This document shows, piece by piece, positions 1-64,000 of a DNA stretch of 64,000 nucleotides; the first letter of the stretch is position 1; each line of letters opens with the position of its first letter. Source of the stretch: Isoetes taiwanensis (taxonomy: Eukaryota; Streptophyta; Lycopodiopsida; Isoetales; Isoetaceae). The notes beneath the pieces are model-generated. The model did not search any database. It was not told the origin of the DNA and saw nothing but the letters and a program-made list of their open reading frames with translations. The DNA lies in the NCBI GenBank assembly GCA_021234155.1, contig JAJEKV010000203.1, positions 62,001-126,000 of the forward strand, given 5' to 3'. Both the position numbers and the translations under genes were made by a program.

Positions 1-366
1 TCCTTCACTTCCGCCATGGCCAAGTTCAAGACCACACTGCCGAGAAACACTATCCCGCCATTGTGCTCGCTCCTCCCCGCCAAAGACGGTCCTCCTCTTC
101 CTCCCGAGGATCCGTGGTTCTTCCTCCCGGAGAATCCAGGTGTCTTCCCTCCCGAGACCACCCTTACAGCCAGGCGGAGTTCACTCCACCGGGTGGAGAA
201 GCTCATCATGGATCATCAGTCAGCCACTTCGCCGTTGGGGTGATCGAAAGTGGGTGCATGAGGCTTACCTCGACGAGGGAGCCCTCCGAAATGAAGATGT
301 ATGTCATGGAGGACGACCTTCATATAGAGCTGAAGATGGCCTGAAGATCAAGCCTTGTTTTTTGTA
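1..366 (+). other. GC-richer exon-like edge sequence, unrecognised
   Basis: This stretch is richer in G+C than what follows and is open in two overlapping plus frames (16-243 and 63-344). The first starts at an ATG in a fair plant context (gccATGg) and is proline-rich. Neither frame matches a family I recognise. The sequence after position 360 turns T-rich and looks like a 3' untranslated region or intergenic DNA. It could be the last exon of a gene that starts left of the window, or a captured fragment. Confidence that it codes is low. Confidence 0.2.
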
Positions 367-390
367 ATCCCTGGTTTCAATTTTTTTGGT

Positions 391-535
391 AATAGTCCTT
401 GTGACTATTCTTTGTAAAGCTTTTTAATTAAATATAGAACTTGTTTTGCAATAGTCCTTGTGACTCCATTTTTTATAAAGCTTTTTCATTAATGACAGAA
501 CTCCTCTTCTCTACAGCTGTTGTGACTATTTTTTT
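391..535 (+). repeat. Imperfect tandem repeat, about 60-65 bp, 2.3 copies
   Basis: The core 'aatagtccttgtgact' followed by 'aaagcttttt' and 'agaact' occurs at about 391-449 and again at about 450-513. A partial third copy (tgttgtgactatttt) follows. The copies are diverged. The T-rich remainder up to about 940 shows no feature. Confidence 0.6.
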
Positions 536-944
536 TGCTTTAACTGTTCTCTGAGTTTCCACTGTTCTTTTAGTTAACTGAACTATTTCTATCCTTTTCT
601 GTATAGATATAAGAAACATGTTTGGTACTTAGTTTGCAACTCAAGTTTTTGGTGCAACTCAAGTTAATGACAGTTTTTGTCATTAATTATAAAATGCAAA
701 GTACAATTACTGAAATAGTATACCAAAACAAACATTAAAACCAACAAGGAATTTCAAGGTGCAGAATTTATGATCTGCACACTAACAAAATATGGTAACC
801 AGAAGCCAATAGGAAAATTGTTCAGAGTATTTTTCTTTAAATGCATCTTGAAGCATCTGAAGCATCTGCCAAAAATTTCTGGATGTTAGTCCAGAAACCT
901 CTTGAACAATACCATCTGCATGAAATGAACACTAAACTGTTAGG

Positions 945-1305
945 GTGTGTATACCACACCAAACCATGCACCATACCATGCCCCACACTATCATATTCAC
1001 CACCACACACCACACCATTCACCACATCCCACCACACACCACACCATTCACCACACACCATACATCATAGACCATACACCAACTATCATATTCACCATGC
1101 GAGCACATCCCACCACACACCACACCATTCACCACACACCCCACCACACACCACACCATTCACCACACACCATACACCATAGACCATACACCAACTATCA
1201 TGTTCACTGCATCCAGCACATCCCACCACACACCACACCATTCACCACACTCCCCACCACACACCACACCATTCACCACACACCATATACACCATACACC
1301 AAATG
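945..1305 (+). repeat. CA-rich minisatellite (CACCACACACCACACCATT type)
   Basis: The plus strand is almost only C, A and T, built from units such as 'caccacacaccacacc' plus 'attcaccacacac'. A higher-order period of about 110-125 bp is visible because the landmark 'catagaccatacaccaac' recurs near 1067 and 1176. Open frames here are by-products of the repeat. Confidence 0.9.
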
Positions 1306-1535
1306 GTGGAGTGTGGAGCCAAGGGTGGAGTGTGGTGGTGGGGGGGTGGTGTGTAGTGTGTGGTGGTGGTGGGGTGTGGTGGTGGGGGGTGGTGGTGTGT
1401 GTAGTGGTGTGTGGTGGTATGATGTGGTGTGGTGGAGTGTGGTGGTGGGGTGTGGTGTTGTGGATTGTGGTGTGATGTGGTGTGGTGGAGTGTGGTGGTG
1501 GTGGTGAAGTGTGGTGGAGGGGTGGTGTGGGTACA
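1306..1535 (+). repeat. TG-rich minisatellite, complementary in sense to the preceding CA block
   Basis: From about 1306 the plus strand switches abruptly to G and T (gtggtggtgtgtggtgg type). This is the reverse-complement sense of the CA block just before it, so the two halves form a large imperfect inverted arrangement. This half has a less regular period. The following 1536-2010 bases show no supported feature apart from a short A-rich run near 1630. Confidence 0.85.
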
Positions 1536-2015
1536 AGGTCACAAAAATATATCAGTCGAAACAATCAAGTAACTGCTTTTTGATTGACCAAAAAGGGTAC
1601 AAGGCTTCTTTAAATCAGAAATTTTTTCTTCAAAAAAAAAAAACTTACATAGTCATAAAGTATACTATCAAGAGTATACTATTCAAAGATAGTGTCATTT
1701 ACACATTCCTTATGATAGAAAAATGTGAACACAAATGTGAACAAAAGATATATATAAGCCTGTTACATAGTTCATCTTGCAAAATCGGATATCAGACTCA
1801 TGATCGCCGCAGAAAATCGAGGACCGGCTGGTCGACACGCTCTTTTCGATTGGCATCACAATGCATGACCAAAGCATCTATTAGAAATTGTTGTCATGAC
1901 AGGGCGTATTCATGAGAGAACCATTTAGATGTAATCTGTGACATCCATAAATAAGGTTAGAAATATTTAAAGGAGCATGAGATGCAGTACATACGAGGGA
2001 AGACATACAACTTAC

Positions 2016-2208
2016 TTCCATATCTCTACCAGAGACAAGAGCTTCAACATATTTGTGCATAAATCCCATCACATACAACCCACATGATGTTAAATTGGGC
2101 TGCTGTGGCACCTCTACTTGTTGAATCCGATTAACATTATTTCTCTTTATGAAATCGACGCGTCTAGATACTTGACCGATCGATGTGGTTAACATTTGTG
2201 TGTGCAGC
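2016..2208 (-). CDS. Exon with the Gln/Cys part of the Ulp1-type catalytic site
   Basis: The minus-strand block is bounded by an acceptor (gatatgtag) and a consensus donor GTAAGT. It encodes 'PQQPNLTSCGLYVMGFM', which matches the C48 family signature around the oxyanion Gln and the nucleophile Cys (usually QxNxxDCGxYV). The residue before the Cys is Ser instead of the usual Asp. Its 5' phase joins in frame with the preceding exon (2492-2280) if that exon uses the donor GTATGT, giving the join K-V-L-H-T-Q. Confidence 0.6.
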
Positions 2209-2279
2209 CTACATATCACGAAATTTAGCAGACCGAATTAGCGAAGAAAAGCAAAGCAACAACTTAAAGTATTACATAC

Positions 2280-2492
2280 ACTTTGATTGCTTTCTCGTTC
2301 GTCGCATAACCTGTAAGAGGATTCAAGACGTGAATTCGTGGTGCAGGTAGGATCTTGGAATCAGATGGTGCGAGCATAAAAACAGCCAGCACAAAATGGT
2401 CATTCTCAAGGATAGGTGCAAGGATATGATAGCATTTAGCTACCACAATCCCCTTCATCCCTGATTTCACTATTTCAATGACATTCAAGATC
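2280..2492 (-). CDS. Exon with the His/Asn part of the Ulp1-type catalytic site
   Basis: The block encodes 'HILAPILENDHFVLAVFM' followed by 'RIHVLNPL'. In C48 proteases the His lies in a HW/HF-V-L strand and the second catalytic residue (Asp, sometimes Asn) lies in a hVLDSL-like strand, so H and N are plausible here. The acceptor is 'catttgaag' and the preferred donor is GTATGT, which keeps frame with the Cys exon. Confidence 0.6.
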
Positions 2493-2529
2493 CTTCAAAT
2501 GATTCACCCTTTCTTTTCTTTGGTAGCTT

Positions 2530-2640
2530 CTCTAAACCTTATATAGTTGTAAGCAGGATAAAAAAAGATTTTGCTCTTCCACTTTTCGAAAGGCAATGTC
2601 TCATACAAGCACCGGATTAGATTAAGATTAACATTAGAGA
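2530..2640 (-). CDS. Likely upstream exon of the Ulp1-type domain
   Basis: The minus strand is open and reads 'LYETLPFEKWKSKIFFYP', similar in character to the start of Ulp1 domains, which lead into the K-hydrophobic-P strand before the catalytic His. The downstream edge is unclear: continuing in frame meets a stop before the next exon, so a donor near 'tatataag' must be used or the copy is broken. Confidence 0.35.
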
Positions 2641-2853
2641 CAAGGAATAGCAACAAATACAAATACGTACAACCAGTTTATTACACCGCCATAAAGATCC
2701 ACTAAGCGGCTACTCATTTTAGAGTTAGTTGCACATAAAATTGCTATGTCAGGCTTGCAACCACTTTCATTTCAGCCGGTTTACAGTTCTTGAATGACGG
2801 AATGGCGGAATTCCATAAGTTTATCCTTGTCATCATTTCGTTGTCGATCCAAG

Positions 2854-3115
2854 ATGTTAGTGTCATATTAACAATTGATCCATGACAATAAAGTATAAAT
2901 TGATACCTTCCAATCTCGCTTCCAAAGGTTTAGACCTCGCAAAACGAGTAAAATATAATAAGCTACTGAAGTATAAGTAAGTCAATGTTAGTGTCATATT
3001 AACAATTGATCCATGACAATAAAGCATAAATTGATACCTTCCAATCTCGTTTCCAAGGGTTTAGACCTGCAAAAAACGAGTAAAATATAATAAGCTAATT
3101 ATAAGTAAGTCAATG
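2854..3115. repeat. Direct tandem duplication, period about 131 bp
   Basis: The block beginning 'atgttagtgtcatattaac' at 2854 is repeated at 2985 with few differences. Each copy carries, on the minus strand, a short block reading GLNLWKRDWK followed by GTATCA. If that is a small exon of the protease gene, it has been duplicated together with flanking intron. Confidence 0.85.
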
Positions 3116-3666
3116 TAAGCTAGCAATTACCGCTTTGGTACGGATGTCCCCGCTTTAATTTGCACTCTTTTTTCCAAATGCTTTTGGCATCGCCTTTGAC
3201 CATAATATAGTCGCGTTGCCTTTGGCTGCAATCTCCAAGGCTTCTTCAACATCATCTAGCTCCTTTGAATTGTCGCAAGTCTCAAGACAAGAAAGTGCTT
3301 CATTCTAATGTTTTGAAAGCAAGACAAAAAGAAACACGCATCGCCAAAGAACAAGCCTTTTCCTCAACTTGAACTTCAACAAAGAAATTTCAGGATCAGT
3401 TTTCAATGTCGCCACCAACATCTTCAAGTAATTTTATCCGTAAACACGTCAACGTAAGTTACAAAATACAAAAAAAAAAAAAAAAGAAACCCTGAAAAGG
3501 AGAGAGAATTACTTTCTGGGCTTTCAGCTAGTTGCTCCAATAATAGCACCGGCTTCAACAGTGGGATCTCTTTTTGGAAAACAACCTCTGCTGCAAAATA
3601 TTGAACATTAGTGAACTCTAACTACAACAGATGCAATCTTAATGTAATCGAATGTAATCACCCTAC

Positions 3667-3858
3667 CTTCCACATACCCTCCTGTCTCCAAATCCTCGAG
3701 ACCGATTGCTTATGAGTTGTTGCAATTCTCAAAGGTGATGTAGATGTGGATGGACTTCCAACATCGATAGCAACAAAGATCTTTGTGCCAGGTTCAAAGA
3801 ATTGGGATGTCCGAGAATGGTAAATGATACCCCTTCCCAATAACATTCTTCTTTTCAC
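3667..3858 (-). CDS. Possible internal exon of the minus-strand protease gene
   Basis: The block is open across its whole length between an acceptor (gttgtag) and a donor GTAGGG. It encodes a basic peptide containing 'EPGTKIFVAIDVGSPSTS'. I recognise no domain. It is tied to the protease gene only by strand, position and splice-like edges. Confidence 0.3.
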
Positions 3859-4749
3859 CTACAACATCAAATTTTGCTATATTCGAACTTAAGCATAGTG
3901 CACGAAACATGAATTGTTTAGTTTACCCCGCAGCTTTTATTTCTTCCTTTTCTTGATACTACCCATGTCTCGCATTGACACAATTGGGTGTCAATAAGAA
4001 ATGTAAACACTTGATTCAGAATCAAGGGGAGATGTAGAGTAGATAGAAGCAAAATCAAGAAAAACAATCAGATGCAAATCAAAAACAGAACAAATATTAA
4101 TTACATGCAAGTAGGTTTTACCGCAGGCAAACTTTCTCAATGATAATGTAACGACAAAATAATAGAAGTACATTAGTGTACATAGCTATCACAATGTAAA
4201 GGAAAACCAAATACTAAATTCAAATGCATTTCAGAACAAAATATTTTATCAATACACCCTATCAAATACATCATTCAGCATTGAATGTAAAGGAAAGTCA
4301 AATACCAAATTCATATGCATTTCTGATCACATGTAAATGCAAAGTACAGTCAATGCAATACACCCTATTAATACACCCTATAAAGGAATTCCGTAAAAGC
4401 ACTTCATGGCACATGTAATCAGAAGTACGTATAAAATACATTTCCTCTTTACAAAGAAAGACAAAACCACGCCAAAATCAAATGTTAATACAGCTTATGT
4501 ACATGATGGAAACTAACTACATCTAAGTACACTCAAACTAATTATGTAATCAAAATAGAAATAGATGTACCTTCGAAGGGATTCCTAAGCGTTGTCGCAG
4601 TCCTCGCACCATGAACAATCATGTACACATGTATTCGCCGTTGAAACCCCTCGAATACAAGACAAAATGGACAATATGTATGACCACAAAGTGGAGATAT
4701 TACCATGGTCGAAGTCAAGGCAATCATTGCAACCGGCTGTAAGTATTGC

Positions 4750-5200
4750 TTATATGTGAGAATGAAGCCCGCCTTGCTGCAAGTATGGGAGCTGGCTGCA
4801 GCCTATCGGGTCCGATCTTTCCAAATGCTTAGTCATCTCCTTTATTCTATTCTCACAGTTGGAATTAACTTCCAAATCCTTGCTGATTTTTTCAATGGCA
4901 GCTTCTAATTCTTGCAAATTAGCCTTTAAACAATCAATGGAAATCATTAGAGCATCTAAGTCAGCAATATAACTTGATTTCTCCTCCTCTAAATGGGATG
5001 CCAAAGCCATTTGCACATCGGGCTTGGCTTCCCGCTTGCTTTTAAACCCGCCATAATGCTGAATCGCTCACATATTTTTGCATCTTTACTCGCACAAGTC
5101 TTGTCAAGAAGCTCTTATCACTCTCATGCTTCAACAGCTCAATTTCCATTGTTTTCCTTTTCTCTTTTAAAGTCTCAGATTTCATCAAGCATGGAGGCGT
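4750..5200 (-). CDS. Coiled-coil exons of the minus-strand protease gene
   Basis: Two minus-strand blocks lie here. 5200-5090 reads 'KSETLKEKRKTMEIELLKH' and 5058-4750 contains 'ALASHLEEEKSSYIADLDAL' and 'LQELEAAIEKISKDLE'. Both have heptad-like spacing of leucines among charged residues, typical of a coiled coil. The 31 nt between them changes frame and is too short for a usual intron. Confidence 0.4.
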
Positions 5201-5389
5201 AATCTAATGCTCTTGTTTCCACCACCTTTTCATCATTTCCAACTGCCGCCCCAATTCTACCCGAGGCATACATTTAATAGCTTTAACATTGGAAGACTTT
5301 ATCAGAAGCTAATTCCCAGTCAGTCGATTCTTTTTGAGAGCCTTTTGAATGAAGACTTGCATTTGCTTTCACCTCATCCCAATCAATGC

Positions 5390-6000
5390 TTACTCCTTTG
5401 TAATGAAGTGCATATGCTCGAAAGCAAAATACAATGGAATGTGATGATTTGCAATGTCCCTCCTACAAAAAAAACGTGCTCATACACGTAAAAAAAAATG
5501 CCATCCAACCAGTGCTTAATCCTCAGACTCTTGATAACCCCTAACAAATAGGGCTTCAGAACCCCAAACATCCTGCACTATTTGCACTAGCCCCGAAACA
5601 TGCTATCAAAATTGTTGCTCCTAAGTCAGCCTGATGCTTACCTTTGTCAAACTCGGGCAAGAAGACCTCCCGATCCAAGAAGACCCACTCTTGAGTTTTC
5701 GGGCAAGCTTCTAGTGGGAGACCTTGGCATGGGCTTTGACAGTTTGTTGGGAGGAGATTTCCTTGAGATGTCTTTGTTCCAAGCTGCTTCGCCATGATCT
5801 CTTCCCCGGTGCTTCACTCTCAAAAATGCAAGCTTTTGGCTATGGAGGTCCTGATCTTGGCTATGAAGGTTCGAATATGGATGTCAAGCTTTCGGCTATG
5901 GAGGTTCGAATATGGATGTCAAGCTTTCGGCTATGGAGGTTCGAGCGGGAGGAAGGTTGAACAGAGCGCGGGAGGAGTTCAAAATTATTTGCCCTATTAA
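5390..6000. other. Unassigned stretch with a 35-bp tandem repeat
   Basis: Open frames run on both strands but none matches a family I recognise. Between 5861 and 5945 the unit 'ctatggaggttcgaatat' + 'ggatgtcaagctttcgg' (35 bp) is present twice plus a partial copy, preceded by a diverged copy from about 5830. In one frame the repeat reads Gly/Tyr-rich (FGYGG), but 35 is not a multiple of three, so the frame changes with each unit. Confidence 0.4.
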
Positions 6001-6303
6001 TGATTCATTCCAAGAATAATAATTTCTGGGGGGAGGGATTTCCTTACATTTTGAATTTGTAAATGTAAAATACGGGCACTTTTTTTGCCCACCCTTTCAT
6101 GCTTCTACCCAACAACTAAGATGATGAAGAAAAACTTCAGATAAGATTAATATTGAAACCCCAAATCCTTATCTAACACAATGAATCTTCTTGTTGTGAA
6201 ACGATACCTATTTTATTGACGAAGCGATTGCCAAGTTCCTAACTCTTAAAAAGATCAAAGCTTGCAACAAAGAATTCCAATGGGCTTACTCGCCAAAATC
6301 CAA

Positions 6304-6377
6304 TGGCCTATGCAGGCGTCGAACCTGCGACCTTCGCATTATTAGCACGACGCTCTAACCAACTGAGCTAATAGGCC
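6304..6377 (-). tRNA. tRNA-Ile(AAU), array copy 1
   Basis: The 74-nt cloverleaf has acceptor GGCCTAT/ATAGGCC with discriminator A, and anticodon loop CTAATAA, so the anticodon is AAU and reads Ile codons after A34 becomes inosine. A G replaces A at the end of the T loop and a U replaces C in the anticodon stem, giving a weaker pair. Confidence 0.9.
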
Positions 6378-6775
6378 TGAAGATTGGAAGCTGCATTTTT
6401 CTAACCTCCGCAAGTATTTTATACGGCATGCAGTTTTGTTACTTTTTTTGACATCTCGCGAAGAACACGAAACAATGATGCTGACAACATGAAATGCGTT
6501 ACTACGAGATGCAAAGCCAGTGAGTGTGTGAAAGTCTAGATTACCACTAGTTTTTAAAAAACTAAAGTGGCCTCGTAGATCCAAACAACTAAGATGTTGA
6601 AGAAAAACTTCAGATAAGATTAATATAAAACCCCAAATCCTTATCTAACACAATGAATCTTCTTTTTGTTAAACCATACCTATTTCATTGACGAAGCGAT
6701 TGCCAAGTTCCTAACTCTTAAAAAGAACAAAGGTTGCAACAAAGAATTCCAATGGGCTTACTCGCCAAAATCTAA

Positions 6776-6849
6776 TGGCCTATGCAGGTGTCGAACCTGC
6801 GACCTTCGCATTATTAGCACGACGCTCTAACCAACTTAGCTAATAGGCC
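6776..6849 (-). tRNA. tRNA-Ile(AAU), array copy 2
   Basis: Full length with the AAU anticodon. The D stem and A box carry a change (GCTAAG in place of GCTCAG) that removes one stem pair, so activity may be reduced. Confidence 0.8.
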
Positions 6850-7202
6850 TGTAGATTGGAAGCTGCATTTTTCTAACCTCAGACATCTCGCGAAGAACAC
6901 GAAACAATGATGCTGACAACATGAAATGCGTTACTGTGAGTTGCAAAGCCAGTGAGTGTGTGAAAGTCTAGATTAGTTTTTAAAACACTAAAGTGGCCTA
7001 GTAGATCCAAACAACTAAGATGTTGAAGAAAAACTTCAGATAAGATTAATATTGAAACCACAAATCCTTATCTAACACAATGAATCTTTTTTTTGTGAAA
7101 CCATACCTATTTTATTGACGAAGCGATTGCCAAGTTCCTAACTCTTAAAAAGATCAAAGCTTGCAACAAAGAATTCCAATGGGCTTACTCGCCAGAATCT
7201 AA

Positions 7203-7276
7203 TGGCCTATGCAGGTGTCGAACCTGCGACCTTCGCGTTATTAGCACGACGCTCTAACCAACTGAGCTAATAGGCC
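7203..7276 (-). tRNA. tRNA-Ile(AAU), array copy 3, consensus
   Basis: Matches the array consensus at every position, with all four stems paired and intact A and B boxes. Confidence 0.95.
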
Positions 7277-7670
7277 TAAAGATTGAAAGCGGTCTAACCT
7301 CTCCAAGTATTTTATACGGCATGCAATTTTTTTACTTTTTTTGACATCTCGCGAAGAACACGAAACAATGATGCTGACAACATGAAATGCATTACTACGA
7401 GTTGCAAAGCCAATGAGTGTGTGAAAGTCTAGATTACCACTAGTTTTTAAAAACCTAAACTGGCCTCATAGATCCAAACAACTAAGATGTTGAAGAAAAA
7501 CTTCAGATAAGATTAATATTGAAACCACAAATCCTTATCTAACACAATGAATCTTTTTTTTGTGAAACCATACCTATTTTATTGACGAAGCGATTGCCAA
7601 GTTCCTAACTCTTAAAAAAGAACAAAGCTTGCAACAAAGAATTCCAATGGGCTTACTCGCCAAAATCCAA

Positions 7671-7744
7671 TGGCCTATGCAGGTGTCGAACCTGCGACCT
7701 TCGCATTATTAACACAACGCTCTAACCAACTGAGGTAATAGGCC
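7671..7744 (-). tRNA. tRNA-Ile(AAU), array copy 4, diverged
   Basis: The length is kept, but the anticodon stem (TTGTG) and the A box (TACCTCAG) carry substitutions. The loop still reads AAU. It may be inactive. Confidence 0.65.
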
Positions 7745-7921
7745 TGAAGATTGGAAGCTGCATTTTTCTAACCTCTCCAAGTGTTTTATACGGCATGCAG
7801 TTTTGTTACTTTTTTTGACATCTCGCGAAGAACACGAAACAATGATGCTCACAACATGAAATGCATTACTACGAGTTGCAAAGCAAGTGAGTGTGTGAAA
7901 GTCTAGATTACCACTAGTATT

Positions 7922-8584
7922 TAAAAAACTAAAGTTTCTTCCAAATTTTCTCTCTGCTTTTTAATGATGTGGACTCTTTGGTTGACAGAGCTCTTGGTGA
8001 GGAGGCATCATGATGGAGGGCATGCTCGGGAGGTGGACCCTGCTACTGTCCCTTTATCAGCAATGGAGGTCATAGATGCTTTATTCTGGCTTAAAACAGA
8101 GGTCATTAGCTGCATTACATTCAACCGTCTGCTGGAGGATGAGGACCTTTGGAGGTTCAATCCGGAGATAAAGCCATATTTCCGAGCCAAACTCAAGATC
8201 CATGAAGACGCTCGGGATTCCTGAATTATGTACCTGCTGGATTCAACAGGCTATGGTCCCAATGAATTGGATGATCTGATGTTCATTCATACAGAGGAGA
8301 CCTTCGCTATCATCACTGAGGAGGCATGGATTATTAAACTGATGACGTGATCATAAGACTATATCTGTTTTTATCTGAATTACTGTTATAAGGTGGTCTT
8401 TTTTTGATCGGGCATCCTTCCCTTAAAGGATATTGGTGGTTATTCTTAGCCATCCTTTTCCATGGTGGGGCTTGTTTGCCTACTATGGTTCTTTTGTATG
8501 TATGACTATGTAACTTTTCCCATACAGTAATATAAATCTGCTGTTTCCTCAAAAAAAAAATAAAAAAAAATAAAAAACTAAAGT
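7922..8584 (+). mobile_element. Retroposed insert with poly(A) tail and 14-bp target-site duplication
   Basis: The array unit is interrupted by about 635 bp (7936-8570). The 14-mer taaaaaactaaagt occurs just before the insert (7922-7935) and again just after (8571-8584), overlapping the end of an A-rich tail at 8551-8577. This is the mark of L1-type target-primed reverse transcription. From the 5' edge the plus strand stays open to a stop at 8222-8224, with possible start 7964 and about 86 residues; this could be the C-terminal end of a host protein or LINE frame followed by about 330 nt of 3' untranslated sequence. I recognise no domain. No intron is evident. Confidence 0.8.
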
Positions 8585-8792
8585 GGCCTCGTAGATCCAA
8601 TCAACTAAGATGTTGAAGAAAAACTTCAGATAAGATTAATATTGAAACCACAAATCCTTATCTAACACAATGAATCTTTTTTTTGTGAAACCATACCTAT
8701 TTCATTGACGAAACGATTGCCAAGTTCCTAACTCTTAAAAAGAACAAAGGTTGCAACAAAGAATTCCAATGGGCTTACTCGCCAAAATCTAA

Positions 8793-8866
8793 TGGCCTAT
8801 GCAGGTGTCGAACCTACGACCTTCGCGTTATTAGCACGACGCTCTAACCAACTGAGCTAATAGGCC
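8793..8866 (-). tRNA. tRNA-Ile(AAU), array copy 5
   Basis: Full length with AAU anticodon. One T-stem change (GTAGG) turns a pair into a G-U wobble. Confidence 0.88.
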
Positions 8867-9257
8867 TGAAGATTGGAAGCTGCATTTTTCTAACCTCTCC
8901 AAGTGTTTTATACCTGCATGCGCTTTTGTTACTTTTTTTTGACATCTCGCGAAGAACACGAAACAATGATGCTGACAACATGAAATGCATTACTACGAGT
9001 TACAAAGCCAGTGAGTATGTGAAAGCCTAGATTACCACTAGTTTTTAAAAGACTAAAGTGGCCTCGTAGATCCAAACAACTAAGATGTTGAAGAAAAACT
9101 TCAGATAAGATTAATATTGAAACCACAATCCAATGAATCTTTTTTTTGTGAAACCATACCTATTTTATTGACGAAGCGATTGCCAAGTTCCTAACTCTTA
9201 AAAAAGAATAAAGCTTGCAACAAAGAATTCCAATGGGCTTATTCGCCCAAAATCTAA

Positions 9258-9333
9258 TGGCCTATGCAAGTGTCGAACTCACGACCTTCGCGTTATTAGC
9301 ACGACGACGCCTAACCAACCGAGCTAATAGGCC
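9258..9333 (-). pseudogene. tRNA-Ile(AAU) pseudogene, array copy 6
   Basis: The copy is 76 nt with an extra 'acg' near the D/anticodon junction, a changed T stem (tgagttcgacacttgc sense) and an altered D stem. These break the cloverleaf. Confidence 0.75.
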
Positions 9334-9701
9334 CTGAAGATTGGAAGCTACATTTTTCTAACCTCTCCAAGTGTTTTATACGGCATGCGCTTACATTACT
9401 TTTTGACATCTCGCGAAGAACACAAAACAATGATGCTGACACATGAAATGCATTACTACGAGTTGCAAAGCCAGTGAGTGTGTGAAAGTCTAGATTACCA
9501 CTAGTTTTTAAAAGTCTAAACTGGCCTCGTAGATCCAAACAACTAAGATGTTGAAGAAAAACTTCAGATAAGATTAATATTGAAACCCCAAATCCTTATC
9601 TAACACAATGAATCTTCTTGTTGTGAAACCATACCTATTTTATTGACGAAGCGATAAGCTTGCAACAAAGAATTCCAATGGGCGTACTCGCGAAAATCTA
9701 A

Positions 9702-9775
9702 TGGCCTATGCAGGTGTCGAACCTGCGACCTTCGCATTATTAGCACGATGCTCTAACCAACTGCGCTAATAGGCC
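9702..9775 (-). tRNA. tRNA-Ile(AAU), array copy 7, diverged
   Basis: Full length with AAU anticodon. It has a change in the A box (TAGCGCAG) and one at the foot of the anticodon stem (GCATCGTG). Confidence 0.75.
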
Positions 9776-10174
9776 TAAAGATTGAAAGCTACATTTTTCT
9801 AACCTCTCCAAGTGTTTTATATGGCATGCAGTTTTGTTACTTTTTTTGACATCTCGCGAAGAACACGAAACAATGATGCTGACAACATGAAATGCATTAC
9901 TACGAGTTGCAAAGCCAGTGAGTGTGTGAAAGTCTAGATTACCACTAGTTTTTAAAAGTCTAAACTGGCCTCGTAGATCCAAACAACTAAGATGTTGAAG
10001 AAAAACTTCAGATAAGATTAATATTGAAACCCCAAATCCTTATCTAACACAATGAATCTTCTTGTTGTGAAACCATACCTATTTTATTGACGAAGCGATT
10101 GCCAAGTTCCTAACTCTTAAAAAGATCAAAGCTTGCAACAAAGAATTCCAATGGGCTTACTCGCCAAAATCCAA

Positions 10175-10248
10175 TGGCCTATGCAGGTGTCGAACCTGCG
10201 ACCTTCGCGTTATTAGCACGACGCTCTAACCAACTGAGCTAATAGGCC
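10175..10248 (-). tRNA. tRNA-Ile(AAU), array copy 8, consensus
   Basis: Identical to the array consensus across all 74 nt. The spacer upstream lacks part of the TATA-like block (caagtaggcatggc in place of the usual ttttatacggc), so its 5' promoter context differs from that of the other copies. Confidence 0.94.
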
Positions 10249-10578
10249 TGAAGATTGGAAGCTACATTTTTCTAACCTCGCCAAGTAGGCATGGCAGTTC
10301 TGTTACTTTTTTTGACATCTCGCGAAGAACACGAAACAATGATGCTGACAACATGAAATGCATTACTACGAGTTGCAAAGCCAGTGAGTGTGTGACGACC
10401 ACTAGTTTTTAAAAAACTAAAGTGGCCTCGTAGATCCAAACAACTAAGATGTTGAAGAAAAACTTCAGATAAGATTAATATTGAAACCCCAAATCCTTAT
10501 CTAACACAATGAATCTTTTTTTGTGAAACCATACCTATTTGATTGACGAAGCGATTGCCAAGCTCCTAACTCTTAAAA

Positions 10579-11952
10579 TGAGAATGAGAATGATATTTTA
10601 TCGTCCACTGAGGCCAATCGGCCTATGGGACCCATAAGGAGCGCAGCATACTTATACTATCCGGGTTAAAAAACCCCCGCCCCGAAGGGTTTTCGAGGGA
10701 AAAACCGTGGCAGTAATAAGAATACATCAATGTATATATACATGTCAAGTGTGTGCCCGAGGACATAGCTGATCTCGCATGTCCATAACCTCCTGAAGGT
10801 ATGGTCCCAGCACCCGTACGGATGTTGTGCTCAATGTCACATGTAACGGCTGGCCAGGCCTGACCAACTCAGCATAGCGCGTCCGAATTTGATCATATGC
10901 TGGGCAACTTTGAAGGGTATGAGATTCATCCTCAATGACTCCCATTTGGCACCATTGACAGAGCCTGTCCTGGAGAAGCTCACCAATCCATCTGCCCGTC
11001 TCAATTCGAAGATGCTGTACCCCTGTGCGAATGGAGGCAATGAGTCTGCGCCTTTTCATGGGCAAGTGGGTACGCAGGTAGCATTGCGGGCCTCGTTCCA
11101 ATGTGGGATTTATGTGGCGCTGGTAGTGTGCTGTCTTGACATGTTCAAGGGCATTGGCATCCCAAAGCTTGCTGAGGAAGCAAGCGTCAAGATATTGCCT
11201 GAAGCTATGGTGATCTGCCTCTGTTTGCACATGTATGCACCTGTGCTCCTGCACATTCCATCTAGCCATCCATTGAGATCTCTTTTCCCTCCAGCAGGCC
11301 TTAAGACGCTGCGGCCCCATTGCCGTGATATAAGCTAGTTTAGGGAGACGAGCATCGTCCATATTGACCACCTTCTGAAAATAGACAATGTGGCGATCAA
11401 GGGCCGCCCTCTGAAGAGGCAAGAATCCTGTCTCCTGCAGTAGAATTTGATATGGGACTGTGGACTTCACCCCTAGTGCTCGTACTAAGAAGGCTTTCTG
11501 GACCTGCTCCAAGTCATTCCAAGTAGCAAGTGATACTACTGGACCCCATACTTCCACCCCGTATAAAAGGACAGGCTCTACTAAGACCTTGAACAGGTGT
11601 GACCGATGGGCCCAATCATACAACTCCGCTCTATGACTATTGTTTTGCATTGCATATAGTGCCTTCCAGCCTGCCGTCACTCGTAGCCGTATGGATGTGT
11701 CCCAGTGCATAGTAGAAGGAAACTCCACTCCCAAATACTTGTATGTGGATGCAACTTCCACATTCTGGCCTTGGTAACTGAAGGAGGGGACCCTCGGCTG
11801 ACGTGAAGATGATATGAAAACCACCTTAGTCTTGGTCAGGTTGACGCGCATATCAGTCGCTTGGCAGAATGTGTCCAGGGCATCGAGATGTCGTTGCATG
11901 TCTGCTGGTGTGTAAGCTAGGAGGTCCACATCATCAGCATATATTAACTGTA
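10579..11952 (-). mobile_element. 5'-truncated LINE (non-LTR retrotransposon) inside an array unit
   Basis: A 1.37 kb insertion splits a unit between 'actcttaaaa' and 'agatcaaag' with no visible target-site duplication. It is cut off in the reverse transcriptase domain just before the YADD motif, so only the C-terminal half of ORF2 and the 3' tail remain. The 3' end, on the left, closes with a short (ATTCTC)n tract instead of poly(A). A second, more decayed copy of the same 3' end lies at 29634-30340. Confidence 0.9.
10745..11950 (-). CDS. LINE ORF2 C-terminal fragment: end of reverse transcriptase plus zinc knuckle
   Basis: The frame is open for about 400 codons. It opens with 'QLIYADDVDLLAYT', the catalytic YADD of reverse transcriptase. 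Next come the thumb-like region (KYLGVEF, LLYGVEVWG) and a C-terminal CX2CX9HX4C zinc-binding pattern near residues 335-355 (CQWC...H...C). The upstream Met lies in tRNA-array DNA, so the first residues are chimeric. The endonuclease and the rest of the reverse transcriptase are missing, so the fragment cannot move itself. It shows no stop in its remaining length, which suggests a fairly young insertion. Confidence 0.88.
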   Translation of the reverse strand, partial: QLIYADDVDLLAYTPADMQRHLDALDTFCQATDMRVNLTKTKVVFISSSRQPRVPSFSYQGQNVEVASTYKYLGVEFPSTMHWDTSIRLRVTAGWKALYAMQNNSHRAELYDWAHRSHLFKVLVEPVLLYGVEVWGPVVSLATWNDLEQVQKAFLVRALGVKSTVPYQILLQETGFLPLQRAALDRHIVYFQKVVNMDDARLPKLAYITAMGPQRLKACWREKRSQWMARWNVQEHRCIHVQTEADHHSFRQYLDACFLSKLWDANALEHVKTAHYQRHINPTLERGPQCYLRTHLPMKRRRLIASIRTGVQHLRIETGRWIGELLQDRLCQWCQMGVIEDESHTLQSCPAYDQIRTRYAELVRPGQPLHVTLSTTSVRVLGPYLQEVMDMRDQLCPRAHT

Positions 11953-12004
11953 AGATCAAAGCTTGCAACAAAGAATTCCAATGGGCTTACTCGCCAAAAT
12001 CTAA

Positions 12005-12078
12005 TGGCCTATGCAGGTGTCGAACCTACGACCTTTGCGTTATTAGCACGACGCTCTAACCAACTGAGCTAATAGGCC
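12005..12078 (-). tRNA. tRNA-Ile(AAU), array copy 9
   Basis: Full length with AAU anticodon. A G-U wobble in the T stem and one variable-loop change (GCAAAGG) separate it from the consensus. The LINE lies directly in its downstream spacer. Confidence 0.88.
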
Positions 12079-12477
12079 TAAAGATTGAAAGTTGCATTTT
12101 TCTAACCTCTCCAAGTGTTTTATACGGCATGCAGTTTTGTTATTTTTTTTGACATCTCGCGAAGAACACGAAACAATGATGCTGACAACATGAAATGCAT
12201 TACTACGAGTTGCAAAGCTAGTGAATGTGTGAAAGTCTAGATTACCACTAGTTTTTAAAAGTCTAAACTGGCCTCGTAGATCCAAACAACTAAGATGTTG
12301 AAGAAAAACTTCAGATAAGATTAATATTGAAACCCCAAATCCTTATCTAACACAATGAATCTTCTCTTTGTGAAACCATACCTATTTCATTGACGAAACG
12401 ATTGCCAAATTCCTAACTCTTAAAAAGAACAAAGGTTGCAACAAAGAATTCCAATGGGCTTACTCGCCAAAATCTAA

Positions 12478-12551
12478 TGGCCTATGCAGGCGTCAAACCT
12501 ACGACCTTCGCGTTATTAGCACGACGCTCTAACCAACTGAGCTAATAGGCC
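12478..12551 (-). tRNA. tRNA-Ile(AAU), array copy 10, B box altered
   Basis: Full length, but the B box reads GGTTTGACGCC in place of GGTTCGACACC. The change of the invariant C56 should hurt TFIIIC binding and tertiary folding. Confidence 0.7.
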
Positions 12552-12929
12552 TGAAGATTGGAAGCTGCATTTTTCTAACCTCTCCAAGTATTTTATACGG
12601 CATGCAGTTCTGTTACTTTTTTTGACATCTCGCGAAGAACACGAAACAATTGTGCTGACAACATAAAATGCATTACTACGAGTTGCAAAGCCAGTGAGTG
12701 TGTGAAAGTCTAGATTACCACTAGTTTTTAGATCCAAACAACTAAGATGTTGAAGAAAAACTTCAGATAAGATTAATATTGAAACCCCAAATCCTTATCT
12801 AACACAATGAATCTTCTTTTTGTGAAACCATACCTATTTCATTGACGAAACGATTGCCAAGTTCCTAACTCTTAAAAAGAACAAAGGTTGCAACAAAGAA
12901 TTCCAATGGGCTTACTCGCCAAAATCTAA

Positions 12930-13003
12930 TGGCCTATGCAGGTGTCGAACCTGCGACCTTCGTGTTATTAGCACGACGCTCTAACCAACTGAGCTAATAG
13001 GCC
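12930..13003 (-). tRNA. tRNA-Ile(AAU), array copy 11
   Basis: Consensus except for one change in the anticodon stem (CACGA), which replaces a wobble by a Watson-Crick pair, so the stem is slightly stronger. Confidence 0.93.
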
Positions 13004-13394
13004 TGAAGATTGGAAGCTACATTTTTCTAACCTCTCCAAGTATTTTATACGGGATGCAGTTCTGTTACTTTTTTTGACATCTCGCGAAGAACACGAAACA
13101 ATTGTGCTGACAACATGAAATGCATTACTACGAGTTGCAAAGCCAGTGAGTGTGTGACGACCACTAGTTTTTAAAAGACTAAAGTGGCCTCGTAGATCCA
13201 AACAACTAAGATGTTGAAGAAAAACTTCAGATAAGATTAATATTGAAATCCCAAATCCTTATCTAACACAATGAATCTTTTTTTTTGTGAAACCATACCT
13301 ATTTTATTGACGAAGCAATTGCCAAGCTCCTAACTCTTAAAAAGATCAAAGCTTGCAACAAAGAATTCCAATGGGCTTACTCGCCAAGATCTAA

Positions 13395-13468
13395 TGGCCT
13401 ATGCAGGTGTCGAACCTGCGATCTTCGCGTTATTAGCACGACGCTCTAACCAACTGAGCTAATAGGCC
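13395..13468 (-). tRNA. tRNA-Ile(AAU), array copy 12
   Basis: Consensus except for one change in the variable-loop region (GAAGATC in place of GAAGGTC). This is the last copy before the Helitron nest. Confidence 0.92.
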
Positions 13469-13703
13469 TAAAGATTGAAAGTTGCATTTTTTTAACCCCT
13501 CCAAGTGTTTTATACGGCATGCAGTTTTGTTAATTTTTTTGACATCTCGCGAAGAACACGAAACAATGGCATTACTACGAGTTGCAAAGCAAGTGAGTGT
13601 GTGAAAGTCTAGATTACCACTAGTTTTTAAAAGACTAAAGTGGCCTCGTAGATCCAAACAACTAAGATGTTGAAGAAAAACTTCAGATAAGACTAGTAAT
13701 GGT

Positions 13704-13720
13704 GCCCAGCGTTGCTGGGC
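13704..13720 (-). other. Helitron-like 3' terminal hairpin, 1
   Basis: Seven-base-pair stem with a 3-nt loop (gcccagc gtt gctgggc), 7 nt from CTAG. The next 50 bases inward (ending tgcaatgagaaaa) are shared with the 3' ends at 27676 and 29508. Confidence 0.9.
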
Positions 13721-14581
13721 ATAATTTGGAAGCCTATGAAAGTTCTAGCTGCAATGAGAAAATTACGCAGTATCAATTTAATATTTGTACTCTTTTCTCG
13801 TAATTTCTGTACAAAGGATAAAAAATGAACGGGTGCCAAGAATATGTTGTTGGATTCGTTCATTAAAATGTTGGCAAAGTATAGCTTGAAATACCTTCAA
13901 TTGTAGGAGGGTGATGTCTCATTCATTCAAGTTCACATCGAATAACGTCATTGAACCATATAAATCATCGGTTGATTGCTCCAGCTGAGCAATGTGTTCG
14001 AAAACATGATATCGTCGCATCATTTTTTGTAGGTGCCTGTAAAGCAAAAGCATGATGCTAATTGATACATTTTTCTGGATGCCTGTAAAACAAAAGCATG
14101 ACGTTAATTGATATAACTTTTTGAATGCAACGAAAAATATGTCTTATCCTAGGGTTGATAACAATGCCAAGATCTTTCGATACCTAAGTTGTGTGTTCCT
14201 TATTCTCTTCCATCTTCGTTGTAGGGGAGAATTTTAAGAGAAAGTTCTTTAAAAAAGGGCCTTTTTATCCACGTCACACGTCATTTTACCATACCCCCTT
14301 TCGTTTCGTATAACTCTTGTAGTTGTTGTTAAAAAAGGACATGACAATACAATCATTTAAGTATAAAATTGTAGTTGTTGAAAAATGACATGGCGCATAG
14401 TTGTAGAAAAGGACATGGCAATACAGTTATTAAAGTATAAAGTTGTAGTTATTGGAAACGAACATGGCATTAGAGTTATGTAAGTATAAAGGAACAAACA
14501 CCAAAGTCTATTTAAAATAATAAAATCATTCCTCAAAAAGTGCACAAAGTAAACAAAGTCCGGGCATCCCATCTTATCTTA
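13721..14581. other. 3' part of the outer element, no gene seen
   Basis: AT-rich sequence without a convincing open frame. Related short phrases such as 'gacatggca' with 'gttgtagttgtt' recur between 14320 and 14470, hinting at old local duplication. Confidence 0.5.
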
Positions 14582-17500
14582 TCCTATATTATAATGTTAT
14601 TGTGTAAGTGTTGGACCCAGCCCTAATTTTAACGGCCCAGATTCGACCAAACCAATGGCGATGATGATGCCACGTCACAAAGTTTTGAGTTTTTTTTAGG
14701 GTTCGCGAGGGCGCCTATGGCGCCTGCTGCATTCCTCCAGTGGTATCCACATGCACGCCACAGGTGGAACGGCACTGCTAGGTTCGACGACTTCTTCAAG
14801 TGATTTATGCTCGATGCGTAAGATCCGTGTTCGATTTTATGCTGGGATGGTCTTCGTCTCTCTGTTTCAAGATTTGGTTGAAATTTTGGACAGTCCAGAT
14901 AGCCCTTTTCTTCTTGCTTTAGTGATTTAGGGGTTCTTTAGTGATGGAAGAGCAGGCCAAGGTCTGCAACACCCATCGCGGCAAATCTCGGCGTCACTAT
15001 CCTCTCTAAAGCACCTTTCGCTTCTTCAAGTTCGGCTCCACAGGATTCGAATGGAGCTTGGGATGGCACACACTCTTGATGATTCATATCTAAATCCATG
15101 TATCGATTTCATGCCCGAATGGCTTTCTAGCGATGTCTCTCACAACCCGTGAAGGCGACGAAGTTGCTTTAGCGTTGGCTTCTAAGGTGCATTCTCTGTT
15201 AGCCTAGGGTTTAATCTTCATTAGGCATGAGTTTAACTTCTGTATGTTTGCTGAACGTTCTTTAAGACATCTGGGATTCTCCTTGCGAATCACCATTCAA
15301 TCACACAGATTGAATACACAAATTGTCAAACCCGCCGTCATTTATGAAAGTTATTTTGATGTTTGGTAGGCAACTACCAATACTACTGCACTAGGGTGAT
15401 GCTTTGGAGTATTGTACCTTCTTAAATGTTCTTTACATTTTACAAATCACAGATAAAGCATTAAGCTTCAAACACTGCTTACATGTGGATGAAATTTTCT
15501 GCAGTAGAGTTGCCTGTTCATGCTGCTTCTATTTCATGGTAATATGTGTTTGCAAGGGTTTACAGGTTTATATGTAAGCTGCAGTTTACTCAATTTGTTT
15601 CTGGGTTTTGCAATATTGCGATATAAGGTCTTTAGTATTCATAGCAATCCTATATGAGCCATTAATGCAATCATGTTGTTGGAACTGCCTTTCTCAATAT
15701 ATGCGAGCTTCTAACATTCTTGGAGCATTTCTGAAGATATGGAAGAGAGAAACATGGCTTTATTGAGTTTTATGGATGCGCTTAACAGGCATTGCAACAT
15801 CTCGATCACATCATATGCGTGCATGAGGACTAAAGCCAAAATTATCCATGTCAGCATTCTTACCAGCTTCCAAAACTTTTACTTTCTCTGAGTGCTTTCC
15901 AATGATAGTAGTAGGTTTAATTTAGGGCAAAGTCCTCCACGTCTTTAACCATCAGGCATGACAAGAGTGCATGTGAAATCGTTGGAGCCAATTTGCTCCA
16001 CGTTGCAAAGCAATTTTTCACAAATATAAGTATAGCTCTGTTTTTAGAGCAGGATGCAGATAACTGGGTATAAAGTCCACCAAAGAATTATCTGGGGTTC
16101 ATCCTAGCAGCAGATTAAGGATATAACAGGATATAATGTCTGGATTGGTAGGGGCAGCAGATGGATCTCAACAAACATGGGACTCTTATATAAGTACCGA
16201 AACTGGTCTTGGGATGATCATGCTGCCTATGGTCTGCCTGCAATGATAATTTAGTATATATAAAAGAACCAAGTCTCAAATTCACTATATTGGCGTGATA
16301 CGTTGCCAATTACATAGCTATTTAACCAATATTTCTGTAATGTTATCATCAATGTCCAGAATAGACTTTGTGTCTCATAGCAGGGCTCTATGCGAAATTC
16401 AACATGGCTCAGGCAGGTATTGGAGCATCATCATGATGCAGGAGCATCATCATGATGCAGGCCGGGGCATTTGCATGTCAGTGTTATATTTGTTATTACT
16501 GATCAGGACTAGAGACTGCAGAGTTAACTTCACATGATAAAATGTTGACATATCATTGTTGTTCTATACATTCCACAGGTCAATTATGGAATTGGCGGAT
16601 GGTATGGGCATGACAATGGTGATATTTAGGCATAAACATTCCACATGTCAGTTATGGAATTGGCGGATGGTATGGCCAATGGGAGGGGCATGGTTTTGTT
16701 TGCACCTTTCGAAGCATTATCCATTCTCATTGAACAAGGTATAACCAGTTCCACTCTTTTGTTTTTGCTATTTAGGTATGAGAAACAGAGGAAAGTGAAA
16801 AATTATAAATTTCATGTCTTCTTTGTCTTCTTTGTCCTATATGAATGGCTGGTTGCGTTACTTGGTTTGTCAACCAATATTCAAAAGGTCTTAGTAACCA
16901 ATCCATCTGTTTTTCTCTCAAGATGAGAAACAGGCATATTCGAGTTATGCCATTGCAATGAACATGGCAATCATTCGAGATGTTTTTCAGGCAACTATAT
17001 CTGCAGCTGAAGTATTATCTTCTTTTCTTCTTTTTTGTCATCCAAATTGTGTAGATATGCCATTTTCTCAAATCAGAGTTCTTTCTTATATTAGATATTG
17101 GGAGATATAAATACAGAGTTTACAAGCAGTCAAAATTTGCCAGGCACAACATTAAATTGAATTGTACAGAGTTTACAAGCAGTCATAAACTGCCAGGCAC
17201 AACATTAAATTGAATTGTATTAAATTTAAGTAATCATTGATTAGCTACCTTTTGTGAAGGTTTTTGTCATGGAATTTTGTAAGTAGTCGTCTTTAACTTT
17301 ATTTTTCCTTACCCCTTTCCACATTGATAAGAGAATGAATTACTATCTGATGCCAACTACAATCCACATTACAATCCACACTAGATCTAAGCCAGTTTAC
17401 ATGGTTAAATCATTAGGATATGGAGATTGTAATACCTTTTGACATAGCAATGAATCATTAGGATATGGAGATTGTAATACCCTTTGTTTGACATAGCAAT

Positions 17501-18029
17501 GAACCCGTCAATGTTAAAGTAGGTTGTGCGTTATTGCAATACATGATATGGTCATTATCTCTTGCAACAAAAGTCATATGTCTAATCCAAATGATAATGT
17601 CTACAACCATCAATTATTATAGACACTTTGTGATTGCTAAGCATCATTTGCTAATATAAAGCTCACATGACCTATAGATATGTGTATCAAGCTTAGTCAA
17701 CATACCAATTAAATTATTTCACGCAGGTAGTATCTCTAACCCATTATTCTCATACCCTAGAGAGATTTAAAATTCAGCAAAGATATCACAAATTATGAAG
17801 GTAGTATTTTTGAGTGATTAGTATCATATCCCTCTAATGTTGATTTACAGATTTTGACTACATTTCCACTGCGTTTGTTAGTCATTGACAGGGTCCAAAT
17901 GTAGCCCAACAACACTGGCTTGGTTACAAAAGCTACAAAAGTTGAATTGTTAACACATGTTTTCTTATTTCGGTGAAAACATTTACAGGCTCCCAAATTA
18001 TGCCCAGCAACGCTGGGCACAATTACTAG
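14582..18029 (+). mobile_element. Helitron-like element A, complete ends, 3.4 kb
   Basis: It starts with TCCTATATTATAATG after an A and ends with the hairpin at 18002-18018 and CTAG at 18026-18029, followed by T. The 5' block (ttggacccagccctaa, then atgatgccacgt) is shared with elements at 35403 and, reversed, at 42371. The body has no transposase. A short open stretch at 14717-14803 (starting atggcgcctgctgc) and small frames near 16300-16900 may be captured gene pieces; I cannot name them. The body is full of short direct duplications (see findings). Confidence 0.75.
18002..18018 (+). other. Helitron-like 3' terminal hairpin, 2
   Basis: gcccagc aac gctgggc, 7 nt before CTAG; preceded by the shared phrase 'acaggctcccaaattat'. 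Confidence 0.9.
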
Positions 18030-19705
18030 TATTATAAAGGGAAAAGGGAAACGGAAAAGGGAAGGAAAAGGAAAAACGATGAAAGGGAAAAGGGAAAAGG
18101 GAAAACGATGAAAGGGAAAAGGGAAAAGGAAAAAAAGAAAGGGAAAAAGGAAAAAAGAAAAGGGAAAAACGAAAAAAAGGAAAAGGGAAAAGGAAAAGGA
18201 AAAAAAAATGGGATGGGAAAAGGAAAAAGATGAAAGGGGAAAGGGAAAAGGGAAACGGAAGGGGGAAGGAAAAAGAAAAATGATGAAAGGGGAAAGGGAA
18301 AGGGAAAAGGGAAAAGGAAAAAGGGAAGGGAAAAGGAAAAATGAAAGGAAAAAGGAAAAGGAAAAGGGGAAAAGGGGAAGGGAAAGGAAAATGAAAAGGG
18401 AAAAAAAGGAAAAGGAAGAGGGAAGGGAAAAAGGAAAAACGATGAAAGGGAAAAAGGGAAAAAAAAGGAAGAGGGAAAAGGAAAACAATGAAAGGAAAAA
18501 GGGAAAAGGGAAAAGGAATAAAAGGAAAAAGGGGAAAAAGGAAAAGAAGGAGAAAAGGAAAAATGGAAAGATAAAAGAAAATAGAAAAAAATAGAATAAC
18601 GAGGGGAAGGGAACGGAAAAAAAAGAGGGGAGAAGGGTAAGAAAAAAGGTGAGAAAAGGGAAAAATGGAAGGAAAATAAGAAAAAGGTTGAAAAGTCTAT
18701 GGGAAAAAGAAAAAGGAAAAAAAGGAAAAGAGAGGGGAAAAAGGGAAAAAAGAGAACTTGGGAAAAGGAAATGAAAAAGAAAAAAAAGGAAAGGGGCGAA
18801 AAAAAAGGGAAAAAGAAAGGGTGAAGAAAGAAAAAAAAAAAAGCAAAAAAAAAAGCATCGAGAAAAAGGAAGAGGGAAAAATATGGAAAATGAGGAAAAA
18901 AGGTAAAAGAAAGTAGAATAGACAAAGGGTAGGGAGCAAGGAATAGGAAAAGAGGAAAAGAGGAAGGAGAAAAAAGGGGCCAACTTTAAAAAAGGGAAGA
19001 GGGAAAGGGTGAGGAAATAGAAAAAAGAAAGGGAAAAAGAGTATGGGAAAGGGAAAAGAAAAAAAAGAAACAAGAAAAGGAGAAAGTGGAAAGGGGAAAA
19101 AAGGGGAAGAGGATGGGGAAAGAAGGAAAAAGGGTACATAAAAAGGTTGAGAAAAGGGAATGGAAAGAGGCATATGAAAGCGAAGGAACAGGAAAGGGAA
19201 AATGTAAAGGAAGGGAAAGAGAAAGGAAAAGGGAAAAAGGGAACATCATAAAAAAAAAAGGGTGGGGGGAAGTGAAAAGGGAATGGAAAGTTGAAAGGAA
19301 AAAGGAAAAAAAGAAAAAAAGAGAAAGGAAAAGAGCAAAAGGAAATGAAAGGAGAGAGAAATGGGAAAAAAGATGGGGAAAAGGGCACGTGATCAAGAGG
19401 AAGAGGGTGGGGAAAGGAAGAAAAGGGCACATAAAAGGTAAGCAAAAAGAGAAAAAAAATGCATGAGAAATGGGAAAGAAAAAAGGAAAGGAAAAGGAAA
19501 AGGAAGAGGAAGGGGAAAGGAAAGGGAAAAGAGGTGGAAAAATGGGAAGAAGCGGGGAAAGATAAAAAGAAGAAAAGAGAGAAAAAAATTAAAAAGGGAA
19601 GGCAAGGGAGGGAGAAGGGGTTTAAAAAAAAAAAGGAGAATAAAAAAAAAGAAATTAAAGGTTCCTAATTTATGCCCATTAAAAGGCTTTAGGTACCATT
19701 ACTAG
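18030..19705 (+). mobile_element. 5'-truncated Helitron-like element with purine body
   Basis: Right after element A the sequence enters a purine tract (18037-19658). The tract is followed by 'ggttcctaatttatgccc', an eroded hairpin and CTAG at 19702-19705. The usual 5' block (cggacggtcgaggatttg) is absent, so the 5' end has been lost, perhaps when element A arrived. Confidence 0.65.
18037..19658 (+). repeat. Polypurine tract 1 (about 1.6 kb, purine on plus)
   Basis: The plus strand is almost entirely A and G. The 5' part is made of variants of 'gggaaaaggaaaa' punctuated by 'acgatgaaaggg'. The 3' part is less regular and holds landmarks found in sister tracts (for example 'gaatagacaaagggta' near 18917 and 'gggcacgtgatcaagagg' near 19384). 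Long open frames on both strands are artefacts of composition. Confidence 0.9.
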
Positions 19706-21763
19706 TCCTATATTATAATGTTGTGTAATGGACCGCACCCTAAATCGGACGGTCGAGGATTTGATTGACCAATGGTGGAGATGATGTGTGCGTGTCTTCA
19801 ACTAAAATTTCATCTTGACTATGGCTTCAATAAGGAAAGGGAAAAGGAAAAAGGAAAAAGGAAAAGGGAAAAGGGAAAAGGGGAAGGGGAAGGGGAAGGG
19901 GAAGGAAAAGGGAAGGAAAAGGAAAGGGAAAGGGGAAAGGGAAAAAGGGAAGGGAAGGAAAAGGAAAAAGCGATGAAAGGGAAAAAAAAAGGAAAAGGGA
20001 AGGGAAAAGGAAGGGAAAAGGAAAAAAGCGATGAAAGGGAAAAAGGAAAAACGATGAAAGGGAAAAGGAAAAAAGAAGAGGGGAAGGGAAAAGGAAAAAA
20101 AAAAAAAGGGAAAAAAGGGAAATGGAAAAGGGAAAGCGGAAAACGGAAAAGGGAAAGGGGAAAAGGAAAAGGGGGCGGGAAAAGGAAAAAAAACGATGAA
20201 AGGGAAAAGGGAAAAAGAAACGGAAAGGGGAAGGGAAAAGGAAAAAATGATGAAAGGGAAAAAGGAAAAAGGGAAAAGGGAAAAGGAAAAAGGGGGAAGG
20301 GGAAAAGGAAAAAAGATGAAAGGGAAAAAGAAAAACTTTGGGAAAAGGGAAAAGGGGAAAGGAAAAGGAAAACTATGATGAAAGGAAAAGGGAAAAGGAA
20401 GAGGGGAAGGGAAAAGGAAAAAGCGATGAAAGGGAAAAGGAAGAGGGGAAGGGAAAAGGAAAAAAGCATGAAAGGGAAAAGGGAAAAGGAAGAGGGAAGG
20501 GAAAAAGGAAAAACGATGAAAGGAAAAAAAAGGGAAAAAAGGAAAAAGGAAAAGGAATAAAAGGAAAAAAGATAAGAGGAAAAAGGAAGCAGAAGGAGAA
20601 AAAAGGAAAATGGAAAGATAAAAGAAAATAGAAAAAGGAATAGAATGACGAGGGGAAAGGGAAACTTGAAAAAAGCACCACATAGGGTAAGAAAAAGGTG
20701 AAAAGGAGAAAAAGGTAAGGGAAAATAAGAAAAGGTTGCAAAAGTCTATGGGAAAAAACAAAGTAAAAAGGAAAAGAGATAGGAAAAGGGAAAAAAGAGA
20801 ACTTGGGAAAAGGGAAATCTTTTTTTTGAAAAAAAGGAAAAGGGCGTGAAAAAAGGGGAAAAGAGAAGGTGAAGAAAAGAAAAAGGAAAGCAAAAAGAAA
20901 GCATCGAGAAAAAAAGGAAGAGGGAAAGGATGGAAAAATGAGGAAAAAGGTGGGGAAATTAGAATAGACAAAGGGTAGGGAGCAAGGAATAGGAAAAGAG
21001 GAAAGCGAAAAGGGCGCGAGAAAAAAGGGGAAGAGGGAAAGGGTGAGGAAATAGAAAAAAGAAAGGGAAAAGAGTATGGGAAGGGAAAAGAAAAAAAAAA
21101 CAAAAAAAGGAGAAAAGTGGAAAGGGGAAAAAAAGAAGAAGATGGGAAAAGAAGGAAAAAGGGTTACATAAAAAAAAGGGTGAAAAAGGGAATGGAAAGA
21201 GGCATATGAAAAGCGAAAGGGCAGAATGAAAAGGAAAATGTAAAGGAAAAGAGAAAAAAAGGGAAAAAGGGAACAAATCATTAAAAACAAAAGGGTGGGG
21301 AAAGTATGAAAAGGAATGGAAAGTTGAAAGGAAAAGGGGGTTCTAAAAAGGAGAAGGAAAAAAAGAGCATGAGGAAAAGAGGAGAGAGAAATGGGAAAAG
21401 AGATGGGGAAAAAGGGCACATGGGATCAAGAGGAAGAGGGTGGGGAAAGGAAAAAAGGGCACATGAAAAGGTAAGCAAAGAGAACGAAAAAATGCATGAG
21501 AAAAAAGAGAAAAGGAAAAGGAAAAGGAAGAGGAAGGGGAAAAGGAAAGGGAAAGAAAGTAGTGGAAAAATGGGAAGAGCAGGGAAAGATAAAAAAGGAA
21601 GGGAAAAAGCCGTGATAAGAAAAAGAAAAAAAAAAAAAGGAAGGGGAAAGGGAAGGCAAAGGGAGGAGAAACGGGTTAGAAAAAAAAAAGGGAGAATAAA
21701 AAAGAAAGAAACCACAAAGGTTCCTAATTTATAACCAGCAAAGAAGGTAAATACCATTACTAG
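19706..21763 (+). mobile_element. Helitron-like element F with purine body, complete, 2.06 kb
   Basis: It begins TCCTATATTATAATG directly after the CTAG of the previous element and ends CTAG at 21760-21763. The terminal hairpin is eroded (ataaccagcaaagaagg). The 5' block at about 19726-19832 (cggacggtcgaggatttg, then ttcatcttgactatggc) is shared with three other elements in the window. Between them lies a 1.9 kb purine tract. No gene. Confidence 0.75.
19831..21718 (+). repeat. Polypurine tract 2 (about 1.9 kb, purine on plus)
   Basis: Same two-part organisation as tract 1. The 5' part has many 'gatgaaagggaaaa' units; the 3' part repeats the landmarks in the same order. The rare pyrimidines sit mostly at landmarks, which suggests descent from one ancestral tract and not independent slippage. 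Confidence 0.9.
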
Positions 21764-23863
21764 TCCTATATTATAATGTTATGTAATGGACCACCCTAGA
21801 TCCGACGGTGAGAAAAGATTCATTTTTCAAGGGATTTGGAGATTCAACATAAAAAATCTGAGGGCCCCTATCGAAAGCGAGGCGTTTTAAAATACTAGTG
21901 ATGGCCGGGGGTTTCACTGGGGAACATCTTTGCCCTAAACCGGTTGATGTTGAAGGCATTGTTTGAAGAAAAATAAAATAAAAAATAACACTTGAGAAAA
22001 GCTTCGGTTCAAAATCACATCTCAATGCCACGGCTCAGCCATGCCAAGCCCGTTCGCATTACGTTTGTCATTTCTTAGGGTTTTTTAGCTTATTCTAAGG
22101 TACGCCATGCAGCTATGGCAAGCCCATTGCAAGACCGAGCAAGCAAAACATTATCAAGATTTTGAGTTCTAATAGGGGTTTACCTTGCTCACGAAGCTTA
22201 ACCTATTCTGATTTTGGTATTTCTTTTCACTCTCATTACTATGAAAGAAGGCGATTGATCCGGCACCTATTTTTATGGCATATCATCCTAAAAGTACATT
22301 CGAGGTTCTTCCCCAATCATATTTTTGGGTTATCCATTTTTTTGTTCAAAAATATGAAAGCTAAACACCATCATAGCTTTTACTGCTTCTCTGTTCATGC
22401 AAAGGCCTGTCGCTGGGGTATCCGTTCTCTAGACATCGTTTACCATCACAAGGTATTTAGAACCTTGCGATAATGCCTACAAAGGATTTGACATTTCAAG
22501 ATATCTGTTGAAAAGCAGTTGGATAGAGCATAGCATGGGCATTCAGGCTCAAACATTCTATTTTCATTCCTTGCAGGTTTCATGGAGCATCTTCGCGAGG
22601 TTTCAACTTTATGGGTTACAGGAGCAAAAATGCTTGGCGCCTGGGTTATCAAAATATAATCTTTCTTCTCAACAAATTCGAAAGTGGCGTATATAAATTT
22701 CTTTGCTATAGATATTTGAGCATGTAGGACTTTGCAAAGAATGGTGCTTCTTTGATTTCGATTTTTGACTATGTCAATTTAAGGTACGTTTGAGATGTTA
22801 GCTGCTTATTTTCTCATGCCCGGAAGGATGTTATAAATGCTTTTACCAGCTACGGCATGTTTCTGAAAGGTTCTCATCAACTATGCATATGTTTTAAATT
22901 GCTGTAGCGTATCCTCTTCTTGGTAGTTCATATGTTTGTTTTGCCATTTTTAATTAGCCGATCACATTATTCATATAATTTCACGAAGTGGCCATCTTGG
23001 TTGGGTAAAATGGATAGCATTTGGTCCAAAGGGATAGTGGCTTTGTATGGGTTCTTCAGTGGGCTGCATCAAAGGGAGCTATAACAATCCGGTGCGGAGT
23101 CCCTTTGTCCTACTTTGGCAGTTCTTCTCCTAACTATAGGACTTCTCTTTGCGGTACTTTGTTTTTCATCTAAGTGGGTCTAGACTCTTCTAATGTTGAT
23201 AAAACTGCAAACTAATTAGATTTAAGGAAAACCGGCTGAAAACATGTACGATAACTTTGTTATTAAAAATGTGGAGAGTTATGAATCACCACTCCACTTT
23301 CTAAAGGCTGCAACATTTTTCAAGCATAACCTCCAAGGACTTGAGCATCTAGACCATGGAGATATATCTCTTTTCTTTTGTCTTATTATTAAGCATATTT
23401 TTTGCAGGCTATCACAGGAGCTTCTTCAAGTTCTTGACTACATGCCTCTCACATGAACCTTTCTTTCTCAAGGTCCCAATGGATATTTTAAAGAGTGCCA
23501 CTTTAGTTCATCTCTGTTGTTACTAAATACTTCAGGGAACATTCTAATTATATTGTGATATGGTACTACATTTAAAAAACCATATCCAAGGTATATGAGG
23601 TTTTAATAATCTATCAGCTTATACAATCATTTTTGTGCATTCTACTGTTGGAGCCTTCACATGAAACTGAAGAGTATGTTGACTCGATGTGAAAGGGCTC
23701 TTGCAACATGTTAGATAACTGTTTTTGTCTGTTAAAAGTGCTGACTCAAAGTTGCTTTTGGGTTTTTCTTTGTCTTTCAATAGAATCAATCTTTTCATAA
23801 TCAATTGAGTAAAAACCTAGAGGAATTCCTCAACACACTCAACGAACTAGAAGGAAGATAGCC
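21764..23863 (+). mobile_element. Helitron-like element G, 5' end present, 3' end uncertain
   Basis: A 5' end (TCCTATATTATAATG, then taatggaccaccctaga) follows the CTAG of element F head to tail. The body is not purine-rich and has no gene I recognise. No family-type 3' hairpin is found before the next purine tract. A 12-bp perfect palindrome (gaggaattcctc, 23820-23831) followed by CTAG at 23847-23850 could be an alternative 3' end. Confidence 0.4.
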
Positions 23864-23890
23864 AAGATTTAAGATATAACCTTAAATCTT
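23864..23890. repeat. Perfect inverted repeat at the junction into purine tract 3
   Basis: aagatttaag / cttaaatctt, 10-bp arms around a 7-nt loop, exactly at the border between element G sequence and the polypyrimidine (plus strand) tract. Confidence 0.85.
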
Positions 23891-25493
23891 CCCTCTTCCT
23901 TTCCCCACCCTCTTCCTCTTGATCATGTGCCCTTTTCCCCATCTCTTTTCCCATTTCTCTCTCCTCTTTTCCTCATGCTCTTTTTGCTTTCCCTTCTCCT
24001 TTTTCCGCTTCCCTTTTCCTTTCAACTTTCCATTCCCTTTTCATACTTTCCCCACCCTTTTGCTTTAAGGATTTGATGTTCCCTTTTTTCCCTTTCCTTT
24101 CTCTTTTCCCTTCCTTTACATTTTCCCTTTCCCCAATTCCTTCGCTTTTCATATGCCTCTTTCCATTCCCTTTTCTCAACCTTTTTATGTACCCTTTTCC
24201 TTCTTTCCCCATCTTCTTCCCCTTTTTTCCCCTTTCCACTTTCTCCTTTCTTGTTTCTTTTCTTTTCCCTTTCCCATACTCTTTTCCCTTTCTTTTTTCT
24301 ATTTCCTCACCCTTTTCCCTCTTCCCTTTTTCTCGTGCCCTTTTAAGCCTTCCTCTTTTCCTATTCCTTGCTCCCTACCCTTTGTCTATTCTAATTTCCC
24401 CCCCACCTTTTTCCTCATTTTTCCATCCTTTTCCCTCTTCCTTTTCTCGATGCTCTTTTTGCTTTCCTTTTTCTCTTTCTTCACCTTCTCTTTTCCCCTT
24501 TTTCCGCCCTTTCCTTTTTCTCTTTTCTGGTTCCTTTTCCCAAGTTCTCTTTTTCCCTTTTCCTATCTCTTTTCCTTTTTACTTTTCTTTTTCCCATAGA
24601 CTTTGCATGCAACCTTTTCTTATTTTCCCTTACCTTTTTCTCCTTTTCTCACCTTTACTTCTTACCCTTCTCGCGGTGCTCTTTTTCCGTTCCCTTTCCC
24701 CCTCGTCTATTCTATTCCTTTTTCTATTTTCTTTTATCTTTCCATTTTCCTTTTCTCCTTCTCTTTCCTTTTTCCTCTTATCTTTCCTTTATTCCTTTTC
24801 CTTTTTCCTTTTTCCCTTTTCCCTTTTCCCTTTCATCGTTTTTTCCTTTTCCCTTCCCCTCTTCCTTTTCCTTTTCCCTTTCATCGTTTTTCTTTTCCCT
24901 TCCCTCTTCCTTTTTCCTTTTCATCGTTTTTCCTTTTCCTTCCCCTCTTCCTTTTCCCTTTTCCCTTTCATCGTTTTTCCTTTTCTTTTCCCCTTTCCCT
25001 TTTTTTTTTCCTTTTTCCTTTTCATCTTTTTTCCTTTTCCTTTTCCCTTTTCCCTTTCCCTTTTTCCTTTTCCTTTCATCATTTTCTTTTCCCTCCCTTT
25101 TCCGTTTCCCCTTTTCCTTTTTTCCCTTTCATCGTTTTTTTCTTTTCCCCGGTCCCCTTTTCCTTTTCCCCTTTTCCTTTTCCGTTTTCCGTTTTCCCTT
25201 TTCCATTTTCCCTTTTCCCTTTCATCTTTTTTTCCTTTTCCTTCCCTCTTCCTTTTCCCCCTTTCCCCTTTCATCGTTTTCCTTTTTTTTTCTTTCATCG
25301 TTTTCCTTTTTTTTTCCCCTTTCCTTTTCCCTTTTTTCCCTTTCATCCTTTTTCCTTTTCCCTTTTCCCCCTTCCCCTTCCCCTTTTCCTTTTCCTTTTT
25401 CCTTTTCCTTTTTTCCTTTTCCTTCCCTTCCCTTCCCCTTTTCCCTTTTCCCTTTTCCCTTTTCCTTTTCCTTTTTCCTTTTCCCTTTCATAT
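23885..25493 (-). repeat. Polypurine tract 3 (about 1.6 kb, purine on minus)
   Basis: The plus strand is C and T only over long runs (ttttcccttttcc type) with 'tttcatcgttttt' units toward the right. The landmark complement 'accctttgtctattc' lies near 24380. Confidence 0.9.
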
Positions 25494-25619
25494 TGAAGCC
25501 ATAGTCAAGATGAAATTTTAGTTGAAGACATGCACACATCATCTCCACCATTGGTCAATCAAATCCTCGACCGTCCGGATTTAGGGTCGCGGTCCATTAC
25601 CTAACATTATAATATAAGA
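23885..25619 (-). mobile_element. 3'-truncated Helitron-like element with purine body
   Basis: The right end carries the complement of TCTTATATTATAATG (ending at 25619) and the shared 5' block (25497-25600). The 3' terminus on the left is missing: compared with the sister copy at 25623, the last 300 bp or so are absent. Confidence 0.65.
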
Positions 25620-25622
25620 TAA

Positions 25623-27669
25623 CTAGTAATGGTACCCGACCTTCTTTGGTATAAATTAAAGAACCTTTAATTTCTTTCTTTTTTATTCTCCCTTTTTTTT
25701 TTTTTTTAACCCGTTCTCCCTCCCTTTGCCTTCCCTTTCCCTTCCCTTTTTTTTTCTTTCTCTTTTTTTATCAGCTTTTTCCTTCCTTTTTATCTTTCCT
25801 GCTCTTCCCATTTTCCACTACTCTCTTTTCCCTTTCCTTTTCCCCTTCCTCTTCCTTTTCCTTTTCCTTTTCTCTTTCCCGTTTCTCATGCATTTTTTTT
25901 TTCTTCTTTTTGCTTACCTTTTCATGTGCCCCTTTTCTTCCTTTCCCCACACTCTTCCTCTTGATCATGTGCCCTTTTCCCATCTCTTTTCCCAATTTCT
26001 CTCTCCTCTTTTCCTCATGCTCTTTTTTGCTTTCCCTTCTCCTTTTTTCAAGCTTCCCTTTTCCTTTCAACTTTCCATTCCCACTTTTCATACTTTCCCC
26101 ACCCTTTTGCTTCGATGTTCCCTTTCCTTTCTCTTTCCCCTTCCTTTTACATTTTCCCTTTCCCGTTCCTTTAAGCTTTTCATATGCCTCTTTCCATTCC
26201 CTTTTCTCAACCTTTTTTTATGTACCCTTTTTTCCTTCTTTCCCCATCTTCTTCCCCTTTTTTCCCCTTTCCACTTTCTCCTTTCTTGTTTCTTTTTTCT
26301 TTTCCCCTTTCCCATACTCTTTTCCCTTTCTTTTTCTATTTCCTCACCCTTTCCCTCTTCCCTTTTTTTCTGCCCTTTTAAGACCTTCCTCTTTTCCTAT
26401 TCCTTATCCCTACCCTTTGTCTATTCTAATTTCCCCCCCCCTTTTTCTCATTTTTTTCCTTCCTTTCCTCTTCCTTTTTCTCGATGCTCTTTTTTGCTTT
26501 CCTTTTTCTCTTTCTTCACCTTCTCTTTTCCCCTTTTTCACGCCCTTTCCTTTTTCTCTTTTTCTCGTTCCCTTTTCCCAAGTTCTCTTTTTCCCTTTTC
26601 CCTATCTCTTTTTCCTTTTTTTACTTTTCTTTTCCCATAGACTTTGCAACCTTTTCTTATTTTCCCTTACCTTTTTCTCCTTTTCTCACCTTTACTTCTT
26701 ACCCTTCTCCTTACACGCTCTTTTTCCGTTCCCTTTTCCCCTCGTCTATTCTATTCCTTTTTCTATTTTCTTTTTATCTTTCCATTTTCCTTTTCTCCTT
26801 CTCTTTCCTTTTCCTCTTATCTTTCCTTTATTCCTTTTCCTTTTTCCTTTTTTCCTTTTCCCTTTTTTCTTTCATCGTTTTCCTTTTCCTTCCCTCTTCC
26901 TTTTCCCTTTTCCCTTTCATCGTTTTCCTTTTCCCTTCCCTCTTCCTTTTCCCTTTCATCGTTTTCCTTTTCCCTTCCCTCTTCCTTTTCCTTTTCCCTT
27001 TCATCGTTTTTTCCTTTTCCTTTTCCTTTTCCCTTTTCCCTTTTCCCTTTTCCCTTTTTCCCTTTCATCGTTTTTCCTTTTCCTTCCCCTTTTTCCTTTT
27101 CCTTTTCCCTTTTCCCTTTTCCCTTTTCCTTTTCCCCATTCATCATTTTCCTTTTCCTTCCCCTTTTCCGTTTCCCTTTTCCTTTTCCCTTTCATCGTTT
27201 TTCCTTTTCCCGTCCCCTTTTCCTTTTCCCTTTTCCCTTTTCCGTTTTCCGTTTTCCCTTTTCCATTTTTCCTTTTCCCTTTCATCTTTTTTCCTTTTCC
27301 CTTCCCCTATTCCTTTTCCTTTTCCCTTTCATCGTTTTTCCTTTTCCCTTTCATCGTTTTTCCTTTTCCTTCCCTTTTTCGTTTCCCTTTTTCCCTTTTC
27401 CCTTTCATCTTTTTCCTTTTCCCTTCCCCTTCCCCTTCCCCTTTTCCCTTTTCCCTTTTCCTTTTCCTTTTTCCTTTTCCCTTCCCCTTCCCCTTTTCCC
27501 TTTTCCCTTTTCCCTTTTCCTTTTCCTTTTTCCTTTTCCCTTTCATATTGAAGCCATAGTCAAGATGAAATTTTAGTTGAAGACACGCACACATCATCTC
27601 CACCATTGGTCAATCAAATCCTCGACCGTCCGATTTAGGGTGCGGTCCATTACACAACATTATCTTATA
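25623..27669 (-). mobile_element. Helitron-like element with purine body, about 2.05 kb
   Basis: The left edge is CTAG (25623-25626) next to 'taatggtacc' and an eroded hairpin. The right edge is the shared 5' block (27546-27650) followed by 'attatcttatattata', which differs from the usual 5' end in order. No gene. Confidence 0.7.
25660..27543 (-). repeat. Polypurine tract 4 (about 1.9 kb, purine on minus)
   Basis: Plus strand is polypyrimidine. The same landmarks as in tracts 1-3 and 6 appear in the same order on the minus strand, including 'gatcatgtgccc' near 25962 and 'accctttgtctattc' near 26412. Confidence 0.9.
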
Positions 27670-27686
27670 TTATAACTAGTAATGGT

Positions 27687-27703
27687 GCCCAGCGTTGCTG
27701 GGC
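27687..27703 (-). other. Helitron-like 3' terminal hairpin, 3
   Basis: gcccagc gtt gctgggc, 7 nt from CTAG. Confidence 0.9.
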
Positions 27704-27754
27704 ATAAGTTGAGAGCCTGTAAATGCTTTGGGATGCAGTGAGAAAAGCCCTATC

Positions 27755-29375
27755 CCTTTCCCTTTCCTTTTTGCTCTATCCCGCATTTCATTTTTTCTTA
27801 TTTTCTCTACTTTTTTTTTCTTTTCCTTTTTTTTTTCTCGTCTTTCTCACATGTTTTCTTGATTTCCCATCCCTTTCCTTCCCCCTTCCCTGTTCCCGAT
27901 AACCTTTTTCCCTTCCCTTTTGCTCCTTTCTCTACCTTTTCCCTCTTCCCCTTTCTCTTTTTTTATGCCTTCTCTTTTCCCCACCCTTTTCCATGTCTTC
28001 CCTTTTTCTCAACCTTTTACTCTTTCGCCCTTTTCCATGCCTATTTTCCATTCTCTTTTCCTCCTTTTCCCACTCTTTTCCTCCTTTTTTTGTGTGCCCT
28101 TTTCCCTTCCATTTTTCTTTTTCTCCCTCTCGTTTTCCATGCCCTTTTTACCTTCCCTTTTTCCATCTCCTCACCCTTTCCCTCTTTCCCTTTTCCATGT
28201 TCCCTTTTTTCTTTTCCCTTTTCCATTTTCCTCTTTTCCTTTTCCTTTTTAAATACTCTCTCTTTCCCCCCTTTTCCATTCTTTTTCTTTTCTATTTCCC
28301 TTTTCCCATGCCCTTTTTCCCACCCCTTTTTTCTTCTTTCTATTTTTCCGTGCTTCCTTTTCCTCCTTTTCCCACCCTTTCCCTCTTCCCGTGCAATCCC
28401 TTCTTTCCACCCTTCCTTTTTTTCTTTTCTTTTTCCTTTTTAACCTCATGTCCTTTTCCCCTTTCCTCCCCTCCATCACTCCCCTGCTTCCCTTTCCCTT
28501 TTTTCCCGTTTCCTTTTCTTGATGGATTTTTTTCTTTCCGTTTTCCTCCTTTGCCGATCCTTTTCCTGTGCACTTTTTCCCTTCCTTTCCTTTTCCTTTT
28601 CCCTTTTTCCATGCCTTTTGCACATTTGTTTTATTCTCTTATTTCCTATACCCCATTTTCCTCTTTTCCCCACCCTTTCTCTCTTGCCCCTTTTCTTTTC
28701 CCTTTTTTCTTTTTTCCCTTTCTTCACCATTTTTCTCTTCCCTTTTCTCTCATGCCCTTCCCCCTTCCATTTTCTCGTTTCCCTCTTTCTTTTTCCTTGT
28801 GACCTTTACCTAGGTTCCCTTTCCCCCTTTTCCCTTTCCTTTTTCTTTCTTCTCACTTTCCTTTTTTCTATACCCATTTTCTTTTCCCCTCTCCCCATCC
28901 TTTTCTTGTTCCCCCTTGTCCCTTCCCTTTTCCTCATTTTTCCAACCTTTCACTCTTCCTCTTTTCTTGATGCATTTTTTCCCTTCCCTTTCCCTTTTCC
29001 TATGCCATTTGTCCCTTCTTTTTTCCACTTTCCTCAACGCTTCTCTTTTTCCCCCTTTTCCCATTCTCCTCCCCTTTTCCATGCTTTTTTTCTCCTTCAT
29101 TTTCTCCTTTTTTCAACCTTTTCCTCTTTCCTTTTTTTTTCATGCCCTTTCCATTTACCTTTTCCACTTTATCTCTTCCTCCTTCCCTCGTGCCCTTTTC
29201 CTAGGTTCCCTTTCCCTTTTTCGTTTTCCATGCCTTTTTCTCTTCTCTTATCCCCACCCTTTTCCCTTTTCCTTTTGCCCTTTTCCCTTTTCCCCATGCC
29301 TTTTTGCCCTTCACATTCTCTCTTTCCATTTCCCTTTTCCTTTTCCCCCTTTTCATTTACCTTTTCCCCTTAAGA
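27755..29375 (-). repeat. Polypurine tract 5 (about 1.6 kb, purine on minus)
   Basis: The plus strand is polypyrimidine with recurring 'ccatgcccttttcc' phrases every 60-120 bp. The 'catcgttttt' units and landmarks of the other tracts are absent, so it is similar in composition but not in sequence. Confidence 0.88.
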
Positions 29376-29517
29376 GATCGAAGCATGACCAATCACAGTG
29401 TTGATAAGTCGTGCAATAAATCTAGGCCTTCGGATGCATCCAGATGATCTCGGCCATTCAAATTAGGGCTCGATGCACTACTTACGGTATAACATTATAA
29501 TATAAGATAGTTAAGGT

Positions 29518-29534
29518 GCCCAGCGTTGCTGGGC
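29518..29534 (-). other. Helitron-like 3' terminal hairpin, 4
   Basis: gcccagc gtt gctgggc; the adjoining CTAG is degenerate. Confidence 0.85.
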
Positions 29535-29607
29535 ACAGTTTAAAAACCTGTAAATCATAATCCAGCAATGAGAAACCTACATCCATTGTACAATCTTTGT
29601 CATTCAT

Positions 29608-30340
29608 GGAAGGAAGGAAGGAAGGAAGGAAGGTACTTTTATCGTCCACGGAGACCAATCGGTCTATGGGACCCAATACAAAAACGCAGCAAGCGGATTA
29701 CTGCCCGGATTAAAAAACCCCCGCCCCGAAGGGTTTTCGAGGGAAAAACCGTGGCAGCAATCAACCCGGCGACAAACCGCGGCTAATCATATAAAATGCG
29801 AGAAACATCCCAATATATCTGATCATGCACCACCCCCTTAGTGCCTAGTCTGACGAGACGGCCCGGTGAGGGGCAAATGTGACCGCAGGTCCAGCACCTC
29901 CGGATGTATGACCCCCGGGCGCATCGCAACGGCCGGTGTGTTCATCGACAATGCAAGGGCACGCATTGTCCGTCATTACTAAGGGAGTGTATCCGGCCTG
30001 ATCCGATGAACACCGGCAACTCGGAAAGTGTGAGACTCATCCTCAATGGCACGGTTTGACAAAGACCATGATGAGCCTGGCCCGGGGGGGCTCCCAATCC
30101 ACCCGCCTGCCTCGAACAAAGAAGATGGTGGGCACAAAATCGAATGGAGGCAATGAGTCCCCGCGCTTTTTCGCACGCAAATTGGGAACGCAGAGTAATA
30201 GTTGTGGGCCCGGGCTAACACGGGGTTGATGTGCTCCTTGTAATGGGCCATTTTGACCTGCTCTAGAGCAATGGGGTCCCAGAGCTTGCCAAGCAAGGGA
30301 AAACCAAGCCAAAAAACCATTGCCACTCTTTTGTACCTTG
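29608..30340 (-). mobile_element. Decayed LINE 3' fragment
   Basis: The minus strand from about 30340 encodes remnants such as 'KLWDPIALEQVKMAHY' and 'IEDESHT' that align with the LINE protein at 10745-11950 (KLWDANALEHVKTAHY, IEDESHT). The zinc knuckle cysteines are lost and the frame is broken. The 3' untranslated part (taaaaaacccccgccccg in plus) is nearly identical to that of the first copy. The end is a (CTTC)n tract, seen as ggaagg repeats at 29608-29633. Confidence 0.8.
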
Positions 30341-30987
30341 CAAAACAACCAACAATGGACCCGGCTATAGTGTTGGGAAAGGGCATCCTGGTGATGGCAG
30401 GGGATCTTCTAGCTTCGTTGTACCCTAAGCTTCTCGCCTCACTCTTGAATCTACGTTAATTGCTAAGGAATATTTCTAAGCCAATAGGGGGTTTCCATGT
30501 GTAAATGATATAATAACTTGCTTATCTAAAATTATTAACATTTTTGTATATAAAATTGTCTTGTATTTTAAAGCGTAAAATTAGAATTTTAATATTACGT
30601 GTAGAACTTCCTAAGATTTGTGGAGAGGGGAGCATGAATGGAAAAACTAAAGAGGGATTTCATGTTTGGACTTGATTTGAAGAGGTTCCTTATTGTCAAA
30701 CACACATCTATCAAAGACCAAGGCATTTGGTAAACATTTGCTTTTTTGTTTATCATATAATTATTGATGTTATCTATTTGCAGCTTCAAGCAAAGATTTT
30801 GATGTATTTGCAGAACTTCCAAAGTGAAAAGTGCAGATGTATTTCGTCGAAGTGTGAAGCATTTGTCCATATCTCCCATAGAGAATGCATAACAATTTTA
30901 AAGATTCCTGTAAAAATTATATTACTTCCCAATTGGATAACAGTCAAGAACTATTTGTTTGTCATATTTCTAAAGATAAACTACATT

Positions 30988-31371
30988 CATATAATAGTAG
31001 ATGTGCAAAAACTCCTGAAAAACAGAAACTTGAATGGAATATGCTATACTCAACAAAGTGGGTGCTTTCCGCGAAGCATGTTACAAAGCATTGACTACAA
31101 CTGTAGAAATCATTTATTGGCTAAAGGGGTATATCTTGAGAAAGATAATAGTAGATGTGCAGAGGTTATTAAAAAATAGAACTACTTGAACAGAATATGT
31201 TATATTCACGAAAATGAATACTTTTCTATGAAGCATGTTACAAAGCATTTGACTACTATGTTACAAAGCATTTGACTACTTTGCTGGGGATAAATGGGTG
31301 ATATATCTTATAAATAGCTAATAGATATTAAATGGGTGATATATCTTATAAATAGCTAATAGATATAGACA
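30988..31371 (+). repeat. Cluster of direct duplications
   Basis: A block starting 'ataatagtagatgtgca' occurs near 30990 and again near 31147 (period about 160 bp). Within 31230-31280 the phrase 'tgttacaaagcatttgac' is repeated with period about 25. At 31290-31371 'aaatgggtgatatatctt' plus 'ataaatagctaatag' is repeated once. Confidence 0.85.
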
Positions 31372-31393
31372 ATACAGTAGATATAGACAATAT

Positions 31394-31416
31394 CTTAAAG
31401 GATGTCATCCTTTAAG
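31394..31416. repeat. Perfect 11-bp-arm palindrome
   Basis: cttaaaggatg t catcctttaag; arms are exact with a single central base. No gene next to it explains it. The rest of 31417-33700 shows no feature I can support. Confidence 0.85.
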
Positions 31417-34400
31417 ATTCACGATGGCTATATAAAAGCCTCGTAATAACAGCAAAGATTTTCGTCACATGAAGCTTTACCTATTTCATCAAATGATTTT
31501 GAGAGATCCATAATGTCTGCAGTGGGAAATCTACATGCCCAATTGCTCTACGTTGATGGAAGAGGCCTTCAAAATTCAACCTACAATCTGCAATACCTCG
31601 TCAATGTAAGATTAGATTTATCACCAGTCATGTTGTAAATTTATAAACTCTGATGAGCGTGAGGGGTTTTTTTAATGATCTTTTGCTTTGTCAGATTGCA
31701 AGGCAAATGATGATGATCACTTTATCTAAAAGTTTACTACTGGCACCAAGTTGGTTCTCCTGTCTGTAATACAATTGTAAGCATCTTTACATGACTTGTT
31801 GGCCTCTTCCATGGGGTCATATTGGCATGTGTCTGGAACATGTATCCCTATAGCGATTGGAAAATGGAGCAGTTCATTTTGCAAGCAGCTCATAAGATCT
31901 TAAATGAACTTGCCTTGCTCACTTTTATTCTAGTTATGCTCTTTCATGTCAACAGCTTAATGGTCTCGTGAAGCAGATGCCTTTGCTATAGCATCAAAGC
32001 TGCGTGAATCCTGTGTACTAAATTTAGATTTTAAAATGGCAGGAAGTTCCAAGGAAATGTTTTTCTAGATGGCCATGTTTTAAGAAGTGGGCTTTTAGTA
32101 TTTGTAAGGTTTTAGTCTGCTGGGTAATATGGAAGAACTGATGCCAAATGGTTCTTAGACATGAATGCACTCCTGCTACAGGCCTGTATCAAGAGATTAA
32201 ATTTCATCTGCATATATGAATCTTCAAACTGCAAATGTTTGGCTACAATACAGATTGACATAATCACCCAACTCCAATGTGCCTGAATAATAAATAACAT
32301 ATTGATTATGATATTAATGTCAATGATCATATATTGGGCAAGATATATATACCTTGTCAATAAAAGTGGAAGAATAACAATGGTAGTTTTGCTCAAAATG
32401 TGAGAGAAATCCAAGTCCAAGTGATCCATAAAGCTAATCCACAAAAGGAACAACAATCAGAGAAGTTATAAAAATGTTCATAAACAATGTTGAGGAAGAG
32501 ATAAAAAGGTACCCCACTCATGTAATGTGCTGCTTCGTCCATACTTTCAAAACCTATTGCACATGCATGTTTAGACAAACGAAAAGCTTAGACAAAATAA
32601 TTCTCAGGTTAATTTCATATTGCTAATTGCAAATCTTATCTTCCCATGACATGCAAGCATCGCAGTTCTAATAGTGGGAAATTCCAACATGGAAGGGTAG
32701 AAAACTGTTGCCAACGATCTTAGCCATACTTCTTGAATGTTTAAAATTTTTTTTAACCGAAAGCGGTATTCCTCTAGCCCACAATAAAAATGGAGTTACA
32801 AAACAGAGTTATAAAATGCATTTTGTGCCAGAAGATGGATGCAACACAAGAAGAGCATGATCATCTTCTGAAACAACAGAGTGCATAGCCTAGCGTTGGT
32901 GTGTCTAGATAAAAATTTAAAGTTGTCAACTTTGCAGCTTATCTGATAGTGCCAACCAGTTTAAACTTGCTGAAGTCCGGTTGCCTTCTTTGGATAAAGC
33001 TTGTAACAAAGATTGCCAATAAACCATATCCAGTCGTTCCGATAGACCAACTCCAGTCATTCTTGAGCAAGCACTATAGACCTCCAGGGCCTGAAGAATA
33101 TGCGTTTGCCATAACCTGATATATGCAATAACAAACCTGATAAAAGGAAGGAGAATCGAGAATGAACAGTAGCCGCCTACGCCATTTCCAAGAGCTCAAA
33201 ACTGTGGCCAGAACGTGAAGATCTTGATGAAGAACACATCCGACAACGGGACCACCCCAGTTTCTGCGGATCTTCTGCTGATTGTTGCATCACCGTCGGT
33301 CGAGCAAGGAAAAAGACCCTAAAGAAAAGAAAAGAAAAAACCCTAAAGAAAAAGAAGCTGGAATAATAACTTTCAAGCATAAAAGAAATGTTTTGTTAGC
33401 TCACCGGATTTCCACGGATGCCATAGCTGAATGCTTGACATAGTTGTAGGATTGCTTAATACGAACAGAACATAGATTTGTTAATAGGGATGGCTTAAGA
33501 CAAACCTTCAAAAGAAAAGCCAACCTGGGAGCTGGGACGAACCATAGATAGCCGCAATGGCGAGCACATCGATTTGTTGGGGTTTTTCTCACGCTAACAA
33601 AGGTGCAACAAATCGTGATTCCTTTGAATTCTAAGCTCCATCTGTTCCGCCATGGCAAAAACTCCTGCCGGATTGGAGAAGGTGCCCTCGCTAACCCTAG
33701 CCCAAAAAAACCTTAGAATCTTACGTGGCGTCATCTCTTCCATTGATTTCATCAAATCTGGGCCGTCGAAAATTTTAGGGTTTTATGCACGACATACACT
33801 AAAACTTTATAATAAAGGATGTTGTGTAATGGACCGCGCCCTAGATCAGGCGGCCCACATTAACTCTTTGAATAGACGGTCGTGATCATTCCAGAAAAAA
33901 CCCTAACCCTATCCGTCGGAGTTGAGTCCTTCTTCACTTACAAACCCTATCCGTCGGAGTTGAGCTGGGTTCCTTTTTATCTGGCTCAGATTTTCGAACC
34001 TAAGGGTTCTTTTTCTTTCTGCTGCAACGCTTCCTCTGTTTTCGGCTTCACCTTCTTCCGTTGGGTTCCGTCCAGCTGATCCATTACAAATTGAATCGAC
34101 ATGAAGTCGAAGAAGCAAAGGTCCTATCTTCAGATTGTTTAGTTAGAACAGGGCAGGGTACGACCTGTGTAAAGGGGCAGTGGCTATGGCAGAATACTGC
34201 TCTTCTTTGGAGGGTCACGGCCTTGCAGATCAGCTCATCTTCGATTTTTACAGTATGGCGGATCGACAATGGCCTAGCCTAATCGAATCCCTCCTCCGTT
34301 TGATTTTCCAGGCTCAATCTTCAAGCAAATGGGGTTTTCTGGCAAGAACAGGCCTAGCTTGGCTATGGCATGGCCAAATCGGCATGATTATTGTCAATTC

Positions 34401-34967
34401 TACACCTTCCTCATCTCTATTTTGTTTTTTTTTTGCAAGTTAAGTTTCAAACCAAGGCAGTTTTCCGAAAAGAACAGGCCGAAATCGAAACTGGCTTAAG
34501 GGTACCAGGAACAGGCCGATTGGATGCTTCTAGCTCCTAGATTTTGCATTTAGTTTACTCTTAATCCTTCTTAGACCTCTACCGACAAGTGAAATTGCTA
34601 ATAACACAGGAATTTTCGGTTCTAGATAAGATTGGGAAAGATGCAGGACGGCTTGGTTTACATGCCGTTGGTTCCAAAAGGGCATACAGACTGCAACAGA
34701 TAAAAGATAAAGGTGCACCAGTATTCACAAAGGATTTCCTTCAGGGTAAATCCTTGTGAAAACTTGCTACCAAGACAATCAGACAGGATTTATTTAAATT
34801 AAATTTCATCACAACACACACAAAAAAAGGGTTTATTCATTCATGATAAACTGGAAAGGAAGACATCATGCACAACTTTCCTTTCCATCATGCACAACTT
34901 AAAGGTCATATTGGGACTTCAGAGTTGTCACAGGTAAGGGTTTTAACTTATAGGTTCCCCAAGTTAT

Positions 34968-34984
34968 GCCCAGCAACGCTGGGC
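34968..34984 (+). other. Helitron-like 3' terminal hairpin, 5 (internal end)
   Basis: gcccagc aac gctgggc, only 2 nt before CTAG instead of 7. Confidence 0.85.
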
Positions 34985-35374
34985 ACCTAGATTTGGCTTA
35001 CAAGTTATTTCGACGGTCCAAATAGTCCATGCTCATCTTGCCCTTTTCTTTTTCCTTTCTTTTGTTTGAGCAACTTCGTTACCTGGAGCCGATCACGTCT
35101 GCTACAATGCCAAGCTTCAGATTATGGTGGAAGCTAGCAGAGCACATTGCAGATTTGCTTGCTTATTCATAAGGTTTTTAAAAGGTATTCTGTTATTTAC
35201 TTTGAACAGTGGATGATGGAAGTAGAAGCAGGGATAACGAAGACTGGCTTTGAAGATAGCAAATTGTTAAACGAAGACTGGCTTTGAAGATAGCAAATTG
35301 TTAATAAGTTTGCATGTGTGAGAAATGACTTCATATCAATAAAGACCAACATCCTTGACAGGTTCCCAACATTT

Positions 35375-35391
35375 GCCCAGCAACGCTGGGC
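35375..35391 (+). other. Helitron-like 3' terminal hairpin, 6
   Basis: gcccagc aac gctgggc, 7 nt before CTAG; preceded by 'acaggttcccaaca'. Confidence 0.9.
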
Positions 35392-36346
35392 ACCATTACT
35401 AGTAATATAAGATGTTATTGTGTAAGTGTTGGACCCAGCCCTAAATCGAACGGCTACGATGGATTGAGCAGATCTAACGGACGAGTTTCGCTTTCATTTC
35501 TAGATCTCGATCTAACCCTAAAGAAGGAACGTGTTTATCCCTGGGTTCGGATTTATCTTACCAATGGCTGCATGAACCGGGCATCTTGATCTTCGGCAGC
35601 ATGTTGGGTCTACCGGAAGTGCCCTCTTTGGTCTGACTTCGGCAAAAGCCAGGGTATTCCAAACCGTTTCTAGCATGCTATCCGGGTGAGGCTGTTTTTG
35701 TCGAGCCACAAAGAAGCTCGGCTTATCAGTATCAAGCCGCAATGAGCGGTATGCAACTTTATGCGGAGAGGATTGAACCCTAACCCCTCTTTCTCTTACC
35801 TTCACGATTTCTTTTGATGGTAGGAGCCAAGCATGAGGTTGGAGCATATCGAGCTTTGAGGCTTAAGTTTGAAAAGGTGCTAGCTATGCTCTCTATCTTT
35901 GAGGATGCGGTGTAGCAAATCTAGGGCTTCTACAAGATCCATGGAGGTGAACTTCGAGCTTTTCTTTGGCCCAAGCATCAGGTGTTGCATCAAGATCAAT
36001 TCTTACCAAGTTCTCAATTTAAATCATTATCAAGATCTCTTGATTGCATGAAATAATAATGTATATCATATTTACACAAATGGGCTACTATGGTTGGAGA
36101 TTGCCATTTAGTGGAGATTCTGGATTAGGTATTGGTGTACGTAACGGGGGACGGCGTTGTAAAGGACCATGGTGACGGGGATTTGGTCAAGCATACATGG
36201 GATTAAAATGAATCTGTTCTAGGTAAGGGATTCCATTTGCATGGTTCTTTTCATTTTATAGTGTTACACAAGCGGTTGCGCCATTGATGTAATGTTGTGC
36301 GGGACCTTGCTAATAAGAAAAGGGCGGATACCTCCCGTGATGTACC

Positions 36347-36895
36347 ATGATACCATTAGACCATGGCCAAGTAAGGTAAAACATAACTAGACTATTGGGA
36401 GATGGGAAGTTTACAAATCCCACATGCTTTATGTTGACTTTAATTGCAGCGAGACATCTTATCAAACCGCTTTGTATAATTGTGTAGGTATTTATGGAAC
36501 TTCGGATCCCATTTAGGATACCGCTTTGTTGGAAGCATAAACAAGCAACCGATTAGTTGGGTCCGTTTGTCATTATGTATGAGAAAAATGTTGCAAAATG
36601 CATTATGCAATTACTTATGCAAACTATGGCGGTTTATACAAAGAAGGCTCTATCTTCATTTCTCAAAAGCACTCAAGGTAGCGGTACCCATGATACCATT
36701 AGACCATGGCCAAGTAAGGTAAAAATTAACTAGACCTGGGAGGTGGATACCGCTTTTGGAAGCATAAGCAAGCAACCGTTTATGACATATGCCCAAGTTG
36801 CAGTCTATTTGTCATTATGTAACAAAACAATGCTTTAAAATGCATTATACAATCCAACTATGGCAGTGCTTATACAAAGAAGGCTTCACCCCTTC
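36347..36895 (+). repeat. Direct duplication, spacing about 343 bp
   Basis: 'atgataccattagaccatgg' at about 36347 recurs at about 36690. The following phrases (taccgctttg, ggaagcata, caagcaacc, tttgtcattatgta, tatacaaagaaggct) repeat in the same order with substitutions and small deletions. Confidence 0.85.
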
Positions 36896-37043
36896 AAAAC
36901 AATATATAGTCATGTGAGAAACAATTGCATTATATATATTCAAAGATGAACAGGTTAAGTTGAAGTTAAGTTAGCTAACATGCTTCTATGTTTTGCCCAA
37001 TTCGTTTTATAATGTAGGGTGAACTATCAAGAGGACGCAAGTG

Positions 37044-38812
37044 ATACTCACAATATGGGATGGAAACCCTAGGAGCAGTCTAGGGCGGCGGCGTCATCCT
37101 GCCTGCTTGGGATCGGCGATAGTGCCTCGCCTTTGGAAAGCAATTACGACCCAGCCGCTTTCTTCTTCCCCAAACTTATGGTTGTGTCTAGAATGGTGTA
37201 CCCTGGCAGAGATCATTTGCAAAAGGGAAGGCCGGCTGGAGTATGGCCGCTACTTCTGCTACCCGCTCTTGGATGATCTTATCAGGGGTAAGATATGTTA
37301 TTTTAGATTGTTGTCATGTGTTTGGTGGAGGTTCGAGCAGTTCAAGCTCTGATACAGTTCAGATTCGTCAAGAAGTAAGCTTATATAGCTTACCTATTGT
37401 GTTTCTTTGCTTCTATCGGGCATCTGAGGTCATCTTTTGCTGGGTTGCATGCCTTTTGTCTGATGGTTGCTACAGGGCAGTGGTTTCGTGGACTGTTTCC
37501 TTGTGGTATATCCTCTTTTCCTTGTGTATACATTGGGCCAGTGGCTTTTAATTAACAGATTCGTAGGCATTCAGATGGCTGCACTCATTGTAGTCATGCT
37601 AGGGACTGTTGCACTCATTGCAGGCAGGAATTTTGTTGCACTCATTGCAGTTAAGGTTTGCTGCACTCATTGCAGGGCTATGCTTTCTTGTTATACTCTG
37701 GTTCTTTGTTGCTTATGGGAAGGCTTGGGTATGTGCCTACAGAGGTTGCCCTCGGTTTCTAGACATGGAAGAAGCTTTGTCTCACAATGTCCAGGTGTTA
37801 ATGTTTAGGGTTCCTTGTGGATGGGCAGGACAAGGGCATTGCAGTTTCAGTATTCGAGAGTAGTTGCTTCACTTAGTCATGTTTCAGAATACAATTCTGG
37901 TCGCTTTGGCTGCGAGTATTTGGGGCAGCAGGAAGAGTGCCCTAGATTTATTGAGCCGGCATCTCGGGTGCTTCAATGTTGCAGCATCTATCTAGTAGCC
38001 AGGATAATTTGGAATGTAGTGGCTTCTGGATTGAGCAGTTTACTTTATGTGGAAAAGGTGCATTCAGTAGACTGTAGGAAGAAAGAAGGCCTTAGTATGG
38101 AGCATGAGTTGGAGAAGTGGCAGCCTTGAGTGTTTAAATTTGCAATATCTTTAAGTCTAGCTTTCTTCAGCGGATTCTTAAGCATAATATATGGATCTAG
38201 TGGGAGCTCTGCTATTTTATGTCGCCCTCTCCTATCCCAGCTAGGAGGTGGTGTGGGATTTAGAGAAAGCTTAGTGAAACAAGGTCAGGAACAAGCAGGA
38301 TATCTATTAGCCACTTGGTACGGGAGGATCAAGTGGTGTTATAGCTGGTAAGAGCATCAAGGGAGACGAAAACTCAAGCAAGCGAGTGGATAAGTGCAAG
38401 AGATGTGGACCACCCATTTATTTGGGGAGGGCCTTAGCGGCATATGGGTTGGAGAAGACGGTGAGGGTTGTTGTGCCCTCCCTCTAGTATCTTGACGCAT
38501 ATGTGATTGCAGGTTCTAGTTAACGCGTGGAAGGAAGCTTTCTTTGTACTTGCCTCTCTACTTGTATCTCCGGGGTGGAACATTAGGTGGTGTCGTCTTC
38601 AGTCTGTCACATGATATCTTGCTTCTAATGATTTTATGGAGCTTTGCTATTTTCTGTTCGCGCATCTGGGTTCATAGTGCGGGATTGCTATATTTGATCC
38701 ATTAAGGGATCTGAGCATGTGTGCTGACATGTGTAGGTTATCTGGCTATCACAGAGCCTTGAATAAATGTATTTATTACATATTATTAATAAAAATAAAA
38801 ATATCTTGCCTT

Positions 38813-38846
<34 letters not shown>

Positions 38847-38856
38847 TCACAATATG
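37044..38856 (+). mobile_element. Retroposed insert, 1.8 kb, poly(A) tail and 14-bp target-site duplication
   Basis: The 14-mer atactcacaatatg stands at 37044-37057 and again at 38843-38856, flanking 37058-38842. The insert ends in about 29 A residues (from 38814), with AATAAA at 38762-38767. This is the signature of L1-type retroposition of a polyadenylated transcript. Frames are short and no reverse transcriptase motif is visible, so it may be a long non-coding RNA, a decayed mRNA copy or the 3' part of an unknown LINE. Confidence 0.85.
37574..37680 (+). repeat. Four spaced copies of TGCACTCATTGCAG
   Basis: Inside the retroposed insert, 'gcactcattgcag' or a one-base variant occurs four times about 25-38 bp apart, with different sequence between the copies. 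Confidence 0.8.
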
Positions 38857-39343
38857 TGATAAAGGCTTTGTTAGATAGAATGGGAATGGGCAGGGCAGGG
38901 CATTCTAGAATGCACCATGTAAGCAGACATGGGACTTCCACAACCATTAATCGAGGCTCCATTATGCACGATGTAATTTTATTTCATCAACGTCTGGCAA
39001 ATTCTTTCAGTTCCTTCTACATTTTCTTATGACAGTATAAAGTGTTTACCTTTGTAATCAATGTTTTGATGCTAGGAGCATAATCAAGAGAGAGTTAGTG
39101 CGAGAAATAGCTACAAATTTTGTCAAAGTAAGAAATGGAATTACTTGGAGTGCAAACTAATAAGTATATTTATATTGCTGATGAATTAAACGTCGTGCAA
39201 ATAGCTAGGAGGAAAATGTATGCCAAATAAGCTCCCAAAATAAATTAAGCTCGGGAAATAAGCTCAGCAAGACAACATAATATGTTCCCAGCAAGTTCCG
39301 TTAGATTGTACAAGTTCCCAAAATTTACATGTTCCCAAATTTT

Positions 39344-39360
39344 GCCCAGCAACGCTGGGC
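39344..39360 (+). other. Helitron-like 3' terminal hairpin, 7
   Basis: gcccagc aac gctgggc, 7 nt before CTAG; preceded by 'acatgttcccaaattt'. Confidence 0.9.
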
Positions 39361-39371
39361 ACCGTTACTAG

Positions 39372-42371
39372 TTAATCTATGACAGCCTTTGTCTCCAAAC
39401 ATAACTCGTTGAGTGTTCTAAAAAGATGAAGTTATCCCTGTAGGGACATGTAACTATAACCTGCTGTAAGAGTATGCAAATCAAGTCCAATCATTTGTTT
39501 GCGACCTGCATAATTCATGTAGCTCCTGTTGGTTTATTTTATTCAATTTCCATGCAAAGATACCTTTGCACTAATTCTTAGACATATTCACAGGAAGTTC
39601 TAAGCATTTTACAAATTTACCCAAAGCCTGCCATATAATTGTAATTTGGTAACTGTAAATGTTGGAAACTTGTTGGCCATATAATAATTATTTGTGGGAT
39701 ATCCCAACTTCTTTTTTGAGCTATTTCAACGGCCATTTTTTGCCTAGCTTAATTAATTATCTGTTTGCATATTTTTTTTATAGCCGATGGGCCCTTTGAG
39801 CTTTGTTTATTGGGTTTATCAACATTTAAAAATGTTGTATAGTTCTTTGAAATGACTATTGTATATGCAAAGATGATTTTTTGAAACAACTATTGTATAT
39901 TTTATATATGCAATAATTACATTTGACATTGTCTTTGCACAATATTCCATGTCATGCTAGCTTTGTTACATGAACTTAGAGTCTTTCTTATAGATCAGCA
40001 TACTCCATAAGAGGATTATTTGAAAAAATATAAATTACACTTCTGGCACAGGGCAATGCTGATATATGCTTACAGGTTCTTAGAAAGACCTACTAATCTG
40101 CTTATGGATCTAGACAAATATAGCGCATCTTTATACATGATACAACAAATTGACACTGCAAGGCACATTTGGGTTAATGTAAATCTTTGTATTATGTTTC
40201 TTTATACATGCGCTGTCACATTGGGCAATCCATTGCAGAATTTGACATGTACCAGGGACATCTAAACATTTGTGTCATGTTGCTATTGTAGAGGGTAAAT
40301 ATTTGTAAGTGTGGCCGAAACTCCTTATCCGATGAAGCTAAATATGTTAAAATGCTGACAAAGCCTGATGTGCTTTAATGTTAGAAAATGAACATTTAGT
40401 CTACAGACCATCTCAAACTTTGCATGCTATCTTACCTGTTTGAATATCACCGAAATTGCATCCCTCATATGATTCTTGACATGGACGAAATGGTCTTTTG
40501 CAGGTAGCACACATGTAGTCAAATAGGATTTTATTCTTGCACACCTTGGGTCTCCTGACTACCATGCAAGAAATAAGACTATGCTGCTCCCAACTATTCT
40601 AACAGTCAAAAAACATTTCAATCCCTATCAAATCCAAAGCAAATAAACATATCCTTTGTTGAAAACAACAGATTCTTTGTTGAATTACAATAAACATTTT
40701 CAGATATATCTCTGGAGGATGCTGGAGACATAACCTCATATCTTTAGCTTGATGTGATGGTATTCATCACAAAACATATCTGCTGCCATGCACATTCTGA
40801 TGGAAGGCTGAACATATGGCCAGTTTGAAGACTCCTGCAGAAATTCACAATCATATACCAGCAAATTCAATCAAAATAGCAACCAATGCAAATGTTCCTA
40901 ACCAAGCTTTGTCCCACCAAGCTTAAACAATTTGGAATAGAGAATTGACGAAATGGCAAATCCCTTTTGTGCATTTGTACATGGCCGTTGGACACAGTTC
41001 GACCCTAAAAGCGAAAGACAAAATCTTTATATTCTGCTTTAGACAGAATGAAAACACCTAATGATCTGCAACTAACTCTGCCATGTCCTATTTCAACCAG
41101 ACCAATTCTAAGGGCAATATCTAACTATAAGCTGACGTAGATAGAGACCCAGCTCTAAAAGCACACGTTCGTGAAGTGGATCCCTATATTATAAGCTAGC
41201 TAAGATCAAAACAACTACAGTTTAAAGCACAATTCATAGTAAAAATAATTACATGTAGCAATTACCTGCCATTAACGTAGAAATCCTCTGAAGAACTCAA
41301 CTCCGACAAAGCTATGAACTGGCATTTTTAACCATCCTTGGGCAAAGGCTTTGAATCTGGGTAGATCATAGCAAGAGGCAAATCATGTGAAATATTGCTG
41401 GAATGAATCAGACAACACAAAATCAAAAAAAAGTTCTGCTTCCGATCTGCAGACATCCAAAGAGTATGCTTCTGCTTTTGCTCCACGACATCAAGGGAAT
41501 AAAAAAAGAATTATTTTGCCACATCATAGACGTTGATACAGTAAGTGGCATACCAAAAACTAAAGAAGGTCGATCCATTGAGTGTTTTTGGACGTGGCTT
41601 CCTGGCCTTCAGGTACAGCCTTGGAAGTGCTCTTAATACGATAACCAGGGTATGTTAATATAACCAGGGTACGATAACCAGGGTATTATTGCTCGAATCA
41701 TTGCAACAAGGGTATGTTAATATTGTAAGCCCCCTCTCACGCATATGATAACAGAGGTTTCCAGATGCGTGGGTTTGCCCCGGTGATCCGTGAGATGATG
41801 CTCCAAATAAGAGATAATGCGAATACGTGAGTTCTATACAAATTTCTTCCTTTCGGCTCCCTAAAATACAGGGATCAAGTGCCATAGCCTCTGCCGTCTC
41901 CATAGCCCCTTAGGAAAGCAAATCGGCAAGAGACTGGCCTCTGGAGCAACCGATAGGGCAAAAAAAAAATGGCAAAATCCACTTACCTTGAAGGCGGAAT
42001 TCTGCTGCCGCATATCAGAAGCCACGATACCAACCATCTGAGTTCGGTTCTGGGATATGATGGCCAAGCTGTGAGGGTGAGGCATGGACTGGGAATGTAT
42101 TCAAACTCGGCACATCTCTTTGCCGCCAAGACTACTTTCTGCACCAAAGGGAGCATCAAAGGAAGTCTAGCAGCATCAAAACCTCAAACGTCCACTGAAG
42201 GTGCATGCCGGACTTCCTGTGCACTGCCGCCCTCGCTAACCCTAGCAAAAAAAAACCATATTATTTTAAAGAATCTTACGTGGCATCATCTCTTCCATTG
42301 ATTTCATCAAATCTGGGCCGCCCAAATTAGGGCTGGGTCCAACACTTACACAATAACATTATAATATAAGA
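39372..42371. other. 5' part of the outer Helitron-like element, no gene seen
   Basis: About 3 kb of AT-rich sequence without a convincing coding block. Short open frames (for example 40020-40265 plus and 41969-42301 plus) have no recognisable motif. The last 100 bases carry the family 5' block in reverse (gggctgggtccaacactt). Confidence 0.45.
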
Positions 42372-42528
42372 TTAATATTGAAACCCCAAATCCTTATCTA
42401 ACACAATGAATCTTTTTTTTGTGAAACCATACCTATTTTATTGACGAAGCGATTGCCAAGTTCCTAACTCTTAAAAAGATCAAAGCTTGCAACAAAGAAT
42501 TCCAATGGGCTTACTCGCCAAAATCCAA

Positions 42529-42602
42529 TGGCCTATGCAGGTGTCGAACCTGCGACCTTCGCGTTATTAGCACGATGCTCTAACCAACTGAGCTAATAGG
42601 CC
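42529..42602 (-). tRNA. tRNA-Ile(AAU), array copy 13
   Basis: Full length with AAU anticodon. One change at the foot of the anticodon stem (GCATCGTG) is shared with the copy at 9702. Confidence 0.9.
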
Positions 42603-42999
42603 TGAAGATTGGAAGCTGCATTTTTCTAACCTCTCCAAGTGTTTTATACGGCATGCAGTTTTGTTACTTTTTTTGACATCTCGCGAAGAACACGAAACAA
42701 TGATGCTGACAACATGAAATGCATTACTACGAGTTGCAAAGCCAGTGAGTATGTGAAAGTCTAGATTACCACTAGTTTTTAAAAGACTAAAGTGGCCTCG
42801 TAGATCCAAACAACTAAGATGTTGAAGAAAAACTTCAGATAAGACACAAATCCTTATCTAACACAATGAATCTTTTTTTTGTGAAACCATACCTATTTTA
42901 TTGACGAAGCGATTGCCAAGTTCCTAACTCTTAAAAAAGAACAAAGCTTGCAACAAAAAAGAACTTGAATTCCAATGGGCTTTTCACCAAAAAATCCAA

Positions 43000-43075
43000 T
43001 AGCCTATCGCGGTGTCGAACCTTAATCTTATTCCAAGTTTTTATACGGCGCTTTAACCAACTGAGCTAATAGGCC
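43000..43075 (-). pseudogene. tRNA-Ile pseudogene, anticodon arm replaced
   Basis: The acceptor and D arm are recognisable, but the region of the anticodon and T stems is replaced by spacer-like sequence (ttccaagtttttatacgg). Confidence 0.8.
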
Positions 43076-43471
43076 TAAAAAATTGAAAACTGCATTTTCT
43101 AACCTCTCCAAGTGTTTTATTGAAGTATGCATTTCGGTTTAGTTATTTTTTGACATCTCGCGAAGAACCGCGAAAAAATGATGCCGACAACATGAAATGC
43201 ATTACTACGAGTTGCAAAGCCCGAGTGTGTGTGTGAAAGTCTAGATTACCACTAGTTTTAAAAGTCTAAAATGGAATTCCTCGTAGATCCAAACAACTAA
43301 GATGTTGAAGAAAAACTTAACTTAATGGTTGAAACCCCAAATCCTTATCTAACAAATGAATCTTTTTTTTTTTGTGAAACCATAAATTTTATTGGCACAA
43401 GTTCTAACTCTTAACAAAAAAACAAAGCTTGCAACAAATGCCTTCCAATGGGCTTACTTTGCAAAATCAAT

Positions 43472-43545
43472 GGCCTATTAGCTCGCTTGGTTAGAACGCC
43501 GCGCTATTAACATGACGGTCGCAGTTTGACATCAATCTTCAGGCC
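43472..43545 (+). pseudogene. Mosaic tRNA-Ile pseudogene at the inversion point
   Basis: The left flank is minus-oriented spacer (ccaatgggcttact) running straight into a plus-oriented tRNA 5' half (ggcctattagctcg). Its anticodon and T arms are damaged, and a second tRNA 5' start follows at about 43550. Confidence 0.75.
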
Positions 43546-43961
43546 TATTAGATTTTGGAGCGAGTAAGCCCATTGGAATTCTTTTGTTGCAAGCTTTGAT
43601 CTTTTTAAGAGTTAGGAACTTGGCAATCGCTTCACAATAAAATAGGTATGGTTTCACAAAAAAAAAAGATTCATTGTGTTAGATAAGGATTTGGGGTTTC
43701 AATATTAATCTTATCTCAAGTTTTTCTTCAACATCTTAGTTGTTTGGATCTACGAGGCCACTTTAGTTTTTTAAAAACTAGTGGTAATCTAGACTTTCAC
43801 ACACTCACCGGCTTTGCAACTCGTAGTAATGCATTTCATGTTGTCGCGATCATTGTTTCGTGTTCTTCGCGAGATGTCAAAAAAAAAAACTGTAACAAAA
43901 AATGCCGCATGCCGAATAAAACACTTGAGAGGTTAGAAAAATGCAGCTTTTCCAATCTTCG

Positions 43962-44042
43962 TGCCTATTAGCTCAGGCTTGGTTAGAGCGCCGTTGCTAA
44001 TAACGCTGGCATCAGGTCGCAGGTTCGACACCGCATAGGCCA
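43962..44042 (+). pseudogene. tRNA-Ile pseudogene (81 nt)
   Basis: Extra bases lie in the D loop, anticodon stem and variable region, and one T-stem base is missing. Confidence 0.8.
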
Positions 44043-44447
44043 TTGATTTTGGCGAGTAAGCCCATTGGAATTCTTTTGTTGCAAGCTTTGTTCTTTTTAA
44101 GAGTTAGGAACTTGGCAATCGCTTCAATAATAAAATAGGTATGGTTTCACAAAAAAAAAGATTCATTGTGTTAGATAAGGATTTGTGGTTTCAATATTAA
44201 TCTTATCCTCAAGTTTTTCTTCAACATCTTAGTTGTTTGGATCTACGAGGCCACTTTTTATCTTTTTAAAAACTAGTGGTAATCTAGACTTTCACACACT
44301 CACCGCTTTGCAACTCGTAGTAATGCATTTCATGTTGTCGCGATCATTGTTTCGTGTTCTTCGCGAGATGTCAAAAAGTAACAAAACCGCATGCCGTTTT
44401 ATAAAAAACACTTGAGAGGTTAGAAAATGCAGCTTTTTCAATCTTCG

Positions 44448-44521
44448 TGCCTATTAGCTCAGCTGGTTAGAGCGTCGTGTACAATAACGCCAAGGTCGCA
44501 GGTTCGACACCGCATAGGCCA
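44448..44521 (+). pseudogene. tRNA-Ile pseudogene
   Basis: The anticodon loop is disrupted (gtgtacaataacgcc) and the T arm lacks one base (gacaccgcat). Confidence 0.75.
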
Positions 44522-44918
44522 TTGATTTTGGGCGAGTAAGCCCATTGGAATTCTTTGTTGCAAGCTTTGTTCTTTTTAAGAGTTAGAACTTGGCAATCGC
44601 TTCAAAAAAATAGGTATGGTTTCACAAAAAAAAAAAAGATTCATTGTGTTAGATAAGGATTTGTGGTTTTCAATATTAATCTTATCCAAGTTTTTCTTCA
44701 ACATCTTAGTTGTTTGGATCTACGAGGCCACTTTTAGTCTTTTAAAAACTAGTGGTAATCTAGACTTTCACACACTCACTGGCTTTGCAACTCGTAGTAA
44801 TGCATTTCATGTTGTCGCGATCATTGTTTCGTTTTTCGCGAGATGTCAAAAAAGTAACAAAACCGCATGCCGTATAAAAACACTTGGAGAGGTTAGAAAA
44901 TGCAGCCTTTCAATCTTC

Positions 44919-44989
44919 GGCCTATTAGCTCGCTTGGTTAGAGCCGTACAATAACGCTAAGGTCGCAGGTTCGACACCCGCATAGGCCA
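44919..44989 (+). pseudogene. tRNA-Ile pseudogene (71 nt)
   Basis: The D arm and anticodon stem are shortened (gttagagccgtacaataacg). Confidence 0.75.
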
Positions 44990-45379
44990 TTGGATTTTGG
45001 CGAGTAAGCCCCATTGGAATTCTTTTGTTGCAAGCTTTGTTCTTTTTTTAAGAGTTAGGAACTTGGCAATCGCTTCAAAATAAAATAGGTATGGTTTCAC
45101 AAAAAAAAAGATTCATTGTGTTAGATAAGGATTTGTGGTTTCAATATTAATCTTATCTGAAGTTTTTCTTCAACATCTTAGTTGTTTGGATCTACGAGGC
45201 CACTTTAGTCTTTTAAAAACTAGTGGTAATCTAGACTTTCACACACTCACTGGCTTTGCAACTCGTAGTAATGCATTTCATGTGTTTCGTGTTCTTCGCG
45301 AGATGTCAAAAAAAGTAACAAAACTGCATGCCGTATAAAACACTTGGAGAGGTTAGAAAAATGCAGCTTCCAATCTTCA

Positions 45380-45453
45380 GGCCTATTAGCTCAGTTGGTT
45401 AGAGCGTCGTGCTAATAACGCGAAGGTCGCAGGTTCGACACCTGCATAGGCCA
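45380..45453 (+). tRNA. tRNA-Ile(AAU), plus array, consensus
   Basis: All 74 nt match the consensus of the minus array, with AAU in loop CTAATAA. A TATA-like box (gtataaaac) and CAA precede it and TTTT follows 5 nt downstream. Confidence 0.95.
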
Positions 45454-45853
45454 TTGGATTTTGGCGAGTAAGCCCATTGGAATTCTTTGTTGCAAGCTTT
45501 GTTCTTTTTAAGAGTTAGGAACTTGGCAATCGCTTCGTCAATAAAATAGGTATGGTTTCACAAAAAAAAAGATTCATTGTGTTAGATAAGGATTTGTGGT
45601 TTCAATATTAATCTTATCTGAAGTTTTTCTTCAACATCTTAGTTGTTTGGATCTACGAGGCCACTTTAGTCTTTTAAAAACTAGTGGTAATCTAGACTTT
45701 CACATACTCACTGGCTTTGCAACTCGTAGTAATGCATTTCATGTTGTCAGCATCATTGTTTCGTGTTCTTCGCGAGATGTCAAAAAAAGTAACAAAACTG
45801 CATGCCGTATAAAATACTTGGAGAGGTTAGAAAAATGCAGCTTTCAATCTTCA

Positions 45854-45932
45854 GGCCTATTAGCTCAGTTGGTTAGAGCGCGTGGTATGGTTAATAACGC
45901 GAAGGTCGCAGGTTCGACACCTGCATAGGCCA
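45854..45932 (+). pseudogene. tRNA-Ile pseudogene with expanded anticodon arm
   Basis: Everything matches the consensus except the anticodon arm, which reads gcgcgtggtatggttaataa, breaking the stem. Confidence 0.7.
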
Positions 45933-46332
45933 TTGGATTTTGGCGAGTAAGCCCATTGGAATTCTTTGTTGCAAGCTTTGTTCTTTTTTAAGAGTTAGGA
46001 ACTTGGCAATCGCTTCGTCAATAAAATAGGTATGGTTTCACAAAAAAAAGATTCATTGTGTTAGATAAGGATTTGTGGTTTCAATATTAATCTTATCTGA
46101 AGTTTTTCTTCAACATCTTAGTTGTTTGGATCTACGAGGCCACTTTAGTTTTTTAAAAACTAGTGGTAATCTAGACTTTCACACACTCACTGGCTTTGCA
46201 ACTCGTAGTAATGCATTTCATGTTGTCAGCATCATTGTTTCGTGTTCTTCGCGAGATGTCAAAAAAAGTAACAAAACTGCATGCCGTATAAAACACTTGG
46301 AGAGGTTAGAAAAATGCAGCTTCCAATCTTCA

Positions 46333-46406
46333 GGCCTATTAGCTCAGTTGGTTAGAGCGTCGTGCTAATAACGCGAAGGTCGCAGGTTCGACACCTGCAT
46401 AGGCCA
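46333..46406 (+). tRNA. tRNA-Ile(AAU), plus array, consensus
   Basis: Identical to the 74-nt consensus; the spacer on both sides is also intact. Confidence 0.95.
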
Positions 46407-46804
46407 TTGGATTTTGGCGAGTAAGCCCATTGGAATTCTTTGTTGCAAGCTTTGTTCTTTTTAAGAGTAGGAACTTGGCAATCGCTTCGCCAATAAAATA
46501 GGTATGGTTTCACAAAAAAAAAGATTCATTGTGTTAGATAAGGATTTGTGGTTTCAATATTAATCTTATCTGAAGTTTTTCTTCAACATCTTAGTTGTTT
46601 GGATCTACGAGGCCAGTTTAGGTTTTTAAAAACTAGTGGTAATCTAGACTTTCACACACTCACTTGCTTTGCAACTCGTAGTAATGCATTTCATGTTGTC
46701 GCAAAGATCATTGTTTCGTTCTTCGCGAGATGTCAAAAAAGTAACAAAACCGCATGCCGATAAAACACTTGGAGAGGTTAGAAAATGCAGCTTTTCAATC
46801 TTCG

Positions 46805-46875
46805 TGCCTATTAGCTCAGTTGGTTAGAGCGTCGTGCAATAACGCTAAGGTCGCAGTTCGACACCGCATAGGCCA
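46805..46875 (+). pseudogene. tRNA-Ile pseudogene (71 nt)
   Basis: The first base changes G to T, bases are missing from the anticodon loop (gtgcaataacg), and there are two T-arm deletions. Confidence 0.75.
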
Positions 46876-48117
46876 TTGATTTTGGCGAGTAAGCCCATTG
46901 GAATTCTTTGTTGCAAGCTTTGTTCTTTTTAAGAGTTAGGAACTTGGCAATCGCTTCAATCAATAAAATAGGTATGGTTTCACAAAAAAAAGATTCATTG
47001 TGTTAGATAAGGATTTGTGGTTTCAATATTAATCTTATCTCAAGTTTTTCTTCAACATCTTAGTTGTTTGGATCTACGAGGCCACTTTTTAGTTTTTTAA
47101 AACTAGTGGTAATCTAGACTTTCACACACTCACTTGGCTTTGCAACCTCGTAGTAATGCATTTCATGTTGTCGATCATTGTTTCGTGTTCTTCGCGAGAT
47201 GTCAAAAAAAGTAAAAAAACCGCATGTCGTGAAAAACACTTGGAGAGGTTAGAAAATGCAGCTTCCAATCTTCGTGCCTATTAGCTCGCTTGGTTGGTAT
47301 AAAACACTTGGAGAGGTTAGAAAATGTTTCACTTCCAATCTTCAGGCCTATTAGCCTATTAGTTGCAAGCTTTTTTTTTTAAGAGTTAGGAACTTGGCAA
47401 TTTGTTCTTTTAAGAGTTAGAACTTGGCAATCGCTAAAAAATAGGTATGGTTTCACAAAAAAAAAGATTCATTGGTTAGATAAGGATTTGTGGTTTCAAT
47501 ATTAATCTTATCCAAGTTTTTCTTCAACATCTTAGTTGTTTGGATCTACGAGGCCACTTTAGTTTTTAAAAACTAGTGGTAATCTAGACTTTCACACACT
47601 CACCGGCTTTGCAAACTCGGTAATGCATTTCATGTTGTCGATCATTGTTTCATAGGCCATTGTCAAAAAAAAGTTTTGGATAAAACACTTGAGAGGTTAG
47701 AAAAAGCCCATTGGAATTTTTAGTTGCAAGCTTTGTTCTTTTAAGAGTTAGGAACATTGGAATTCGTTCTTTTTAAGAGTTAGGAACTTGGCAATCGCTT
47801 CAATAAAAAATAGGTATGGTTTCACAAAAAAGATTCATTGTGTTAGATAAGGATTTGTGGTTTCAATATTAATCTTATCTCAAGTTTTTCTTCAACATCT
47901 TAGTTGTTTGGATCTACGAGGCCACTTTTAGTCTTTTAAAACTAGTGGTAATCTAGACTTTCACATACTCACTGGCTTTGCAACTCGTAGTAATGCATTT
48001 CATGTTGTCAGCATCATTGTTTCGTGTTCTTCGCGAGATGTCAAAAAAAAAAGTAACAAAACCGCATGCCGTGATAAAACACTTGGAGAGGTTAGAAAAT
48101 GCAGCTTCCAATCTTCG

Positions 48118-48193
48118 TGCCTATTAGCTCAGCTTGGTTAGAGCGTCGTGGCTAATAACGCTAAGGTCGCAGGTTCGACACCTGCATAGGCCA
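48118..48193 (+). pseudogene. tRNA-Ile copy with two 1-nt insertions
   Basis: Insertions lie in the D loop (agcttggtt) and next to the anticodon loop (gtggctaataacg); the T arm and B box are intact. Confidence 0.6.
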
Positions 48194-48612
48194 TTGTATT
48201 TTGGCGAGTAAGCCCATTGGAATTCTTTTGTTGCAAGCTTTGTTCTTTTTAAGAGTTAGGAACTTGGCAATCGCTTCGTCAATAAAATAGGTATGGTTTC
48301 ACAAAAAAAAAAAAATTCATTGTGTTAGATAAGGATTTGTGGTTTCAATATTAATCTTATCTGAAGTTTTTCTTCAACATCTTAGTTGTTTGGATCTACG
48401 AGGCCACTTTAGTCTTTTAAAAACTAGTGGTAATCTAGACTTTCACACACTCACTTGCTTTGCAACTCGTAGTAATGCATTTCATGTTGTCAGCATCATT
48501 GTTTCGTGTTCTTCGCGAGATGTCAAAAAAAATAGTAACAAAAAAAAAGATTGCATGCCGTGATAAAAACACTTGGAGAGGTTAGAAAAATGCAGCTTTC
48601 AAATAATCTTCG

Positions 48613-48688
48613 TGCCTATTAGCTCAGCTTGGTTAGAGCGTCGTGGTTAATAACGCGAAGGTCGCAGGTTCGACACCTGCATAGGCCA
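48613..48688 (+). pseudogene. tRNA-Ile copy with two 1-nt insertions
   Basis: D-loop insertion as in the preceding copy, and gtggttaataacg in the anticodon arm; the T arm is intact. Confidence 0.6.
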
Positions 48689-49093
48689 TTGGATTTTGGC
48701 GAGTAAGCCCATTGGAATTCTTTGTTGCAAGCTTTGATCTTTTTAAGAGTTAGGAACTTGGCAATCGCTTCGTCAATAAAATAGGTATGGTTTCACAAAA
48801 AAAAAAAATTTATTGTGTTAGATAAGGATTTGTGGTTTCAATATTAATCTTATCTGAATTTTTTCTTCAACATCTTAGTTGTTTGGATCTACGAGGCCAC
48901 TTTTTAGTTTTTAAAACTAGTGGTAATCTAGACTTTCACATACTCACTGGCTTTGCAACTCGTAGTAATGCATTTCATGTTGTCGCCATCATTGTTTCGT
49001 GTTCTTCGCGAGATGTCAAAAAAAAACGTAACAAAACCGCATGCCGTATAAAAACACTTGGAGAGGTTAGAAAAATGCAGCTTTCAATCTTCG

Positions 49094-49168
49094 TGCCTAT
49101 TAGCTCAGCGCTTGGTTAGAGCGTCGTACAATAACGCTAAGGTCGCAGTTTCGACACCGCATAGGCCA
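49094..49168 (+). pseudogene. tRNA-Ile pseudogene
   Basis: An extra 'cg' in the D loop, a disrupted anticodon loop (cgtacaataacg) and a B box changed to agtttcgacacc. Confidence 0.75.
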
Positions 49169-49574
49169 TTGGATTTTGGCGCGAGTAAGCCCATTGGAAT
49201 TTTTTTGTTGCAAGCTTTGTTCTTTTTAAGAGTTAGGAACTTGGCAATCGCTTCATCAATAAAATAGGTATGGTTTCACAAAAAAAAGATTCATTGTGTT
49301 AGATAAGGATTTGTGGTTTCAATATTAATCTTATCTGAAGTTTTTCTTCAACATCTTAGTTGTTTGGATCTACGAGGCCAGTTTAGGTTTTTAAAAACTA
49401 GTGGTAATCTAGACTTTCACACACTCACTTGCTTTGCAACTCGTAGTAATGCATTTCATGTTGTCAGCATCATTGTTTCGTGTTCTTCGCGAGATGTCAA
49501 AAAAAAAAAAAAAAAACCGCATGCCGTGATAAAACACTTGGAGAGGTTAGAAAAATGCAGCTTTTCAATCTTCG

Positions 49575-49648
49575 TGCCCTATTAGCTCAGCTTGGTTAGA
49601 GCGCCGTGCTATAACGCTAAGGTCGCAGTTTCGACACCGCATAGGCCA
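49575..49648 (+). pseudogene. tRNA-Ile pseudogene
   Basis: The anticodon loop lost one A (gtgctataacg), the acceptor has an extra C, and the B box is altered. Confidence 0.75.
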
Positions 49649-50048
49649 TTGGATTTTGGCGAGTAAGCCCATTGGAATTCTTTGTTGCAAGCTTTGATCT
49701 TTTTAAGAGTTAGGAACTTGGCAATCGCTTCGTCAATAAAATAGGTATGGTTTCACAAAAAAAAAGATTCATTGTGTTAGATAAGGATTTGTGGTTTCAA
49801 TATTAATCTTATCTGAAGTTTTTCTTCAACATCTTAGTTGTTTGGATCTACGAGGCCACTTTAGTTTTTTAAATACTAGTGGTAATCTAGACTTTCACAT
49901 ACTCACTTGCTTTGCAACTCGTAGTAATGCATTTCATGTTGTCAGCATCATTGTTTCGTGTTCTTCGCGAGATTTCAAAAAAAGTAACAAAACTGCATGC
50001 CGTATAAAACACTTGGAGAGGTTAGAAAAATGCAGCTTCCAATCTTCA

Positions 50049-50122
50049 GGCCTATTAGCTCAGTTGGTTAGAGCGTCGTGCTAATAACGCGAAGGTCGCA
50101 GGTTCGACACCTGCATAGGCCA
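50049..50122 (+). tRNA. tRNA-Ile(AAU), plus array, consensus
   Basis: Identical to the 74-nt consensus. A small spacer duplication (taggaacttggcaatcgct) follows at about 50187-50225. Confidence 0.95.
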
Positions 50123-50545
50123 TTGGATTTTGGCGAGTAAGCCCATTGGAATTCTTTGTTGCAAGCTTTGTTCTTTTTTAAGCGTTAGGAACTTGGCAAT
50201 CGCTTAGGAACTTGGCAATCGCTTCGTCAATAAAATAGGTATGGTTTCACAAAAAAAAGATTTATTGTGTTAGATAAGGATTTGTGGTTTCAATATTAAT
50301 CTTATCTGAAGTTTTTCTTCAACATCTTAGTTGTTTGGATCTACGAGGCCACTTTTAGTTTTTAAAACTACTAGTGGTAATCTAGACTTTCACACACTCA
50401 CTTGGCTTTGCAACTCGTAGTAATGCATTTCATGTTGTCGCATCATTGTTTCGTGTTCTTCGCGAGATGTCAAAAAGTAACAAAACCGCATGCCGTGATA
50501 AAAAACACTTGGAGAGGTTAGAAAAATGCAGCTTCCAATCTTCAG

Positions 50546-50620
50546 TGCCTATTAGCTCAGCTTGGTTAGAGCGTCCGTGCTAATAACGCTTAAGGTCGCA
50601 GTTCGACACCGCATAGGCCA
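50546..50620 (+). pseudogene. tRNA-Ile pseudogene, last in the array
   Basis: Insertions in the D loop and anticodon stem (gtccgtgctaataacgctt) and a T-arm deletion. Confidence 0.7.
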
Positions 50621-50957
50621 TTGGATTTTGGCGAGTAAGCCCATTGGAATTCTTTTGTTGCAAGCTTTGATCTTTTTAAGAGTTAGAACTTGGCAATCGC
50701 TTCAATAATAAAATAGGTATGGTTTCACAAAAAAGATTCATTGTGTTAGATAAGGATTTGGGGTTTCAATATTAATCTTATCCCTCAAGTTTTTCTTCAA
50801 CATCTTAGTTGTTTGATCTACGAGGCCACTTTAGTTTTTTAAAACTAGTGGTAATCTAGACTTTCACACACTCACTTGCTTTGCAACTCGTAGTAATGCA
50901 TTTCATGTTGTCCCTAGATCATTGTTTCGTGTTCTTCGCGAGATGTCAAAAAGTAAA

Positions 50958-52028
50958 AGAACCTAACTCTATGCTATAGATTAGATCTTGTTCTTTAGTT
51001 CTTCCGTGATGTATATGGATGATGTATCTCTGTGAACTCCTTGTATTGGGAAGGGGGGTAGAGACCTCAAGCCTAGTAGTTGATGCTTCTAGTTAGCCTC
51101 TCTAGCACACTGTAGATTCGGCCTGTGTACAAGAACCACACCTGGTTGTGGGTGAAGGGGCCAGACTGGCTAAGAAGGAGGTTCATGTTCTGACTCTTGA
51201 ACGATCCCTCTGGTGTGTAAGGCCTACCAGGGATCATTGTGACTAGGTCCAATAGCTTGCCACTGAGTGCGGGCAAGGTATGGGCTCGACACCCGTGAAG
51301 TGGTGTTCACTTTCCAAAGGGTTCACCGAACACGGGCAGTGGCCCTCTAGTCACCTTGAGTCAGCATGTAGATCTCTGGAGGGAGTGATCCCTTCCTGCC
51401 CCATCGGAACTGGGAGGATGAGACCCAGGAATAGCCCTTTTGGCTATGCATCCGACGGGCTACAGTCAGGTCCCAACACTTTTCAGCCTACTCTGCAAAG
51501 TGTGCATAGGAGGGGCGGATGGAGTGGACAACCCAATGCCATGTTCTTATGCCAGCCAAATCCATTGCCATGAATTCTGTCTGCAATGAACTCTGGAGAC
51601 CCAAGCCGTCAGTCATCCCTTTGAGTCTGAGCCTTGGGTAGGATTTCCTATGTGATGTGCTGATCTTTGTCTATGCAGATATGTGGAGGACCATCCTTCG
51701 TGATGACGACCATGCAAACTCTAAGCATGACGATCACTTGAAACAACTCTATTAAGGATTGGTTCCCAGCTTAAAAAATGAATCTTGGATCGGCAATGGA
51801 ATAAAATGCCCCAGACAGATGGACTTGCAGGCTGCAGTAGATGAACTCTAAAATAAATAGCACAAGTCTTTGAAGAAAAAAACCCAGAATCTGGAAATTG
51901 CTAAGAATAGCCTGTGCAACTGCAGCAACCCAAAAGCGAGAATAGGACTCCCGAATATAACAAGGCCGGAAAAGGAGCACACCAAAAAGGTCGTTAGCAA
52001 AATGGAATGGAAAAACACAGGTGAATTA
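50958..52028. other. Non-repetitive stretch, no gene recognised
   Basis: Moderately GC-rich between about 51060 and 51600, with open frames on both strands (51280-51573 plus, 51276-51073 minus). Neither shows a motif I know. It may belong to an unknown retroelement or to a decayed gene. Confidence 0.3.
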
Positions 52029-52171
52029 TAACGTTCCTAACTGACATGCCCTCAAGCAACTGGGCAAAATCGTCTAGACGTTTATGAGTAGTTGTTTCTA
52101 TCCATTTATGCCGGTGTCTCGAGAACTTGACACCAAGATCCACTCGAGCGGTCTCTCATGGGTCCGTTACA
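52029..52171 (-). repeat. TRIM-like LTR copy a
   Basis: Read on minus: begins TGTAACGGACCCATG and ends at a degenerate AACGTTAT; the preceding internal part carries a PBS and PPT. Confidence 0.7.
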
Positions 52172-52331
52172 ATCTCTCCCACTAGAACTATGCTCGTCCT
52201 CGAGCATCACAAACCATAGACCACACCATCCCATGGTGTCCACGGCCAAGTCATGACCTACCATCCAATGATATTTCGGGTCATACTTGCCTCCATGAAG
52301 ACTCGAACTCAAGCCCTGCTCTGATACCAAC

Positions 52332-52475
52332 TGTAACTTCCTAACTGACATGCCCTTAGCCACCTGGGCAAAACCATCTAGACATTTATGAGTAGTCGCT
52401 TCTACCCATTTATGTTTTTGTCTCGGGAACGCAACACTAAGATCTACTCGAGCGGTCTCCCATGGGTCCGTTACA
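52332..52475 (-). repeat. TRIM-like LTR copy b
   Basis: Same length as copy a and about 85-90% similar by eye; flanked by a PPT-like run at 52476-52486 and the PBS at about 52319-52331. Confidence 0.7.
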
Positions 52476-52603
52476 ATCTCTCCCACTAGAACTATGCTCA
52501 TCCTGGAGCATCACAAACCAAGTCATGACCTACCATCCAACGGTATTCTGGATCATACTTGCCCCCATGGAGACTCGAACTCGATCCCTGCTCTGGTAAC
52601 AAC

Positions 52604-53129
52604 TGTAACGTTCCTAACCGACATGCCCTTAACCAACTGGGCAAAACCGTCTAAACGTTTATGAGTAGTCGCTCTACCCATTTATGTCGGTGTCTCAGGA
52701 ATGCCCCACAAGCACATTCAAGGATCGAATACTCGAGCGATCTACCATGGGCCCGTACGACCCAAGGAGACCGCTCGAGTGGAACTTGGTATCAGAGCAG
52801 GGCTCGAGTTCGAGTCTCCATGGGGGCAACTATGATCTGTAATACTGTTGGATGGTAGGTCATGACTTGGTTTGATTGTAACATGCACATTCAAGGATCG
52901 AATACTCGAGCGGTCTATTGTAACATGCACATTCAAGGATCGAATACTCGAGCGGTCTACCATGGACCCGTTACAGTCTCTCCCACTAGAACTACGCTCG
53001 TCCTCGAGCATCCAAGGCTGTACCATATCTATGTCATACCATGTCACAATGATTACCAAGTCTTTGCAACTTATCCATGCATATAGGCACCCATGGAGAC
53101 TCGAACTCGAGATCTGCTCTGATACCAAC
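52604..53129. repeat. Rearranged TRIM-like segment with an inverted piece and a 53-bp duplication
   Basis: LTR copy c breaks at about 52705. The PBS-containing piece at about 52762-52870 is in plus orientation (ggtatcagagcagggctc), opposite to its neighbours. The phrase 'acatgcacattcaaggatcg' with 'aatactcgagcggtcta' then occurs twice in a row (about 52880-52960). Confidence 0.65.
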
Positions 53130-53274
53130 TGGGACGTTCTTAACCGACATGCCCTTAACCAACTGGACAAAACCATCTAGACGTTTATGAGCAGTCGCTT
53201 CTACCCATTTATGCCGGTGTCTCGGGAACGCGCCACCAAGATCCACTCGAACGATCTCCCGTGGGTCTGTTACA
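53130..53274 (-). repeat. TRIM-like LTR copy d
   Basis: Right-most copy; on minus it begins TGTAACAGACCCACG and ends next to gttggtatcagagc. Confidence 0.7.
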
Positions 53275-56200
53275 TGAACCAACCACTGTAAAATGATATG
53301 AAGAAGGAACTGGTTAGCAACACTATGACAGCCCCTGGAACGGAATATAAGAAGACCCAAAAGGAAATGTCGAAAGTGGCTGCAATAACTCTTCGAGCAT
53401 GAAAAAGCATCCGCTAAGAAGGGAAATTCGCAATAAAAACTCCATAACCGCACAATAATCTTGAATAGAAGATGGAAACACGGTTTGGGCGGCAAGACTT
53501 TGCACAAAAATACGGCAAAATAGCTCCGCACTGAAGTACCATGATCTGGCTGCAACCATAGAAATACCGCTAAAACACCTGGGAAATTCGAAATGGCAAA
53601 CAATATGGAAAAAGCTTTCACATCCATCAATGGCAAATTGCATGGCAACATAATCCGTGATATTGGCCTTAACAAGTAATCTGCAGCTTCACCAAGTTTT
53701 CTCAAATGCCCGACCTTCTTATCATTGGCTGAAAAATCCCACAAATAATGGATTTCAAGTAAAAAAATGATTCAAGAGAAAAAAGATGAAGAAATTGAGA
53801 AATGAAGGTTGAAAAACAAAGGCCTACTTGGATCCTGACATTGCCTCTAATGTGGTAACCATGCTGAAGAAGGCGACAATCACGAAGCTACAAAACCCTT
53901 CGCTCTGATAATGCAGGTAAGCGATCTTCTTCGCATAATAAAATAAAATAGGGAATAAAATAACTGCCGCATCTAACGGATAAAAATAAAATAGCAAAAT
54001 CAATGGCCCAGAATGCGCATAAACTATTATCTTATTTCGGCTTTAGTAATGTATATAGATGTTTCAATTAGACTTAATATAAAACACTTCCTTTCACTGA
54101 GAAAAAATATGATGAAATGGAAATATGTTGTCCTTGAGAAATACAAACCTTTTGATTCAACAACCCCCCTTTTTTTTGCTTGCCCACTCTATTTGGATTT
54201 TTACAACCTTTAATTGTTGATAAAAGAACAAAGTGCCCGAACAAAAAAGCCCTAGGAAAAAAATTCCCTTGCAAAAGCAATATTTGTGTGAAATAAAAGG
54301 AACAGAAATGATAAATAAAGGCATCCCAAACACAGAATTTCACTTTTTTTACTCATCATGATCATTGTTCCACTGCCATTGTTTTGCCGAAAATTTTTTG
54401 GCCAAGGATCCATGCCATGTGTACGACATTGGAACTCATATGCACAAAACCATTGGTGCAAAAAGAACAAGGTGCTGCGCACGGAGGGTTGCCCTCCAGT
54501 TTCTTGAGGGTGAAGTGGCCTAAATCAAAACGTGGTCATGTTTTCACAATTTATATTTAAATTAAAGTAGAGCTCTACCATGTTCTTACAATCAGTTTGT
54601 AGGTCCCCTACATTCATGTACAAGCCCGTCCGCATGTGCCCCTCGATTGAATTGTGTATGCAACTGAGTAGTTTAATGTTGTAGAAATATCTGTACTTGT
54701 TTTATGTCTTGCAGACACAATCACAACACGTGCCAGTACTCATAATATTTTAAGCTATAGGTGTTAAAATGCAAGCTTATATGGCATAACCACGATATCA
54801 GATCGTTCCTAACAATGCAAGGTGTCAATTTCACTGGAGAAGAAGAACTAACTGTATGTGCAAGACGATCCACCAACTTCCAGTGTTACATCATGTGTTC
54901 ATGGAACAATAATGAAAAAGTCCCATTACATTTCGAGAGCAAATGCCCTAGTGTAGAAATGCCATAAAAACAACATTGTAAAGTGTTAGCTTTCCAAAGC
55001 TCTTTTGTAGCGTCAACAACTTGGCCAACTTCATGCCTAATTATCCTGATGCACCGCTAACACTTGTGAACGCCAATCCCATATGAAGGACATCCCAAAC
55101 GATCTATATACAATATTACAACTCGGAAAGACATCCGAATGTCATTATATAGCATTTAATGGTATTCAATACATAGCATTTAATAAGACAAACCCGAGGT
55201 GGATCGATACATGCGTATGATGAGCGCCGCACAAAGTCAACACATGCTTTCACAGGCTCTCTATTAATGACCATCGTCTTTATTATACAGAGCAACCTTG
55301 AGCTATAGCTCAAACCAAGTGGACTCGATACATGTGTATGATGGGCGCCGACAAAAGCCGAGCACATGCTTTCATTGGTATGCCTCTATTTATGACCATC
55401 GTGCTATTATACACAAGCAATCTTGAGCTATAGCTCGACATTAACATTTGCCCGCAAGACACATCTAAAGAAGATCGATTACTTACACACACATCTAGCA
55501 AATACATCCGAATCAAGCACCACGGATTACCTTTGCCATTGCATCACAAGGTTGCACTTACACCGGTGTCTTTGGCCGGCTATTCATGTCCAACTATTGC
55601 CAAGATGCTACATTTTTTAATCACCTCAATCTGCACAAAGTTTCGGACAAGTGAACAAAGCAACTCAATAAAGATTACTCAAGACAAATACAAATACCCT
55701 CGAAATATGCACAACTTCTAAGGCCCTCTTGAGCTTCCTTTCTGGAGCCTTTGCCGCTACCTAGACCTCCTTTTCTAGAGCTGCAAAGCAAACTGAATAT
55801 TCACTACTTGCTGTTAGAATCAACCAAAAGGCAGTAAGAAAACTGAAATTTCAGTAATGAGAAGACTATGTTTGTTGACTCACACCTTTGACTGTCTTAA
55901 AGATGTCACTAGCAACACTAGGCACCAACCACTCCAGCTCTGGAAGTCAAAACCATGTATATAAGCAAATTTGTACAACTTAAGAGAGTGCCTTTTCTCT
56001 TGTATTTGCAGGATGGGAACTTATCCTTCAACATTCACAAGTGCCACATTGTCGATGGTTGCGAACCCTTTTACAAAACAATTTGGGCATATTGTTTTCG
56101 TTGCAAAAATGGAGCTGCATCTTAATCATGGAACTTTAGGCTGGATATTGCTTGTACATGAATAAGAAAATATTATGAACTACATATCATGGTTTTCAAT

Positions 56201-56977
56201 GGTACATGTGATGTCTAATTGTTGGACTACTTGTATGAAACAAAATGTCCAATAGAAATGTGAAATTTGTTGTTCATCACATAGCAATAGCCATATTTTA
56301 GCCTGTATTTATAGAAGATAAATTGCGTTGGATAATTATCACGGCACAGATTGCTTTTTGCTCTACATGTTATATACCTAAGTATCCTTTCCACCACACC
56401 ACCTGTGAAATGGTTGTGTATCACAATCAAGTGTCAAGAATCTTGCCGCACTGAAGCAATCACTATGTCTGGAAATGAAATGATCGTTATTAACCTTCTT
56501 GAGACCTAACACGCCCAATCTATTCACAAAAGTTCATGTCATTTGCAAAACAGATGGCATTTCATCAGAGAAACCTTGGACCAAGGAATTGACATCAAAG
56601 AATTATACTTCCCCAAGTTTACCAATCAACGAACCAATGTATGGCTATACATGCTTTCAACTTATCAGCTCACATTGCATAATGGCAGCGAAAAACGACA
56701 CTCCCGGAATAATTTATAAGTGTAGCAATCCATTGCTTGCAGTATTAAGTGTAGCAATTCATTGCTTGCAAAATAGCTGGTGGTCTGGTCCTACAATAGC
56801 TGGGGTTGATTAACTTTTCCCAACTTTCTATGCGATCGCATCCAGGGGAATTCCATGCAGAGAAAAAATGCATTTCCATTTCAAGGAACCCCTTAAGTAA
56901 AATAATGTACTTTTGGTACCAACATCTGATGTGACTAAGCATCATGCGAGGAAACGGAGAAAAAAAGGTAACATACA
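53275..56977. other. Stretch without a recognised gene; one local duplication
   Basis: A minus-strand frame is open from 53744 to about 53280 and contains 'KKVGHLRKLGEAADYLL', but I recognise no family. At 55187-55437 a block of about 120 bp is duplicated in tandem (gatacatg, gtatgatg, gcgccg, acatgctttca, ttgagctatagctc in both). The rest is AT-rich without support for genes. Confidence 0.4.
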
Positions 56978-57110
56978 TCTTATATTATAAAAATATAGCG
57001 TGTGTCTTCAATGGAGCCCTAAATCGGACGGTCGAGGATTTGATTGACCAATGGTGGAGATGATGTGTGCGTGTCTTCAACTAAAATTTCATCTTGACTA
57101 TGGCTTCAAT

Positions 57111-58628
57111 ATGAAAGGGAAAAGGAAAAAGGAAAAAGGAAAAGGAAAAGGAAAAGGGAAAAGGAAAAGGAAAAGGAAAAACGATGAAAGGGAAAAGGGA
57201 AAAGGGAAAAGGAAAAGGGGAAGGGAAAAGGAAAAATGATGAAAGGAAAAAAGAAAAAGGGCAAAGGAAAAGGGGAAGGGAAAAGGAAAAATGATGAAAG
57301 GGAAAAGGGAAAAGGAAAAGGAAAAGGGGAAGGGAAAAGGAAAAATGATGAAAGGGAAAAAGGGAAAAGGAAAAGGGGAAGGGGAAGGGAAAAGGAAAAA
57401 CGATGAAAGGGAAAAGGGAAAAGGAAAAGGGAAGGGAAAAGGAAAAAAAGATGAAAGGGAAAAGGGAAAAGGGAAAAGGGAAAAGGGAAAAGGGAAGAGG
57501 GAAAAGGAAAAACGATGAAAGGGAAAAGGGAAAAGGGAAAATGAATAAAAGAAAGGTAAGAGGAAAAAAGAAAGAGAAGGAGAAAAGGAAGAAGGAAAGT
57601 AAGGGTGAGAAAAGTAGAAAAAGGTAAGGGAAAATAAGAAAAGGTTGCAAAGTCCATGGGAAAAAGAAAAGTAAAAAGGAAAAGAGAGGGGGAAAAGGGC
57701 AAAAGAGAACTTGGGAAAAGGGAACGAGAAAAGGAGAAAAAAAGAAAGGGCAAAAAAAAGGAAAGAGAGAAAGGGTGAAGAAAGAGAAAAACGGAAGCAA
57801 AAAGAGCATCGAGAAAAAGGAAGAGGGAAAGGATGGAAAAAGGAGGAAAAGGGTGGGGGGAAAGTAGAATAGACAAAGGGTAGGGAGCAAGCAATAGGAA
57901 AAGAGAAAAAGAGGAAGGAGAAAAGAGCACGAGAAAAAAGGGAAGAGGAAAAGGGTGAATAAATAGAAAAAAGAAAGGGAAAAAGAGTATGGGAAAGGGA
58001 AAAGAAAAAAGAAACAAGAAAGGAGAAAGTGGAAAGGGGAAAAGGGGGAAGAGGATAGGGAAAGAAGGAAAAAGGGTACATAAAAAAGGTTGAGAAAAGG
58101 GAATGGAAAGAGGCATATGAAAAGGGAAAGGGAACGGGAAAGGGAAAATGTAAAGGAAGGGGAAAGAGAAAGGAAAGGGAAAAAGGGAACAGCGCAAAGC
58201 AAAAAGGTGGGGAAATTATGAAAAGGGAATGGAAAGTTGAAAGGAAAAGGGAAGCGGAAAAAGGAGAAGGGAAAGCAGAAAGAGCATGAGGAAAAGGGGA
58301 GAGAGAAATGGGAAAAGAGATGGGGAAAAGGGCACGTGATCAAGAGGAAGAGGGTGGGGAAAGGAAGAAAAGGGCACATGAAAAGGTAAGCAAAAGAGAA
58401 CGAAAAAAATGCATGAGAAACGAGAAAGAGAAAAGGAAAAGGAAAAAGCAGGGAAAAAGAGTAGTGGAAAAATGGAAAGAGCGGGGAAAAATAAAAAGGA
58501 AGGGAAAAAGCTGATAAGAAAAAGAGAAAGAAAAAAATGGCAAGGGGAAAGGGAAGGCAAAGGGAGGGAGAAGGGGGTTAGAAAAAAAAAGAAGAAGGAG
58601 AATAAAAAAAGAAAGAAATTAAAGGTTC
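57111..58628 (+). repeat. Polypurine tract 6 (about 1.5 kb, purine on plus)
   Basis: The 5' half has regular 'gatgaaagggaaaa' units about 60 bp apart. The 3' half holds the family landmarks (gaatagacaaagggta near 57867, gggcacgtgatcaagagg near 58330, atgcatgagaaa near 58410). Confidence 0.9.
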
Positions 58629-58637
58629 CTAATTTAT

Positions 58638-58654
58638 GCCCAGCAAGGCTGGGT
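58638..58654 (+). other. Helitron-like 3' terminal hairpin, 8
   Basis: gcccagc aag gctgggt; one G-U-type end pair and a changed loop base; 7 nt before CTAG. Confidence 0.88.
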
Positions 58655-58665
58655 ACCATTACTAG

Positions 58666-61600
58666 TTCTGTATATAAAATATTCCAAATTATCTGGCAGC
58701 GTCCGCCAAGGGATGTAAAGAAACTCCATCTCCATATATACCAGCATATGTAACTCATGGAAATTATAGAATAGAATAAGCACATTTTTTGTGTTTTGAA
58801 GAATCCGTTTGCTGTTTCTCTGTGGAAATGAAAGGAAAACCCAGGTCACACTATGTTGACAAGAACACGATTCCTTATAAAAAGAAATGAGACTCCACAT
58901 TTACAAGCTTACAAGGTTTTATATGCTATATACCAAGAAGGATGTGAATTACATTTCAGAAGCTACAATTCCATTTGAATTTATAATTCTACAGTTGCAT
59001 CATGCCAAAATAGTGTTTATCTTGCAGTTATAGTTAAGTAAGACAATGCACTTTCAACGGATTACAACCTCCAGAGTAAGCTTTACATATATCCACATAC
59101 CATTTGCTTTGGTTGGTGGTTGAGGCCAGACTACCACATGCATTGTAATTACATGGAAACATGACTCTCTGAGTACATGTGAAATTTTTAACGAAAATTA
59201 TCCAATGTTTTATGCCCAAAGAATTCCATATCATGTCAATTAATTGTTTTCACTGCAGAACATCCACATTCTTTGAGTTTGATGCCAAGCATTCTAGATC
59301 ATGGATGGCAAAGCATATTCAAATTGTAGATGCTTTTTTTTCTAGAACATGACATTCTATATATCCGGACCACTCTAAGAGGAAGGAAGTAATGTAATAA
59401 GAAGAAGACAAGAAGAAGGTATGGACGGATTTTAAAGCAATCAATACTGCGGCAGATACAAGATACTGACCAAGTTGCATGTGGGGAAGCGTTATGCCCT
59501 CAACTGCTCCTAGGCATTTTTCTACATGATTACACCATGTGATCCTAAACCAGTTAATTTTAAAAGCACCCACTAAAAGCTACTTGTACCAACTAGGAAG
59601 CACATGGTAATCAGAATTCTCATTTACTAAGGATTCCCCTGGTCAAACTAGAAAGGTCATACACATGCCATAACAAATTTTAAGAAACAATAGCTTGAGC
59701 ACTAGAGCTTGTCATCCAACCTTTCCTACACCGAAAACCAACCTGCAAGCGCAGCCCAAAGGAATAATGATGACTTTCCAGCTTTTAACAAATCTCTCAA
59801 TTCTTGACCTGCATATTCAGCAAGTTAAAATATTTTACAGACCACATTACACCAAACAATTACATGACTGAAAAGGATGGATTGCTTAGAATGGTTCTTC
59901 CCTTCTTACTTGGAGCAATTTCCTAATGACTATTTCCCCAGCCAATCCAAAGTTGCAAAACTAGAAAACAATCAACGCATGGGATGACTCAAGACAACCT
60001 CGCAAGGCACGCCAAAATACTAATTTTAAGTGTTAGGATGAACTCATGTTTGCTGATTGAGAAGTTACTACACCTCAGATGTGTACACGCCGCCTTGATC
60101 GATTCCCGAAAAGATGGCATAAGAAATAGCAAGATTTCAAAAATCCAAATCCCCCCAACAACAAGGTGAAGATTCAAAGAATCTATTTAGCCTAGCAATC
60201 AAAGTTGAAAAAGTCAAGAGGCCACCTAGAAGTCAATTTAAAGTGAAAGGTAATCAATTAAATTTCAATACGGTTGGGACACTTTAATGCCCTCTAAAGA
60301 AACGTGGAAAACTACACAACAGCTTTTTCTCTTACCATTTTATCTTTTCTTAGCCTTGAAGTGGTTTATGGCATTCGAGTAACCTTTCACGCCCAACGCC
60401 GCATCACAAGGATGTAAAAATATAAGCTTTTCTATCTATAAAGTGTTAATAATGTTTACGCCAAGCAGCTTCACCAATACATGGCATCAATTAGTTGCAC
60501 AAACAAAATCTAGCCATAGTAATATGTCAAAGATGTTAAAGCATATCTCTTTTCCTTTCTCGTTAAGCATGCGGGGTTGCTAACAAATTGGGCATGTTCC
60601 CTTTAAATTTAAGGCTTGCTTGTAGGCAAATAAAGAAGATGGCGTGAACATGCATTATAAGTGCATGAAACACATAGATAATGTTCATGCAATCCTATGC
60701 TAATGTGCTCACCGCACTAAAACTATAAGTGAATGGATGGAGACGCAAAGAAAATGTAAAGCCGGACAAATTCCGTCTCTGCAGCCATGCATGCCTCATT
60801 CAGTTTTTACAACCGCTTTTTTTTGCTACATCCCTTAATCCATAACATTCAAATCTTATCACAGCTTTGGAGCTTGTTGTAGCCTGCTTTTGGCAACTAT
60901 TAAAGACCCATCTACGTAAGATAATGCAAGTAGGCTTGTGCCAAAATCTCTTTCAAGATTTGTCTTTGTGCTTTGTACATTCTCATGCAGAGTCTCTTTT
61001 CCGCCCCGAGATGTGCCATGATTGATCCCGTGTTAAATCCTTTTTAACTGCAGGCAAAATATTTGTGCATCCTACTTCAAATCTTTGGCCTCAAGAGCAC
61101 GCTTTTGTGATCATTTTCTGCTTTATCTTATTTCTGCGTGGGCATAGTTCGATGGATCAAATGCAAAGAAAGATTTGCATGTGGGGACATGGATTAAGAG
61201 AATAAACAAGTTTTACGAGAATCAAATATTAGATAAAGAAATAGCCATCAAACATGGGTTTTTGCATAAGTTGAGCATAGAACCGAGCCATGATTCTTAC
61301 AAAATGACAAAACCCATCCTTACTCTAAGAAATCAAAGCCCGGAAAATACAATAACTCAAACCTTTATATTCAACCTCAAGGCTTTGTAAACTCGAACAT
61401 GGCCCTCAAGACGTAATCCAGATCACTCAATCTGAAAATTTGCAATATAAAAATGGGATCAATTTTTTTTTTATAGATCCTAATGGGTGATCGCGAACTC
61501 CTTCAATGGCCTCACCAACGCTTTCAATCAACTAAAACAAAAACAAACACTTGTAAAATTTATTCAACAAATGGAGGCGAAGAAATCAAGGCTTACTAGA

Positions 61601-61978
61601 TTAGAGAAGAAGGCGTTAAAGAGTTACCGACAAGAGGTGAAACCGAGAGGACATGGTGGGTCGTTGCAAAAGATGCTAACGAGAGTATCCATAGCCGATG
61701 CTCTGTTGTATTGCCGCCATCCGTTCGAACATCACCGGCCCACAATGCAGGTGACCGCCAATTTACAGAGAAGAGTAGGTTTTTAGCAGTCACCGACATA
61801 TCCTAGGTATATTCTAGTATATACTTAAGATATGCCATAAACCCACATAAACAAGGGTTTGCCCCCCTAGGGGCAACCCAAAAATCCAACATTTGAATTT
61901 TTTCTATGCCATTAGAATTCAATAGCCATTATCGAATTGCTGTACACAAACATTCTGTTTTATTCAATTATATCACAA
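58666..61978. other. AT-rich stretch without a recognised gene
   Basis: Open frames are short (at most about 100 codons). The longest, 61487-61786 plus, is lysine-rich and without a known motif. I see no RNA gene or repeat structure. Confidence 0.4.
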
Positions 61979-64000
61979 CTAGAAAAAGTGCCCAGCGTTG
62001 CTGGGCTTTTGTTGGAAATATGCCATTATACATTGATGATGGGCAAAGAAAGTCGGGCTACGAGGTTTCTTGTGTTCATGGCAACATTGAATTTAAAAGG
62101 CTCATCTTAATGGGGTTTAGAAGACACATTTTTTGTTTTTTCCCCTTTTTTTTTTCCACGATTGTTCATTCAAAGGACTTGGCCAAGACTTAGATCCATA
62201 GGATACCATGGAGCCAAGTTAATGACAAATGTTGGGGTTAGTATTTATTCTAGACCGCGATAAAGTATTAGAACATGATACCAATATGCATTGTTAGCAA
62301 AAGCAAGAATTTTCTTTCTATGTTGTTAAAGTTGAAAACCTAGTATGTTCTTTTATGTTCATATGTATGTTATAAAACTATAGAAGACAAAACCCGCTAT
62401 TGCAGGCAAAGCTGAAAAACTTGTAAACTTATCGAGCAACTTCTATTTCTTATAGTTATTGAAAATAAATAATTGGCCTTTTACATCCTCTATATAGGTT
62501 TCACATTTCTTAGCACAGAAGATTGATGATTAAGGTTACACTGTTAACAATTTTTGGGTGGCCCACTATAATTGTATAGACCTGCTTTCATAAATTGCCT
62601 TTTAAGTACTACATAGCCCTAATTTAATTCATGCTTATCTTAATGCCATGACAAAATTAACATAATGTATATATATTCGAAATAAATAAAGGACAGCTTA
62701 AAGCCAGTCCATTATATTCGAGGATTGATCTATTACCTTTCTCAACCAAAGTGATATTAGAGTGCAATAAGTTCTCTCACATGAATGCATAAGTTGGATT
62801 GGTGAAACCTAGAACCAACCTAGATGCCTTTGAAATTAGTAATTTTGGGGCCTAATGCTATGCCAAATGGGCCCCTGCATGTACTACGAACCTTAAGAAT
62901 TAAATATCCTCTAACGTAAGCATAGACACTTTGGCTTAGATTCCAATTCATATTTCAAGTCACCGAACAGTAATGCTTATGCTTTTGCACTTGTATTCTA
63001 TCTTACTATAGCTGAGTCACGTAAAATATAGCAAACTCTAAGGTTACTTTAAATGTAAACCAATCAAGAATACAAACGGACAACCATGGTCACATATATA
63101 TCAAGATCTGCTTTTAGATGAGTACAAAGTAATTCAACGATATGATAACGAATGTTTTCAGCTTCCAAAATAAGTCAAAATACCTTTTACTGTCAGAATA
63201 TAAATTACATATGGCTTTTTTTTTTAAAAAAAAAATATTATGAATTTGCCAACCTAGTCCAATACTATATTTAAGGACTTACTCTTTGGAAAATAGCCAA
63301 AGTTGTACCTCTTAGGAGATTGATTCAAGAACATAACAGGCAAATGTTCAACAACATATTCTTTACCATGGAAAATGTATGCGGACTTCAGATATAATTT
63401 GTATTCAAAGACGAAGTTTCACAACATCCCCAATCGGTTATGTAGATCCATTCCATAAAAGAGCTTGTCAATCCTTTGGCAAAATCATCAAAAACACTTG
63501 GAGTATTGTTCATGTCCATCCTTCTTTCATCCAATATAAAGGCAATGAAGAGCAATAAGAAGAGAGATGTTTGTACCGCATCCAATCAAGAATTTGTTAA
63601 CATGATAATGGTAACAAATCTAGGGCCGAAGGTATATAAGTCGCTTGGTTTATCACCCGGCCACTCACTTCACCTTCTTAGCCTTATGCTAGATAAAGAA
63701 CAATGGATTAAAAAGTCAGGTTGCATGATAACAATACAAACATTATGGCAATTGTCGGTTTCAAAAGCAACTAAAAGTGTGGAAATTTTCCTAGGAACTG
63801 TGGTTCCATGTACTCAATAGCCATGCACAATTAATTAGATGCTTTCCATCTTCAAAACAAGATAATAAATTCAATGCAATCACTCCCCTCAAATTATCTT
63901 CTCATTAAAGCACAAGCAAAACAAATATTGAAATTATTACTTCTTTTGATCATTTAGAGTCGTTAACTATGCTTTACCTTTACCACAAACATATAGGAGG
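61979..64000 (-). mobile_element. 3' end of another Helitron-like element, 5' end outside or lost
   Basis: CTAG at 61979-61982, then the hairpin at 61990-62006 (gcccagc gtt gctgggc). No matching 5' end is seen before the window closes, so the right limit is a guess. The sequence to 64000 is AT-rich; an open frame at 63476-63820 plus (114 codons) has no recognisable domain. Confidence 0.5.
61990..62006 (-). other. Helitron-like 3' terminal hairpin, 9
   Basis: gcccagc gtt gctgggc, 7 nt from CTAG (spacer aaaaagt, unlike the other copies). Confidence 0.85.

Follow-up and report, generated by a model that had tools for sequence, protein, structure and literature searches.

The window, that is, the whole 64-kb stretch of Isoetes taiwanensis DNA analysed here, contains six purine-rich tracts. 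Composition scans in 200-bp bins gave them a summed length of about 10.1 kb, in agreement with the 10 kb or so estimated by the first-pass annotation, and a purine fraction of about 0.84–0.96 for the bins inside them. With edges read from the sequence, three tracts are purine-rich on the forward strand (18036–19660, 19833–21715 and 57111–58628) and three on the reverse strand, being pyrimidine-rich on the forward one (23889–25489, 25670–27544 and 27740–29371). Five of them form family A: best alignments of the tract 57111–58628 with the other four showed 81–84% identity, and two window tracts of this family share only 79% with each other. The sixth tract (27740–29371) aligns with the 57111 tract at about 66%, which is the level of offset self-alignments, and belongs to a second family, B, with further copies. 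The first-pass annotation had described five similar tracts inside elements with common 5′ and 3′ ends and a sixth tract of other sequence and the same composition, and both descriptions hold. The features of the region are as follows:

14582–18029, forward strand: ordinary Helitron (R = 0.48) of the same terminal type, with both ends, A before and T after; its CTAG adjoins E1
18030–19705, forward strand: family A element E1, 5′ end mostly deleted; tract 18036–19660; degraded 3′ end ACCATTACTAG
19706–21763, forward strand: family A element E2, head-to-tail with E1 (CTAG|TC at 19705/19706); tract 19833–21715; degraded 3′ hairpin
21764–21820, forward strand: 5′ stub of a third tandem copy, recognised by a 5′ end match, extent by eye
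23889–25619, reverse strand: family A element E3, without 3′ end; 5′ end at 25619
25623–27675, reverse strand: family A element E4, with a rearranged 5′ terminus whose terminal 13 bp are inverted; degraded 3′ end with CTAG at 25623, by eye
27676–29507, reverse strand: family B element (sixth tract), complete with both ends; tract 27740–29371
56978–58665, forward strand: family A element E6, both ends, 5′ variant TCTTATATTATAAAAATATAGCG; tract 57111–58628
13693–42371, reverse strand: 28.7-kb segment between a Helitron 5′ end at 42371 and a 3′ end at 13693, enclosing five of the six purine tracts

The 5′ ends lie at 19706, 21764 (the stub) and 56978 on the forward strand and at 29507 and 25619 on the reverse strand, and the 3′ ends at 58665 (forward) and 27676 (reverse). 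The 3′ ends that precede 19706 and 21764 are too degraded for the 3′ pattern search, yet they read ACCATTACTAG. Both ends are present in three purine elements of the window, namely 19706–21763, where the 3′ hairpin is degraded, 27676–29507 and 56978–58665. Not all six window elements are intact, some being truncated or rearranged. The tract of E6 contains a tandem repeat of about 55 bp between 57113 and 57598 (period 55, 84% matches), and most of the purine sequence of this A body is not in clear tandem.

Termini, insertion sites and Helitron identity

The 5′ end of the elements reads TC(T/C)TATATTATAATGTT. The 3′ end consists of a 7-bp hairpin, GCCCAGC-AAC-GCTGGGC, followed by ACCATTACTAG, which ends in CTAG; the hairpin is degraded in several copies. 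It lies about 11 nt before the 3′ end, the distance required of a Helitron, and its pattern has nine matches in the window with up to three mismatches, compared with none in 100 dinucleotide shuffles. All 22 paired elements start with TC and end with CTAG, letters that were part of the search patterns, in which substitutions were tolerated. No terminal inverted repeats were seen when the 5′ and 3′ termini were compared by eye.

Empty sites could be identified for two elements. For one purine element (L029), the joined 200-bp flanks have matches at no fewer than 40 other places, over 198–200 bp and at 95–99% identity (40 of 636 candidates were scored, giving 41 rows, one of which is a partial second match). 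The joined flanks of an A-type element (L118) align across the junction with six places, at 81–83% over at least 165 bp, besides weaker ones. In both cases the insertion occurred at A|T and nothing was duplicated or lost. A further case comes from the 28.7-kb segment, whose outer flanks rejoin a tRNA-array unit with 93.8% identity over 418 bp. Where the pattern left the flank free, the base before the 5′ end is A in 11 of 13 cases, the exceptions being L009, which is in tandem, and L117, which has a T; the base after the 3′ end is T in 11 of 13, with L009 and L123 (A) as exceptions. Copies are also arranged head to tail with a CTAG|TC junction, and a 3′ end lies no more than about 10 bp upstream of three of 20 family A 5′ sites (L003, L005 and L009). 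Together, the termini, the 3′ hairpin, the precise A|T empty sites and the CTAG|TC tandem junction identify the purine-bodied elements, with hardly any room for doubt, as non-autonomous Helitrons, which bears out the Helitron-like character proposed by the first-pass annotation.

Two other classes were considered and rejected. Microsatellite or satellite DNA does not fit, given that clear tandem structure is confined to part of the A bodies and that every one of the 30 examined loci carries at least one Helitron end. Helentron/DINE-1 elements insert at T|T, and their autonomous partners encode an endonuclease; insertion here is at A|T, and the single candidate partner frame contains no endonuclease family in Pfam. 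The purine elements resemble Helentron/DINE-1 elements with satellite arrays of Crassostrea gigas and Drosophila in being mobile rolling-circle elements with repetitive internal DNA. They differ in that the bodies of the latter, in the excerpted accounts available, are satellite-like tandem arrays, whereas the repeat of about 55 bp makes up part of the one A body measured.

As far as the excerpts of the Helraiser and Helibat reports go (PMC4778049, PMC5876387), these elements share the 5′-TC, the CTAG-3′, the hairpin 11 nt from the 3′ end and the insertion between A and T without duplication; unlike them, the elements described here have a body that is about 88–95% purine, mostly 1.2–1.9 kb long, on the 5′-TC…CTAG-3′ strand. 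As for coding capacity, no RepHel was found in the purine elements, and putative RepHel genes lie elsewhere in the genome. A Drosophila Helitron is reportedly tied to GA-rich dosage-compensation motifs, a link that recalls the present case, except that there it concerns a short binding motif and here the entire body. Similarly, plant centromeres are said to contain tandem head-to-tail arrays of Helitrons, and the copies observed here are also head to tail, although in short runs. No description of a Helitron family with a purine body was found in the titles and abstract openings searched, a literature that leaves most subscription journals outside, and the word Helitron is absent from the main text of the I. 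taiwanensis genome paper (PMC8566536).

Genome-wide distribution and candidate autonomous partner

The genome searched comprises 1,658,258,908 bases in 1,110 contigs, and the best match of an rbcL copy in it is to a Rubisco large subunit in PDB entry 9chz. It holds 2,836 exact matches to the 5′ end together with its preceding A, 4,382 matches to the 3′ end and 361 matches to the family A 5′ subterminal sequence, the last two with up to three mismatches, and each of the three reversed-pattern controls gave zero matches. A search with the A body, in which 40 of 4,144 candidates were scored, gave at least 83 matching pieces, so that its copy numbers are lower bounds. All 20 sampled family A 5′ sites (every fifth of 100 listed) open a purine tract, which is short in L011 and L015; a 3′ end was found downstream with up to seven errors at 13 of these sites and at none of the other seven.

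Sampling from the ends showed two kinds of body. Upstream of 20 sampled 3′ ends (every fifth of 100 listed), nine bodies were purine, two of them truncated (L024 and L040), 11 ordinary and none pyrimidine. Behind 61 of 100 listed 5′ ends, a non-random set drawn mostly from the start of the contig order and from those that have a listed 3′ end as partner, 21 bodies were purine (R 0.82–0.96), 40 ordinary (0.45–0.55) and none pyrimidine, and no body had an intermediate purine content. Most of the sampled Helitrons with this 5′ end (40/61) have, accordingly, ordinary bodies. One element (L036) belongs to both samples, and L050 of the 5′ sample is identical with L035 of the 3′ sample; among those counted as ordinary, at least two (L065 and L091) are doubtful as 5′ ends. 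If the fraction of one third holds for the 2,836 exact matches, extrapolation would give about 1,000 purine elements with an exact 5′ end genome-wide.

The first-pass annotation had also considered that the tracts might be common without the ends, their association then being due to chance, and this was not borne out at the core-word loci examined. A 16-letter word from the purine core, including neither end, occurs 3,978 times in the genome, and the same word read backwards 4,693 times, which is to be expected of purine repeats. We grouped the first 100 places of the word into 39 loci. At 20 of these, a same-strand Helitron end was already among the listed 5′, 3′ or A-type end matches, and the 10 that were read of the remaining 19 all contained at least one such end, in one case (L119) a weak 3′ end only. 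In total, one or both Helitron ends accompany the purine tract, on its own strand, at 30 of 30 examined loci. One further core-word locus, seen incidentally, has a 5′ end, and another outside the 30 (C66:44231) has no 5′ end in the portion seen. The purine strand is the 5′-TC…CTAG-3′ strand in every purine element examined.

A possible RepHel partner of the purine elements is found at another locus (L114), where a candidate frame of 994 aa contains a partial Helitron_like_N domain and a PIF1 domain, the N-terminal part being incomplete. The frame stops some 170 bp short of a 3′ end of the matching type, which is directly followed by a new 5′ end; no 5′ end of its own was found. Scoring of 150 out of 1,813 candidates also gave Helitron_like_N matches at other places in the genome, and four other such loci had neither element end within about 1.5 kb. 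The 28.7-kb segment of the window contains no frame of RepHel size. It may be a read-through composite, because the subfamily that its 5′ end resembles is not the one that its 3′ end resembles.

Descent of the purine bodies and persistence of their composition

On the basis of the sequence that follows the 5′ terminus, the purine elements fall into nine types, which we call A, A′, B, C, D, E, F, G and H, with F and G seen in one copy each. Some A bodies bear an A′-like 5′ end. The purine fraction of the measured cores is 0.88–0.915 in all types. Links tie the bodies in the set A, A′, D (two copies), E, F and H to one another, with all 21 pairs scoring above the maximum of 30 block shuffles and above the reversed control (the weakest pair, D1–H1, has a z of 2.6), and the bodies of B and C match each other above block-shuffled and reversed controls. 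Between these two groups, seven of 21 pairs pass the controls, weakly (best z 4.5). The body of G is short, and E–G is its sole passing pair. Direct comparison of A and B bodies gave a local alignment at the level of noise, with no excess over block-shuffled controls, and no excess over a Markov control of shared words containing at least two pyrimidines. Given two groups of bodies with weak links between them, the probable course is diversification from one or two ancestral purine bodies, with about 90% purine and the orientation retained; a single origin of all bodies is not established, because no collinear homology was detected between A and B bodies.

That same lack of homology is what several independent captures of purine-rich host DNA would predict. 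Captures, however, would not readily account for the links in all 21 tested pairs of the A, A′, D, E, F and H group, nor for the seven of 21 pairs that pass, if weakly, between this group and B/C, nor for a 5′ region of about 130 nt that is common to B, C, D, E and G at 75–86% identity. Moreover, captures should have occurred in both orientations, yet pyrimidine bodies are absent from either end sample. Independent capture is thus unlikely, and the purine body is a property of related subfamilies, not of chance insertions.

Inheritance does not by itself tell why the composition persists. The physical character of the bodies may offer one answer. In 11 purine bodies, the predicted DNA folding energy per 200 nt averages −0.7 for the purine strand and −0.4 for its complement, compared with −17.5 and −16.7 for the two strands of eight ordinary Helitrons; that the bodies have next to no structure follows directly from their composition. 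CTAG occurs 0.40 times per kb in purine bodies and 2.35 times in ordinary Helitrons, and CTRR on the moving strand 1.43 and 10.09 times per kb, respectively. In the model established for Helraiser, one strand is cut, peeled off and circled, with the 3′ hairpin as terminator (PMC4778049, PMC5876387, as excerpted). By analogy, the RepHel of an autonomous partner, with its Rep nuclease and Pif1-type helicase, would cut and peel off the purine strand, peeling would stop at the 3′ hairpin, and the ends would be joined to a circle that is inserted at AT. The ancestor may have gained its body from the expansion of short A/G repeats, and this body would then have been inherited, rearranged and diversified, its orientation being kept by descent. 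In the reading we prefer, a homopurine strand nearly free of hairpins and with few CTAG would leave the true 3′ end as the sole strong stop for the helicase, which would make full-length copying reliable. That purine composition is favoured for being structure-free and terminator-poor is put forward tentatively, and still more cautiously that composition itself is the selected trait, the moving strand being kept free of hairpins and false 3′ terminators. Several observations run against this mechanism: a pyrimidine-rich moving strand would fit the argument equally well (−0.4), so that it does not explain the orientation alone; G-quadruplex-type motifs, which would hinder smooth passage, are commoner on the purine strand (2.2 compared with 0 per kb); and some 3′ hairpins are degraded.

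The strongest competitor is that the body is a neutral passenger: an ancestral Helitron gained a purine repeat tract, and the present 90% or so reflects slow drift from near 100%, with no function. This has a serious chance of being right, if short of an even one. The rates of change point this way, purine–pyrimidine differences per site in bodies and ends being alike (0.0215 and 0.0237 in B, 0.0391 and 0.0347 in A, 0.0148 and 0.0095 in E). Rates that are similar in A and B and higher in the body in E speak against strong purifying selection on composition, and no clear deficit of purine-to-pyrimidine change was found within families in bodies compared with ends. Ordinary families proved to lack common bodies and were unusable as controls for these rates. 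The partly tandem structure of A bodies is also what slippage would give. On the other hand, the cores have kept to the same narrow range of purine fraction in all types even though many pairs are near the noise floor of alignment. Pyrimidines are retained at 0.45–0.91 in bodies and 0.83–1.00 in ends (11 pairs), a difference due in part to alignment error. Pyrimidine-to-purine singletons were counted in 20 of 136 columns in B and 24 of 134 in A, that is, 4.1 and 4.7 times the reverse rate, and simulations of alignment error, with rates set by hand and not fitted, gave a ratio of 1.4–2.9. The resulting excess in A and B, roughly twofold, goes against a neutral passenger and is a sign of maintenance that we grade as suggestive only, because nanopore error could yield the same bias.

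Fewer targets for silencing could also favour such a body, since with few symmetric CG and CHG sites maintenance methylation might not hold on it. Purine bodies contain 10.3 CHG cytosines and 10.7 CG per kb, compared with 43.4 and 21.5 in ordinary ones (11 and eight bodies, respectively). CG is nevertheless present and, relative to expectation, commoner in purine bodies (observed/expected 0.81 compared with 0.59), and CHH methylation would still be possible, which makes this escape a distinctly poor candidate. Purine RNA paired with pyrimidine DNA is stable, and an R-loop in which purine-rich RNA, made by transcription along the element, stays on the pyrimidine strand could free the moving strand for the nuclease; it would explain the single orientation of every purine element examined, but descent alone accounts for that, and we regard the R-loop as improbable. 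A coding role is unlikely from the frames alone: the longest purine-strand open frame is below the shuffle mean in four of 11 bodies (D1, D2, E1 and F1) and above it in seven, with three or fewer of 100 shuffles reaching that of A2, B1 and C1, and the pyrimidine-strand frames (336–527 aa) are attained in length by at least 14 of 100 shuffles in every body.

Finally, the assembly was built from nanopore R9.4.1 reads with short-read polishing (PMC8566536, in the portion available), and odd interruptions (CTT, T-runs) occur in single copies, but an artefact of miscalled or collapsed simple repeats is scarcely credible when copies on many contigs share landmarks (about 83–92% identity) and ends and sit at precise empty sites, miscalls corrupting single bases and being unable to create such families. 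Overall, the best explanation, and a fairly likely one, is that of non-autonomous Helitrons with an inherited purine body, for whose persistence a structure-poor moving strand is the more tentative reason.

Significance for Helitron biology

Helitron cargo is usually regarded as incidental DNA acquired by capture. Among the elements sampled in this genome, one terminal system carries two cleanly separate kinds of body, of about 50% or about 90% purine and never of about 10%. This contrast is a natural experiment on whether rolling-circle transposition and the recognition of the 3′ end depend on the structure of the moving strand. Why composition and strand persist is a testable question. If the sampled fraction holds, the genome would offer about 1,000 scattered purine tracts of kilobase size in which triplexes, R-loops and replication stalling could be studied in a plant, and such tracts may be passed over as simple repeats. 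Should selection on composition prove true, the sequence of these elements would turn over freely while composition and strand stay fixed, and they would represent a transposon body selected for its base composition and not for its sequence.

Irregularities at the ends and within the bodies of purine elements

The purine elements are non-autonomous Helitrons, and at one of them (family A; 25623-27675, minus strand) the 5′ terminal 13 bp, at 27663-27675 of the window, read as their own reverse complement. At L123, a locus elsewhere in the genome, the 3′ hairpin sequence is doubled (positions ~3160-3185) and adjoins the start of a purine tract for which no 5′ end was visible. Inside the window elements, the purine runs at 18700-21400 and 24000-26500 are broken by lone CTT, TTAA and T-run interruptions, each found in single copies, which by eye look like nanopore consensus errors. 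At a further locus (L115; C1027:17472300-17480500 of assembly G000), a purine element lies ~1.5 kb from a frame of 976 aa carrying Helitron_like_N, a domain of the Helitron transposase RepHel, and the two have opposite orientations.

Repeat arrays of the window

ARAGORN returned 20 matches in the window, mostly tRNA-Ile(AAT)-like, in arrays with a period of ~430-490 bp:

6304-13468, minus strand: array of tRNA-like genes, mostly tRNA-Ile(AAT)-like
42529, minus strand: tRNA-like gene(s) of the second array
45380-50620, plus strand: tRNA-like genes of the second array

The second array switches orientation between 42.6 and 45.4 kb. A reverse-transcriptase-like remnant (RVT_1 match, 10748-11986, minus strand), whose score is slightly below the curated cut-off, lies within the tRNA-array region. 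At 955-1532, a CACCA-type repeat array is closely followed by a GTGGT-type array, and the pair resembles an inverted repeat, large and imperfect, made of simple sequence.

A 28.7-kb segment between Helitron ends

Helitron ends resembling two different subfamilies bound 28.7 kb of the window (13693-42371). The target of this segment is A|T within a unit of the tRNA array, and the outer flanks rejoin. The segment is possibly a giant read-through Helitron with smaller Helitrons inside it.
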